Shown here piece after piece: positions 1 through 64,000 of a DNA stretch of 64,000 nucleotides (its first letter is position 1; every line of letters begins with the position of its first letter). The notes under the pieces were generated by a model. The model was not told the DNA's origin. It did not search any database and worked only from the letters and a program-made list of their open reading frames with translations. The position numbers were made by a program, and so were the translations under genes. The DNA lies in the NCBI GenBank assembly GCA_001972305.1, contig BDDD01000418.1, positions 201,490 through 265,489 of the forward strand, in the 5' to 3' direction. This DNA comes from Cephalotus follicularis (Eukaryota > Streptophyta > Magnoliopsida > Oxalidales > Cephalotaceae).

Positions 1-39
1 ACCGACAAAATCGTCGACCAAAAATGTGGACGACGTCTT

Positions 40-352
40 AGGTCGGCTGACGGGTGGGACCCGTCAGCTGACGGACCCCCAGGTCGGCTGACAAGATCAC
101 TCCGGTCAGCTGACGGGTGCAAGCACAGGTTTTTTATAGACGTCTCCAACACATCAGCTGACGGCATCCAGCTGTCGGCTGACACCCCCACACCTGTCGG
201 CTGACAGTCCCTACTGTCGGCTGACAGCTCACGCCCGTCGGCTGACAGAACCATCTGTCGGCTGACGGACCAGTACATCGGCTGACGGACCCTAACCGTC
301 GGCTGATGAAACTCCCCTTGTCGGCTGACGGTCACCACCCGTCGGCTGACAA
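40..352. repeat. GTCGGCTGAC motif array in LTR K
   Basis: About 14 copies of GTCGGCTGACGG or GTCAGCTGACGG occur at irregular spacing of roughly 16-30 bp, separated by unrelated short spacers. The core is a near-palindrome (GTCAGCTGAC is a perfect one). Because the spacers vary in length and sequence this is not a simple tandem repeat. It is the K version of the GTCGAC-core arrays seen in many LTRs of the window. Confidence 0.9.
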
Positions 353-2219
353 CCCCCGGACAAAACGGGCGCTTGTACACATACGTAGCACATAACACTA
401 CAAAACGAAGCACTTCGAAATATTTGACAAAACTCGTAACACTAATAACTCAAACTTGACAATATTGTACAAAGACCTTCACGTAACATCAATTACTTTT
501 TAGTAATGAAATATGCTTTAATATACAAAACTCTTTATATATGAAAGCTTGGCACTTTTACTGAAGGTTTTTGTGGCACTTGACTCAAAACACTATAACT
601 CTTGGCACTTGGCACTGTAGCACTTTTACTCAAACAAAAGTCCATAAAACAAAATATTTGATGAACCTTTTGACAAAACTCGTAGCTCTACTAACACTAA
701 CACTAACTCGAACTGACACTAACGACAAACACTAAAACTAACACCGGCATGACCAACGCACCGCCTCTACGGTCGCTACTGATCACCAGACCAGCTGAGT
801 CCCCGGTCCTCAACCGACCCACTGAATGACATAACACTGGACGAAGCACGGCAGGCCTCAGCCCCGGCTACAACCCTACATGCTGCAGCCCCGGTCCTCA
901 ACCGCTGCGAGAAGCATGGATGGCACATGGCACTTGGCACTTGGCACATAACACATCAGGAAACCTGAACAAACTCTGGCACGTAACACTGTAACACTGT
1001 GGCACCAAAGCCACTATAGCACTGTAGCACAAAACCGTATACGTATAGATATAAATATATATACGTAGCTCTATATCATACATGACGTAGTACGACGAAA
1101 GTATGAAACCAAAATAACAATAACACAACAAAAATACTGAAACCGGCTCACTCCTGTTTCCGATTGGGGGATGACAACGTCTAACTACGACGCAAAACCT
1201 ATAGCGGCCCGTACCGGCATAGCCTGTCACTACACTGCCTCAAAATACGAAATTCAAAAACATTTCGTAACATCGCTTGTACAACATGAAACCAAATACA
1301 TGATTACAAAACGATAACAACAACATAGTTGGAACCTAGTACGAGGCGAACACCCGAAAAATTGTACAATATGGCACCTACAACACCCTTAGTACGCCAT
1401 ACCCTGCGTACCAAGGCAAACAAAAGTCGAATATATATATTACGAAGGCGTTCTACTACAGACAAATTTTCAAAATTTAAAATAGCAAGAGACATATTCG
1501 ACCTATAGACAATTTAACGGTACAACATACAACAATTACGTTCGCCCCACACTGTCGTCACCATAGTCTCGTATATAGGTAAATATACGAATCGAACCTA
1601 TGATAGGAACCGTTAATTGTACAAAGGAGTTCTCTTGATTACTGTAGAAAGAATATCCTTGGATACCTGCCAGCATCTTCCGCGCCTTCCGCATCTGGAC
1701 ACTTACTCCTACAGGCTCCTACACTTACAACCTCCTCAGCCTCAAACACACACCCAACACAACCCAAAATGACATATTTATGCACATACACGTTCCAAAC
1801 TCACAATATAACATAAACATGCATTTTATTTCATCAAAAACATTTACAATTGAAATTATGTTGCAAAAGTGACTTCCCCCTACCTTAGAACACCAAGTTA
1901 GGAGTTGCAATCCACCTCTTTAAGCTTAAATCCGAAGCTCTTGCAACCCCAACACGATCAGCCACCTTCAACAAGCCCGAAATCCCACTGTCAAGCCTCC
2001 AAACTTTCGGTTTCAACACAAACCTCACAAAGCCTCAACACACACACACACTTCCACTCTTAAACTCCCTTAGATCACAAGGAAAGATGGAGGAAGAAGA
2101 GAGAAATGTTGTGTTTTAAGGAGAAAACCCCCGGCCCCTCCTCTGCCAAAACAAATAATGCCAAAACACTCTCCCATTTCTCATTTAAGGCAGAAAACAC
2201 GTGGGCTGTCTGGCGCATG

Positions 2220-2312
2220 GCAGTCGACTGCCTTGCTGGGAAGTCGGCTGTTTCTGCCGACACTCCCACCAGTCGGCTGCCTCCTCACGGCAGTCGGCTG
2301 CCCTTGCACAAA
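2220..2312. repeat. CAGTCGRCTG motif array near the 5' end of LTR K
   Basis: Four to five copies of the motif CAGTCGACTGCC or AGTCGGCTGCC lie within 93 bp, about 130-225 bp from the LTR terminus at 2444. The same relative position is used by arrays in the LTRs of F (20915-21060, 31500-31650), H (33690-33840) and Q (61520-61690). Confidence 0.85.
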
Positions 2313-2444
2313 AACACACAACAACACACTTTCTTGCAACACTTCAACACGGGAAAGAGGGAAAACACAATTCTCATTAACACAAGGTGTAAAATTACAT
2401 TGAACAAGTAATATTACACATAAATGAAAATCACGGGCGTTACA

Positions 2445-2514
2445 TATGATCCCACATCCATTCCGGGATAGGAAGCGATTGCAAAAGTCCCGAGGGCTTC
2501 TGATGCTCAGCCTT
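2445..2514 (-). pseudogene. Element A integrase, start of catalytic core (fragment)
   Basis: The minus strand encodes [13 protein letters not shown] followed by [10 protein letters not shown], the conserved link between the zinc-binding domain and the catalytic core of Ty3 integrases. It continues the fragment ending at 5384: the two were one gene before B1 inserted between CLTCRQV and VKAEHQ. On the other side it is cut by LTR K just before the residues that would hold the first catalytic aspartate (TMDF in the relative F at about 22270). Only 23 codons survive here. Confidence 0.85.
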
Positions 2515-2519
2515 CACCT

Positions 2520-5378
2520 TGTAACACCCCCGAACGGCGGGAGTCGTCACAGGTCGTAATACAGAATCTATCAAAACATAACATAACATATCTGAACATA
2601 AACATAACTTATCAGCCAAAACGTGGCGGTCATAGCATAACTGAAATCTTAAAAACTTAACAATTTCTGAAAACTTAAACATTTTCCAGTTCAAAACTAA
2701 AACATATGTTACTTATTGTTCATGACCACTAAACAGAAAACATAATGGGATCACACCCCTAGGGATCCGAAACATAAGGTGGTCATCTCTCGTTCACACA
2801 TTTCCCCGCTGCTCCTGATAACCTGCCGCATGGAAAACAAAAATGCGGCTGAGCAAACCTCAGTACGGATGAGGGAATTAAAACAGTAAATGATAAATTT
2901 TAAAAGCAGTAAGATTTCAATAAAATTCATAACGTAAATCTTAAGCGATTAAAAACAATTAAACATTTGTAAAGTCACATTTGTATTTTCATAAAATCCG
3001 TATAACTTTTGAAACATTTACAAAATATTTCACAACATCATATCACGATTCATAAGTCATACTGAGCCACATACATATCACATAACATATATTTGGCAAG
3101 GGAGGCACTAATTCCACATGCCCACTAGAATTGAAGTGTAGGGCACTACACAAGTCAATTCTGACATATCACATATCATATCACATATCATATACTAGAA
3201 TCGATTCATACACCTCTATCACATAACGAATCCATAAATCCACCTCATGGGATTTATTCATAACATTCAGAGATGCCGTAGACTAATCACCCCACTACGG
3301 AAGTGTCATGTCCCCGTGCCAGGCCTACGACATGCCTATGGTACGCCCCATAGGTGGGTACAATACTCAGTATTCAATCATTTCAAAAACATTGATTTAT
3401 CAAAATCAATTTAAAAACACATAAATATGCTTTCAAAAAACATATTTGAAAATCGTTCACAACGGTATCATAACATACATTTCATAGTCAAATCATCAAC
3501 TCATTTATACTTCGCTATAAAGAGGTGATCATAACATATCGTAACATATCGTATCATTTCGTATCATATGAATAAAGTCGGAATCATTTATAAATGTCAA
3601 AAACCAACTTCATTTTCAAAACATATCAAAACCATAAAACATTTCCAATTTCAATAAACGAAGAAGCATAGCAATAAGCAAAACTGATTTATTTTGATAA
3701 AATCATATGAGTGTATCAAGGAACGAAGTATCCGTACTTTAATCATAAAAAGTGAAACGGGATAGTTCCAATAAAATAAGATAGCCAAAGAGCAAAAAAT
3801 CCGTACCTTATGCGTTCAGAAAAGCACTTACGGATAGATGATCTAAATCAAACTCTCGTTGAAGCACAACAATCTAAAAGACACCCAAAACCATTCACAT
3901 AAGGGTCTAAGAAACATTAAAGACATTAAACAGACTTACATCAGTGTTCGGAAAAGACCCGGATCGATTCGAGGAATAAACGAATCAAAATAGTTGAAAA
4001 CAACACTTTTCTGGGCAAAACAGTCGACTGTTATAGAGCACCAGCCGACTGGGGAAGCTTGGTAGTTGACTAATCACAAGGGCCAGCCGACTACACAAAC
4101 CAGAATGCAGACAGTCGACTGTCACTTATATTCAGTCGATTACACAACCCAAGACAGTCGACTATGTTCATATGGCAGTCCACTACTCATCCAATCCAGC
4201 CGACTGTCCACACGAACATCCGACTGTTCTGGATGACAGAACAGCAGAAACTTGACAATTTCATACAGAAGCTGGTTCAATTGATTACAGTATTAAACCA
4301 GAGACACAAGGACATAAAGATATGACATTATATGACATTTAGGTGATACAGAAACACATAATTGGCAGAGAAACAGTTAGACAGTGGCTTAACTTCCAAG
4401 GAAAACAAGAACAACATTTAACAAATGCATACATATATGTCCAGATTTCTATCAATTATTATTTGCAGACTTTAAGGCCAGATTATGACAAGTCTAGGTG
4501 TACAAAACATGCTGACAAACTTACTAACATCATGACAGAACATATATACACGGGAAATCAAAACTTAAAGGACATTAAGAAAAAAACCAAAAACAAAGAG
4601 AAACAAATCATTACAGTGAATTTACTAACATGCAATGATTGTCCAAAACAAAGAAAACACAACAAGAACACCAAAATTTTACTGGTTAAGCAGCTGTGCA
4701 GAAGGGAAGCCAAAGAGAACCAAAAAAACAAGGAGATACATAACTATGCTTATCAAACTAGAAGAATTCAACCCAAAAGAACAACTAAAGGATTGAGATT
4801 ACCTCTTCACACTTGAGGAAACGATTTCACAACAGATTACACAGGCTTCACAGTATAACTTCGGCAGTGGCAATTAGAAGAAAAGAGACAACATTTAAAA
4901 AGACAATGTCTCTTACCATAAGGAAAAAGAGAGACAAGAATCTGACCAAGAAGGAAGAAAAGAGGATTTCAGGGAAGGAGAAAGGAAAGAAAGGTTGTTG
5001 TCGTGTGACATTGAAGAAGGGAGGGAGAGATTACGGGAAAAGAGAGGAAGAAATAGGAAAGAAATAAGAAAAAGAAGGAAAAAGGAATAAAGGAATTAAA
5101 GAATTAAAATAAAAGAAATTAAGGAATTAAGGAATTTTAAAATAAAATAAAAGTAATTTGTTTTAATAAAATAAGTTGGATAATAGTAAAATAAAATAAA
5201 AACCCAGACCCAACATTGCATTAACACATCCAAAATTCAGACTTGTATCAGTCAGCCCAAATCACATAGGCCAAAAACATAGGGCAACCGGACTTTTAAA
5301 ATTAACAAAATTAAAAAGCCTGTAAACAAACACATAAAAAGTCCGTAAAACACATTTACGAACATGCAGGGTATTACA
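2520..5378 (-). mobile_element. Solo LTR B1 (2859 bp), TSD CACCT
   Basis: The block starts TGTAACACCCCCG at 2520, ends GGGTATTACA at 5378, and is flanked by exact 5-bp duplications CACCT (2515-2519 and 5379-5383). It has no internal coding domains, no primer site and no second terminus, so it is a solo LTR. Its 5' end in element orientation is TGTAATACCC at 5378. The copy B2 in the opposite orientation (36606-41994) has the same ends and the same internal landmarks, for example around 2800-2870 and 3300-3360. Removing it rejoins the A integrase. The lysine-rich open frames at 4343-5067 lie in low-complexity sequence and are not treated as genes. Confidence 0.92.
4020..4235. repeat. CAGTCGACTG motif array in LTR B1
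   Basis: About eight copies of CAGTCGACTG or CAGCCGACTG occur in 215 bp, separated by 10-20 bp of variable sequence. Relative to the LTR 5' end (5378) the array lies at about 1140-1360 bp. The same array is present at the equivalent place in B2 (40450-40645). Confidence 0.9.
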
Positions 5379-5383
5379 CACCT

Positions 5384-5765
5384 GCCGGCATGTCAAACAC
5401 CTTGCCACAAACTTGGCAATCTCTCGCTTCATGGAACGCCACCAATTCAATTGCCTCAGGGCATGATACATCTTTGTACTTCCAGGATGCATCTACCAAG
5501 GAGAACAACGTGCTTCCGCCAAAATCTTTTTCCTGATTGTCTCAACATGTGGAACACATATCCTCTGACCAAACATTAGAGCACCATCATGTCTGATGTG
5601 GAAGTCGATCTGAGATCCATCTCTGACTTGCTTCATAAACTTAGCCGATCTCCAATCCCGCTCTTGCGCTCCTCGGATCTGTTCCACCAACACAGATCTC
5701 ACTTGCAGGGAAGCTAGCATACCACCATTGTCCTGGGTCGAGAGCTCGGTTCCCAAAGATCTCAA
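5384..5765 (-). pseudogene. Element A: RNase H-integrase linker and integrase zinc-binding domain
   Basis: The minus strand encodes a linker (5493-5765) and then an HHCC-type zinc-binding region: HPGSTKMYHALRQLNWW followed by KREIAKFVARCLTC (about 5384-5492). These are signature sequences of the N-terminal domain of Ty3 integrases. A stop separates the linker from the zinc domain and the frame is cut at 5383 by B1. This domain assists binding of the element's DNA ends before integration. Function is inferred from the family; the copy is inactive. Confidence 0.85.
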
Positions 5766-6776
5766 CTACTCCAACATTGGAAGGTAAACTGACTGGATAA
5801 AAGCCTGGGAAACTGAAGACTTCCTGCTCAACGCATCAACCACGACATTGGCTTTACCAGGATGATACTCAAAGGTGCAATCATAATCCTTGATGAGCTT
5901 GATCCACCTCCTCTGCCTCATGTTAAGGTGCTGCCGTGAAGATAAGTATCTCAAGCTCTGGTGGTTGGTAAAGGCCTGGCAAACCTCTCCATACAAGTAG
6001 TGGCGCCATATCTTCAAAGCAAACACCACCGCTACCAACTCCAAATCATGGGTGGGATAATTCAACTCATGAATCTTCAACTGCCTCCACACATAAGCTA
6101 TAACCTTCCTGTCTTGCATCAACACACAACCTAGTCCTTGAAGGGATGCATCACTGTAAACCACAAAATTAACATTTGGAGAAGGAAGAGTCAACACAGG
6201 GGCTGACGTAAGCCTATCCTTCAGCTCACAGAAGCTTTTCTCACAAGCGTTCGACCAAACAAACTTCACTTCCTTCCTTGTCAACTTTGACAAAGGAGCC
6301 GCTATCAAAGGAAACCCCTCAACGAATCTTCGATAATAGCCAGTCAATCGGAGGAAACTGCTCACCTCTGACACATTCTGGGGTCGCTCCCAAGCTAACA
6401 CTGCTTCAACCTTCCTCGGATCCACTTCAACACCTTGGCCCGAGATCACATGACCCAAAAACACTACCTTGTCCAATCAAAATTCACACTTACTGAACTT
6501 GGCATACAACTTGTGGTTCCTTAAGGTCTGTAGCACCATCCTCAGGTGTTCCTCATGCTCGGCCCAAGTCTGAGAATACACCATAACATCGTCGATGAAA
6601 ACTACCACAAAGGTGTCCAGAAAAGGTTAGAACACTTGATTCATCAAATCCATGAAGGCAAGCAATGCATTGGTTAGCCCAAACGGCATAACCGAAAACT
6701 CATAGAGACCATAACGAGATCTAAACGCCATCTTCAGAATGTCTCCTCCCCTCACCTTCAATTGGTGGTATCCCGA
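5766..6776 (-). pseudogene. Element A: reverse transcriptase C-terminal half and RNase H
   Basis: Translated on the minus strand, 6480-6776 continues the RT palm, including the catalytic box FIDDVMVYS at about 6580-6610, with in-frame stops near 6630 and 6480. From 6476 an open frame runs through the RT thumb into RNase H, with [10 protein letters not shown], the [19 protein letters not shown] helix, and DALSR at the end. RT copies the element RNA into DNA and RNase H removes the RNA strand. The DD pair and the RNase H acidic residues are still present, but stops break the frame. Confidence 0.88.
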
Positions 6777-8018
6777 TCAAAGATCTGTTTTTGAAAACAC
6801 ACTGGCGCCTCGCAACTGGTCAAACAAGTCATCAATCCGTGGCAACGGATACTTGTTACGTACAGTTGCCTTGTTGAGCCGTCTGTAGTTGATACAGAGA
6901 CACATAGCACCATCCTTCTTTTTCACGAACAAGACAGGAGCACCCCATGGAGAACTAGTTGGTCGAATAAATCCTTTCCCCAGCAATTCTTGCAATTGCT
7001 CCTTTAACTCCTTCAGCTCTACCGGTTCCATACGGTAAGGAGCAAGGGATATAGGCGTCGTGCCAGGGATTAATTTGATAACAAAGTCTATCTCTCTGTC
7101 CCGCGGAGGACCTGGTAACTCATCGGGAAAAACATCAGTGAAGTCGCAGACCACTGGGATGTCCTCCATCTCTAGAAAAGGCATTTGCGCATCCACCACA
7201 TGAGCTAGAAATCCTTGCCCGCCCTTTACCAATACTTTACGGGCTACCAAAGCCAAGATCATCTCAGTCGGTGTCGAGCGCTGCTCACAAACCAGCTCCA
7301 TGTCTGACCCACCGGGCAAACGAAAAGAAACAACCCTCCAAGAACAATCCACCACTGCTCGGTGAAACGCAAGCCAGTCCATGCCAAGGATGGCATCAAA
7401 ATCGTTCAAGTGAAAAGGAATAAGGTCGGCTGGGAAACTCCGCCCCTTAATCGTAATATCACAATCCTTGTAGACTCGTTCTACTACGTAGCTCTGGCCC
7501 GTTGGAACCGATACCGCAATCTTTCCATCCAAGGAACCCAACTCATAGCAAGGATGAATGCAAAATGCATGGGCAACAAAAGATAAAGAGGCTCCCGTGT
7601 CAAACAAAACTGTGGCATCTCTGCCAAAGATATGAGCCTTACCTATTGCCATCCCTGGAGATCTGAGGGCATCATCTCTGTTCAGAGTGTATACTCTTGC
7701 AGTCGCTGCATGTCTGCCTTGTGGTCGGCTACCACTTGCTCTGGACGTACCCGCCTGTGAAGCTATTGATCCCACTCTTGGTCCCGTAGATTGCCTACTA
7801 GAAGCAACTGGTCCAGGCATTGCCGAGGTCTGCTGTGCCTGTGGACAATTCACCTTGATATGTCCGACCTGGCCACACTGAAAACACGCTCTGGTCTCTA
7901 CTCCGCAATTTCCAAAGTGAGATTTGCCACGCTTCGGGCATCTCAGCGGTTGAGGAGAAGCCGCTATACTTTGATGCGTGCTCTGCTGTGCACTACTAGC
8001 CACTAGGGTATAAGCCAT
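6777..8018 (-). pseudogene. Element A: zinc knuckle, aspartic protease and RT N-terminal half
   Basis: This 413-codon open frame begins with a damaged knuckle ([12 protein letters not shown]) and an intact CCHC knuckle ([14 protein letters not shown]), which in Gag bind RNA. It continues through the protease motif VLFDTGAS and a retropepsin fold (ILGMDWL) to the RT start, where [49 protein letters not shown] and FSKTDL mark the fingers and palm. The frame ends at the first stop inside RT at 6777. It is the least damaged coding segment of A. Confidence 0.9.
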
Positions 8019-8985
8019 TTGTGGAGAAAACGTTCTCTGTCTCTGGGACCTAGCCTGTCCTCGGTTTCCACCATCAGATTGTTTGGAAGAGAACCATTTC
8101 TTCCTCCTCCCCTAACCCTTGGAGGAAATCTCCCTCTGCACAGCCTGTGAAGTATCTCGCGTTTGTCCCTAGTCTTGCCTACTCCTCTGTTCCAGGATAC
8201 TCTGTTCAACTCTCTTGGCCGATTCCACCAAATTGCCAAAGACAGTCCAGCTTGTTGCTACCACCGTATGCCTCACCTCGGGTCTCAAACCCTCCAAGAA
8301 TTTGTCACACCTCTCTTCTTAGTCTGCCACTAAGGCTAGCGCAAAGTGAGATAACTCCATAAAGTGATACTCATATTGCATCACGGTCATGCTTCCCTGG
8401 CGGAACCAAAGAAACTCACGTCTCTTCTCCTTAACATACGTAACCTGAAAGAAATTCTGACGAAACTCTCGTCGGAACGTTTCCCAAGATATTGCCAGAA
8501 CATCTGTACTCCTAGCCTTGAGGGCTTCCCACCAACGAAGAGCATTCGTCCGTATCAAGAAGGATGCGAGCCCAATGTGTGAGTCATTGGCGATACCCAT
8601 ATGGACAAAGATCTTCTCTAGATATTCATCCTTGCCTCAACATCTACTGGATCATCTATTCCTTCAAAAGCCATGGCTCCTAGACCCTGCAAACGCTCAA
8701 TCAGGAAAGCTTGAGGTCGAGAACCACTTAGCGCTTGAGCTATCATTGTAGCAAATTGCATCCACTCAGCTTAACTACCTGCACTAACTGGAGGAGGTCC
8801 CTGCGCTGCAGACTGCGCCGCCAGAATATCGGCTGCCATTGCCGGCCTAGCATACTGTCCTACCACCCCAGGGTCTGCCTATACTTTCGATCCAAAAGGA
8901 GGCAGTTCTTGATCCACCTGTGGTGGGGAGGCTGCTCTACCTCTACCCCGACCATGTCCTCTGGCTTGGCTACGAAACACCATCT
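8003..8985 (-). pseudogene. Element A gag (retrotrans_gag type), frameshifted
   Basis: The likely start is an ATG at about 8985 giving MVFRSQARGHGRGRGRAA, an arginine-glycine-rich N-terminus common in plant Ty3 Gag. The capsid-like region follows in pieces: 8319-8600 contains ALRWWEALKAR, REFRQNFFQ and EKRREFLWFRQGSMTVMQYEYHF, typical of the retrotrans_gag domain. A further piece (8003-8239) leads to the zinc knuckle. Several frameshifts and stops separate the pieces. Gag would form the cytoplasmic particle in which reverse transcription occurs. Confidence 0.8.
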
Positions 8986-9008
8986 ACCTTCACATGCAAG
9001 ATTATGGG

Positions 9009-10293
9009 TGAAATAAAACACTCTTGCAATATACAAGAGGGGGGTGTATTGAATATTGAAGTAAATATCAGAAATTTAAAAACTTTAAATGTAAAGAGTC
9101 AAGGAAAGAAAAACTTCTCCGAAATTTAGAGTGGTTCGGCTAGCTCTTGCCTACGTCCACTTTTCCCAAGGGAGCTCCTTGAGTTTCCACTATCTCGAAT
9201 TGATGAAGGCAGCAATTCGTTACACCTCACAATTTCGTGATTGACCTCAATCACAAGACCTTGACCTCAAGATCTTAGAGGATTCTCCTCTTTTACAAGT
9301 AATGATAAAAGTGTTTACAATATAACCTCTCAAATAGGTTGATATGAATAATACAGCTCTCAATATGAAACACTCAGAAAATCTGAAAGGATAAAGTTGA
9401 GAAGCTTGTTAGAACACTATTGAGCACTTTGAGCTTTTTGCACACTAGAATGCTCGGATTTGATATTTCTCTTGATGTTGTGTGATAGATGTGAATAATT
9501 CTGAATTCTTTATTTTCTTCTGAGGTTTCAATCTTCCTTTTATAGCCATAAAAGATTTGTAGCCGTTGCATAAATCATGGAAGCTTTTGATTAAAAAATG
9601 TGTAGTTGCAATCTTTGATTTTTGTCTCTGCTGACATAAAGACGTCGATGTCTTTCAAAAGGCGTCGATATCTTTATGGTTGATAGCCTTTGGAAGTGCG
9701 CGTACTAGCCGTTCCAGGTTTCCCGGGTCAAACCATTTTAAAAAGACGTCGATGTCTTTTTAAAAGGCGTCGATGTCATTTCTGGGAAATCTCTAGGTAT
9801 TGAAACTTTGAGCATCACATCGACTTCTTCTGTGGGAGTCGATGTATTTTCTGGGAAATGCAGGTAGCTCTAGAAACGCGTCGATGTCTACGGAAAGGCG
9901 TCGATGACTTTTGTACGGACGTCGATGTCTTTACTGATAAGCATCGATGCCATCATTGAAAACTGACCTGCAACTTTGGCACCTGAAGATGTCGATGTCT
10001 TCTTGAAAAGGATCGACTTCTTTCGTACGGACGTCGATGTCTTTGCTTGTAGGAGTCGATGTCTTCATGCAAAATTGACCTGTAACTTATGGCATGAAAG
10101 ACGTCGATGTCTTTTGGAAAGGGGTCGATATCTTTCTGTACGGACGTCGATGTCATTTCTTGAAAGTCGATGTCTTCTTCTGCATATGGTATTTTGCCTT
10201 TGTATTGAACTTGTGATTTCTTGCACATCAAGTAAATTTGTTAATTGCAAATATGTTATCATCAAAACAAGGATTGAGACTAAATCGTCAACA
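9009..10293 (-). mobile_element. Solo LTR J (1285 bp, copia/Sirevirus-like), TSD ATGGG
   Basis: The block is bounded by exact duplications ATGGG (9004-9008 and 10294-10298). On the plus strand it starts TGAAATAAAA at 9009 and ends GTCAACA at 10293, so in element orientation it runs TGTTGACGATTTAG to TTTCA. The phrase ttgatgataac near the 5' end and caccccccctcttg near the 3' end resemble Sirevirus-type copia LTRs; that lineage call rests on memory of the pattern. There is no coding sequence and no second terminus. It lies in the leader of A, between the primer site and gag. Confidence 0.88.
9640..10175. repeat. GACGTCGATGTCTTT motif array in LTR J
   Basis: About 18 copies of a GTCGATGTCTTT-like unit, often preceded by GAC or GGC, are spread over 535 bp. 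Larger phrases recur, such as gtacggacgtcgatgtc near 9915, 10025 and 10138. The array begins about 120 bp from the LTR 5' end. Its flavour matches that of the Ty3-type solo LTR G (27845-28180), although J appears to be copia-type. Confidence 0.92.
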
Positions 10294-10388
10294 ATGGGGT
10301 TACTAACGATAATACTCTACGTGAAATGCATGCAATGCATACCCCAAGATATCCCAAAAGAAAATGACAAGGAAAAGCTAAACCGATC

Positions 10389-10400
10389 TCTCTGATACCA
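10389..10400 (-). other. Primer-binding site of element A
   Basis: The minus strand reads TGGTATCAGAGA, an 11/12 match to the initiator Met-tRNA 3' end complement TGGTATCAGAGC. Three bases (GCT) separate it from the LTR end at 10404. It fixes the 5' LTR of A on the right side of the coding region and hence the minus orientation. Confidence 0.85.
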
Positions 10401-10403
10401 AGC

Positions 10404-11031
10404 TGAAGGATCCACTCCCGTTCCATAGAGACAATGGACCTGCCGAGGATGGCACACTGCCAATAACCCCAAAACACCCAAAGACACCAATATCCCATCT
10501 AGGACTCTCATGAATGCCCGAGGAGGACTGCCACGCCATCCCAGGACGGGCAAGACTCCAAGTTCCCTCCACGGCATCTCGGCACCACAGCACTAAGCCT
10601 TCTACAGCCTAGAGACTTCAACAACCATCATAACAATTTATATAAACATATAAGGCAAATAAACGCCAAATTGCCGAGCATCCCAAGGCAATGGAAATTC
10701 ATATATAGATCAAGAATTTCCTACATCAAGAGTTATCATCATATACATGGTTTGAATATTCTGAGAGTCGCAAAAGGAATCTACACAAAAATCCCCTAAA
10801 ATATGCCCCAAATGCATGCAGGTCAAAATAACCGGGGAACCAGCTACAGTGCTCATGCCAGGTCTACCTATGTCAAAAGCCTTGGTTTGGTGGATCAAAA
10901 GAACGTCGTAACACGTCTTCCATTGCACAAACACTGAGAGGGGATTAGTCCAACTGACTAGTGGGAAAGAACGAGAAATCCCAAGGAGTCCAAAGCCTTG
11001 GACGCCCAGAAACAACAACAACAACAACAAC

Positions 11032-11116
<85 letters not shown>

Positions 11117-12750
11117 CTTGCTCAGCAAAAATAGGAAGGGAAAGGAAGAGCGCAATATACATATAAATATCAGGAGGAAGAGAGATAAGGAAACGTTAGA
11201 GCTACCAACTCAGTGAAAAAACCTCAAGAAACAGTAAGGTGCCGAGGAGCCAACCACTCCAAAAATCAAGCAATGATCAAGGACTCCGAGGATCGAAATG
11301 ATCAGAGGAACACTGGTACCGTGCTAGGTCACTTGTCATCCACACCATGAAACACACACATACATGCACATACACCACTGCCAGAACCACCTCGACCATT
11401 AACAGTAACAGCTCCGCCGTAACTACATCGGCGATGTCATGGGTTACAGTATTGTACACATACCTCATATACGGATATAGATATGCACTTCCAGAGCACA
11501 ACACCACATGAACTTTGATCAAAGGGATACATAAGCCTCCCTCGTCGGCAATCACATTGGTCGATCATCAACTAAGGGGCCTGTGAATCACCGCTCAACT
11601 CCACCCTTGTCGAAAATGACAGAGGAGAACTTCAACCGAGAGGCAAGTGAATCACCACTCAACCGTCTCTATTCGGCAATCTTATGTCCCAGCACTCAGC
11701 ATGGTCAGGCCAAAGAAGTAGTGGATCCATTGGCTGTTCTCACACATGTCGCCGCCATAGACCAACGGAATGAGCATATCTAGGTAATGGAACCCGGGCA
11801 CAGTCACACCCAACAGCCCATCATAGACAATGAAACTGCTGCATGGAATTGGGATCGAACGCCACACTCCTCCTCAGCCATGCGAGTCTCACAGCCGAGC
11901 TTACCAGTATCCAGCATCCGAGAACAATACATGATATTAATAAGCATGAAATACTATAACAGTAGGGGACAACATATCAACCTAGGACACCGAGCACACA
12001 CACTCGAAAACAGTATATCATCATGCTGAATCAACATGGACAGTAGGGAAAACATACCCTGGTAAAGATAACATAATGAAAAGAAACAAGGCACATTATA
12101 AGAATACCACTCTCAGATCAAATGATAGAAAATGGAGTATCCCACTCACTAGCTGCTGCAAGCCTGTCCTCGAACTAGCTTCCTTGTTGTGCGGACTCCA
12201 CGTCTGGATCTTCTTCTACAAGATCAAGCACACGCAACAGACTCAGAATTGTCCAACTAACACATACCCGAGCAAACAATGCAAGAACATCGACAAGGAT
12301 ATGGCTACAACAAAGCCATACTGGCCTTCATATCCACCACTCCACCTCCAAACGTAACGTAGGAAATGGGTACGTCGGACGGCTCTAACGATCCTAGAAG
12401 AAGAACACTTACCTTGCTAACGTGCAGCCGGTAAGGACGTTCCAAACCTCAGGGTTCATGATCGAAGCTTCAAGGGGAAATGGAGAAGAAGAAAGAGAGA
12501 AACATTCAAGCAAACTCAATTTTCAAGGCACAACTGACACAAGTATACCAACTACTTGCATTCAGTCAAACTAACCTACCAAAAAGCGAAGCTTCCCTAA
12601 CACACTTCACACTTACCAAGACATACATCTCAAACATCTTCTTAACCCATTGGGCCTTACTATAATAAGCCCAACACTTAGTCCATCAAGAAAAGTGAAA
12701 TTTCTTAGGCCCAAGTATTAATTTACCCATAATTAACACGGGGTGTTACA
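10404..12750 (-). mobile_element. 5' LTR of element A (2347 bp)
   Basis: In element orientation the LTR starts TGTAACACCCCGTG at 12750 and ends GGATCCTTCA at 10404, immediately before the primer site. It is non-coding and AT-rich near its 5' end, with repeated aagcccaa-type phrases (12640-12720) that other LTRs here also have in U3. It contains the long microsatellite at 11011-11114. Unlike most LTRs of the window it has no GTCGAC-type array. The left boundary is placed from the primer site and the CA terminus. Confidence 0.75.
11011..11114. repeat. Compound microsatellite (ACA)n(AC)n(AT)n
   Basis: Roughly 21 bp of ACA repeats pass into about 40 bp of AC and then about 40 bp of AT dinucleotides. 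Open frames across it on both strands encode only poly-Cys/Val, poly-Ile/Tyr or poly-Gln/His runs and are artefacts of the repeat. It lies within the LTR of A. Confidence 0.97.
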
Positions 12751-13800
12751 CTTGCAATTGATCGAACAATTTCTCAATGTGTGGAAGAGGATACTTGTTC
12801 TTGATCGTGGCTTTATTCAACATTCGGTAGTCAAACAATACAGGTGCAGCACATGGGGAAACACTAGGTCGAACAAAGCCTTTGTCGATCAAATATTGCA
12901 ACTGCAATTTAAACTCCCTCAACTTTGCAGTAGCCATTCTATATGGTGCCTTAGAAATAAGAGCTGTACTCGGCATGAGATCGATGACAAACTCCATATT
13001 CCTCTTTCGGTGTCAACGAAACCAAATTTGCAGGAAATACATCGGGAAATTCATTTACAATAGGAATTTCCTCAAGGTTCATACCTTTCTCCTTTCTGCT
13101 GTGAATCACATAGGCCAAATATCCTTCGTATCCATTCTCAAGATACTTCGATGCCAGAGTGAAGGATATAATCGATGTCGAAAATCCCTTGTCTCCCATA
13201 AACTGGAAAGTAGTACCATTGGTCAGATAAAAATCCACTACCTTGCTGTAACAGTCCATACAAGCACGATGAGCTGACAGCCAATCCATACCAAAGATGA
13301 CATCGAAGTCACAAATGGGCAACACAATAAAATCCGCATACAATGAAATGCCCGGCATAGATATCTCGCAAGTCCTATACACAGAATCCGTACACATGGA
13401 ATCTCCAATAGGTGTACTCACATCCAAAATATATGGCATACAGTCAGGTGCTACATCTAAGCATGATGAAAATTGTGAGGAAATAAATGAATGTGATGCT
13501 CCAGGATCCATAAACACTCTAGAGAAAAAAACCATAAACATACAATGTACTTCTAACAACAGAAGTTGACTCTAAAACATCTGTCTGTGTAAAAGCGAAA
13601 ACTCTACCTTTCATGATGCCCTTTCCAGTATCTCTCCGCTGCGAAGGCCCAGTTGCAGTACCGCTACCACTCACCGGCCCTGTAGGCACTTTTGTTTGAC
13701 TCTTTGGGAAATCTCTTACTGAATGACCAGATGCCCCACACCTGAAGCACAACCTTTTGTTTTCCCAACAATCTTTCTGCTGATGGCCTGCACGACCGCA
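12751..13800 (-). pseudogene. Element H: zinc knuckles, protease and start of RT
   Basis: On the minus strand an intact knuckle CFHCGRAGHQQKDC (about 13755-13796) is followed by a second one whose last cysteine is lost (CFRCGASGHSVRDF). The protease has [13 protein letters not shown] where the family has D-S/T-G-A, so the residue next to the catalytic aspartate is proline. ILG-type protease sequence appears as [14 protein letters not shown] begins at about 12997 and stops at FDQLQ where element A has inserted. Frame changes occur near 13519 and 12951-12997. The copy is non-functional. Confidence 0.87.
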
Positions 13801-14025
13801 GTGAAAGCAAACTCCAGATCTCGCATTACTCCCCTGACTAGGAGTACCCTCAGTAGCAGTCTGTTGGGACCTATTCTTTGATCATTTTGTTGGGGAGCCA
13901 CTACCTTGCCATTTTGATGATGCTGGCCTAGACTGTGTAGAGGTTTGCTTGCTCTGCTGTGTGCGACCCCTCTCAGCACGGTCTTCATTCGATATGTTCT
14001 CCATCAATCTAATTTTTTGAGTGAC

Positions 14026-14766
14026 CTACACAAAAGTTCCCAACTCCATAGCTCTAATCCTTGACCAAAGATCCGGTCGTAGCCCTCTCAAGAACCTTCG
14101 TATTTTCTTCTCTTCATCTACTACCATATAGGCTGAGTGTTTGGCTAGCTCCATGAACTTGGCCTGATATTCGGCCACTGTCATCTCACCTTGACGCAAC
14201 TCTAAGAGCTCCGTCTCCCTATGCTCACTCTCCACACATGGCACATAAGTTTCAAAGAATTCTACCTGGAACCTATCCCAAGTACTGTCAAGCCTCATAG
14301 ACCCCCACTTTGCCTTGACCATCTTCCACCAATGAGTGGCCTCATCCCATAACTGGTAGACATCAAACTTCATCTTATGAACGTCAGTGCAACCCATAAC
14401 CTCAAAGATCTTCTCCAGATCTTGCAACCACCTCTCTGCAATGGTAGCATCAAGCTCTCCTATGAAGCTAGGAGGGTTCTGTCTCATGAATCTCTCGATA
14501 TTCCTTCCAAACTGGTTGCCATCGTCACGTACACAATGATCATGAGCCATGTATCAAGGCTGAGATTGAGCGTTATATCTGCGCATCTCCTCCATGAGAG
14601 CCACATTAGTAGCCATCTGTTGCTGAAAGTAATCCGCAATATGGTCCATTGGATCCCCCCCTTCGTTCGCTCCTTGAGGAATATCTACCCCTTAAGGAAC
14701 ATTTGCTTCTTGAGGAACATTTGGGTCGACAGCTCGAGCCCTTCCACACCTCCTTCTACCTCCATT
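14026..14766 (-). pseudogene. Element H gag
   Basis: The main open piece (14026-14550) holds DGNQFGRNIERFMRQNPPSF, ATIAERWLQDLEKIF, ATHWWKMVKAKWG and ETELLELRQGEMTVAEYQ, which are retrotrans_gag signatures. Upstream to about 14766 the frame reads an arginine-rich leader and DPMDHIADYFQQQMA, with stops near 14555 and 14694. The same order is found in F gag. The start codon could not be fixed. Gag is the structural protein of the cytoplasmic particle. Confidence 0.85.
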
Positions 14767-14859
14767 TTGTTTCCTATAAGGAAGATGTAATTAGTCATCT
14801 CAAGGAAATAATATATTAATTGCCAATGAACTTATCCAAGATAAGCATATATGGAGTAT

Positions 14860-14871
14860 GCTTTGATACCA
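14860..14871 (-). other. Primer-binding site of element H
   Basis: The minus strand reads TGGTATCAAAGC, one mismatch from the Met-tRNA complement, four bases after the LTR end at 14876. Confidence 0.85.
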
Positions 14872-14875
14872 CTGT

Positions 14876-15166
14876 TGTCACACCCCGTTTTCATAATAGA
14901 CACTGAGGTCGTCGACAATTAACAAGTATATTCAGCTTATGCAAAAATCAGGGAAACTAAAAATTTCCAAAACAGTTTATATCTTGCAGAAGCATTAAAA
15001 CATCAGCCGAAGTAAAACTGTAACATGCATCTCATACTACATGTTGTTTAACAACATAAATAATCCATCAATAATTGCCCTCAAAACGGAGCATGATTAA
15101 ACATTATCCATTTGATACACAAATCCATCAATAACATTAGTCTATTGATTACAATAACAATTTAAT
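14876..15166 (-). mobile_element. 5' LTR of element H, 3' (U5) end segment
   Basis: This 291-bp stretch starts TGTCACACCCCG on the plus strand, next to the primer site of H. It ends where the LTR of F begins at 15167. Its phrases (ttcagcttatgcaa, gcagaagcattaa) parallel the U5 ends of F (15225-15300), so it is the same LTR family. The remainder of this LTR resumes at about 31806. Confidence 0.85.
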
Positions 15167-15674
15167 TGTGAAACCCCGCTTTCGATAAACACACATAGAA
15201 GTGGTAAAGGTAATTAACATCAAGATTCAGCTTATGCAATTACCGTAAAATTTAAACTTTTAAACAAGATCTCAGTTGCAGAAGCATTAAACTCATAAGC
15301 TGAAAAAATATGTAACGTGTATCCCATATTGCATGCAACTCAATACAAGTCTATCATTGTTAAAAGCCCATAAACGGATCGTGATCCATGATACATTAAT
15401 CAGTAGCATCTAAAAGTCTAGTGAACCAAAAAATACGATACACAACACACAAAGGGACATAACCCCTGTAAAACATTATTAAAACTTGTACTTCATCCAT
15501 GCTGGTTCCCAAGCTGGTCCGCTGCATCAATCTGTAAAGTAGGGGGTTAGCCTTTGTCCCCACTCGGCTAAGTCATAAGAGTACTTTGGGATCAACATTA
15601 CATGCATGTCATGAAATGTATGCGTAGATGATGCAGTGCAGTAGAAAATATAAGTTTATATATATATATATATA

Positions 15675-16065
15675 TATAGCAGAGAATGTGGTCTGCTCGG
15701 TGCTCTTTAAGCAGTACACAATTGGGCGCTAGTCTTTTCTATGCCTTGAAGGACTGGTCTACTCAGCACGCATGAGACTAGTATGGTCGGCAACCTTATG
15801 GACAGGTCTGCTCGGCATGCATGGACTAGTCTACTCGGTGACCTTATGGACAGGTCTGCTCGGCATGCATGGACTAGTCTGCTCGGGAGCGCTAGATTGG
15901 CTCCACGTTAGTTTCTTCTCTAAGTACTATTCAAGTACTGAGCATTATTACCTGGCTAACACAAGAATTTGATATATATATATACATACCCATTTATCAA
16001 CACATCAACCAAAATCCTAACACCTATCCAATCATAATCTAACAAACAAAACAACCATAACAATA
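15675..16065. repeat. Extra segment in F 3' LTR with 48-bp tandem repeat
   Basis: The 5' LTR of F passes directly from the tatata run into gaaaaaatatataag (29585-29605), whereas here about 390 bp intervene. The left part carries a 48-bp unit (ccttatggacaggtctgctcgg at 15794 and 15842) and several CTCGGCATGCATGG / GCTCGG words. Similar CATGC-CTCGG words are frequent in LTR P1 (42740-43550). Either it was lost from the 5' LTR or gained here; both copies are flanked by TA runs, which could mediate a deletion. Confidence 0.7.
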
Positions 16066-16864
16066 TATATATGAAAAAAGATATAAGTTAGCAGTATAGT
16101 AAAATAACAGTAGGGACATATATATGAAAATATATGTATGAACCAATAGTACAGTGGTAGCTCGGCCAGAGCTACATCAATAGGCACAGTAATGTCCGAA
16201 TAAGACCAGCAAATAGTATAGTATGTCCACAAAGGGACTAAAAAATAGGCAGGCAGTATGTACAACGCCGCCAACTCCTGGCCCCACGTTGCACTTCGAC
16301 TTCGGTCCCTTCTCCAGGCAACCAAGCAAGACAACAGTACAGTACAGTGAGTTACCCAGCCAACTCATGTCTCCTAGGTGAACCTTGCCACTAGCCAACG
16401 CTGGCAGTATTCGACATGCAACTAGTGGCTCAAGCACAAACACATAAAATTCACAGAGCAAACAGTGAATAGTCACAGTAAACTGTGCAGTAAACAGTAC
16501 AGTAATGATCGTCAGATCAACAACAGGAAGTTTATTTAAAATATTTTCGAAAGTCATAAATATTTGAAATATGTATTTCCAGTAGTGGAAAATAGTTTTA
16601 AACAGTTCAGTAGGTGGAAATCGGTTTCCTAGTTGTTCAAAAATATGTTATTATCAAATATCTATTTCGTACTCAAAATAGTCATTTTCAGTTTCACATG
16701 TGCATTTCTAAATTAACATAGTAATCTAGAAATCATAAGCAGTTTATAATCAGTCAATAAACAGGCAGTAAACGGTACATATGCAATGCATACAGAAGCC
16801 CTAATGCATCCTAATCGGAGTCGGGATCATGGCGCATCATTTTAAGCAAGAGAGGCCCAATCAG

Positions 16865-16985
16865 CAGCTTGGCAGACGACTGGATTCTTCACCAGTCGGC
16901 TGTTCTGGGTAATCAGTACATGAGTAGTCGGCTGGTTCCTTCTACCAGTCGACTGTTCATCAGGCAGTCGACTGTTATCCTTCAA
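16865..16985. repeat. CAGTCGRCTG motif array in F 3' LTR, left part
   Basis: Five to six copies of AGTCGGCTG or CAGTCGACTG lie here in 120 bp. The array continues at 19990 on the far side of solo LTR D. The unsplit version is at 30405-30680 in the other LTR of F. Confidence 0.88.
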
Positions 16986-16986
16986 C

Positions 16987-19923
16987 TGTAACACCCCCGA
17001 TTCGGAACCGGGATCACTCCCGATTCGGAATCGGTGTGTCACACAAAACTTAACTAAAACATATCAAAGATCTTAATCTTAATCTTAATCTTAATCTTAA
17101 TATTAATCATTATCAATACGTGGTGGTTCTAAAAATCTGAAAACATGTATAATCATGGAACATAACTGAATCTGAAACATTATATGAAAACTTTGTCATA
17201 AACCAAAATGTCATAATCCCAAAAATCACAATACTGTTTAGATAACTGGCCTATACACGACCATAACACTACTAAAAACATAACCGAACCAATCTCCTAG
17301 ATGATCCTTAAACATAGGTGACATCTCGCTCATCACACATTTCCCGGATGTTGTCCCAGAATACCTGCCGCATGGAAAACAAAACACGGCTGAGCAAACC
17401 TCAGTACGGATAGAGAATCATAAAACATAAAACGATAATTTAAAAGATAAAAAATACCTGAATCTTTAAATATCATATGCCTTATGCATAAAATAATTTA
17501 ACATTATTTTCAAAAGCGAAGGTAAGTAGTCATTCAATGAATTCAAAACAAATATCCAATTTTCAAAACATTGTTCAAATTTCAAAACATAATCCAAGTT
17601 CAAAACCAAATCTAAATTCAAAACAGTATCCGAATCAAACGTTCAAACTACTTTAACGTCAGCCAAGTTAAAGATTTCAAAATAAAAACTTATCCGATTC
17701 CATAATCTCATCATAGAGATCCAAACATATAACAGAGACTTATCCGATTCCATAATCTCATTACCGAGATCCAAAGTGCATACATATGTGCATAGGTGCA
17801 AGGGGTTCATGAGGCCCACATGCCAAACGGAAAGATGTGAATGGCACTACACAGTCAATCCCCAGAATCCATATCCTTAACATAACATATAACGAGAGTC
17901 GACCCATACGCCTCTATGACACATATCGGATCCATAAGTCCACCTCATGGGACTTATTCATAACATAGAGAGACGCCGTAGTCAAATCACACTGCTACGG
18001 AAGTGTCATGTCCCCGTACCAGGCCTACGACATGCCTATGGTACCTCCATAGGTAGGAAATATCTTTGTGTATATCCTTATTTCAAAAACATTGCTTTAT
18101 TTCTAAAAACAATTTAAAAATGTAAACAAATTTTCTGAACATTTTCTGAACATAGCAAAATCATTACATAGCATCAACTCATTTATTTTCCACTGTAAAG
18201 AGATAATCGTATCATACATAAAGTCAAGAACATTAAATTCGCAAAATGTCAACTGACTTTTATTTTCAAAATCGTATTGAATCATAAAACCTAGCCCAGT
18301 TCATAAAACAGAAGGAATCACATTTGAATTCATTTCAGTAAAACCGTAGGAAGAGACCAAGAATGAAGAATCGGTACGTTATCCATAAAGTAAAGCTTTC
18401 TTTTTACTATAAAAACAGTAGGAGGGTATCAAGGAACGAAACATCCATACTTTAATCATAAAAAGTGAAACGGTATAGATCCAATAAAATCAGATAGACA
18501 AAGAGCAAAAAATCCGTACATTTCAACAAACAGATTCGATTAAGATAAAACCGAATGATAACTAAAACAAAGAATCCAGATTTTATTCTCAAAACAGAAC
18601 TGAATTTGTGCTCTAATAAAATCAGTAAGAGTGTATCAAGAAACGAAGATCCATACCTCATGCAATCACCAAAATAACCTTAAGAATATAAATCGAGACT
18701 TCTCTAGACCGCTCCTCGGCTGTTGCAAACATCTAACAGAAATAAAATCGTTCTCATAAGGACTTGAAATAAAACCAGACCTCAACTCATGTGTCATTGT
18801 ACACAGATCATAACCATATAAGATAATAATTGGTTTGTTAAGTCTAATTCGCAGAAGTCTCATCTAAATATAATTTCGAATTCGCTAAGGTAAGTCCAAT
18901 TTGTCCAATTCATCCAATTTTGAATCATAATACTAGTTCAGCTCATAATATCGTAAAACGATTACATAAATACATAATTCAACCAAAAACAGAATTCAAC
19001 AGAGTAGGGTTCAGAGTTTACCGAAAGCAGACGGAATAGATAACAGAGCCATAATCACACCGCGGAATCGGAGAGGATCACACCTATGCGGAGAACGGAG
19101 TTGGAAACTGTCAAAAACGTATCACCAGAGACTGCCGCGCGTACGCTCACGCGCCGCCACTGGCCGGCTCGTGTCTGTCATGCACGGTCGACCAGTAGCA
19201 GTGAGGGTCAGATCCGGAGCATTTGAGGCCAGGGATCACATATCCGGGGAACGTTTGCCACAATGCTGCCGTATTTGGCCGGAACGAAGACATTTGACCG
19301 TGGTTGACTTTGCGTCGATCTGCTTTTCCGGCGTCGCCAAAGGTCGGGGTTGGTCGGGTTCGCTTCCTTTGGACGCCAGGATGCCGAATATGTGATTGTC
19401 TTGTCGTGACGATCACCGAAGATGGAGCTATGGCGTTCGACAGTGGCAGGGACAGAAGACGTCGCGCACGCCGATTGGGCCGTTGGCCAGTGCAGGGGTT
19501 GGGTCCGGTGGACTTAGGAGGTCGTGGGGGTTCAACCGGTGCCTTCGCTGGTGCCATATCAGTACCGACACAGACGGCAGAGGTAGAGAGGGGAGAGAGA
19601 ACGAGAGAGAGAGAGAGAGAGGGTGGCGGGGAGAGAGAGAGGGAGTGGGAGAGAAAACAATTTTTAATATAAAAGTAGGGTTTTTTTAAATGTTTAAATG
19701 CTGAAATTGAGTTTTAACAAATAAATAAAATGCCAAAAAATGTTTTATTTAATCATGGACTTAATATCAAAACCCACTAGGCTAAGGCCAAAACCCGCTT
19801 AGCCTAGCCAAAAGCAAAACAAACCGAAAAATGGGCAGTCCACATACCGAAAAAAAAATCAACAGCCCATACGAAACATATCGAAAAACCCTAAAATTCT
19901 ACACGGAAAAGCGGAATATTACA
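16987..19923 (-). mobile_element. Solo LTR D (2937 bp), TSD TCAAC
   Basis: It starts TGTAACACCCCCG and ends GAATATTACA, flanked by exact TCAAC duplications (16982-16986 and 19924-19928). The 5' LTR of F near 30500-30530 gives the corresponding uninterrupted site. It is related to the B family: the block with gtccccgtaccaggcctacg (18009-18028) and the ctgccgcatggaaaacaaaa block (17365) occur in B1 at 3311 and 2823. It has no CAGTCGACTG array. A GC-rich, CpG-rich block lies at 19080-19570, and a (CTTAAT)n run at 17077-17106. Open frames in the GC-rich block overlap on both strands and are not credible genes. Confidence 0.92.
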
Positions 19924-19989
19924 TCAACAGTCAACTATTTCAGTTGAGCAATTTAAGAAATCGTTAAGATAATACTTCCTGCCATTTTC

Positions 19990-20095
19990 TGGATAGGATA
20001 TCGCAAGCACAGTCGGCTGTTTTCCTTCGACAGTCGGCTATTTCGGTTGAGCAGTCTGTTGTCTTCCTTCGACAGTTGACTGTTCTGCGAAACCA
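19990..20095. repeat. CAGTCGGCTG motif array in F 3' LTR, right part
   Basis: Four degenerate copies (ACAGTCGGCTGTT, ACAGTCGGCTATT, CAGTCTGTTG, ACAGTTGACTGTT) continue the array interrupted by D. They correspond to 30590-30680 in the 5' LTR. Confidence 0.85.
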
Positions 20096-20914
20096 GTTAC
20101 ATGCAATCCAATATATATCACTCAAACAGATCATTGTAAGCATCCATATATATTCTCAAGATAGAATATCATCAATCAGTATTCAAAAGGTTCATAGAAC
20201 ACAACAGTAAACATGCATTTTATCCAGCAATTCAATACCAAGATAAAACTCAACATGCATGTACATGAACTCAAATGATTCTCAACAGTAAGCATGACAT
20301 GCGAAAAAACCAGTAGTAACCATGGCGTAACAACTGAACATCATAGCTCATACAAGCAGGCAACCAGTCATAGGACATTCAATAATCTTGAGCTCAAAAT
20401 ACAAACATAACTTCCCCTATCTTTTGATTTCAAGTTAGGAATCTGTAAGTCCACCTCTTTGTGTTCCAATAGTGACGTTTTGATCTCCCCAGATGCTTTA
20501 GCTGCAAATACAGTAGCTCCAACCCATCACGTCCAAACTCCTCTTGGTTCAACAATTTGAGAATCTCTCTCACTTTCTCTCATGATTCTCCACTGTTTCT
20601 CTTTGTAATTTCTCATTGGTTTCTTTCCTTGCACGCACTGGGCGAGAGAGATGAAGAGGATAGCGTTTTATGCAGGTGGTTCTCTCTCTCTTTCCTCCAA
20701 CCCATTTCCCATGGCACTAAATGCCATACCCTCTCATATCTGCATGCACACACACACATGACTGATTCTCCCTATCCCATGTCTTGCATGGTGCACAGGT
20801 GTTCACTCTTCCCTCATTATGGGCCGCATGATGCACAGATGGCACACCCTTTCTCCTTGTCAGTCGTTGCATGTGATCTCATCACATGCAACAATACAGA
20901 GCATAAACGAGCCG

Positions 20915-21060
20915 ACTATTCTTTCCCTCCAGTCGGCTGTCCTCTTGGATGTGGTTTCCAGGTGGCTTGACAGCCCTCCAGTCGGCGGTTCGTCACACCA
21001 GTCGACTGTTCCATTAAACGGTCCACCAATCGGCTGGTCTATTGCACCAGTCGACTGCCC
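20915..21060. repeat. CAGTCGGCTG motif array near the 5' end of F 3' LTR
   Basis: Five to six copies (for example CCAGTCGGCTGTC, CCAGTCGACTGTT, CCAGTCGACTGCC) lie 150-300 bp from the LTR terminus at 21211. The other F LTR has the equivalent array at 31500-31650. Confidence 0.88.
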
Positions 21061-21211
21061 CCGTCAATATTTCAAGAATCATACTTCTAAGTGTTTTGAT
21101 TTGATTTGCGAATCAAAATATTATCCGGGAAATTTATCTTTATCATCAATGTAATAACAAGATTACATTTGCAATTTAAATATTACAACGTATGAATTCC
21201 CGGGCGTTACA

Positions 21212-21229
21212 TCCACCCCTCCTTCAAGG
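21212..21229 (-). other. Polypurine tract of element F
   Basis: The minus strand reads CCTTGAAGGAGGGGTGGA directly before the LTR start TGTAACGCCC. Such a purine run primes plus-strand DNA synthesis in LTR retrotransposons. Its position confirms that 15167-21211 is the 3' LTR. Confidence 0.88.
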
Positions 21230-21257
21230 AATTTCGTCCTTGAAATTAAAAACAATT

Positions 21258-22855
21258 CTAGAACAAGTGCGGGTAACGCTCTCGGATATGCTCCTCACGT
21301 TCCCACGTGGCTTCATCTGGTCGGTGGAATTGCCATTGAACCGTTACCATGAAGATGGTTTGGTTCCTCAAAGTCTGCGCCTTCTAATCTAGAATCCGCA
21401 CAGGTAACTCCTCACAAGATAAGTCATCTCGTATAAGAATAGTATCAAAACCAGGACATGTGACGTGTTTAGGATATATCTCCTCAGCATAGATACATGA
21501 AAGACGTTGGGCACGTTTGACAGTGCAGGAGGTAAGGCAAGCTGGTAGGCTACCTCCCCAACACTTTCCAAAATATCGAAAGGACCAATATAGCGTGGAG
21601 CTAATTTGCCCTTTTTCCCAAACCTTTGCACCCCCTTCCATGGTGAAACCTTTAAGAACACATGATCACCAACACTGAAGGTCAAAGGCCTCCTATTGAC
21701 AGTGTCCACATAGCTCTTTTGTCGACTCTGAGCGGCAAGTAGCTTCTCTTTAATCATCCTGATCTTTCCTGAAGTTTCCTCCACTAACTCAGTCCCGAGT
21801 AAAGGTCGCTCCCCGACCTCATCCCAACAAACAGGAGATCTGTACTTCCTCCCATATAGTGCTTCAAATGGTGCCATGTCGATACTAGAATGATAGCTGT
21901 TATTATAAGAGAACTCTATCAAAGTAATGTCATCCTCCCATGTACTAGCAAAGTCAATAACACAAGCCCGTAGCATATCCTCCAAGGTCTGGATGGTACG
22001 CTCATAATGCCCATAGGTCTGAGGGTGAAAGGCAGTACTCAGGTTCAGGTTCGTCCCAAAAGCTATATGAAATCTTTTCCAAAAGTTGGAGGTGAAGATG
22101 GCATCTGTATCACATTTGATGCTGACTGGAACACCATGTAGCCTCACTATCTCCTTCACATACAAACGAGCCAGCTTGCTCATAGAATTAGTAACGTGTG
22201 TGGGTAGAAAGTGCGTTGATTTCGTGAGTCTATCCACGATAACCCACACGGCATTGTGACGGTTCTGAGTCAGAGGAAAACCCGAAACAAAATCCATAGT
22301 AACATGCTCCCACTTCCACTTTGGAATTGGTAAAGGCTGTGAAACCCCTGCCGGTCTCTGGTGCTCGGCCTTAACTGTCTGGCAAGTCAAACATCTTGCC
22401 ACATACTCTGCAATCTCTCTTTTCATGCCAGGCCACCGGTAATCCCTCTTCAGGTCTTGGTAATTTTTTGCGCTACCAGGGTGAGTGCTGTACTGAGATT
22501 TATGAGCCCCAAAAAGCAACTCACTCTTCAACCCATGTTCATTCGGGAGACACACCCGTCCCCGAAATCCTAAAACACCATCGGCATGTACCCAAAAATC
22601 AGACTCCGAGTCCAGATTCTCTCGAATATGCTGCAATTCAGGATCGTGTTCTTGAGCGTTGTTTATTTTTTCAAGCAAAGTTGGCTGTACTTTCATACTA
22701 GCCATAAAGACTCTAGGTGACTGATTAAACGGAAACCACTCTTCGAAGTCCTCTAACATTTTCCATTGCGATACCATCGCATTGGCAACCATAGCCTTGT
22801 GACTTAAGGCATCAGCGACCTCATTCACTTCCCCGAGTGGTACTGAACACTGCAA
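21258..22855 (-). pseudogene. Element F integrase with C-terminal domain
   Basis: The 488-codon open frame (21389-22855) has the HHCC domain (HPGSAKNYQDLKRDY, ARCLTCQTVKAEHQ) and the catalytic core. The acidic residues are present in TMDFVSGFP, CDTDAIFTSNFW and ERTIQTLEDMLRA. The C-terminal region contains VGDHVFLKVSPWKGVQRFG, GPFDILE and VFHVSMLRRY. In another frame the end continues as EATWEREEHIRERYPHLF and stops at 21258, typical of the pol end in this kind of plant Ty3 element. The two frames show at least one frameshift near 21400. Integrase would insert the DNA copy in chromosomes. Confidence 0.92.
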
Positions 22856-23376
22856 TCGTAATCGTTAAAGAATTCTACCCATCTTCGTTGCCTCATGTTC
22901 AGTATATCTTGACAAAATAGGTACCTCAAACTCTTGTGATATGTAAAGATCTCAAACCGCGCCTCATAAAGATAGTGCCTCCACTTCTGAGCGGCGAAGA
23001 TAATAGCTGCAAGTTCAAGGTCATGTGTCGGGTAGTTTTCTTCATATGGCCTTAGCTTCCTGGAAGCATAAGCGATCACTCTTCCTCGCTGAATCAGTAC
23101 GTAGCCCAAGCCCTTACCCAATACATCACTGTAGACTGCAAAGCCCTCAAAACCCTCAGGTAATGCCAAGATAGGAGCAGAAACTAACCGATCCTTCAGC
23201 TCACAGAAACTAGCTTCACAATCTTCGTCCCAGACAAATAAGGTCTTCTTCTGGGTCAGTCTAGTCAAAGGCACGGCTATCCTCAAAAAGTTCTGGATAA
23301 ACCTCCTGTAATACCCTGCCAATCCAGGGAAATTGTGTACTTCAGTTATGTTTCTTGGTTGCGGCCAGCCACGCAC
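22825..23376 (-). pseudogene. Element F RT thumb and RNase H
   Basis: The piece starts at [12 protein letters not shown], includes the RT connection ([30 protein letters not shown]), and passes into RNase H with [30 protein letters not shown] and [12 protein letters not shown]. In intact relatives YSDAS is usual, so a residue beside the first acidic position has changed. The downstream frame (22855 leftward) begins with EVADALSHK, so a frameshift lies at the RNase H end. Confidence 0.9.
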
Positions 23377-23388
23377 GACTTTGGTCTT

Positions 23389-23871
23389 TCACGGATCCAC
23401 CGTCAAGCCCTCCCTAGATATGAAGTGCCCGAGATAGATCACATGATCAAGCCAGAATTCACACTTGCCGAACTGGGCGTACAACCGATGTTCTCTAAGA
23501 ACCTGCAATACCAGCCTCAGATGATGAGTGTGTTCTTCCTCACTCATCGAGTATACCAGTATGTCATCAATAAACACTATGACAAATTGATTTAGGTATG
23601 GCCGGAATACGTCATTCATCAATGACATGAAAGCTGCCGGTGCATTGGTAACACCAAACGGCATCACCAAGAACTCGTAATGACCATACCGTGTCCGGAA
23701 GGCAGTCTTCTCAATGTCTCCTTCCCTTACTCTCAGTTGGTGATACCCCGATCTCAAATGGAGCTTGGAAAACACCTCGACCTTTGTAACTGGTTGAAGA
23801 AATCCTCCATGTGGGGTAAAGGATACTTGTTCTTGATAGTTGCCTTGTTCAACATTCTGTAATCGATGCAA
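23389..23871 (-). pseudogene. Element F reverse transcriptase palm
   Basis: This open piece carries [35 protein letters not shown], the catalytic box [13 protein letters not shown] and the [24 protein letters not shown] region. It overlaps the previous frame at 23754-23871, indicating a frameshift near 23770. A stop near 23388 separates it from the RNase H piece. Confidence 0.92.
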
Positions 23872-24860
23872 AGCCTCATCGACCCATCCTTCTTCTTAAC
23901 AAATAACACAATCGCACCCCACGGAGAAACACTGGGTCTAACAAAACCCTTATCAATCAGGTCTTGTAACTGTAAACTCAGCTCTCGCAACTCGGCAGGA
24001 GCCATCCGATAAGGTGATTTAGAGATTGGATCCGTTCCAGGAACAAGATCAATAACGAACTCCATACTTCTCCTCGGTGGTAAAGACCCAAAGTCATCAG
24101 GAAACACATCTGGAAATTCACACACAACCAGATTCTCCTCCATACGCAAACCTTTATCTTTCCTTCGATCAATTACATAAGCCATGTATCCTCCGCATCC
24201 CTTCTTTAGATACTTCGATGCTCCCATAAAGGATATGATCGATGTCGAGAACCCTTTGTCTCCCTTGAACTCAAATGTCGTTCCATCGGGTAGACAAAAA
24301 TCCACAGTTTTATTATAACAATCCATGCGAGCACGGTGTGCTGATAGCCAATCCATCCCCAGTATGACATTGAAGTCATGGATAGGCAGCACTATCAAAT
24401 CTGCATACAAAGAAATGCTGGCCATAGACATCTCGTAACTCCTATATATCAAGTCAGTATACATAGAAGCCCAAGTCGGTGTACTCACATCAAGCATATA
24501 TGACATACAGTGAAGGGTGACATCTAAGCAAGATGCAAAACGTGCAGATATAAAAGAATGCGATGCTCCAGAATCCACCAACACTCTAGCTGGAAAACCA
24601 CAGATAAATAGAGTACCTCCAACAACGGAAGTTGACTCTGGAACCTCTGTCTGAGCAAGTACAAAAACTCCACCTTTTACGATGCCCTTGCCGGTGTCTT
24701 TCCTCTTTGACGGTCCCGCCGCCGTACCACTACTATTTCCTGGCACAGTAGGCGCTAAAGCTGCACTCTTTGGACAATCTTTCACTAAATGACCAGGTGC
24801 CTCGCACCTCAAGCACCAGCCATTGAACCTCCATCAATCTTTCTGTTGGTGGCCCGTACG
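23754..24860 (-). pseudogene. Element F zinc knuckles, protease and RT N-terminus
   Basis: The 352-codon open frame begins in the second knuckle ([15 protein letters not shown]). The preceding knuckle, just upstream, has a stop where its last cysteine should be. The protease motif [13 protein letters not shown] is intact and [16 protein letters not shown] follows. RT starts at about [15 protein letters not shown] and reaches [46 protein letters not shown]. It is closely similar to the matching part of H. Confidence 0.92.
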
Positions 24861-24904
24861 ACCACAATAGTAACAACCTTTGGATCTAGCATTACTCCCC
24901 TAGC

Positions 24905-25837
24905 TGGGAGAACCTTGTGAAGCTGTCTGCTGAAATTTGCTCTTGGACGACTTCATTGGAGAACCAACATCTTGCCATTTTAACGATGCTGGTCTGGACT
25001 GTGTAGGACTCTATTTAATCTATTGTGCGTGAGCTCTCTCAGCCCGGTCTTCACTGTTTATGCTCTCCAGTAGTCTTGCTTTCTGAGCAACCTCCACAAA
25101 AGTCCCCAATTCCATAGCCCTAATTCTTGATCGAAGATCCGGCCGCAGACCTCTCAGGAACCGCTGTATCTCCTTCACTTCATCAGCTACCAGATAGGGT
25201 GAATATCTGTCTAGCTCCATGAACCTTGCTTGATATTCTATCACTGTCATCTCTCCATGTCGCAACTCCAAGAGCTCCGTCTCCCGTCGCTCTTGTTCAA
25301 TCCGTGGAACATAGGTCTCCAAGAACTCTGTATGGAATATGCCCCAAGTGTTGTCAAGCCTTTGAGATTCCCACTTTGCTTTGACCACCTACCACCAATG
25401 AGTGGCCTCAACCCATAGATGGTACACAGCAAACTTCAGTTTTTGATTGTCAGTATAGTCCATCACTTCAAAGATTTTTTTCCAAATCCTGCAGCCATCT
25501 CTCGACAATGGTGGCATCAAGCTCCCCCCGGAAACTGGGTGGATTCTGCTTCATGAACCTTTCAATGTCCCTACCAAACTGGTTACCATCCTCTCCCGGG
25601 CAATGGTCAGGAGCTCTATGTTGGAGCTGTATGTTGCAGTCGAGCTTGCGCATAGTATTGGCGCATCTCTTCTGTATTGGCCATTTTAAAGGCCATCTGT
25701 TGCTGAAAATAATCTGCAATTCGGGTCATCGGATCTCTCTCATCCTAGGGGATATTCATCCCTTGTGGAACATTCACTTCCTCAGGGGTATTGGCTCCAA
25801 TAGCTCTAGCCCTAGCATGTGTTCTCCTTCGGTCCAT
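24905..25837 (-). pseudogene. Element F gag
   Basis: An ATG at 25835-25837 begins an arginine-rich start (MDRRRTHARARAIGAN), followed by an in-frame stop near 25745. The capsid-like region has DPMTRIADYFQQQMA, DGNQFGRDIERFMKQ, PPSFRGELDATI and WLQDLEK (25468-25719). Then come MVKAKWES and ETELLELRHGEMTVIEYQARF (25020-25388), typical of retrotrans_gag. At least two frameshifts or stops (about 25470 and 25390) interrupt it. The sequence between 24905 and 25019 is the linker to the zinc knuckles. Confidence 0.87.
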
Positions 25838-25933
25838 TGGTTCCTATAAGAAGGATGACGATTAGTCACGACTTTAGGAAAACAATTCATTAATTGCCAA
25901 GGAAAATATCCTAGCTAAGCATATATGGAATAT

Positions 25934-25945
25934 GCTCTGATACAA
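25934..25945 (-). other. Primer-binding site of element F
   Basis: The minus strand reads TTGTATCAGAGC, one mismatch from the Met-tRNA complement, separated by four bases from the LTR at 25950. Confidence 0.85.
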
Positions 25946-26949
25946 CTCTTGTCACACCCCGCTTTCGATAAACACACATAAAAGTGGTAAAGGCAATTAA
26001 CATCAAGATTCAGCTTATGCAATTACCATAACATTTAAACTTTTAAACAAGATATAAGGTGCGGAAGCATTAAACTCATAAGCTAAAAAAATACGTAACG
26101 TGCATCCCGTACTGCACGCTACTCAATACAAGTATGTCACTGTTAAAGCCCATAAACGAAGCGTGATCCATGATACATTAATCAATAGCATCTAAAAGTC
26201 TAGTGAACCAGAAAATACGATACACAACACACAAAGTGACATAACCCCTATCAAACATTATTAAAACTTGTACTTCATCCATGCTGATTCCCAAGCTGGT
26301 CCACTGCATCAATATGTAAAGTAGGGGGTTAGCCTTTGTCCTCACTCGGCTAAGTCATAAGAGTACTTTGGGATCAACATTACATGCATGTCATGAAATG
26401 TATGCGTAGATGATGCAGTTGTAACGCCCCAAATTTCATAAATAATTATTTTGAAATTGGTGCGTGTACAGTCGTGATAAAATCGATAGAGCCCGGAGTA
26501 ATAAAAAGGCATTACGCATTTAAGTCGTAAACATGTTAGCTAAGATGGCTAATAAAGTCTATTTTTAATGCGCGACAATAAAGCCCAAATGTTCACAATA
26601 TTATTGCGATTATTTTGGTGGTTGTTTGGATAATTTATGTCGCGATTTGCGAAAAAATCGGGACCTGTACCTTAGTATTTTACCAGAAAATACTAAGGAG
26701 GAAGCAAGAATAAAGAGGGGACACACACACACACGGGCGCATCACGCGCCAGTGCATGAATAGAACACAGGCGCACAAAGCGCCTGCCTCTGGGAGAGAG
26801 GGCGAGAGAGATTGGGAGAGAGATCGGCAGAGAGACCGGGAGAGGACGCCGGACCCAGCTACCGGACCGGGAGAGCACGCCGGTCAACCTAGGGCCTCCA
26901 ACCAACGGTAACCTCCTCCCACTTCTTCTATTTTTCTTCTTTTTTCTTC

Positions 26950-27610
26950 CCCTGGCCGCCACTGTTCGCGTAAGATGCCGGCGTTTCCCGACGCCGTTTG
27001 CATCGCGGGTGGCCTGGGTTTTGCTGTAGAGGACTAGCTCTACCCATTTCAACCACTGGTGCGGCGTGATTCGGCCGGAAACGGCCGGAATCAGTTGAAT
27101 GAGTCGACTCAGTCAGTCGACTCACTGTCACCTTGGACCGCGCGTTTAGCGCCGAGTTTTGGCGAGTCACGGCCATGGATGTGTAGGACTGTTGAATGTG
27201 TGGCGTTTTTGGGTGGTGATCGGACCTGTGGAGGTCCGGCGAGTTGACTCAGTGAGTCACGACTCACTGCCGGCCGTGGCACGGCGTTCGGCGCCGATTC
27301 CCGGTGAGTCATGACCGGTTCTGTGTTCACCGTTCAATGTGGAACCCGTTGATGTATGTTTCGTCGCTTGGTTGTGTCGGTCGGAACCCGGCCGGCGTTT
27401 CGGCGACGGAAATGTTTTGTGTGTCGAACATAACGGAAATGTGTTGTATGTGGAGTGTGTAAGTGGCGATTGGTTTTGGCATCGAGGAATTGATCAATTG
27501 GCGAGAACCGGCTTTGGTTCCACGGTTATCGGAAAGGTTCGGCAATTGAACCTGCGGCTTGACTGTGCTAGCGATACTGCGATTCCTGACTTGGAAGCAA
27601 AGGTAGGGGA
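26950..27610. other. GC-rich, CpG-rich block of LTR G with GAGTCGACTC repeats
   Basis: This part of G is far richer in GC and CpG than its surroundings. At 27095-27130 GAGTCGACTC and CAGTCGACTCA occur head to tail, and related TGAGTCACGACTCA-type words lie near 27240-27310. Several open frames overlap on both strands here, which is expected of GC-rich DNA with few stops; none has a recognisable domain. Confidence 0.6.
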
Positions 27611-27844
27611 AAGCCATACTGTAATTTCGAGTTTGACATTCATGCATGGTTTATGGTTTTGAATGTATAAAATGCATAATTCTTGTACTGATTTTGTTAC
27701 TGGATTGATGTCATGAGATGCTAGATATGTTCTGAGTATCTGCGTGTTAGTTCCTTGCCTTGATTTCCTGTTATTATGCATGATTATGGGTTGTTAAGGC
27801 TACTGCTTGTTGAGTCGTGAGGTAGAGGACGACTACTGTTGGAA

Positions 27845-28180
27845 AAGACATCGACGTCTTTTAGATAAACATCGACGTCTTTTTAGTCTTTCCTTGTTAC
27901 TGACTGAGAGGGATCGACGTCTTTGGAAAGGCATCGACGCCCTAGGCTACCTACCTGGATTTTGACGTCAAATACGTCGACGCCTAAGGTCCTTACCTTA
28001 ATGCGTCGACGCCATCTAAAATACACTGTCGTTTTAAAGGTTCCAGACCGTGAGCATCGACGCGTAAGAAATGGACATCGACGCCTTCTGCAGAGGAATG
28101 CGTTGACCCTGAGACTTGGACATCGACGCATGTTGGAAAAGAAATCGACGCCTTTTGGATAGACATCAACATCTTTGGTA
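27845..28180. repeat. ATCGACGTCTTT motif array in LTR G
   Basis: About 12 copies of ATCGACGTCTTT, ATCGACGCC or GTCGACGCC lie in 335 bp with spacers of 10-20 bp. They are 1425-1760 bp from the LTR 5' end. The flavour is the reverse complement of the array in LTR J (9640-10175). Confidence 0.9.
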
Positions 28181-28760
28181 CTGTTTGGGGTTTTCTTCAT
28201 CTAACGATACGAAACGATCCCGATTCCTGTTAGGGTGCATTTGAGCATTGTATGCATTGCACATATACTGTTTTACTGCCTGTTTGTACTGTTTGTACTT
28301 GAATTGTGATTTATAATGTGTTGTTACTTTAGAAATGCATATGTGAACTGAAACCGCTATTTTGAGTACGAATGAATATTGATATCGTATTTTCAAATAT
28401 CTCTGGGAAGTGATTTCCATTACTGTACTGTTTAAAAGTATTTTCTACTGAAAATACCTATTTTTCAAATGTTGTCACTTTTAGAAACATTTTGGAAAAC
28501 AACTGCCTGTTGTCGATCAAATAGATCGTTACTGTTTACTGTACTGCTACTGTGTTCACTTTTTGCTCTGTGAATTGCTATGTGTTTGTGTTTGAGCTGC
28601 TAGTTGCCTGGCGGAGGTTGCCAGTGATGACTAGTGGTAGGGTTGACCTAGGGACCTGGAGCATGGCTGGGTAACTCACTGTACTGTTGCCTCGCCCGGT
28701 TGCCCGATGTGGGGATCGTAGCGGGAGTGTAGCGTGGGGCCAGGAGTTGGCGGCGCTATA

Positions 28761-28882
28761 ACTGTTGTTGTGGTCCTATGTGGACATCCTGACTGTTGTT
28801 GTGGTCCTATGTGGACATCCTGACTGTTGTTGTGGTCCTATGTGGACATCCTGACTGTTGTTGTGGTCCCATGTGGACATAC
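28761..28882. repeat. 31-bp tandem repeat in LTR G
   Basis: The unit actgttgttgtggtcctatg plus tggacatcctg is repeated nearly four times without gaps. The single-copy equivalent in related LTRs is the ggtccttt/gtggacata region (for example 63290-63310). It is a local expansion. Confidence 0.9.
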
Positions 28883-30404
28883 TGTACTGTACTGTTTACT
28901 GGTCCTTTACGAACATTACTGCGATTGTTGACGTAGCCTTGGCCGGGTTACTACTGTACTGTTACTGTATACATATATTTCTTATAAATGTAACACTGAT
29001 ATTTTACTGTACTGATATACGTATTTTCATATATGTATAAACTGGGCCTCCACTGCACTGCATCATTTATGCATTCATATCATGACATGCATTATGTTGA
29101 TCCCGATTTACTGTTATGACTTAGCCGAGTGAGGACAAAGGCTAACCCCCCTACAGTTTTAGATTGATTTCAGGTTGATCCAGCGGTTTGCTACCGTTGA
29201 GCTCCGTGGAGCAAAGTGGAGTTTATGTTGTTTCTGCTTTTGAGAAACATTATGGATCATTGTAATAAATGAATCGATGTATTGATGAATAATGTTCCAT
29301 TATTATGGTTCTGTTTCTGAAGGAATTTTATATTGTACTGTATTGTTCACGCTCCGTTTTATGGGCGATTAACTTTTATGACCTGTAGTTGGGTAGTGTG
29401 CGGTATGGGACGCACGTTACGTGTTGACAGCTTATGTTCTTTTATGCTTCCGCAACCGTTATGCTTGGAAAAGTTTTAAATTTCACGGTTTTGCATGAGC
29501 TGTATTATATGTTAATTGCCTTTACCGCTTTAATGCTGCGTTTATTGTAAACGGGGTGTGACAGCAGTGCAGTAGAAAATAAATGTTTATATATATATGA
29601 AAAAATATATAAGTTAGCAATACAGTAAAATAACAGTAGGGACATATATATGAAAATATATGTATGCAACAACAGTACAGTGGTTGCCCGACCAGGGCTA
29701 CAGCAACAGGCACAGTAATGTCTTAATAGGACCAGTAAACAATACAGTATGTCCACAAAGGGACTAACAAATAGACAGGCAGTATGCACAACGCCGCCAA
29801 CTCCTGGCCCCACGTTGCACTCCTACTTCAGTCCCTTCTCCAGGCAACCAGGCAAGACAACAATACAGTATCGTGAGTTACCCAGCCAACTCCTGGCTCC
29901 TAGGTCAACCCTGCCACTAGCCAACGCTGGCAGCCTTCGCCATGCAACTAGTGGCTCAAGCACAAACACATAAAATTCACAGAACAAACAGTGAATAGTC
30001 ATAGTAAACAGTGCAGTAAACAGTACAATAATGATCGTTAGATCAACAACAGGCAGTTACTTTCAAACTATTTTCGAAAGTTGTAAATATTTGAAATATG
30101 TTTTTCCAGTAGTGGAAAATACTTTTAAACAATTAAGTACGTGGAAAACCCTTTCCCAGTTGTTCAAAAATATGTTATTATCAAATATCTATTTCATACT
30201 CAAAATAGCCATTTTCAGTTTCACATGTGCATTTCTAAATTAACATAGTAATCTATAAATCATAAGCAGTTTATAATAAGTCAATAAACATGCAGTAAAC
30301 AGTACATATGCAATGCATACAGATGCCCTAATGCATCCTAATCGGAGTCAGGATCATTGCGCATCGTTTTAATCAAGAGAGGCCCAATCAGCAGCTTGGT
30401 AGTC

Positions 30405-30680
30405 GGCTGGATTCTTCACCAGTCGGCTGTTCTGGGTAATCAGTACATGAGTAGTCGGCTGGTTCCTTTAACCAGTCAACTATTTATCAGGCAGTCGGCT
30501 ATTATCCTTCAATAGTTGACTGTTTTGGTTGAGCAGTTTAAGAAATCGTTCATATAACACTTCCCGCCATTTTCTGGGCAGGATATCGCAAGCACAATGA
30601 ACTGTTTTCCTTCAACAGTCGGCTGTTTCGGTTGAACAGTCAGTTTTCTTGCTTCGATAGTCGACTGTTCTGGAAACCAG
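30405..30680. repeat. AGTCGGCTG motif array in F 5' LTR (unsplit)
   Basis: About nine copies of AGTCGGCTG, CAGTCGACTG or CAGTTGACTG occupy this stretch, about 1120-1395 bp from the LTR 5' end at 31800. Sequence conservation with the other F LTR (16865-16985 plus 19990-20095) is high, including spacers. Confidence 0.9.
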
Positions 30681-31499
30681 TTACATGCAATCCAATATAT
30701 ATCACTCAAACGAATCATTGCAAGCATCCTTATATATATTCTCAAGATCAAATATCATCAATCAGTCCTCAAAAGGTTCATAGAACACAACAATAAACAT
30801 GCATTTTACCCAGCAATTCAATACCAAGATAAAACTCAGCATGCATGTACATGAACTCAAATGATTCTCAACAGTAAGCATGGCATGCGAAAAAACCAGT
30901 AGTAACCATGGTGTAACAACTGAACATCATAGCTCATACAAGCAGGCAATCAATCACAGGACATTCAGTAATCTTGAGCTCAAAATACAAACATAACTTC
31001 CTCTACCTTTTGATTCCAAGTTAGGAATCTGTAAGTCCACCTCTTTGTGTTCCAACAGTGACGTTTTGAGCTCCCCAGACGCTTTAACTCCAAATCCAGT
31101 AGCTCCAACCCGTCACGTCCAAACTCCTCTTGGTTCAACAATTTGAGAATCTCTCTCACTTTCTCTCATGATTCTCCACTGTTTTTTTCTGTAATTTCTC
31201 ACTGGTTTCTTTCCTTGCACGCACCGGGCGAGAGAGATGAAGAGGAGAGCATTTTATGCAGGTGGTTCTCTCTCTCTCTTTTCTCCAACCCGTTTCCCAT
31301 GGCACTAAATGCCATACCCTCTCATATCTGCATGCACACACACACATGATTGATTCTCCCTGTCCCATGTCCTGCATGGCGCACAGGTGTTCACACTTCC
31401 CTCTGTATTGGCCGCATGACGCACAGATGGCACACCCTTTATCCTTGTCAGTCGTTGCATGTGATCTCATCACATGCAACAAAACATAGCATAAACCAG

Positions 31500-31650
31500 C
31501 CGGACGTTCTTTCCCAACAGTCGGCTACCCTCTTGGCTGTGGTTGCCAGGTGGCTTGACAGCCCTCCAATCGGCTGGTTCGTCCCACCAATCGACTGTTC
31601 CATTAAAGGGTCCACCAATAGGTTGGTCTATTGCACCATTTGACTGTCCC
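31500..31650. repeat. CAGTCGGCTG motif array near the 5' end of F 5' LTR
   Basis: Five to six degraded copies (AACAGTCGGCTACC, CCAATCGGCTGG, CCAATCGACTG, CCATTTGACTG) lie 150-300 bp from the LTR 5' end. Many have C-to-T or G-to-A changes at the CG, as expected of methylated DNA. Confidence 0.82.
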
Positions 31651-32679
31651 CGTCAATATTTCAACAATCATACTTCTAAGTGTTTTGATTTGATTTTCGA
31701 ATCAAAATATTAGCCGGGAAATTTATCTTTATCATTAATTTAATAACAAGATTGCATTTGGAATTCAAATATTACAACGTATGAAATCCTGGGCATTACA
31801 TTAACAATCCTCGAAAGGAAATACAATTCCATCAATAACATTATTACAACTTTATTCTTCATCCACGCTTGTCCATATCTGTCCCACTGCATCAATCTGA
31901 AATTGATAGGGTTAGTCGAATCCACTGGCTAAGTAGGAAAGATAGAAAAGTGTTTCTGGGTCAACTATAATAAATGCCATGTAATAAATGCACAGTGATA
32001 TAGTACATATATATATATTCACCAACACATGAGCAACCATGTCAAATGGCTACAACAACACAGTCCAGCAGTCATGTCCCAAGGGACCAAACAATCCAAT
32101 CGGTACATACGAAGAGCGCCGCCATCTCCTGGCCCCGATGTCGTACTCTTACTTCAGTCCCGTCTCCGGCTGACACGAAGCAAGTGAACAATCCATGTTA
32201 CTAGAACAGAGGCTAAGTAACATGTATGGGTGCCCCTAGCCATCTCCTGGCCCCTAAGGTCCGAACCCGCCATTAGCCATCGATGGCAACCTCCGCCACG
32301 TAGCTAATACGGTGACAGTTTCAATCACAATCCAGTAATCAATCCAAAATCAATTCATTTTCCAAGTAGTTTATAAGTTATAAATTACTTGAAACAATAC
32401 ATTTTCAAAATGTATAACAGTCCTTAAAATAGCTCCAATCCTTCGAAAATATACATTTGTAAAAATGTACATTTTCGGGTAAAATAATGATTTCATTTTT
32501 AAAATCATGAATGCACTTCCAAAATGGTAACACATTTTAGAAATCATATACCATCCAATTCTCAGTTCAATCCATGACAATTATGCAATGCAAACATATG
32601 CTCAAATGCATCTAGACTCATTTCGGGATCAACGTATCCCATCTAAGCGAAATCGTTCAAAACAGTGATTTAAGCATCA

Positions 32680-32985
32680 ACGCTTAATGCCTGGCATCAA
32701 CGCTTATGTCCTCTAAGCATCGACGCTTCCACCCTTAGCGTCAGCGCTTAGTTCATAAGCCTTACGTGTCAATAATTGTCTTTGGCGTTGACGCTTCAAG
32801 GCAAGGACCCTTGAGCGTCGGCGCTTTACTTGATGGCATCGACGCTTAAGGTAGGAACCTTAGCGTCAACATCTAACACGTCCAATTCCATACATAATGA
32901 ACCAGGGCTTCTACGTTTACTCAAAGTGTCGACGTTATAGTGCATTAAAAGCGTGGACGCTTATACATTAAGCGTCGACAGTTAG
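32680..32985. repeat. GCGTCGACGCTT motif array in H LTR
   Basis: About 13 copies of AGCGTCGACGCTTA-like words, some degraded to GCATCAACGCTT, occur in 305 bp. The array is about 1000-1300 bp from the LTR 5' end. Confidence 0.9.
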
Positions 32986-33689
32986 AGAATACCAGTAACT
33001 TCATCTTCTCCAACACGCCCGAAAAACCAGTAATTTCAAGCATGCAATCCAATCCAACATCATTCCAAAACATTACATGCATAGAAGATCATCTATACAT
33101 GGAAATCCATCATAATAATACAGTTCATGATCACAATCCTCATGCATCTCATCAAATGACCATTTACCATTATTGAACTCAAAGTCAAGTTCATAAAATC
33201 CCTACCTTTGATCCTAAGTTAGGAACCGAAAGTCCACCTCTTTAAGTCTGAACAGTAGCTTCTCGGGGCTTCCCAAGTCCGGTTTGGTCACTCCAAAACT
33301 AGTCCTATGACACCAAGCTTTTGCACAGGTTCAACAATAGAGGAAAATGGTTTTCTCTCCTCATCTCTCTTCTAATTTATCACCGTTTCTCTCCTCTTTA
33401 TTTTCTATTTTTCTCTTTCCTTTCTCCAGGTAATGTACGAAGCATGTGGAAATTGCGTCTTTATGCTCATTTCCCTTCTCTCTCCCCCACCCGTACATGC
33501 ATGGCATTTTCCTGCCATTCTCTTCTCACCTGTGCATGACACACATGTGTCCCCTTCTTTCTTCTCTTCTAGGGTTGCATGTCTGGAGACATGATAGCAT
33601 GTCTAACACATCTCCACTCACATGTTAAGGTGCCTGAATACCTGCCGTTTCATCATGTTTTATGTCATTGGTTCAAATATATTCTGATA

Positions 33690-33840
33690 TTCGACATTAA
33701 GCGTCGACGCTTACTTATAAGTGTCCGCGCTTATATTGTCTTAATCATTGGCGTCGACGGTATCACTTGGCGTCGACGCTTTGCGTGCATGTGTTTTATG
33801 CACATGTTTTGCATCCTTGGCATCGATGCTTAGGCCAGTT
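33690..33840. repeat. GCGTCGACGCTT motif array near the 5' end of H LTR
   Basis: Five to six copies (AAGCGTCGACGCTTA, GGCGTCGACGGTA, GGCGTCGACGCTTT, GGCATCGATGCTTA) lie 140-290 bp from the LTR terminus at 33981. The flavour is the same as in the other array of this LTR. Confidence 0.88.
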
Positions 33841-33981
33841 TCCAGCACTTTTCAATTCATATAATGCCATTAACACGCCTTACTCAATTTGGAAACATTA
33901 TCAATTAGAAAATCCATCATTTTATTAATTCATAATTCAATTACAATGGAAATACAAAGGATGGAAATTCCGAGCATTACA

Positions 33982-34815
33982 TCTATGTAGCCTGATTAAT
34001 TCGTAATTGGGGAAGTCTTTGACCAAAGCATGATGTAAATTAGAAAATGAGTTTTCTAATTTTATCATGAATTATGAAATTAATGGCGAGGTACACGTAA
34101 TTAAATTATTAGGGTTTGACAGATAAATTCATACCCTAGATTTAATTTGAGCATTGTATGGTGGAAGGACTGAATTACACATTAATTGTAATTGAAAAGG
34201 TTCACGGTATATATTCATATCATCTGGGTAGCCATCAGACACTGCTAGACGCCAATCGTTACTTGTAATATCTCGATATAATTAATAAGATTAATTATGG
34301 GTTAATTAATTAAAATGGTCTAATTAATTAAATGCAAGAGTTGCATATCTACTATCAGCATAATATTGAACCTAATGGGTCACACATAAATGAGTATATT
34401 TGAGTTAGAGAAAAGTTTGGGGTTATTTCATAATTAAATTAAGTGGAGACTTAATTAATAATTATGGAATTCTATTAAAGCTAGGAAAATGTTTTCTACA
34501 CAGTCATCTCCTTAACGGAATGTCCAAGAAAAAGGGTAGCAACTTTAAGCATTAGGTTCCCATACTTTTTCTCTAGTGAGACTGGTAGAGACCTCAAGTT
34601 CAATATGCTCGTGTGGATACACCTAGAGATTGGACATTTGTGCACTTTACTGTGAACGCTATTAAAGTTTCAGAATTATCTCTGATCATTAAACGAAGGT
34701 ACGAATCATTCTAACCTTCTTTATGAATTTCTTTATACAATAAGGTCAATCTTAGGGCAAGAGAATCGGTAAAATTTCTATATTTCCACTGTGCATGGTT
34801 ACCGATTTTCTTATA
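33982..34815 (+). mobile_element. LTR of copia-like element S, 3' part
   Basis: This AT-rich, non-coding block ends just before a primer site at 34817. The terminal ctta-TA replaces the expected CA, consistent with one C-to-T change. The phrases gggtcacacataaatgag and aattaattaattatgg resemble copia LTRs. Its left portion was displaced by the insertion of H and lies off window to the left. Confidence 0.65.
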
Positions 34816-34816
34816 G

Positions 34817-34829
34817 TGGTATCAGAGCC
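34817..34829 (+). other. Primer-binding site of element S
   Basis: The plus strand reads TGGTATCAGAGCC, a perfect match to the Met-tRNA complement, one base after the LTR end. It shows that S runs on the plus strand. Confidence 0.85.
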
Positions 34830-35627
34830 TCTCTTTTTCGTATATTGAAATCATATTGTTGTTGTGGACATATATTTTAATTGTTAAAATCTAAAATATA
34901 TGGCAATTGATTTTTATTGAAAATACAATTTTTAAAATAAAATTGAATTTGTGCAAAACTGAGAAAAACAAATTCGAAAGGCAAACGATGCCTTTAGCTA
35001 TAGACTGACTCTAGTGCGATATGATCGCACCGGTGAACATCGGTCACCACAAGCCAGCATCGGTGTGATCTGTCGAGGAACGATTTATCGGCACCGTTTT
35101 ATTCAATCTCACCAGTTAAGAAAAAAACAATCTTGTTTTTCACTGGGGTAGCAATTGTTGCTGCGCCTACTCCAGTGGGCACATGTCGTAACACCGGTAC
35201 ACGCCGGTGAGACCAATGTGACACCGTGACCACTAGTGCGACCGGTACTGGGTTTTAAAAAAAAAAATTAACGTTGATCGATACATCAAAAGGGGTAGTA
35301 AATCATTGCTGCTCCTCACGTGTCGATGATCATGGCATTGCATCGGAGATGGCTGGTGCGATTCGACGTTTAGGACGGTGGCCAGATAAGTTTTCAAAAT
35401 GTTTGAAACATTAATCTGAATGGGTTAAAGTAAAATGGATCAGGTCATAGATTGGAAAAAGGATTCACCTGAAAGAGATGGGCATTGAAGATCGATCAAA
35501 GGGAACAGAAAGACATAAAGTTCTCTTATGGCCAGCCCGATTAGAAATCGCTAAGCACCTATGGTTGAATTAAATTAAACAATCAAAGTCAATAACAACC
35601 AATGACAATATCATTAACAACTAGGCA
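34830..35627 (+). mobile_element. Element S leader, no coding domain, truncated
   Basis: Downstream of the primer site the sequence shows no gag or pol motif in any frame. It has short repeated words (atcggtcacc, caccggt) between 35020 and 35240. It ends at about 35627 where an LTR of the P family starts, so the rest of S is either displaced or deleted. Confidence 0.5.
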
Positions 35628-36105
35628 AGTCACGCCCCAAACCATGAGGTTGTCCCCGGGCCCGACACGTGACATGTTGTCCATACACTTCAATCAATCA
35701 TCTAAAAAATGCTGTAATTTCAAAATTTCAATCAAAGACATGCATGCAGAAATAATCATTCAGTATCATGTGTGGATAGACCCAAATATTAAATGTCAAC
35801 ATCTCACACCAAATGTGCTACGATAAGCCGGCAGGTCAAATAGAATAGTTTACAACATTCTTATACAGTAAGGTAAGTAGAAGAAGCTGCTCTGCAACTA
35901 AATCCTTACTCCGCGATCTGGCCCAACTGCTCACCGCGGCGCATTACCTGTACCTGAACCTAACCCATTCAAAAATGGGCCAGCAACACATGGTTGTGTA
36001 GGAAGTACAATATGCACAGATATAACATATACATGCAGGGTATGAAAGATGTATGAACGCTAGCTTATAGCAATGGCTCAAAACATAAAACTCATAATCC
36101 ATATC
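35628..36105 (-). mobile_element. LTR P2, left part (3' end)
   Basis: It starts with a decayed terminus (GTCACGCCCCAAACC, expected TGTCACGCCCC) and matches LTR P1 in landmarks such as cggcaggtcaaatag (35830; P1 at 36310) and cccattcaaaaatgggcc. It is cut at 36105 by LTR P1 and resumes at 49252. It may be a solo LTR; its other end is not visible. Confidence 0.65.
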
Positions 36106-38465
36106 TGTAACGCCCCAAATCCCAAGAGTGGACCCCCATGGCCTGGTGTGCCACAACAGTACCATTCATTACCAATGTTCAACAGAATAAATTTGAAACA
36201 TTTAACAATAAAATAATGCATGCGGAATAATCCAATAAATTATCACTTGAGTGGATTAAACCCAGTTATACAATACATATAGCAAGAAAGCTCTACCACA
36301 GACCGACAGGTCATAAAACAATATACAAAACCATCTTTAACTCTTGGGTCATCGAACTACAATAAGAGGGTGGAGACTCAGCAGGGGCTTCAATCTTCAA
36401 CTTGTTACAAAGCTCCACCTATATCTGACTCATTACATTACAATGCAATGGGTCGGCGACCACTGGTCATGTTGGAACTGCCACCATGCATTTATGAAAT
36501 GCAGATGTAGCAGGCATATGTAATGCAAATGAGAGATGTAATAACAACTCAACAGTAAAATACAAGCATCCATACCATTCTAAAACCATTAACAATCATC
36601 CATACTGTAATACCCTGCTCGTTCGTAAATATATTTTACGGATTTTATATGTGTTTTCGGGCTTTTAATTGTGTTTAATTTTAAAAGTCCGGTTGCCCTA
36701 CGATTTGGGTTTAGGTGAATTGTGCTGACTTTACCAGTCCGAAATTTGGGTATGATATGCTATGTTGGATTTGGGTTTTATTTATTTTTATATTAATCCA
36801 AAATTATTTTAATTAAAAACAAATTATTATTCTTTTATTTTTAAAATCCCTAATTCCTTTTTATTATTATTTCTTTAATTTTCCTTTTTCCTATTTTAAC
36901 ATTTTCTCCCACTTTTCTCCTACTTTCCTCCCACTTCCTCCTTCTTTCCCGTAAATCTTTCTCCCCACCATCCATTTCACATGCTAAGCCTCTCCTTTCC
37001 CCATTTCAAAATCCAGAAAAGCCTCTTTTCTTCCCCTTTTGATCAAATCATGTCTCCTCCTTTCTCCTTTATTAGAGTACCTTTGCCATTTTATATGTTG
37101 CCTTCATACTTCTTGCAAGCCACTACCAATTCTGCCTTGTGGGTGTGTGATCAGCTACTGTGTATTTGTTTCATCAAATTCGTAGAGGTAATCTTAATTG
37201 TAGCGCCCCCAACCCGAATCCACTTTAATCTCAAAGCGAGCTCCGAAGATCGGTGCGTTACGTGTGTGTAACCTTTAACCGTTAAATTGTTTAATCATTT
37301 AACGATCCATTTCATATCATAAAATCTTGGCTTAGATTTAAAACCTAACATTATTACTCAATAACTTCACAGGATCACATATGCTTACATCTTTGAAACA
37401 CCAATTTCAAAATGTCATATTCTCATTATCATGTTTACATTTGTACATCACTAATCATGTAACCTTACACAGCGGAAAAACGTAATCTTATCACCTCATA
37501 AAATAATCATATACTCACCTTTTTCCATTAACATCTAATAAACTCAAGTATGTTCAATAACTATTGATATCATCATAACTATAGCATTCGATTCTATACG
37601 TTCACATCTATACATCGTCTATCATAAAACATTACACAGCGGAAAATATTAACACATGACATTAAAACATAGCTGCATAGCATATCATACTTTCATTCCT
37701 TACTCTTCTTTCGCAAACTTCCACTAAAGCTCGCAACTTCACGTTCAACGTTTCCTGGAAGATTTATTTAAAAACAAGACATTGAAAGGAGTGAGCTTTT
37801 AAGAGCCCAGTAAGAAGCATAGTCATAAAACGTTATCGAAATCCATTGTTTTTTTTGATAATTTATATCAAAACGTTTCAACATCATACTTTTCAAAATA
37901 TCTTTGGAAATCATTTTCTTCACATTTAGAAAGAAAACATCTTTAAAACTCTTTTTCTGTTCATATCTCATGAAACAGAACATTTTATTTCTTTTTCTGA
38001 CCATATCTCATGAATCAGAATATTTCATAAATAACTAAGGGGTTGTCAAAACGTAAATAACCCTGTTGAACCTTTGCTTCACCGGGGCATTGTGCACTCC
38101 CCGATTACCATCATTACTAAGCATTGCAAGCCCGAGAGCACTCTCCGCTCCTTAACATTAATCTTTTACTAGATTAATCCACCCTGGATCGCAATCCAGA
38201 CGTTGTTCATCTCAGTTTGTTGCCTTTTCTCATTTCGTAAAAATAATCATTTCTTGATACGTTGAGTGATCAGATCAAAGTATTCATAAAACATCATCAT
38301 AAAAAATTTACAAAACTGGTTTGTCTTGTAAAAACATTCATTTCACAATCATAAAACATTTCTCATCACTTTGAGTAATTAACTTAAAAACCTTTAAAAA
38401 AACAGTTTTGCACAACTTTTCTAAAATACATATTTCGTATAGAAATAGTCATTTTCATAGAAAAC

Positions 38466-38870
38466 TTAAAACATAGAAGTTAAAGTAGACATCTCAATGA
38501 ATCTATAGAGATAAAAATCATAAAATTCCATTGAGAAACGAAGCTGCAATGAATTTTTAAAGTTGCAGTTTCCTTTTGAAAATAGGACCTGAGCAGTAGA
38601 AGAAAACATAGTTTTTCATCAAGAATTAGAAAGAATTTCGAGATGAATAAAACATAAAAGTTAAATAAGACATCTTGATGAATCTATAGAGATAAAAATC
38701 ATGAAATTCCATTCAGAAACGAATCTGCGATGAATTTTTAAAGTTGCAGTTTCCTTTTGAAAAAGGGGACCTGAGCAGTAGAAGAAAACATAGCTTTTCA
38801 TAAAGAATTCGACAGAATCTCGAGATGTATAAAACATAAAAGTTAAAGTAGACATCTTGAGATTTTCAAA
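38466..38870. repeat. 181-bp tandem repeat in LTR C
   Basis: The word atctatagagataaaaatca recurs at 38501 and 38682, and the sequence around it repeats with a 181-bp period for a little over two copies, ending in a partial third. Copies differ at only a few positions. No function is apparent. Confidence 0.9.
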
Positions 38871-39093
38871 ACATTAAACCATTCGAAATTTCATCAAGAA
38901 CTCAGCAAGATATGAATTAAAGTATCTCCTTCATAATTTTGAATCAAAACAGAGGAAAACTTTGATGAAATGGGTATAGAATCTCCTTACCTCACTTGAT
39001 CTCCTTCTCTTCTTCCTTCCCACGAATCTCCCTCTTCAAGCTACCAGAAACCAACTCTTTATTCAGCTTTAGAAGGCACACATATATAAAGGG

Positions 39094-39350
39094 AAAGGGA
39101 GACTTGGAGGCAAAGTCTTGCACATGCCATCAAGACTTGGGGTCAAAGTCTCCTTAGTCTTGCACATTCCATAAAGACTTGGGGTCAAAGTCTCCTTAGT
39201 CTTGCACATTCCATAAAGACTTGGGGTTGAAAGTCTCCTTAATCTTGCACATTCCATAAAGACTTGGGGTCAAAGTCTCCTTAGTCTTGCACATTCCATA
39301 AAGACTTGGGGTCAAAGTCTCCTTAGCCTTGCACATGCCATAATTCCCCC
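39094..39350. repeat. 42-bp tandem repeat in LTR C
   Basis: Five full copies and a partial one of a 42-bp unit (gacttggggtcaaagtctcc ending ttgcacattccataaa) follow one another. As 42 is a multiple of three, a minus-strand frame reads a 14-residue repeat (MCKTKETLTPSLYG) through the block. No start, promoter or relative suggests that it is a gene. Confidence 0.95.
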
Positions 39351-39489
39351 AATTCAGCTGATGCCACCTGCCCTTCCTTAGCAAAATATCATAAGTCTTC
39401 CATCACTTGCTTGCCACGTGTCCTACAATTCATTTAATTCCTCCGAAATGGGGTAAAAAGCTAGAATTCATCACCTGACACAGGTCAAA

Positions 39490-39710
39490 GCGTCAACTCT
39501 TTATATCCAAGCGTCGACGGTCACAACCTTTACCTGCGTATTTCACCTCTATCCCGACTAAAGCGCTGACGCTTTCTTACAAAGCGTCGCTGCTTTATGT
39601 CTCCTCCAGGTCAACTGACACACTTATCTTCATAGCGTCGACTTTTACATTTAAAGCGTCGACCGTTACTACCAAAGCGTCGACGCTTTAAGTGGGACTG
39701 TCGGCGCTTT
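39490..39710. repeat. GCGTCGACGCTTT motif array in LTR C
   Basis: Eight or nine copies of AGCGTCGACGCTTT or degraded forms (AGCGCTGACGCTTT, AGCGTCGCTGCTTT) lie 206-426 bp from the LTR 5' end at 39916. Confidence 0.9.
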
Positions 39711-40449
39711 AGACAGTTTTCCGTCTCCACTTAGACAAATTAAATTTTCTTCAGGGCGCACTGCCCCCCGAACCCGTGCCCGCTGTCCGGGCAGCGGAAC
39801 CCCCGTACTCCCCGAGCGTAGGGTCATACTACGGGTCCCTTGAAATATTTTCCAACTACACAATAGCAATCATCTTTCCATAATTAATATCCTTACTGGA
39901 AATTCGGGTCATCACATTAATCCTTTTTGTCTTATTTTGAGTTGAATTCGTTTAGTTTGCTAAGTTTATCCTTGTTTTTGGTTTTCTTTTGGTTTTGGTC
40001 TCTTTGCCTCTGTTTTTGTCACAACAGATTGTGTGTTTGTCTCCTGCAAGTTTCTGTGTCCTTAACATCATTACAGGTTAGTAGATTCGTCCCCTTTAAT
40101 GATAGTTTTGTTTCAATGGCTTACTTTGAGTTTTTGTGCTCTTGGTGTCTTGGGGTCTTTGATTCTTGTCTAAATGTGTTATCATTGTGTTTATATGATT
40201 GTCAACACATTTTGTACTCATATATGTGTCATAAACTTGTATTACAACATCTGCAATCTATTAGAGATAGAATTTGGACATATACATCCATTGTTTTCTT
40301 GCTTCCTTTTGTAAGATAAATCACTGTCAAGTTGTTTCCTTTTCAAATTTGTGTTTGTAAGTCACCTACAGGTCATATATGGTCATATGTTTATGTCCAT
40401 ATGTCTCTAGTTTAATGTAGAAACCATTTGAAACATTTTCAGTAGCAAA

Positions 40450-40645
40450 TCGTCGGATTTCCAACTATTCTGTTGCCCAGAACAGTCGGTTGTCTCTGTG
40501 GACAGTCGGCTGGAATGGTTGTGTAGTCGACTGGAGGGATGAACACAGTCGTCTGCCTGCACTTTTAATTGTGTAGTCGACTGCCAAGCCTCCCCAGTCG
40601 ACTGCAGCCCTGTTTTAGTCGACTGTTTTGCACTGGAATGTGCTG
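40450..40645. repeat. CAGTCGACTG motif array in LTR B2
   Basis: Seven to eight copies (ACAGTCGGCTGG, GTAGTCGACTGG, CCAGTCGACTGC, TTAGTCGACTGTT) occur here. After subtracting C the array is 1120-1316 bp from the LTR 5' end, matching B1. Confidence 0.9.
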
Positions 40646-42299
40646 TTTTCAACTGCTTTGATTCGTTTGATCCCCGAATCGGTCCGAATCTTTTCCAAAC
40701 ACTGTTAAGAGTCTGTTTAATGCTTCTGATGTGTCTTAGACTCTTACACGTATGGTTTTGAATGCCTTTTAGATTGTGTGCCTCAACGGAGAAATTGTTT
40801 TTGATCGCCTATTCGTAAGTACTTTGTGAGCGCATAAGGTACGGATTTTCTGTTCCTTGGCTATCTGACATTCAAACTGAAACTGTTTTGATAAGCATCT
40901 TCGTTTATGAAATCAACGATGTTTCATGATTTTGATACGTTTCGAATTTAAAGTTGGTTTGACATTTTAATTGATTCCGACTTTATCTATACAATATGTT
41001 ATGGTATGATATACGATATGTTATGACATGATATGTTATAATACCGTTGTGAGCGGTTTTTGAATATGTTGTGTGAAAACATATTTATGTGATTTAAGTT
41101 GATTTTGATAAATCAATTATTTTAATTTAAATACTGAGTATTGTACCCACCTATGGGGCGTACCATAGGCACGTCGTGGGCCTGGCACGGGGATGTGACA
41201 CTCCCGTAGCAGTGTGATTAGACTACGACGTCTCTGAGTGTATGAACAGATCCCATGAGGTGGATTTGTGGATCCGCTATGTGTGATAGAGGCGTATGAA
41301 TTGATTCTAGTTTATGTGATCTGAGGTGAATTCAGATATGTGATCCGAGGTGTGATCGGACATGTGTATGTGAGAATTGACTTGTGTAGTGCCGTACACT
41401 TCAATTCTAGTGGGCATGTGGAATTGGCGCCTCCCTTGTCGAAATTATGATATGTGATATGCATGTGACTCAGTATGATCTGATTTAAGAATCGAAAATA
41501 ACGTTTTGAATTATTCCGAAAACATGCAATTGTTATTTAAATATGAATAAACTGCCTTAACTGTTTAAGATTTCTGTTACGTTATTATTGAAATATTAAT
41601 GTTTTTAAATTACCGTTTACGGTTTTATCTCCCTTATCCGTACTGAGGTTTGCTCAGCCGCGTTTTTGTTTCCATGCGGCAGGTTTTCAGGAGCAGCGGG
41701 GCAAAGTGTGATTGAGTGATGACCACCCTATGTGTTGGATCCTTAGGAGAGTGATCCTTATGTTATGTTTAGTGGTCAGGAACATGGAATATTATGTTTT
41801 TATGTTTTATGTTTTAAATTGGAACTGATTTATGTTTTGAGTTTTCCGCAACTGCATAATATGACAAATGGTTAAGTTTTAATGTTTTGATAAGACTGCC
41901 ATGTTTTTGGCTAATAAAGTAAACTTATGATTTGTTAAGTTATGTTACGTATGATATGACCCTGTGATGACTCCCGCCGTCCGGGGGTGTTACACATACA
42001 TTCCATCAATTCATTTCAGTCATTAACAGTCACTCGTATCACTCCTCGACTTTCCTTGCTTAGGGAGGAGCAGAGATCGCGCTCCAGACGTTAAGGCTAG
42101 AAACCCGAGGTGGGCAATAATACATTCCTTAGGCAGACTTGGTTCCTCAGACTCCTCGGCTTGAGGAAGAGCATATACGGGCCCTAGGCATTGAAGGTAG
42201 AGGAGAGGAACATTCACAATTACATTTCCCTTGGTCAGACCTTAGCCCTACATTTAACATTACACTATATAGTAACATTCTTAACATTCATTCCGTGCA

Positions 42300-42500
42300 C
42301 TATCAACCTCGGTGACCCACCTGGTTCAGCTCAAGTGGTGACCCATTAGGTCATCATCAAGGGATAGGCTTTCGGGTTCAACTCGGTCGGTGACCCAATT
42401 CTGGTTCAGCTCTGTCGGTGACCCTGTACATTACATTACACTTTCTGGTTCAGCTCAGTGGTGACCCAGTACATTACATTACACTTTCTGGTTCAGCTCA
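42300..42500. repeat. GTTCAGCTC...GTGACCC repeats in LTR P1
   Basis: Five to six copies of a phrase like ctggttcagctcagtggtgaccc, 23-50 bp apart, are arranged in one direction. A similar cluster with ggttcatctcggtcggtgacc lies at 49680-49900 in LTR P2, so it is a character of the P LTR family. Confidence 0.85.
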
Positions 42501-42592
42501 ATGGTGACCCAGTACATTACATTGCATTACATTGCACTACACTACACTACATTACATTACACTACACTACATTACAGTACACTACCATTTGT
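42500..42592. repeat. (TTACA)n-like microsatellite
   Basis: The stretch is made of repeated ATTAC, TTGC and ACTAC pentamers (for example acattacattgcattacatt). Open frames over it in two phases encode THYITLHY-type repeats and are artefacts. Confidence 0.92.
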
Positions 42593-42739
42593 TGGACTAG
42601 AGCTGGGAGCTCGGGTCTTACCATTATTTCACGTAGTCTGCCTTCATTCATTTCACTACTTTACACTGCACTATGTTCATTTTTCATTTCTATAATCTCT
42701 TTCACTTAACCCAGTAGCTATATTCCTCGGTATTTGGCC

Positions 42740-43550
42740 AAATGCACAAGCTAGGCGCCTGTATGGTAACGCATGCCATGTGCAACACATCTTGGACGCA
42801 TGCATGAAGCACTATTCGGCGCATATCTTGCACGTTCTGGGTGCAGGCAATGGCATTGTTTGGGGTAGGACTAGCATACGTGTAATAACATGCTCAGCTC
42901 ACAACGTAACATGTCCAGGATGCTTGTATGATGCACTCGGGAGCACGACATGGGGGCAATGGTGCACTGCTCTGTGCATGGCATAAAACGCTACATGCCT
43001 GAGATGCATAGTATAGGACGTCACATGCTCGGAATGCATTCTCAACTCATGGGCACATGCTCCGAATGCATGGTAGAGGAAGACGCATGCATGGCAGAGG
43101 ATGATGCATGCTCGGGAGTTCAGGTGCTATGCCATGCTCAGGACGCATGGTGTTGCATCCTCGGTAGCGTTGCATCCTTGGCTTGGCGTTTCATCCCTGG
43201 ACATTCACTGTGGAGACCTTGGATGCATTCATTGGAGAGCTCCGATATGTTGCATGGCAGGCTCATAAGGCATGCACTGGATGCTTACAGTGGAGAGCTC
43301 GGACGCATGCATGTGGACAGTGGTGCACTACACTGGTGCGTTCTTGGCTGTGTGTCCTTGAATGCCTAATAGTGGCAACTTGGCGCATGGATCCTTGGCA
43401 CCTTGGCATGCATAGGACGCATGCAGTGGACATTGGAGAGCTCGGCACCTTGGTGCTCGAGCACTGGCGCATCCTCGGGCACATGGCTCCTTGGCGTGGC
43501 ACCTCGGGACGTCTTGCATGCTCGGTGCATGGAACAGTGGAGAGCCCGTC
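42740..43550. repeat. CATGC / CTCGG word-rich region in LTR P1
   Basis: The words gcatgctcgg, ggacgcatgc and gagagctcgg recur at irregular spacing of 20-40 bp over about 800 bp. The same words fill 47935-48480, on the other side of copia fragment R, so the two were one region before R arrived. Long open frames on both strands arise from this repeat and have no family features. Confidence 0.82.
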
Positions 43551-43559
43551 CAATCCATA

Positions 43560-44176
43560 CACTATTCCTGCTAGTAGCTGTGCAAAGATTTCACAAAAAC
43601 TATAAAGAAAAGTTCGCAAGAAGCTCACAGGAAACTTGACGGTAACTTGTAGTAATCGTGTTGGAAATTGTCAGTAAGTGTGCAAAAACAGTCAGTCTCT
43701 TAGCAGAAACTGCCAGAAACTATGTAAAGCTTGCCTGCACTTAGACTGTCACTAACCAGTCCAACTTTCTGCTTAGGGCAACTGCCAGAAAGTCTGCACT
43801 AAATAGTACAAAAAATCTGAACAGAAATTCCCGCACGTAACCAGTTTTTGAATTAAAATTCGGACACTTTAAACCAAAAGTTCAATGACTTTTTAACGTT
43901 CATTCGAGATCCTAAATCACACATACGGATGTTGGAGTGCCCCCATGCACCATCAATAGACAATGTATTAATCTTTGGATCATCAAATTATCCAATTAAT
44001 TAGTCATTTACACTAGTTCAAACAATTGACAAAATCAACTAGAAATCACAAATTCAGATTGAGCTAAAATTTCCCAAGTTCACTCTAGGGTTTTGAGAGT
44101 CATTTTCGGCCGATGGTTCAACACATCAAAGAACCCACTAGAAATCAAATTTAGGTCCAAATGAAGGTAATTAGGT
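43560..44176 (-). mobile_element. Copia fragment R leader (5' untranslated region)
   Basis: This is the non-coding stretch between the primer site and the P1 repeats. It contains recurring gccagaaa and cagaaactgcc words (43700-43800). No gag motif was seen, so the fragment ends before gag. The boundary with P1 at the left is approximate. Confidence 0.5.
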
Positions 44177-44189
44177 GGCTCTGATACCA
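44177..44189 (-). other. Primer-binding site in copia fragment R
   Basis: The minus strand reads TGGTATCAGAGCC, a perfect Met-tRNA complement, two bases from the LTR end TGTTGGAATG (plus strand, 44192). Confidence 0.88.
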
Positions 44190-44191
44190 CT

Positions 44192-46474
44192 TGTTGGAAT
44201 GACACTATGCAGAAGAAATTGATTGGAACAATTTAGGGTTCCATTTTAAAGTTTTTCATTTACAAAGTCTCCAAGCAATGAGACTTCATAAATTACTAAG
44301 CCCATAATTGTCCCAATAGGTCCTAGGATCACTAATTAACTTTCAAATGAACCATACTAACAGTCCATGCAAGGTTAGGGTTTGGGTTTGGAGGGATGAG
44401 AATTCACTAACCCATCATATACACACAATTACATGGACTAGGGTCACACACAAAACCCTAAGACCATAACCCCCCCAAAACCAGAATCTCTAGCATCAAA
44501 ACCCTTAGGGTTTTCTAGGGTTTACACATGGAAAATCCTTGGTTTTGATAGGGTCATAAACCCTAGCTCAAAACCCAAAATTTCCAGCCACACAATCTAA
44601 CCCTAAAAAGAAAGGATTAGAAACCATCACCTAGGGTCTTCCACTCCTTCCTTCAAGTGCTCCCTCTACACTTTGATCCAAGCTTCCATATTCATAAAAG
44701 TCCTCCCCATACTCAATGGTAGAAACTTTCATGATGGAATGAAGGCTACAAAGTGTTTTCCTAAACTACAACTCACCATAAGTAAAGATAGCATGCAAGG
44801 TGCAAGATATATCCACCTATTGTGAGATTGAAGGGTAAAAGGAGGTTGGTTTGTTCTCCTCTCTTATAGAGAACCAAGATCCATGATTTTTCTCTAAAAT
44901 AAGAGGAGAATACAACAAGAGAAGGAACAGAGAAGGAGAGAGCAAGTACGGGTAAGAAGAGAAAGGAATGAGGGAGTCATGTGTGTTAAAAAATCTAAGA
45001 CATGTGTTAAATATCCTTTAGTACTTTTAACTCCATTTGCTTTCCATAAAAGATCATTCATCCAAAACGTTTTTGTCTTCATTTTTACACCTTATGTCCG
45101 GCCAAGAAGTGGGCAAAAGATGCCTCAAACTTTTAGCCCAAAGGTGTATCAAACACAACTTTGAAAAGTCCACCAAAGTGGGTTTAGCATATTTACAATT
45201 GGGCCATTAATGAACAAACTTTGGGCCATCCTTGAACAAAGCCATATTAAGGCATAAATTTGGCCCAAATGGGATGGTGAATCCCTAGCCCAATATGATA
45301 TAAGACCACAAGCTCTCTCCCCAAACAAATGCCCAAATGCAGTTGCTATTGGAAACAAACAACCCTTTGCTCGAAACTTTTCATTACAGTGATGCTTGAA
45401 CTATATGTTCAGCAAATGAAATATTCTCTTGCAAAGTAACATCTTCCTTAGATGTTATCCTTTCACTAAATTATATGTTACCCGACATATCAACCTGTTC
45501 CAAAATCAACCAAGACCCGAAAGCCAGGTTGGTTCCCGGTACAAATGATATATTTCTCAGAAATCCCAGAATTCTAGTATGACTATCCCGATCATCCAAG
45601 ACTATCCTACAGCCCCTGTGTGATCTGCAATCTCCCCTGGATCCATGCACACCATGTCTATCATTTGTTAGCCAGATAAACATGTACTTTATCACTGTCA
45701 TCGGCATATGTGTTATGTATCCCTCATCATCTCGGCTTCGACTGTGACTAGGGTTTGGATTAATGACACCCCTAGGTAAAACACGATAACCATAATTCTA
45801 TGAATGCGTTGAGTCTATCGGGAGACATCCCAGGAAACCTTGTTTCCATCTCCCAATTGCTTTATCAAGAGTTTAAGTCTTCAACGGTCACAGATGTAAT
45901 AGAGCCTATAACCTTCAACACAGGTGTGATGATCCCATCTTGCGCACTCACTCATACATCTCAATGTAGATTCCACAAGACTCAAAGACAACCCTTTTGC
46001 CAGCACGTGTGCTGGGGAAGGCTGAAATCAAAGCCAAGTGGTTACTACATAATGTATGCCAGCCGCTCAGGTCTAAGGACACAACGCGAGTCTTAAAGTA
46101 CCCACTAGTCTCCTCTGGCTAAACACTACCGTGATGAATAGGAGTCCGATTGACAGAGGCGTTGACTCTCCAAATAGGTAACCTATTGTGGGTCAGTTTA
46201 GTGATGCTCTCTAGCACGCACCCCACATCAGCTTTAGGGTATACCGAAATGGCAATGGGATAATCCATCCTCCCTGTTACAATGGGAGAAAGCATAGCAC
46301 GGAAAGTCTTTGCGGTTTATCAATTTCCCTTAGAGAGTGAACCTATGACTTGGAAGATTTTGTCACAAGGGAATAAGGATCTCATTCTCATAACCTCCAA
46401 GGCATGAGATCCAACCCTTTATGGACAGGGCACCATATGTGTATTTAGTTAACATGGTGATTAACCTAAGTACA
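44192..46474 (-). mobile_element. LTR of copia fragment R (about 2.28 kb)
   Basis: On the plus strand the LTR starts TGTTGGAATG and ends at CTAAGTACA (46474) or possibly at 46454. It lies between the primer site on the left and the RNase H end on the right. It is non-coding, with a run of aaccctaaa-type words at 44360-44600 and 44500-44580. Confidence 0.7.
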
Positions 46475-46479
46475 TTGTA

Positions 46480-47925
46480 CTCTCTTGCCTCTTAAGTACG
46501 GCTTAAGGCTTTGGTCAGTGGGTCTGCCAAGTTCGCTCCCGCTGTGCGACACTCTCTATATGACATCTACTATGTGATGTCTTTTATATTTCCTCTATCA
46601 TGTCTCTCTCGAGACTTTACCACTTATATATGATCTTCATGATCAAATCTTTCCAACGCTGTATATGTTTGGTGTAGTAATGAGACCCGGTTCCATACAT
46701 TGTACAATGGCTCCCATCGTCGTCACAATCACCACAACTGGACGACCAATGGATGGAACCTATATGGTTTAACAATGAACTTCGGCATCCAAACCAGCTA
46801 CCAATATCGGTATCATAGGTTGCAACATACTTTCATTCTCTGGTGGAGTTTGCAATCATCTACTGTCTCATTCTCCTCCAACTCACACAGCACTTCCATT
46901 CAGGATCAACATATATCCTGAAATGGATTTGTGATCATCCAGATCGCATATGAAACTAGAGTCGACCTAACTCCTATGTTTCAATTCACTATCTTCTCTA
47001 TATATCAAGAAGATGATTTTTGGGTTATTCGGTTTTCGGTAGACACTAAGCTCATCCGTGATTTGATTAAATCAAAATGGATGCTTCAGCTATGGGATGC
47101 TTGCTTAAGGTCATAGAAGTTTGGAGCTTATACTATCTGAATCGACTTATTATAATCCATTAACGCTTATCTTCATCCTGAAGATCTACTTGCATCCGAA
47201 AGGATTTTATACCTTCGGGTGCATTAACCAAGTTCCTTACTTGATTTACGTATATGGAGTCCATTTTGGATTTCATGGTCTCTAACCATGCGCCGGAATC
47301 AGTGCACTTCACTGTTTCCTCATAGCTGACAGGTTCTTCAACACCGTTGACTATAGATTTGTCAGTGCCTTTTATTGAGAACATCTTATTTCTCAGGTGT
47401 TGTCGAAATCCTGCCTTATCTCCTCTATTGAGGACTGCCTTACTGAGATTCCATCAGAGGTTGGGGTCCTTTCCCAATTATGTCTTTGGAGGGTTTAACC
47501 TCTAATTCCTTATCGTCATTGGGTCTTCATTTGGTGATAACTCTCTTTGTTTCCCCTTGCTCCCGTTGCTTACTGCAATCAGGTATTCCCTCACTAGGAA
47601 TTTTGCAGTATGCCAAACAAACAACTTTTGTTCGTTGGGATGGTAGAAATAGAATCCTAAGTTCTCCTTAGGATATCCCACAAACTGGAAACGGTCCAAT
47701 TGTGCCTCTAGAAGGTTTCCACATTCTTACATAAGCTGAAAAATCCTTAACCTTATCACATTGGTTTAGGCTGGGTTTACTCCATTTCAATATCTCAGTA
47801 GATATGGAGTGGATAGATTTTGAAGGAATTCGGATTAGGGTATGCTTTTCCAACTATAGTGCATTACCCAGAATGAGATTTGGAAGAATCAATCATAGAT
47901 TGGACCATATTCATCAAGATCCAAT
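46480..47925 (-). pseudogene. Copia fragment R: integrase end, RT start and RNase H end
   Basis: Minus-strand translation gives a decayed integrase C-terminus (PSLNQ, then DRFQFVGYPKENLGFYFYHP at about 47640-47699), the RT_2 start (EPVSYEETVKCTDSGAWLETMKS and NAPEGIK at 47230-47340), and far downstream the pol terminus ANLADPLTKAL (46504-46536). Most of RT is missing between about 47160 and 46990, and many stops are present. These motifs and the order integrase-RT are diagnostic of Ty1/copia. Confidence 0.85.
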
Positions 47926-47934
47926 TCCTTGGTT

Positions 47935-48480
47935 GGCACCTCGGCACATTGCCTTACGTGCATGGCAATAGCATTAGGGAGCTCGGGAATGTTAATGGGC
48001 ATGCTAGGGACATGCAGAGAAGAGATCGACATGTCGGCATGCAGTGGACGCATGCTCATGACATCTACGATGGGGAGCTCGGCACGTTGGGCATGCATAA
48101 GACAGTGGAGAGCTCGACGTCGATGTATGGTATGCTCGGGAAGCATGGAACCTCGTCGTATATAGGGTGGTGCTTGGGCATTACATACTGGATAGTGTTC
48201 AGTGCCGCTACATGCTCAGGATACTCACAGTGGAGATTTGGGCGCCATGGCATGCTCTGATGCACTGCTCGGCGTGAAAGGTTGCGTGCTCGGCACTGCC
48301 TAACATGCAAAGGAGGCATGCTCGGTTATAGAGAACTCGGGTATGACATCTCATGCACACGAGGGAGAGGCTAGGCCATGCCATTGCATGCGCAGGAAGC
48401 ATGCTAAGCTCGAGTTCACTATTTTGTATGCACGGGACGCACGCCATGGAGCTCAAGTGGGTTTCTAAGCACGCACATTC
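47935..48480. repeat. CATGC / CTCGG word-rich region in LTR P1, right part
   Basis: The words gcatgctcgg, gggagctcgg and gcatgcagtgg are repeated at irregular spacing, as at 42740-43550. It is separated from that region by copia fragment R. Overlapping open frames on both strands reflect the repeat, not genes. Confidence 0.8.
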
Positions 48481-49251
48481 TGACGCCTACTAGTAAAGAG
48501 CCTGGGCGCCTATTATTGCATCATTCAGTCTCAATACAATGTAAACATTATAGGCTCTAGTACTCATCAATAATATCCTTAACATTATTCCCTAACTCTT
48601 TCCTCTTAAAACTACATTCAAAACAATTCATAAAGAGTAAAGGCACTGAGTAGGAAGTAGATCCCGCCTGGAATCTGAGAAGCTCTCAGTCCTTCCTTGC
48701 TTCTAGGTGTCTTTTCCTTGTCTTCTCTAAGGCTGAGGTGAGAGTGGAGAGGAAGACAAGAAGTCTCCAAACAGCTACCATCTCTTTGTCTCTTGCTCTC
48801 TCGGACAACAGCCATCCCCCTCACATCTCTTTCATTTATATAGCCACCCAGTGGAAGACTCAAGAAATTCCTACACCATTCAACCATTTCCTTCATAAAA
48901 TGGGCTGATAAACAATATGGTGGTCGCCCCAACATTTCCGTTCTTCATTACACCAAGTTTGGTCCAACCTTATTTCTTCCTTAAACCCAATTCCAGCCCA
49001 TTATAACAATATTAATACCATTGAAGCCCAATTCTCCATTCATTTTCTTTCACTTGGGCCAGATTTGGCTCAAAAGTAATAATAAGTATTTCATGCCCAA
49101 TAAAAAGCGATTTCTTCATTTGTCAATATTTGGTCCAATACCATAGTATCCATTTAAAGCCCAAATCCTCATTTAAAAAATTCGGCCCAATATTCGGCCT
49201 AACCCAAAAACCATTCTTTTATATTATTAAAATTTCAGTTGTTACAATATC

Positions 49252-49935
49252 AATACGGGGCACATATTAGCTCTCCTCGGCCTCCTCTTCCGAGGTAGTA
49301 GACCACAAACATTCCATAGCATTCAAAATTATTTTAGGACATATATAAGCTCTCCTCGGCCTCCTCTGCCGTGGTAGCAGACCACTATAAGTGCTCCTCG
49401 GCTCAAGGCAGCATAACTATCATCTATCCACTATTCTGTTACAGTTGATCATCATAATCGTCTATGCACTGCTTGTACTATAGAGGATGGAATCGATATA
49501 ATACTGGCCTGGTCAATCCCTCCTCTTAATGGTAGCCTCTTTAGGACAGAGCATAGCTAGTCAGGATTCTATTGAATTACATGAGGTCCTCGCGGCCTTC
49601 ACAATGCGGAATTCACCCTTAGGTTCACTTGCTGAAGGAGGTCCTGCGAGATGTCCTCAAATGATGTTAGTATGTTAAGACAGTGACCTTATGGGTCCAA
49701 TCGCCATCGGTGACCCTTATGGTTCATCGCGGTCGGTGACTGCTTATGGTTCATCTCGGTCGGTGACCCTTATGGTTCATCTCGATAGTGGGATCCCATA
49801 GGTCTATTCTCTAAGAACATTAGTCTGTTATAAGACAGTGTCCCATAGGTTCAATCACAATCGGTGACCCTTGTAGGTTCATCTCTGAAAGTGATCCCCA
49901 GTGTTGGGAATGGTAAACTATCCCCATATGGTGAA
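49252..49935 (-). mobile_element. LTR P2, right part
   Basis: After the P1 duplication ATATC the sequence continues P2 with ctcctcggcctcctcttcc words (49262-49390) and a cluster of ggtgaccc / ggttcatctcggtcgg words (49680-49900), both also found in P1 at 42050-42180 and 42300-42500. The right limit is uncertain; no CA terminus was recognised. Confidence 0.6.
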
Positions 49936-50597
49936 TTCAGACCAGGGTGCTTAGAGGAACAAACAAAATTTTTTTTAGATCAATTAGCTACGGAAGTAAA
50001 TCCTCTAAACACCCAGTTAACAGGTCCAATTCAGAGAAATACAGGTCAAGGAACACCCACATCAATAGCATAATTGAATAGAACATCACACATGCAGGCT
50101 TATGTGATGAACATGGCAACACAGAGAAGAACACGAGGTCATACCAAAAGTGATGGATCCTTCATCTTTGCCACTACTTGCTTGAGAAGACTCACATTGA
50201 TTATTCAAGATTTTAGTTCATTCTCCAAGATGAAACACAGCAGCTCCAAGCACAAAGTTCTTAAAATGTCAATAGCCGTTTTTCTCCAAGAATGAAGTCT
50301 CTGTTTTTCTAATTGACTATGCTTACTAAGGGAGCATTGAAATTGATAAAGGTTGTCAATGAAAATCCACCCTAGGTTAGCTTCAAGCTCGGTAAACAAA
50401 TCAGTGAAGGGATACTGAGAGTGAAAAATGCTACCTCTAAGCTTTGGCACTTTGTTCACTGTTTTGACGTAATTGTCACACACTCGCGCACAACTCCTCT
50501 CTTGTTTCTTTTATGCAGTTTTCTCTAGGATTACCAATCTCCATGATGTTGACGTGCTCCCCTCGTTTCTCTGTGTAGGAGAAAATGGCTAGGAGTG
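49936..50597. other. Unassigned stretch with a 92-codon minus-strand open frame
   Basis: This 660-bp stretch matches no LTR or coding domain that I can recognise. The minus strand at 50205-50483 has a frame that looks protein-like in composition (leucine- and glutamate-rich, with HSQLEKQRLHSWRKT and ELLCFILENEL) and could be an exon or a transposon domain fragment. On the plus strand 49864-50295 has two further frames. There is no start context, splice evidence or family match, so no function is assigned. Confidence 0.35.
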
Positions 50598-50994
50598 TGT
50601 AATTCCCCGAAATTACATGTAATTGTTGTGTGTATATATATATATTATTGCATAATTATGGGCTGTATATTGTTTTCCCTTTTATTGGGCCAAACATTGT
50701 GAAATGGACAGTAATAAGGCGTGTTTTGGAATATGCTACCAATAAACAAAATATAATTGTGGCAATGGGACCCAAGTCTTAATAATTTGCTAAAAGAGAC
50801 AAAGGAACTGTTTAGCATAAGAATGTGTTATTTTTAATGATATATTTGTTATATTTTTATGTTTGGAATAGACTACTGCTATTGTGTTTGATTGATTTTC
50901 AAGAACAAGAGTCAAAAGATTAAATTGCATGAAGAATGGTTCAAATTGATGAAAATAAAAGACAAAAGTTCAAATTTGAAGAATTTGCACTGAA

Positions 50995-51420
50995 AGCGTC
51001 GACGCCTTCAACATAAGCGTCGACGCCTAACTCTTAGCCACTGGCGATTTCAAAGGAAGCGTTGACGCTTTACACTTCATCGTGGAACAAGTTTGCGGTC
51101 TCATCATTTTCTTCAACACCAATTCTTTTGGTGTCAACGTGTTGGAAATTTAATGTTTAGACGTCAATGCCATGATCAAGTCATCAATGCCACAAATGCA
51201 CAAATCAAACATTAGCTTAAACGTTAAGGTGCAATGAGGAAGATGTCAATGCCATGTTAAGTGACGACGCCTTGCTTGTAAGTGTCGACGCTTAACACTT
51301 TAATTAAATATTCCAGTTGACACTAAACATCAACGTTAAGCGCATCTCAGCACAACAGTTCAAAGCGTCAACGCCTACGAGCATAGCGTCGACGCTTACG
51401 GCTTATCGGGCGACAAAAAA
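50995..51420. repeat. GCGTCGACGCTT motif array in N, first copy
   Basis: About 15 copies of AAGCGTCGACGCCT, AAGCGTTGACGCTT and degraded forms occur in 425 bp, starting about 190 bp from the proposed LTR start. Confidence 0.9.
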
Positions 51421-51639
51421 CAACAATTTTCAAAGATTTAGCATATTTTAATATTTCCTTTTCTCGATTAATTAGGTTAAAACTTTATTTCCTTTTCTTT
51501 TTACATGTTATTGTAAGTATAAATAGAAGAGGCTAGGTCACAAAACTAAAGGACAAGCTAGTGACAAGGGTTGCCTCCCTCTTAGCCACCTTCCTCTTCC
51601 TTTAGTTTTTATAGTTTATTTTCCATGGCAGTGCTCTAT

Positions 51640-52060
51640 CAACGCCTTGTGTTGACAGTTGACACTCTCATCTGTCTGTCGACGCCTTGAAAGTGCAGGG
51701 GACACTTTGAGAGTGCTCTGTCGATGCCTTGGCTAACTGCCAACACTTTAAGATTTCTCTGTGGACACTTAATGAAATCAGTTAACGCATTGTGGTTGAA
51801 TCAGTCGACGCGATATGTCTTTCTTGGTGTTCCGTGCGCTAATGAGCACAATGCGTCAACGTGCAACATTAGCGTGCACATAGCACATCGTTGCACAATG
51901 CTGTATTATGACGTAATGCGTTAATGCGAACATAGAATCTGTCAACACTTAAAGGAAATGGGCGAACGTGTCAACACTTAACGTTCAAGGACAACATGGC
52001 AGACTAGCGCTAAGCGTCAATGACTTGCATGATGGAGTCAATGCCTAGATCCCCAGTGTC
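51640..52060. repeat. GTCGACGC motif array in N, continuation
   Basis: A second, more degraded array holds words such as TGTCGACGCCTTG, AGTCGACGCG and GTCAACACTTAA. Most differ from the palindrome by C-to-T or G-to-A changes. It follows the TATA-like and pyrimidine-rich stretch at 51500-51620. Confidence 0.8.
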
Positions 52061-52489
52061 ATCCAAAATGAACTATTTTACATGGGTTTCAATCCCACAT
52101 GATTCATAATACCAAGTCCTACAGAAGGGCTTTGTAGTTGAAGACCCATAGCGTCTCAAACTCTACTCACATTGAGGTGACTGTGAGGACAACAGTTAGT
52201 ATATGGACGGAAATTGTGAATTGATAGCATATGGATGGGAATAGTGAATGGATGGCATACGGATGGTGATTGTGAGTGGCTATAGTATACTATTTAGCAT
52301 AAAAATGTGTTATTTTTAATGAGATATTTGTGATATTTTTATGCTTGGAATATACTACTTTGGTTTTTCTTGTTTGAGTTTCAGGTGCAAGGCTTTAAGG
52401 ATTCAAAGTGCATAAATACTAGTCAAAGTGGCACAAATTGAAGACAAAAGATCAAAGCTTGCAGAATTGGCTAAGCTGTGCAAATTACA

Positions 52490-52700
52490 TAGCAAAGCGC
52501 CGACCCCTACATTTAAAGCATCGACGCTTACATAACAAAGTGCCAGCAGTTTAATTTAAAGGGTCAACGCTTAAACATTCAAGTCAACTTAATAATGCAA
52601 CATATCCGCCGACGCTTACCACCCTCACAATATTAAGGCGCCAATGCTAAAGCATCAAACTGTCAACGCTTTCAATATAAGCGTCGACAAGAACAAAAGT
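52490..52700. repeat. GCGTCGACGCTT motif array in N, second copy
   Basis: Eight or nine copies (AAAGCGCCGACCCCT, AAAGCATCGACGCTTA, AAGCGTCGACAAG) lie 200-410 bp from the proposed LTR start at 52291, the same relative place as in the first copy. Confidence 0.88.
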
Positions 52701-53069
52701 GGAAAGTTTTGATTTTTGCACTGATTGTAATTAGGGTTGTTTTATTTCCATTTTTTATCAGCTTTGTAAGTATATATACAATAGGAGGCTGGCTAAAATA
52801 GCCTATGTAGCCACCTTCTTGCTCTATTTTCTGATTCAATTTAGTTTTTAGTTTATTTACAAAATTTAGTAGCTAAACTTTTAAGGTTGTTGGGTTAGAT
52901 CAAAGCCTAGATTGTATTGCTTCAATTCCATTAATAAAAATCCTTGAAATTTTGATTTGTTCTTCAATTTTTTGCCTTCACACACACTTTGTCTCTCTGA
53001 TTAAAATCCACAAACATCTTGTCAGTGAATAAGAACGTTGGTGAATAAATGGTGTTCAACGCAATCAAT

Positions 53070-53225
53070 GGTGTCTACTCATACGGTTTGTCACGTCGAA
53101 CACACTCCGCATAGACCTAGCATGTCTACTCATACAATCTGTCACCGCTGTCATACTCTGTATAGACCTAGCATGACTACTCATATGATTTGTCATCACA
53201 GTCACACTCCGTATTGACTTATCTA
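53070..53225. repeat. 51-bp tandem repeat in N, second copy
   Basis: Three copies of a 51-bp unit begin with gtctactcatac at 53073 and 53124 and gactactcatat at 53175, each followed by tgtcac and agacctag words. Copies are moderately diverged. Confidence 0.85.
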
Positions 53226-53670
53226 CTGCTGGTTATCAAGGTTTGATCGTTCAAGTAAGTGAATTGTTCAACATAATCTATGGTGAGTTTCTATACCCTA
53301 AAAGAGCTTTTATCTAGCATATTTCACTTTGTTTATTTGCTGCTTTGATTAGTTTTTCAGTTACTTGTTTATTTCAAGTTAGTTTTCAATATCAGTTCCC
53401 ATAACCATCGACGCCTTGCAAAAGAGCATCGACGCTTTTGTGTTTTGTTTAGTTTATGTTGACCACTATAAATTGTTTGCATCTCTCTCTCCCTTACTCT
53501 TTTATTTAATTGTAATTTATTTTTATAGTTTGATTGCTTTTAATTGATTAGAGTAATCTGTTTGAGTGTTTTTCTATCTTGCTTAATCTTGATCATTAAA
53601 ATTGAAAAAGGGTATTCTATTTCCGTATAACCTATTCACCCCCCTCTAGGTTGCTATTAATGGACCTTCA

Positions 53671-54060
53671 GTTTCCATTAAGGAAGGCGATTTTCACATC
53701 CATTTGCCATATCTCATAGTCAAAATGTGCAGCTATATCATGCAAAATTCGAATGGATTTAAGAATGGCTACGGGGGAGAAAGTTTCCTCATAATCAATC
53801 CCTTCCCAATGATTGTAGCCTTTGGCTACGAGCCTAGCTTTGAAGGTTTTCACCCTCCCATCGTCTCCAAGATTTCTTTTGAAAATCCATTTGCAAACTA
53901 AGGGTATAACTCCTTCGGGTGCATCCAATAGATTCCAAACTTGATTGGAATACATGGATTCCATTTTGGAATTCATGGCTTTAAGCCACTTCTCCGAGTC
54001 CATATTTGATATGGCCTCTTTGTGGCTAACCGGATCATCATACATGATGTTTACCTTTTG
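53671..54060 (-). pseudogene. Element M reverse transcriptase, N-terminal part
   Basis: The minus-strand frame holds DPVSHKEAISNMDSEKWLKA, NSKMESMYSNQVWNL, CKWIFKRNLG, FKARLVAKGYNHWEGIDY and ETFSPVAILKSIR, then WQMDVKIAFLNGN, the start of the RT_2 palm with its first catalytic aspartate (MDVKIAF). It stops at the junction with N. The later YVDD-type box is absent from the window. Confidence 0.92.
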
Positions 54061-54099
54061 GGTTCCTTCAATGAGAAAACTACAATAGTATCTCTCAGG

Positions 54100-55230
54100 G
54101 TCCCTAGGTAATCGGGTAGTTCTACGCAGAGGTTATGTGTCTGTGGTTGTTGATTTTTCAGGCTCATGAATTTGAACAGGAGCGGATAGGTCCTCAACCT
54201 GTGGTGCTGTGGATTGCTCATCCAACTCTATCATACTCCCACTACTTTCTTCCAATAGGAAGTCCTTCTTAAGAAAAACAGCTTGCCTGGCTACAAACAC
54301 TTTGTTGTTAGGTGGGTAATAGAAATAATATCCTCTTGTTTCTTTAGGATACCCCACAAGTTTACATTTTGTGCACCTAGATTCCAATTTATCCGGTACT
54401 GGCTGCTTGACATATGTAGGGCAGCCCCATATTTTCAGATAACTAAGATTGAGTTTCTTCCCATTCCATATCTCATATGGAGTCTTGGGAGCATATTTTG
54501 CTAGAGTCTTGTTTAATATGAGAATAGCAGTCTCAAAGGCATAACCCTAGAAAGACAGTGGAAGTGCATCACTCATCATGCTCTGCACCATGTCAAGCAA
54601 GGTGCGATTCCTCCTTTCAGACACACCATTATGCTGCGGTGTTCCAGGAGGCGTCCACTGAGAGATAATCCCATTATCTCTGAGATAAGTTAAAAGCTCA
54701 GTGGAGAGATACTCACTACCTCGATCTGATCGAAGGGTTTTCAGACCTTTTCCAGTCTGTTTTTCTACTTATTGTCTGAATTCGCTAAATTTATCAAAGG
54801 CTTTAGATTTGTACCGCATTAGGTATAAATAACCAAACTGCGAATGATCATTGGTAAATGTTATGAAGTAGGAATATCCACCTCTGTCATCCACTATCAT
54901 CGGTCCACCCACATTAGTGTGCACTAGACCTAACAGTTCTGGGGACCTTTCCCTTTTCCATGTGAAGAGAGATTTGGTCATTTTGCCTTTGAGACAGGGT
55001 TCACAAGTTGGAAATTGTTGATACTCTGAAAAATCAAAGTATCCATCCGAGATCAACCGGCGTACTCTTTTCTCACAAATATGACCAAGTCTACAGTGCC
55101 ATAGGTATGATTGAGTACTTTCATCTCTCTTTCTTTTATTGTCTTTTTGCATATTAAAAACAATCTCATGTTTATGCAACACATATAATCCATTATTAAG
55201 GAAACATTTTGCATATATCACATCATTCAT
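54100..55230 (-). pseudogene. Element M integrase (GAG_pre-integrase, core and C-terminus)
   Basis: The zinc-binding region reads WHCRLGHICEKRVRRL followed by CEPCLKGKMTKSLF. The core begins at VHTNVGGPM, where the family has HTDVCGPM or similar, so the first catalytic aspartate appears as asparagine. The second (SDRGSEYLS, about 54715-54735) and the glutamate (SERRNRTLLDM) are present. The C-terminal part has PYEIWNGKKLNLSYLKIWGC, KCKLVGYPKETRGYYFYYP and VFVARQAVFLKKDF. Stops break the frame near 54770 and 54550. Confidence 0.92.
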
Positions 55231-55660
55231 TAAAGTAGTGCAACACTTGACCTTAAAAATAATATGAAAACCTTTGGCGTCTAACTCCAGAATTGATATG
55301 ATATTTCACAAAATGTGAGGTGAATAAATGCATTGTTTGAGTACAAAGCTCTGGCCCGAAGGCAACAAAATACTAACTGATCCTACAGCTATGGCTTGAA
55401 CAACCGAGCCATCCGCAAGCCATATATCTCCCTCACCCTTCTCAAGGTTTCCTCTGTCTGTGAGGGCCTGTAAAATAGAACATATGTAATGTATAAAATC
55501 AAGGAAGATGAATCAGGAATATACATATTAACCTCTATATAAGAAAAATAAGGCATACCTTTTCCAATTGATTTAAGGAATGTCACATAGTTCCTTTTCC
55601 AATGTCTCTGCTTCCCACAGTAGAAGCACGGTCCCTTAGCAGGAGGTTTTGAGGTAGACT
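55231..55660 (-). pseudogene. Element M zinc knuckle and protease region
   Basis: A knuckle reads CFYCGKQRHWKRNY at about 55590-55632, with tyrosine in place of the last cysteine. The protease region follows with the frame changed several times; WLADGSVV and SVSILLPSGQSF are recognisable near 55330-55420, as in copia proteases after their catalytic DSG, which I could not find intact. An insertion-like stretch may lie between 55440 and 55560. Confidence 0.72.
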
Positions 55661-55699
55661 ACTCAACAGGTACAACTCTTGCAACAGTATCTAGCATAA

Positions 55700-56459
55700 C
55701 AACAATTTGATGTTTTCCCTGACTTTGTGGTATGGCCACCCCTGGTTTGAAAGTTGTCGGTCATGGTGGCAGCGTCCCACTTTTAGCCTTCCCCTTTGCA
55801 GAGGCTGACTTGCCCTTCCTCTTGTGCCTACGGAACTGCCCTACCATCATGACGGGTGCCTTGCCCTTATACATATTTACTTTCGCTTCCCTCAGCATGT
55901 TTAGGAGTTCAGCTAGAGTAGTTGATATCCTATTCATGTTAAAATTGGTGATGAAACCAGAGAAGGAAGGTGAAAGCGAATGAAGGATTAGATCCATGAT
56001 TAGTTTAGCATCCAGGATTATGCCTGGAGCTGCAAGACGTTCAATCACATAGATCATTTTGAGCACATGATCATTAATAGAAGATCCTTTAGCCATTTTT
56101 GTGCCATACAGTTTAGCAGTTAGCTGGAACTAAGCATTCCCACTATTCACTCCGTATAACTCACGGAGGTGCAGTAGAATAGCCCTAGAGTCTCGCATCG
56201 ATTCATGCTGGAATTGCGGGGCATTGCTCATCAATGCCATTAGGTAGCTTCTGACTTTCTTTTCATCAGCCACCCATTTCTTATAGATAGCATGATCCTC
56301 GGTTGAGGCATCTTCAGCAGGCGGTGCTGGCATGGGAGCCTCTAGGATATAATCTATGTCCTCAGAATTCAAAACAATTTTGACATTCCTCAGCCAGTCC
56401 ACATAATTTTGACCTGTCAGCTGATTCTTCTCAAGAATTACAATGAGTGAGTTTGTCAT
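55700..56459 (-). pseudogene. Element M gag (UBN2 / retrotran_gag_2 type)
   Basis: The ATG at 56459 begins MTNSLIVILEKNQLTGQNYV, and DWLRNVKIVLNSEDIDYIL follows, the usual start of copia Gag. The second piece (55761-56096) has KGSSINDHVLKMI, ERLAAPGI, LILHSLSPSFSGFITNFNMN and LAELLNMLREAK, then a lysine-rich tail before the knuckle. A stop separates the pieces at 56128. The gag start codons are duplicated as part of the leader duplication. Confidence 0.9.
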
Positions 56460-57835
56460 GGCGATGTCTGCAGATATAAAATGAAGACAATAATAATTAA
56501 ATTAGATAAATTCAATTTCAATGTTCAAAACCATAAAGATTTGGTCTTTAATCTTTGAGGTATATTTGCCTCCCAGGCTCCCACTATTTTACGCGAATCC
56601 TATAATCCTCATAAATATGGGAGACGAGAAACCATAAACCAAGTCTCATGGATCTCATTTATGAGTGGGGATCGATTCCTGCAACATATTCAGCATAACC
56701 TTGATGGGGGCGAAAACATTATAGTGAATCTTGCAGTTAGACAAAACTCTTGCCAACCATACAATAGTATTACTCTCGACCATTGCTTTTGCCTCTAGTG
56801 TATATATGACCTTGATAGGGGCCAAAACACCATATGCATTCTAAGTTTAACCCACCATTAAACACACGATGAATCAATGAATGTAAATCTTGACGGGGCC
56901 CAAAACATTCACATCCATAATTCATCTGCATGCACAATCTCATGTTCAACTTTTTCATATGTACCCAGAGAAAGCAAGTCTTGAGGGGGGCCAAAACACT
57001 CACAATTTCGAAGAACATCTATATCAATTGTAATGGTAGAAGGCAACGATCGAGCACTATCTTGTGTCTGTTTCGCTTTAACTTGATATCATGGGATAAA
57101 TAAGGAATAATGATATATATATATATATATATATAGCTTATTGTTCTCAAGAATGATAGTGAGAGGGTGATGTCTATAGTTATAAAATGAAGACAACAAT
57201 TATTAAATAAGATAAATTCAATTTCAATGTTTAAAACCATAAAGATTTGGCCTTTATTCTTTTAGGTATATTTGCCTCTCAGGCTCCCACTATTTTACGT
57301 GAATCCCATAATTCTCATAATTATGGGAGACGGAAAACAACAATCCAAGTATCATGGATCTCATTTGCGAGTGGGGATCGGTGTCCTGTAACATATTCAG
57401 TATAACCTTGATGGAAGCCAAAACATTATACTGAAACTTGCAGTTAGGCAAAACTCCTGCCAACCATACAATAGTATGATTTCCTATCATTGCTTTTGCC
57501 TCTAGTGTATATATGACCTTGACGGGGGCAAAAACGCCATATGTATTCTAGTCATGTTTAACCCATCATCAAACACATGATGAATCAATGAATGTAAATC
57601 TTGACAGGGGACAAAACATTCACATCCATAATTCATCCGCATGTACAATCTCATGTTCAACTTATACAGATGTCCCAGATAAGGCAAGTCTTGACGGGGA
57701 CAAAAACACTCACAATCTCTAAGAGCATCTATATCAGTTGCAATGGTAGAAGGCAACAACCGAGCACTATCTTTTACCTATTTCGCTTTAACTTGATATC
57801 ATGGGATAAATGAGGAATAATTATATATATATATT
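56425..57835. repeat. Tandem duplication (about 0.7 kb, two copies) in the M leader
   Basis: Copy 1 (about 56425-57135) and copy 2 (about 57143-57835) align along their length with a period near 706 bp; for example gataaattcaatttcaatgt lies at 56505 and 57211. Copy 1 includes the first gag codons, copy 2 a degraded version of them. Each copy contains four of the ttgacggggcc..aaaaca motifs. A TA microsatellite (57112-57135) lies at the junction. Confidence 0.88.
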
Positions 57836-58449
57836 CATTATTAGCCAACTTGTTATTAATCAAAGTACATGTAGATGGTATATTATGGAGAGGCCATTGG
57901 AACCTCTGGTACATAATTTAGACATGCATCACGTACATATTAAAACTAATTGCTGGTTATGGACTTTACAACTACAACTTGTTTCACTCTCAAACAAGCT
58001 GTTGGTCTCATTCCTAAGTATGTTATTACAATAATACATTAACTCCTATACATGCATGGGTCTTGTAATATGTTTTCTCTTCTCAAACTTGCTTCCGCTG
58101 TGACACTCGCTCTTCAATTACATAAACCAATTATAAACTGCAGAAACCTTGAATTAAATCAAGGGGAATTACAATGAGGTTAATAAGAATTATAGGTACA
58201 AATCAAGAGAGAGGAGAGAGACATGCAAGTCTAAAAAAAATATTACAATTCAAAAATTATGAATATAAAACATACATTCAACTATTGAATTAAATAAGAC
58301 AAAACTAGGTCAAGTCCATAACCCTACCATTATGCAAAAAATATAATTCAATCTCATTGATTTACCTAATAATCTTGATAGATATGCTTCTATAAATATA
58401 GACAATTAATTTGGGTAATTTAAGAAAAACTATTTTTCTGATTTGTTGT

Positions 58450-58765
58450 TTAAACAGTCGACGATTTATCTTAAGCGTCGATGGTTATATGTTAAGCTTC
58501 GACGCTTTTGTCGATGCTTTGCATAATGCTCCGCGCTTTTTACTTATGCATTGAAAGTTTACTCTACACCGTCAGCGCTTTAGTACAGAGGGTCATGTGA
58601 AACCATAATCGTCGACAATTTTCTCAAAATGTCAGTGCTTAATGATTAAGCCCCGATAGTTTACAGTAAACTGTTGGCGCTTAGTGCTTCCATGCGCGTT
58701 TTATCCTGAGCGATAAATCTACCTATCGACGGTTTGCTCGAAATTGTCGATGGTTAGACGATTGC
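58450..58765. repeat. GCGTCGACGGTT motif array in the M leader
   Basis: About 12 copies of a GTCGAC-type word (AGTCGACGATTT, AAGCGTCGATGGTT, AAGCTTCGACGCTTT, ATCGACGGTTT) occur in 315 bp, about 105-420 bp inside the element from the primer site. In other elements here the array lies in the LTR, so M differs. Confidence 0.85.
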
Positions 58766-58869
58766 AGAAAATTCTATAATGACATCTCATGCTTCCGTCT
58801 GATGGTTTAACTCAAACAATTCACACATATCATCAACAACACGATTCTAACTACATATATGCATCAAAT

Positions 58870-58883
58870 CCACTATGATACCA
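58870..58883 (-). other. Primer-binding site of element M
   Basis: The minus strand reads TGGTATCATAGTGG. The first eight bases match the Met-tRNA complement; the end differs (ATAGTGG instead of AGAGC). Three bases separate it from the LTR end at 58887. Confidence 0.75.
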
Positions 58884-58886
58884 TTT

Positions 58887-60662
58887 TGTTGGAACCTTAT
58901 GGCGATTAAACAATCAATTAAAATCTAGAGGCATGCATCCTAATACAAAACCATCATCATCTCATGATCAAAAACCATAAAGTTCAATCCATGATCATTG
59001 AGCATATACATACAGTTAGAAATACATATATTAATAAGGAAGAACAGGCGGAATTAACCCACACGATGGAGTGGCTCCTTCCTTCTTTCTCACGGGTCCT
59101 TGCTTCCAAGGTGTGGTGATCTCCTTGTTTGATTAACTCTGATTCTAGCCTCCAAGAATAGCAGGCCTTCAAGGTATCCAAACCAAGCTTCAATCTCCAA
59201 CACCAGGCTTCAAAAGCCTTCAACTCTTGATTCCGACCGCTGCGTTTTTTGTTCCCTTTTTCAGAGAGAAGGAAAACACCTTGAAAAAGAGGAAAAATCT
59301 GTTGGAGAGAGATATATGTTTTCCTGTTTTTGTGCTAGCAAAAACGTGTAAGACCAAAGTCTCAATCTCCTATTTTTAGTTAAGTATCCTACTTAACATA
59401 AATATCTTTTCTTTCCATAGATAACTATTTACTTTCCTTAATCACATTAAGGACATTTAATCGCATTAAATGTAATTAGAAAATAACTATCCTAATTATT
59501 TTTCTCTCATAATTGTGTTGGAAATATCAGCCTGTATTGCATGTGACCCTATGGGTTCACTATTACGCTGACCGTAGGATTAAATCATGAAACCCACGAT
59601 TATCCACTTAGGTATTTATTATCACATAAAAAGAAAATAACCTCTCAGAGTTGTCGAATTAAAACTCTTTTAATTTTTTTCTTCCAAGATTAATTTATCA
59701 ATTTATTCTCAGGCATCCTACCGGTCGACATCGACATCTAGCAATGCATAATGACCCCCAGGTAATATGGATTATCTGTGAACCACGATTCACAAGTACA
59801 TGCATGCGTAGGCCCTCCATTGCCAATGCTGTGATTAAATCTAGGGTACGGTTTTGTCAGACCCTAATAACTTAATCTTTAGCTACGTGATTATCTTTCA
59901 TCAGCCTTAAATAATATTAGAGGTGCCGGTCTAATATTTTACCAATGATATCACACACTTGATATCAGGGCTAGCCTGGCCAAGCACTAAATGTCTAACG
60001 AAAATCATCCTGACCATAATCTTCTTTTACTAGAAGCAATGGATTCATTATTGCACATTCACATGTCTCTATACATAAGCCTCCTATATCCAACTAATGC
60101 ATGTATACATTTCATTGAATATGTATTTAAGCACCCTGAAAACACAGCACCCTATGCACAAGACATCCAGTGTCGGCTCAGGTACAAGGACCAATTGCAC
60201 TGCTCTGAAAATAGAATTCTGTCTGACATGTACGTAAAACTCCATACAGATACTCTATTTACAGTCACCTTCAGCGAACTCATTAATCAATTAACAATCA
60301 CCCACATAGTTGTCATACCATTAATCATGCGAGTGAGTGTGAGATTAGTCAGCCTCTGCTTACCGATCTGACAGTACGTGCTGGTGTATCCGGATTGATC
60401 ATGCCCTAAGTGTCAATCCTATAACCAGAAATATTCGAAATAAAGTATACCGAGATTCCAACTCTCACATCATGATCTCATCATGAACTTGGTTCTCTAA
60501 CTTTATTCCAGGACATTCATTTATTATTAATCAAACACGTATTAAAATAATGAACTCACAACCAATGATAAAACATAAACATCTTTATTGAATATAAATC
60601 GTTATATACAAGATAGAGTAAATACAAGCTCGGCACTAGCTTGCAGGACTTTATCTATAACA
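58887..60662 (-). mobile_element. 5' LTR of element M (about 1.78 kb)
   Basis: On the plus strand it starts TGTTGGAACC next to the primer site and ends at TCTATAACA (60662), so in element orientation it begins TGTTATAGATAAAG. The right end is chosen because the following sequence matches LTR P. The phrases catgtgaccctatggg (59540) and taggccctccattgcc (59809) resemble copia LTRs. No coding sequence was found. Confidence 0.7.
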
Positions 60663-61304
60663 TGAGTTAACATGTTATGAATGTGTAATGGTAATGTTGT
60701 GGCTTATGAACATGTATGCATTCTCATGCCATCGTATATATCTGTTGCATCCTTATTATGTTTTGCATATGTATATTGTACACACCTTTGGGTTGCTGAC
60801 CCATTCATTGTAGTGGATGGGTCAGGTCCAGGTGACGCGCAGCAGTGATCAGCCGAGCTAAATCGCAAAGTATGGATCTACATTTCCTCTAACCTACCTT
60901 GTATCAATGTGTTTAATGTAAATGAATAGATGTTGTATAAGAGACATGTTTTAGTTCAACTATTGACCTGTCAGTTTGTGGCAATGCTTAAGACATATAT
61001 GGGCATTGATGTATGGACATGAATATATCCGCATGAGTATTGTATATTTCTGGTTTAATTTGTTGTTGCTGAGGGCTGAACCCATTTATAAACTGTTGAT
61101 TCCTCCTTCGAGAGTGTGGTTATATAAAATGTGTTTTTCTTTATAGGGGGTATAGTCCGATAAACGAATACTACATGCCCGATTTTTGTAAAATTCTAAA
61201 GTTTTAAATTTATAGAGCTTTTGGGTAATGAGATTTAAGAATTGAAAGGAAGGAGATCATGTGTTGGGTCATGGGGGTTTCCCCTCACAGTTCAGGACGT
61301 GACA
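60663..61304 (+). mobile_element. LTR P3, right part with 3' terminus
   Basis: This part aligns in reverse complement with P1 at 36106-36600: the ctgacccattcattg block (60798) with caatgggtcggcg (36448), the gacctgtcag block, and the last 45 bases. It ends GTGACA directly before a primer site. Confidence 0.82.
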
Positions 61305-61307
61305 GTT

Positions 61308-61319
61308 TGATATCAGAGC
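61308..61319 (+). other. Primer-binding site of element P3
   Basis: The plus strand reads TGATATCAGAGC, one mismatch from the Met-tRNA complement, three bases after the LTR. The internal region is visible only to about 61359, where LTR Q begins. Confidence 0.8.
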
Positions 61320-61519
61320 TGGACTATTCCGGATACGCCAGGATAGGGTGTGTATGCATTGTAATAATTTAATTGCCGATGTAACCTTATCATGGAATTA
61401 ATTAGAATAATGAAATTCCTAACTTTGATGATGTTTTCCAAACTCTAATGATGTTGATTTTGGAATAGGAATGTTAAAGTATTGTTAAAAGTGCAACTAA
61501 AATAAAACGGCACAGTTTT

Positions 61520-61690
61520 GGGTTAAAAGCGTCGATGCCTTTCGAAAAGCATCGACACCTACATAGCAATGATGCACACGTGAACCATGCACATGCACGT
61601 TGACGCCTGCTAACGACGTGGACACTCTTTAGGTAAAATGCTATAGGCGTCGATGCCTGCATGTAAACGTTGACGCTTTATATTGTGATT
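61520..61690. repeat. GCGTCGATGCCT motif array near the 5' end of LTR Q
   Basis: Six copies (AAGCGTCGATGCCTTT, AGCATCGACACCT, ACGTTGACGCCT, GGCGTCGATGCCT, ACGTTGACGCTTT) lie 160-330 bp from the LTR start. Confidence 0.87.
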
Positions 61691-62449
61691 CTGATATGCA
61701 CAAACAGCAGATTGACGTTTCGCATGGTGGCATGATTGTGCCACTCATCAATCATCTTGGGAGGCACTTTGGGGACGTGTTATGCATGCAATATGACGTT
61801 TGACTTTCCAGGACAGAAAAGGAACTAAAGGGAAGGGACATGTAATCATCCATGACCTGGGAGAAGGAAGAAATGGACACATGTTGCATCAGGTATGCAA
61901 GAGAGAGAGAAATGAACTGTTAGGTGCATGGAAGTGAAACAAAATGGGAAATGGCATAAAGTCAGCTCTCTCACCTCACTCTCATATGTTACTGAAAGCC
62001 AGAGAGTTTAGAGACATTGTGAGTGACAAAGGAGAGCAGAAAAATTAGAGAGAGGAAGCCCAACCACCATTGTTGAGCAAAGGAAGCTTGGAGCTTGGAC
62101 AACGACTATTGAGACGAACCAGGGAACCTTCAGGCCGAACCTGGGGACTCAAAGTGACTGATTGGATACTAAAAGAGGCAAACTTTCGGCTTCTAACTAG
62201 AAGCCAGAGGTAGGGGAAGCCATAATTGTATTTTGTGTTCAATATTTGGTGTTTGATGAGTGATGTTTATGCATAGATTGCATGGCCAGCTGCACTATTT
62301 TTAATAACTAAATGGATGAAATTTTGTACTGGATGTGTAATACGATGTTGCATGTCAGCTTTTCGGGCTTAATATGTGCTGGTTTACTTGTTGTGGGGTT
62401 GGAAATGTTACTGTTTCGTCCTGTCGCGAGGAAGAAGACGACTGATGCT

Positions 62450-62660
62450 TGAAAACGATGATGCCTTCTGAAAGCATCGACATTTTGTACTATGAACTGC
62501 GTTTTATTTACTGAATGCATTTTTAAACGTCGATGCTTGTGGGAGAAGACATCGAAACCTATGGAACAGAAAGTACTGACGGCAAGGATCGAGCGTCGAC
62601 GCTTAGAGGATATAAGCGTCGTGCCTAAGGGAAAGACGTCGACGCTTTAGAGTCCTGTTT
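62450..62660. repeat. GCGTCGACGCTT motif array in LTR Q
   Basis: Seven copies (AGCATCGACATTT, AACGTCGATGCTT, GAGCGTCGACGCTTA, GACGTCGACGCTTTA and others) lie 1090-1300 bp from the LTR start, the same place as the second array of H and F. Confidence 0.87.
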
Positions 62661-63956
62661 GGACAGTGTTATGATTTTAATACCCGATGATCCCGATTTT
62701 GTTTAGGATGCATTTGAGCATTTGTATGCATTGCATATATACAGTTTACTGCCTGTTTAATAACCGTTTATAAACTGTTATGATTTCTAAATTGTTATAT
62801 TAATTTTGAAATGCACATATGAGTTTGAAAACCACTATGTTTGAGTACAAAAATATAAAATGGATATTGATATATTTTCGAACATGCTAGGAAAGCAGTT
62901 TCCACTACTGAAACTGTTTAAGGTATTTTCTGTCTATTGGAAATACATATTTCAAATCTTTACGACTTTCGAAAATATTTTGAAATGAACTGCTAGCTAT
63001 TGATCTAACGATCATTACTGTACTGTCACTGCACTGTTTACTGTGACTATTCACTGTTCATGCTCTATGAATTTACTGTGTTTGTGCTTGAGCCTTACTA
63101 GTTGCCTGGTGGGGACAGCCAGTGATGACTAGTGCAAGGGTTGACCTAGGGACTAGGAGTTGGCTGGGTAACTCACTGTACTGTAATGTTGACTTTCTTG
63201 GTTGTCTAAAGACGAGACCGAAGTGAGAGTCCAACGTACGACCAAGAGTTGGCAACATTGTACATACTGGCTGCCTGTTTGTGGTTCCTTTGTGGAGATA
63301 CTGTACTGTTTACTGGTCCTATTCAGACACTACTGTGCCTGTTGATGTAGCCCTGGTCGGGTTACTACTGTACTACTTTTGAATACATATATTTTCATAT
63401 ATATATGTCCCTATTGTTATTTTACTGTACTGTTAACTTATATATATTTTCATATATATAGAACCTGGTGTTTTTATTGCATTGCATCATCTACGCATAC
63501 ATTTCATGACATGCATGTAATGTTGATCCCAAATTGCTCTTATGACTGAGCCGAGTGAGGACAAAGGCTAACCCCCTACCTTACAGATTGATGCAGTGGG
63601 ACAATTTTGTGAATCAGCATGGATGAAGTACAAGTTTTAATAATGTTTTCTTGGGGTTATGTCCCTTGGGTGTTGTGTACCGTATTTTTTCGGTTTACTT
63701 GTCTTATGATGTTACTGGATAATGTATTTTGGATCACGCTCCGTTTTATGGGCTTTTAACTATGACAGACATGTATTTGGTAACGTGTAGTATGGGATGC
63801 ACGTTACGTGTTTTTTCAGCTTATGAGTTTTAATGCTTCCGCAACTGATATCATGTTTGAAAAGTTTAATTTTGATGGTTTTTGCATAAGCTGAATCTTT
63901 AATGTTAATTGACTTTACCACTTTTGTGTTGTTCTTGAAAACGGGGTGTGACAGAG

Positions 63957-63968
63957 TGGTATCAGAGT
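63957..63968 (+). other. Primer-binding site after LTR Q
   Basis: The plus strand reads TGGTATCAGAGT, one mismatch from the Met-tRNA complement, three bases after the LTR end. The leader of the element follows to the window edge; no gag is reached. Confidence 0.88.
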
Positions 63969-64000
63969 ATATTCCATATATGCTTAGCTAGGATACTATC

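Follow-up and report, generated by a model that had tools for sequence, protein, structure and literature searches.

LTRs and motif arrays in the window

The window, a stretch of 64,000 nucleotides from Cephalotus follicularis, carries LTRs of several retrotransposon groups, three of them split by solo LTRs (Table 1). Clusters of a near-palindrome with the core GTCGAC, GTCGGC or ATCGAC are present in 12 LTR segments (M, K, J, B1, B2, G, H, C, K'', N1, N2 and Q, letters that differ from those of the preliminary description of this DNA) and in one leader-like stretch. The clusters reported earlier for the LTRs are thereby borne out except in K' (16989–19923), a member of the K group that has none; the array is therefore not essential. 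No known RNA family reached the gathering score in the window and no tRNA was found.

Table 1. LTRs and motif arrays of the window (TSD, target site duplication).
Feature	Position	Strand	Remarks
LTR M	1..2444	-	5' end at 2444, runs past window start; unclassified
LTR M proximal array	42..346	-	TGTCGGCTGACA variant; 13 sites; 11/12 spacings in phase
LTR M distal array	2221..2302	-	CAGTCGRCTG; ~140-225 bp from LTR start
Solo LTR K	2520..5378	-	TSD CACCT; inside Ty3 pol remnant
LTR K array	4021..4225	-	9 CAGTCGACTG-type sites; 7/8 spacings in phase
Solo LTR J	9009..10297	-	94.3% identity to a Ty1-copia LTR at another genomic locus; possible TSD CCCAT, by eye
LTR J array	9641..10175	-	16 GACATCGACGTC-type sites at threshold used; 10/15 spacings in phase; upstream of TATAAAAGG near 9545
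LTR B1 (Ty3)	15168..21208	-	split by solo LTR K'
LTR B1 proximal array, left piece	16856..16976	-	2/4 spacings in phase
Solo LTR K'	16989..19923	-	inserted into B1 array; TSD TCAAC by eye
LTR B1 proximal array, right piece	19924..20085	-	3/4 spacings in phase
LTR B1 distal array	20909..21057	-	150-300 bp from LTR start
LTR B2 (Ty3)	25949..31802	-	split by solo LTR G; primer-site-like TTGTATCAGAGC after 3' end
Solo LTR G	26421..29563	+	TSD GCAG by eye; homologous to B/Q/H
LTR G array	27847..28170	+	GACATCGACGTC flavour; 5/7 spacings in phase
LTR B2 proximal array	30400..30667	-	CAGTCGRCTG flavour; 4/7 spacings in phase
LTR B2 distal array	31518..31645	-	1/3 spacings in phase
LTR H	31803..33981	-	homologous to B/Q/G
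LTR H proximal array	32655..32983	-	GCGTCGACGC flavour; 3/10 spacings in phase
LTR H distal array	33699..33830	-	1/4 spacings in phase
LTR K'' (K group)	36606..41996	+	split by solo LTR C
Solo LTR C	37200..39915	-	TSD TTAAT by eye; superfamily unassigned
LTR C array	39489..39713	-	AAGCGTCGACGCTT flavour; final four sites at 21-bp intervals
LTR K'' array	40482..40627	+	5/6 spacings in phase
LTR N1	50594..52288	+	184 bp (77%) in common with N2; boundaries approximate
LTR N1 array	50996..51395	+	upstream of TATAAATA near 51518; 4/6 spacings in phase
LTR N2 (Ty3 via genomic relative)	52289..53460	+	end is where most genomic matches stop
LTR N2 array	52495..52695	+	upstream of TATA box near 52772; 3/5 spacings in phase
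Second N2 array	53405..53436	+	two sites 21 bp apart, ~635 bp downstream of TATA; same layout in L156
Array in putative leader	58455..58753	-	3/6 spacings in phase; primer-site-like stretch near 58890 by eye
LTR Q	61380..63951	+	TGGTATCAGAG at 63957; 5' end approximate
LTR Q distal array	61527..61680	+	GCGTCGAYGC; upstream of GCATAAA; 2/3 spacings in phase
LTR Q proximal array	62472..62650	+	1/4 spacings in phase

Comparison of the window LTRs places B, Q, G and H in one homologous group and K, K' and K'' in another, with J and N outside both; M, which has 40 scored copies in a genome search, and C show no match outside their arrays to other window LTRs. Among these LTRs neither homology nor a common segment was found between groups beyond the arrays, and the supposition that the families are unrelated holds to that extent but fails within the two homologous groups. 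At least four of the groups carry arrays: two Ty3, one Ty1-copia and one unclassified. The B group is Ty3, with Ty3 gag-pol domains at 21389–25388 between B1 and B2, and N is read as Ty3 through a genomic relative with Retrotrans_gag, RVT_1 and rve domains. Carriers from both superfamilies are present as proposed, although J is the sole Ty1-copia carrier found, on the basis of RVT_2 in a genomic relative (L155) whose SH3_retrovirus and RVT_2 domains denote a Ty1/copia pol. J could itself belong to the Sireviruses. Multiple polypurine tracts ahead of the 3' LTR are a Sirevirus character; two GGGGGAG tracts were read in 1.5 kb of the L158 locus.

The K group is left unclassified because K is a solo LTR and no open reading frame of at least 90 amino acids lies between the LTR copies of a K'-like element in L132; this element and another in L140 have TGGTATCAGAG after the LTR. 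The neighbouring Ty3 pol was ruled out as the partner of K, the flanks showing a solo LTR inserted, with its duplication, inside that pol, a single remnant interrupted by both K and M.

The motif and its symmetry

The window holds 143 cores, against 32.6 ± 6.2 (maximum 53) in 100 dinucleotide shuffles, and 45 copies of GTCGAC against 5.7 (maximum 14). LTRs contain 114 of the 143, at 3.60 per kb compared with 0.90 per kb elsewhere, so that the motif is not equally dense outside LTRs; six of the 29 remaining cores belong to the leader array. The three flanking flavours first described, CAG..CTG, GCG..CGC and GAC..GTC, are all recovered, together with an extra TGTCGGCTGACA variant at 42–341. In the 1.58 Gb of genome searched, CAGTCGACTG occurs 197,377 times and its reversed word 939 times, counts that derive from amplified families and not from independent events.

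Within arrays the core variants number 42 for ATCGAC, 38 for GTCGAC, 35 for GCCGAC and 2 for ACCGAC, the last with 12 copies outside. Array-to-rest ratios are used here solely for comparing core variants and would be circular for GTCGAC itself, because the arrays were outlined once the motif was known. The motif RYCGAC is the DRE/CRT site of CBF/DREB factors; with ACCGAC showing no enrichment, such sites are rejected as a straightforward explanation.

Dyad symmetry extends beyond the core. Across a sample of 25 loci, the 2-bp flanks are palindromic with each other at 57 of 140 GTCGAC sites (23.4 expected; maximum 40 in 1000 shuffles), and the 3-bp flanks at 20 of 140 (9.2 expected), which equals the shuffle maximum of 20 and goes no further. 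For the window by itself the 2-bp excess, 17 of 45 against 7.9, does not exceed the shuffle maximum of 18. Adjacent spacers of the same flavour bear no relation to each other, as had been noted: 49 of 156 positions are identical, compared with 50.8 in same-flavour and 40.8 in cross-flavour shuffles.

Spacing and helical phase

The sites were initially described as irregularly spaced, a description that the counts overturn. Spacings of 21, 42 or 63 (±1) bp make up 75 of 120 neighbour intervals in the window (two small intervals, 27103–27116 and 53407–53428, being omitted), against a null of 13.4 ± 3.4 with a maximum of 24 among 300, and 43 core pairs lie 20–22 bp apart where dinucleotide shuffles give 0.05. 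Genome-wide the spacing of CAGTCGACTG is quantised, with 37,144 pairs at 20–22 bp, 20,934 at 41–43 bp and 7,867 at 27–30 bp, as against 12 at 15–17, 236 at 23–26 and 60 at 35–38 bp. The 27–30 bp class corresponds to a non-integral ~2.7 helical turns. When 6-mers were ranked by their excess of 20–22 bp pairs in a replication set of 20 loci of 10 kb picked by contig number, the top 13 were all pieces of the motif. A coding heptad (21 nt, seven codons) is disfavoured by the occurrence of spacings of 20, 22, 41 and 43, which break the frame.

Phase is weak in some arrays, namely both of H, the proximal one of Q and the distal one of B2. In the 25-locus sample 86 of 169 within-array spacings are in phase, a raw count with no null alongside. 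This sample holds 45 clusters, three of which (L139:9491, L148:6645 and L153:1184) resemble chance; 26 of the 45 have array-masked homology to window LTRs no more than 700 bp away, compared with 36% of random positions, a modest excess for which the reference is this window's families only.

Spacers and spacings also bear on an alternative account, in which the arrays are decayed minisatellites: a functionless unit of ~21 bp would have been multiplied by slippage or unequal exchange, leaving the palindrome as a remnant of the ancestral unit. The K and K'' arrays align with gaps of 42 and 21 bp that preserve the phase, larger duplicated blocks occur within arrays (~112 bp in J and, in L139, a block that repeats with sites ~30 bp apart), and spacer agreement does exceed the all-flavour shuffle, though not the same-flavour one. 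However, spacers of one flavour hold no residual similarity, the core and period are identical across LTR groups for which no other homology was found, the 27–30 bp class has shared words of its own (a CACGCATCA-like word in the 27–28 bp spacers), and decay would not spare the dyad. We regard such an origin as unlikely, and take the regular spacing as the strongest evidence for the site of a dimeric factor.

Arrays and TATA-like boxes

In J, N, B2, H and Q, arrays lie upstream of TATA-like boxes, and both Ty3 groups have a further array 0.5–0.9 kb downstream. In the Ty1 relative of J (L154) the sites at 289–810 precede a TATA box at 915, while in the Ty3 relative of N (L156) sites at 155–569 lie upstream and sites at 1303–1374 downstream of TATA at 670. 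The word GCATAAA is common to B2, H and Q (at 545, 517 and 576 respectively) with arrays on both sides, the distal ones upstream of it at about 230–430 bp. These boxes are presumably promoters, an assignment made uncertain by further CATAAA words in H. Part of the arrays would then lie downstream of the presumed start, which is unusual for a simple enhancer.

Discussion

The motif, its dyad symmetry and phasing, the unrelated neighbouring spacers and the presence in LTR groups without other homology found are direct observations. The earlier proposal that several families gained the site of a dimeric factor finds support in the dyad symmetry, the paired-turn spacing, the proximity to TATA-like boxes and the presence in Ty3 and Ty1 families for which no other homology was found; what falls away is the argument from irregular spacing. 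To judge from sequence, the arrays are probably cis-regulatory binding arrays for a homodimer that would control LTR transcription from sites aligned along a single helical face. Each palindrome of 10–18 bp would be the site of one homodimer, and successive sites two (or four) helical turns apart would set bound dimers on the same side of the DNA, where they could cooperate. Sited ahead of the TATA-like box, and in the Ty3 groups behind it as well, the arrays would probably raise LTR transcription or hold the promoter open. We infer that the arrays bind a protein, that this protein is homodimeric and activating, and that a single factor or factor family acts on every group.

VANDAL elements, which are DNA transposons, provide the analogy for another reading, in which the arrays would be CpG-rich sites whose sequence-specific binding factor clears methylation or keeps it off, the role that VANC has at its motif arrays in those elements. 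A CpG is present in every core, the observed/expected CpG ratio is 0.70–1.02 in LTRs and 0.55 outside, and the CpG-decay form GTTGAC/GTCAAC is enriched in arrays, with 25 copies against 22 in a tenfold length of other sequence. The flavour differs between the related B and Q, as VANC targets do between related VANDALs (PMC5735166). On the other hand VANC is element-encoded and the VANC21 motif, given as YAGTATTAY, is non-palindromic, and an anti-silencing role appears improbable to us.

Hairpins formed by the palindromes, either in RNA or in single-stranded DNA, are another conceivable mode of action; they might, for instance, give rise to small RNAs that take part in host silencing. RNA folding of six arrays yields z scores of -1.56 to -4.23 relative to dinucleotide shuffles, and the LTR palindromic regions of maize Sireviruses are described as small-RNA hotspots linked to host silencing (PMC5311732). 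Better folding than that of shuffles is nevertheless expected of palindrome arrays whatever their purpose, hairpins do not need quantisation at 20–22 bp, and the J array, upstream of its TATA box, is presumably outside the main transcript; this is a quite improbable explanation.

Movement of array cassettes between families by recombination, bringing a ready-made enhancer, had also been suggested. B and Q differ in flavour while sharing 81–86% identity in their 3' half, the strong homology starting ~30 bp past the Q proximal array and in any case within ~40 bp of it, and G has the GAC flavour in common with the Ty1 LTR J. Six array pairs were compared from LTRs not already known as close homologues (K–K'' and Q–H, at 0/200, are homologous and uninformative): beyond the motif blocks, G–J, C–N2 and C–H are slightly similar (3, 1 and 0 of 200 shuffles reach the observed level), whereas K–B2, N1–H and Q–N1 (90, 20 and 31 of 200) show no extra similarity. 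Short array pieces may, on this sequence evidence, have been transferred between families, but with no flanking segment found in common to different groups and with the G–Q and H–Q alignments running through part of the array, whole cassettes are a very improbable source.

A broader proposal can be put forward tentatively, with rather more doubt than confidence: a single dimeric factor of the host, or a few related ones, could be the common transcriptional gate of several unrelated LTR-retrotransposon lineages, each of which would have assembled, on its own, helically phased arrays flanking its promoter on one side or both, with joint drift among the three flavours as the specificity of the factor changed. 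Such a system would represent an arms race or co-option spanning superfamilies, one flavour alone being present in some 200,000 exact copies. A single factor serving all groups would act as a common switch over a large part of the retrotransposon load of this genome and offer a handle on the joint expansion of certain lineages in one host. The two-turn spacing rule yields a direct, testable prediction of a cooperative DNA-binding dimer, and the palindrome with its 21-bp autocorrelation is a cheap signature for scanning other genomes.

Comparison with known systems

A search of titles and abstract openings recognised no report of such arrays in Ty3 LTRs or of helical phasing of LTR palindromes. 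A GTCGAC-triplet pattern scan returned at least 120 stretches; among the matches listed, eight rows came from loci under 48% GC and, L095 aside, no plant LTR array was recognised, some being exact tandem repeats. Viral contigs scanned with the window's RNase H piece gave no relative confirmed by tblastn.

The closest known system is that of the palindromic repeated-motif (RM) boxes of Sireviruses (Ty1/copia), in which a symmetric motif is present in many copies clustered in the LTR upstream of the TATA box, forming CpG islands in many elements. LTR homology between Sireviruses is slight and the motif is element-dependent; the boxes are reported to be confined to Sireviruses, the 'classic' elements compared having none (PMC2829016). 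The window LTRs likewise carry clustered copies of a palindromic motif, upstream of TATA in the J and N relatives and in the distal arrays of B2, H and Q. In contrast to the CGG-CCG held by the listed RMs except that of Tnd-1 (ACAATCGATTGT), the core here is GTCGAC with GTCGGC and ATCGAC variants, although the Vitis RM CGGTCGACCG holds both (PMC2829016). Further differences are that the carriers B and N are Ty3, that the Ty3 groups have a second, downstream array, and that the sites are phased by two helical turns; words for spacing, searched for in the available text of PMC2829016, matched in reference entries only. Palindromic LTR boxes, described as a Sirevirus speciality, recur here in two Ty3, one Ty1 and at least one unclassified group. 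The maize Sirevirus palindromes belong to one lineage and were described by small-RNA mapping (PMC5311732), while the present arrays are known from sequence. The VANC motif arrays of Arabidopsis VANDALs offer a parallel of another kind: apart from the differences in palindromy and coding given above, there too a short motif has accumulated as repeats in noncoding mobile-element DNA, the target differs between related elements, and an unrelated element, AT9TSD1, carries VANC6 motifs as well (PMC5735166).

Site abundance and spacing

The window (64 kb, 41% GC) consists of LTR retrotransposons nested in one another, mapped by self-comparison, termini, target-site duplications (TSDs, mostly by eye) and Pfam domains. 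GTCGAC occurs 45 times in it against 5.7 expected (maximum 14), and the five related cores total 143 against 32.6 (maximum 53; 100 dinucleotide shuffles each), both well over shuffle levels. LTRs hold 114 of the 143, at 3.60 cores per kb compared with 0.90 outside, which bears out the LTR clusters reported in the preliminary description; six of the 29 non-LTR cores come from a leader-like array at 58457-58746. The sites come in three flavours, CAGTCGRCTG, AAGCGTCGACGCTT and AAAGACGTCGATGTCTTT, about 10, 14 and 18 bp long, with an extra form, TGTCGGCTGACA, in one array only; the core is invariant in this comparison because it was the criterion by which sites were picked.

The main finding is the regularity of site spacing. 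The sites had been described as irregularly spaced, a view contradicted by the 75 of 120 neighbour spacings that equal 21, 42 or 63 ±1 bp, multiples of two helical turns (degenerate sites included, two small two-site intervals omitted), against 13.4 ± 3.4 (maximum 24) in 300 random placements over the same spans. Core pairs 20-22 bp apart number 43 against a shuffle mean of 0.05, and against 6.1 (maximum 16, 2000 runs) when each site is shifted at random by as much as 15 bp with clustering preserved; the 23 pairs at 41-43 bp compare with 6.2 (maximum 16). Phase is kept between the arrays of the related LTRs K and K'', whose alignment has gaps of 42 and 21 bp, and is weak in the proximal (3/10) and distal (1/4) arrays of LTR H, the proximal array of Q (1/4) and the distal array of B2 (1/3).

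Twenty 10-kb loci, picked by contig number, contained 336 cores; 75 core pairs were 20-22 bp apart, and 15 loci had at least one of these. When all 6-mers were ranked by excess of 20-22 bp pairs in these loci, without prior choice of motif, ranks 1-13 were fragments of the palindrome. With five more loci, 45 clusters (at least three cores, gaps up to 75 bp) were found in 16 of 25 loci, with 86 of 169 spacings in phase; three clusters are chance-like, and the array at L139:784-1058 is made of a repeated block with sites about 30 bp apart rather than 21. Array-masked homology to window LTRs lies within 700 bp of 26 of the 45 clusters, compared with 36% of random positions. Among the matches listed for a GTCGAC-triplet pattern in viral contigs, one stretch (L095, 51% GC) has 12 GTCGAC in 0.85 kb, spaced at 22, 19 and 20 bp, and its spacers are unrelated.

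Across the 1.58-Gb assembly containing the window, CAGTCGACTG occurs 197,377 times (reversed word, 939) and GCGTCGACGC 73,186 times (reversed word, 121), counts that are swollen by family amplification and do not represent independent events.

Genome-wide CAGTCGACTG pairs in the six distance classes counted
Start-to-start distance (bp)	Pairs
15-17	12
20-22	37,144
23-26	236
27-30	7,867
35-38	60
41-43	20,934

Dyad symmetry and spacer sequences

Of 140 GTCGAC sites in 250 kb, 57 have 2-bp flanks that extend the palindrome, against 23.4 expected (maximum 40, 1000 shuffles), and 20 have 3-bp flanks that do so, against 9.2, where the shuffle maximum is also 20; the window by itself gives 17 of 45 for 2-bp flanks against 7.9 (maximum 18). 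Among seven other cores in the 250 kb, TCGA, nested in GTCGAC, has an equal excess, and CTCGAG, GAATTC, CATATG, GATATC, GACGTC and GCATGC have none.

Spacers of the 26 pairs exactly 21 bp apart share letters at 49 of 156 positions, compared with 50.8 (18.6+16.0+16.2) in same-flavour and 40.8 in all-flavour shuffles; between homologous copies spacers are kept, as in two J copies that align at 94.3% identity without any gap as long as 5 bp. In 33 spacers of 27-28 bp pairs, taken from the listed genome pairs, CACGCA occurs in 13 and GCATCA in 12 (shuffled maximum 6), and the 27-30 bp class therefore has a shared word of its own, for which descent from few families could also account. The commonest word in 29 spacers of 21-bp pairs, likewise from the genome, is ACAGGG (6/29, shuffled maximum 5). 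Spacers of CAGTCGACTG pairs 27-28 bp apart often contain CACGCATCA or a related word, which may be a second binding site between two palindromes.

Carrier elements and array position

By homology, LTRs B, Q, G and H group together, as do K, K' and K'', with J and N1/N2 outside both groups. Among window LTRs (E up to 1e-4), M and C have no match outside arrays, and the few between-group matches (G-J, C-N2, B2-K) all lie inside arrays. Group B is Ty3, since domains for gag, protease, RNase H and integrase occupy 21389-25388, between B1 and B2. N is also Ty3, by a genomic relative (L156, L157) with TGGCGCCGTTGC and with Retrotrans_gag, RVT_1 and rve domains. The putative lineages are chromovirus for B and Athila for N. 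J belongs to a Ty1-copia element, since its genomic relative (L154, L155) combines this LTR with a TGGTATCAGAGC primer-binding site and RVT_2. The solo LTR K (TSD CACCT) and M both interrupt a Ty3 pol remnant, but this surrounding pol is no guide to their own class, and no class is assigned to the K group, M or C.

K' (16989-19923; TSD TCAAC by eye), a K-group solo LTR, sits inside the B1 palindrome array (16856-20085). The window scan gave no palindrome cluster in K', nor have the K'-like elements in L132 and L140 one. At L132:1869-9996, some 5.8 kb separates K'-like LTRs, no ORF between them reaches 90 aa, and the element looks non-autonomous. Elsewhere in the window, near-perfect tandem repeats unrelated to the palindrome occur in LTR G (31 bp, 28761-28890) and LTR C (42 bp, 39114-39343), a direct duplication of 0.7 kb (87% identity) lies at 56419-57834 close to a copia gag remnant, and 42300-49800 is without palindrome clusters and has GGTTCAGCTC..GGTGACCC-type repeats near either end.

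In the J relative (L154), sites lie 105-626 bp upstream of TATAAAAGG; two phased sites at L154:117-142 stand directly upstream of the LTR start, hence outside the LTR. In the N relative (L156), sites precede a TATA box at 670 and recur at 1303-1374. B2, H and Q share GCATAAA, read as a putative TATA-like box, at sense positions 545, 517 and 576; H has two more CATAAA words. In all three, GCATAAA is preceded by the distal arrays, about 230-430 bp upstream, and followed by the second arrays, roughly 0.5-0.9 kb downstream.

Array exchange and comparison with known systems

B and Q are 81-86% identical across the LTR 3' half, homology starting no more than about 40 bp from the proximal array, and their arrays differ in flavour (CAGTCGRCTG in B, GCGTCGAYGC in Q); G-Q and H-Q, of lower similarity, align through part of the proximal array. 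One flavour is common to G (Ty3 group) and J (Ty1). Array cassettes may have moved between families. Similarity beyond the 16-bp motif blocks was compared with shuffled spacers (200 each) in eight array pairs; such movement would fit the slight excess in G-J (3/200), C-N2 (1/200) and C-H (0/200), but the remaining unlike-group pairs, K-B2 (90/200), N1-H (20/200) and Q-N1 (31/200), show none. K-K'' and Q-H gave 0/200, as expected of homologous LTRs.

The anatomy of the arrays suggests that they would be bound by a cooperative homodimer. Leaving K unclassified means fewer proven Ty3 groups; the odds of the homodimer reading are unaffected, because it is based on spacing and on Ty3 and Ty1 carriers. 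Leads for rival explanations are the VANC target arrays (PMC5735166) and the maize Sirevirus palindromes that are small-RNA hotspots (PMC5311732).

The nearest published parallel among the literature examined is provided by the Sirevirus RM boxes, which PMC2829016 describes as high-copy, palindromic, upstream of the TATA box, confined to Sireviruses and lacking in the classic elements compared, one of them, from Vitis, being CGGTCGACCG; six spacing words looked for in that text matched reference entries only. Relative to the RM boxes as described there, the window arrays differ in their Ty3 carriers, in flanking the presumed promoter and in their two-turn phasing.
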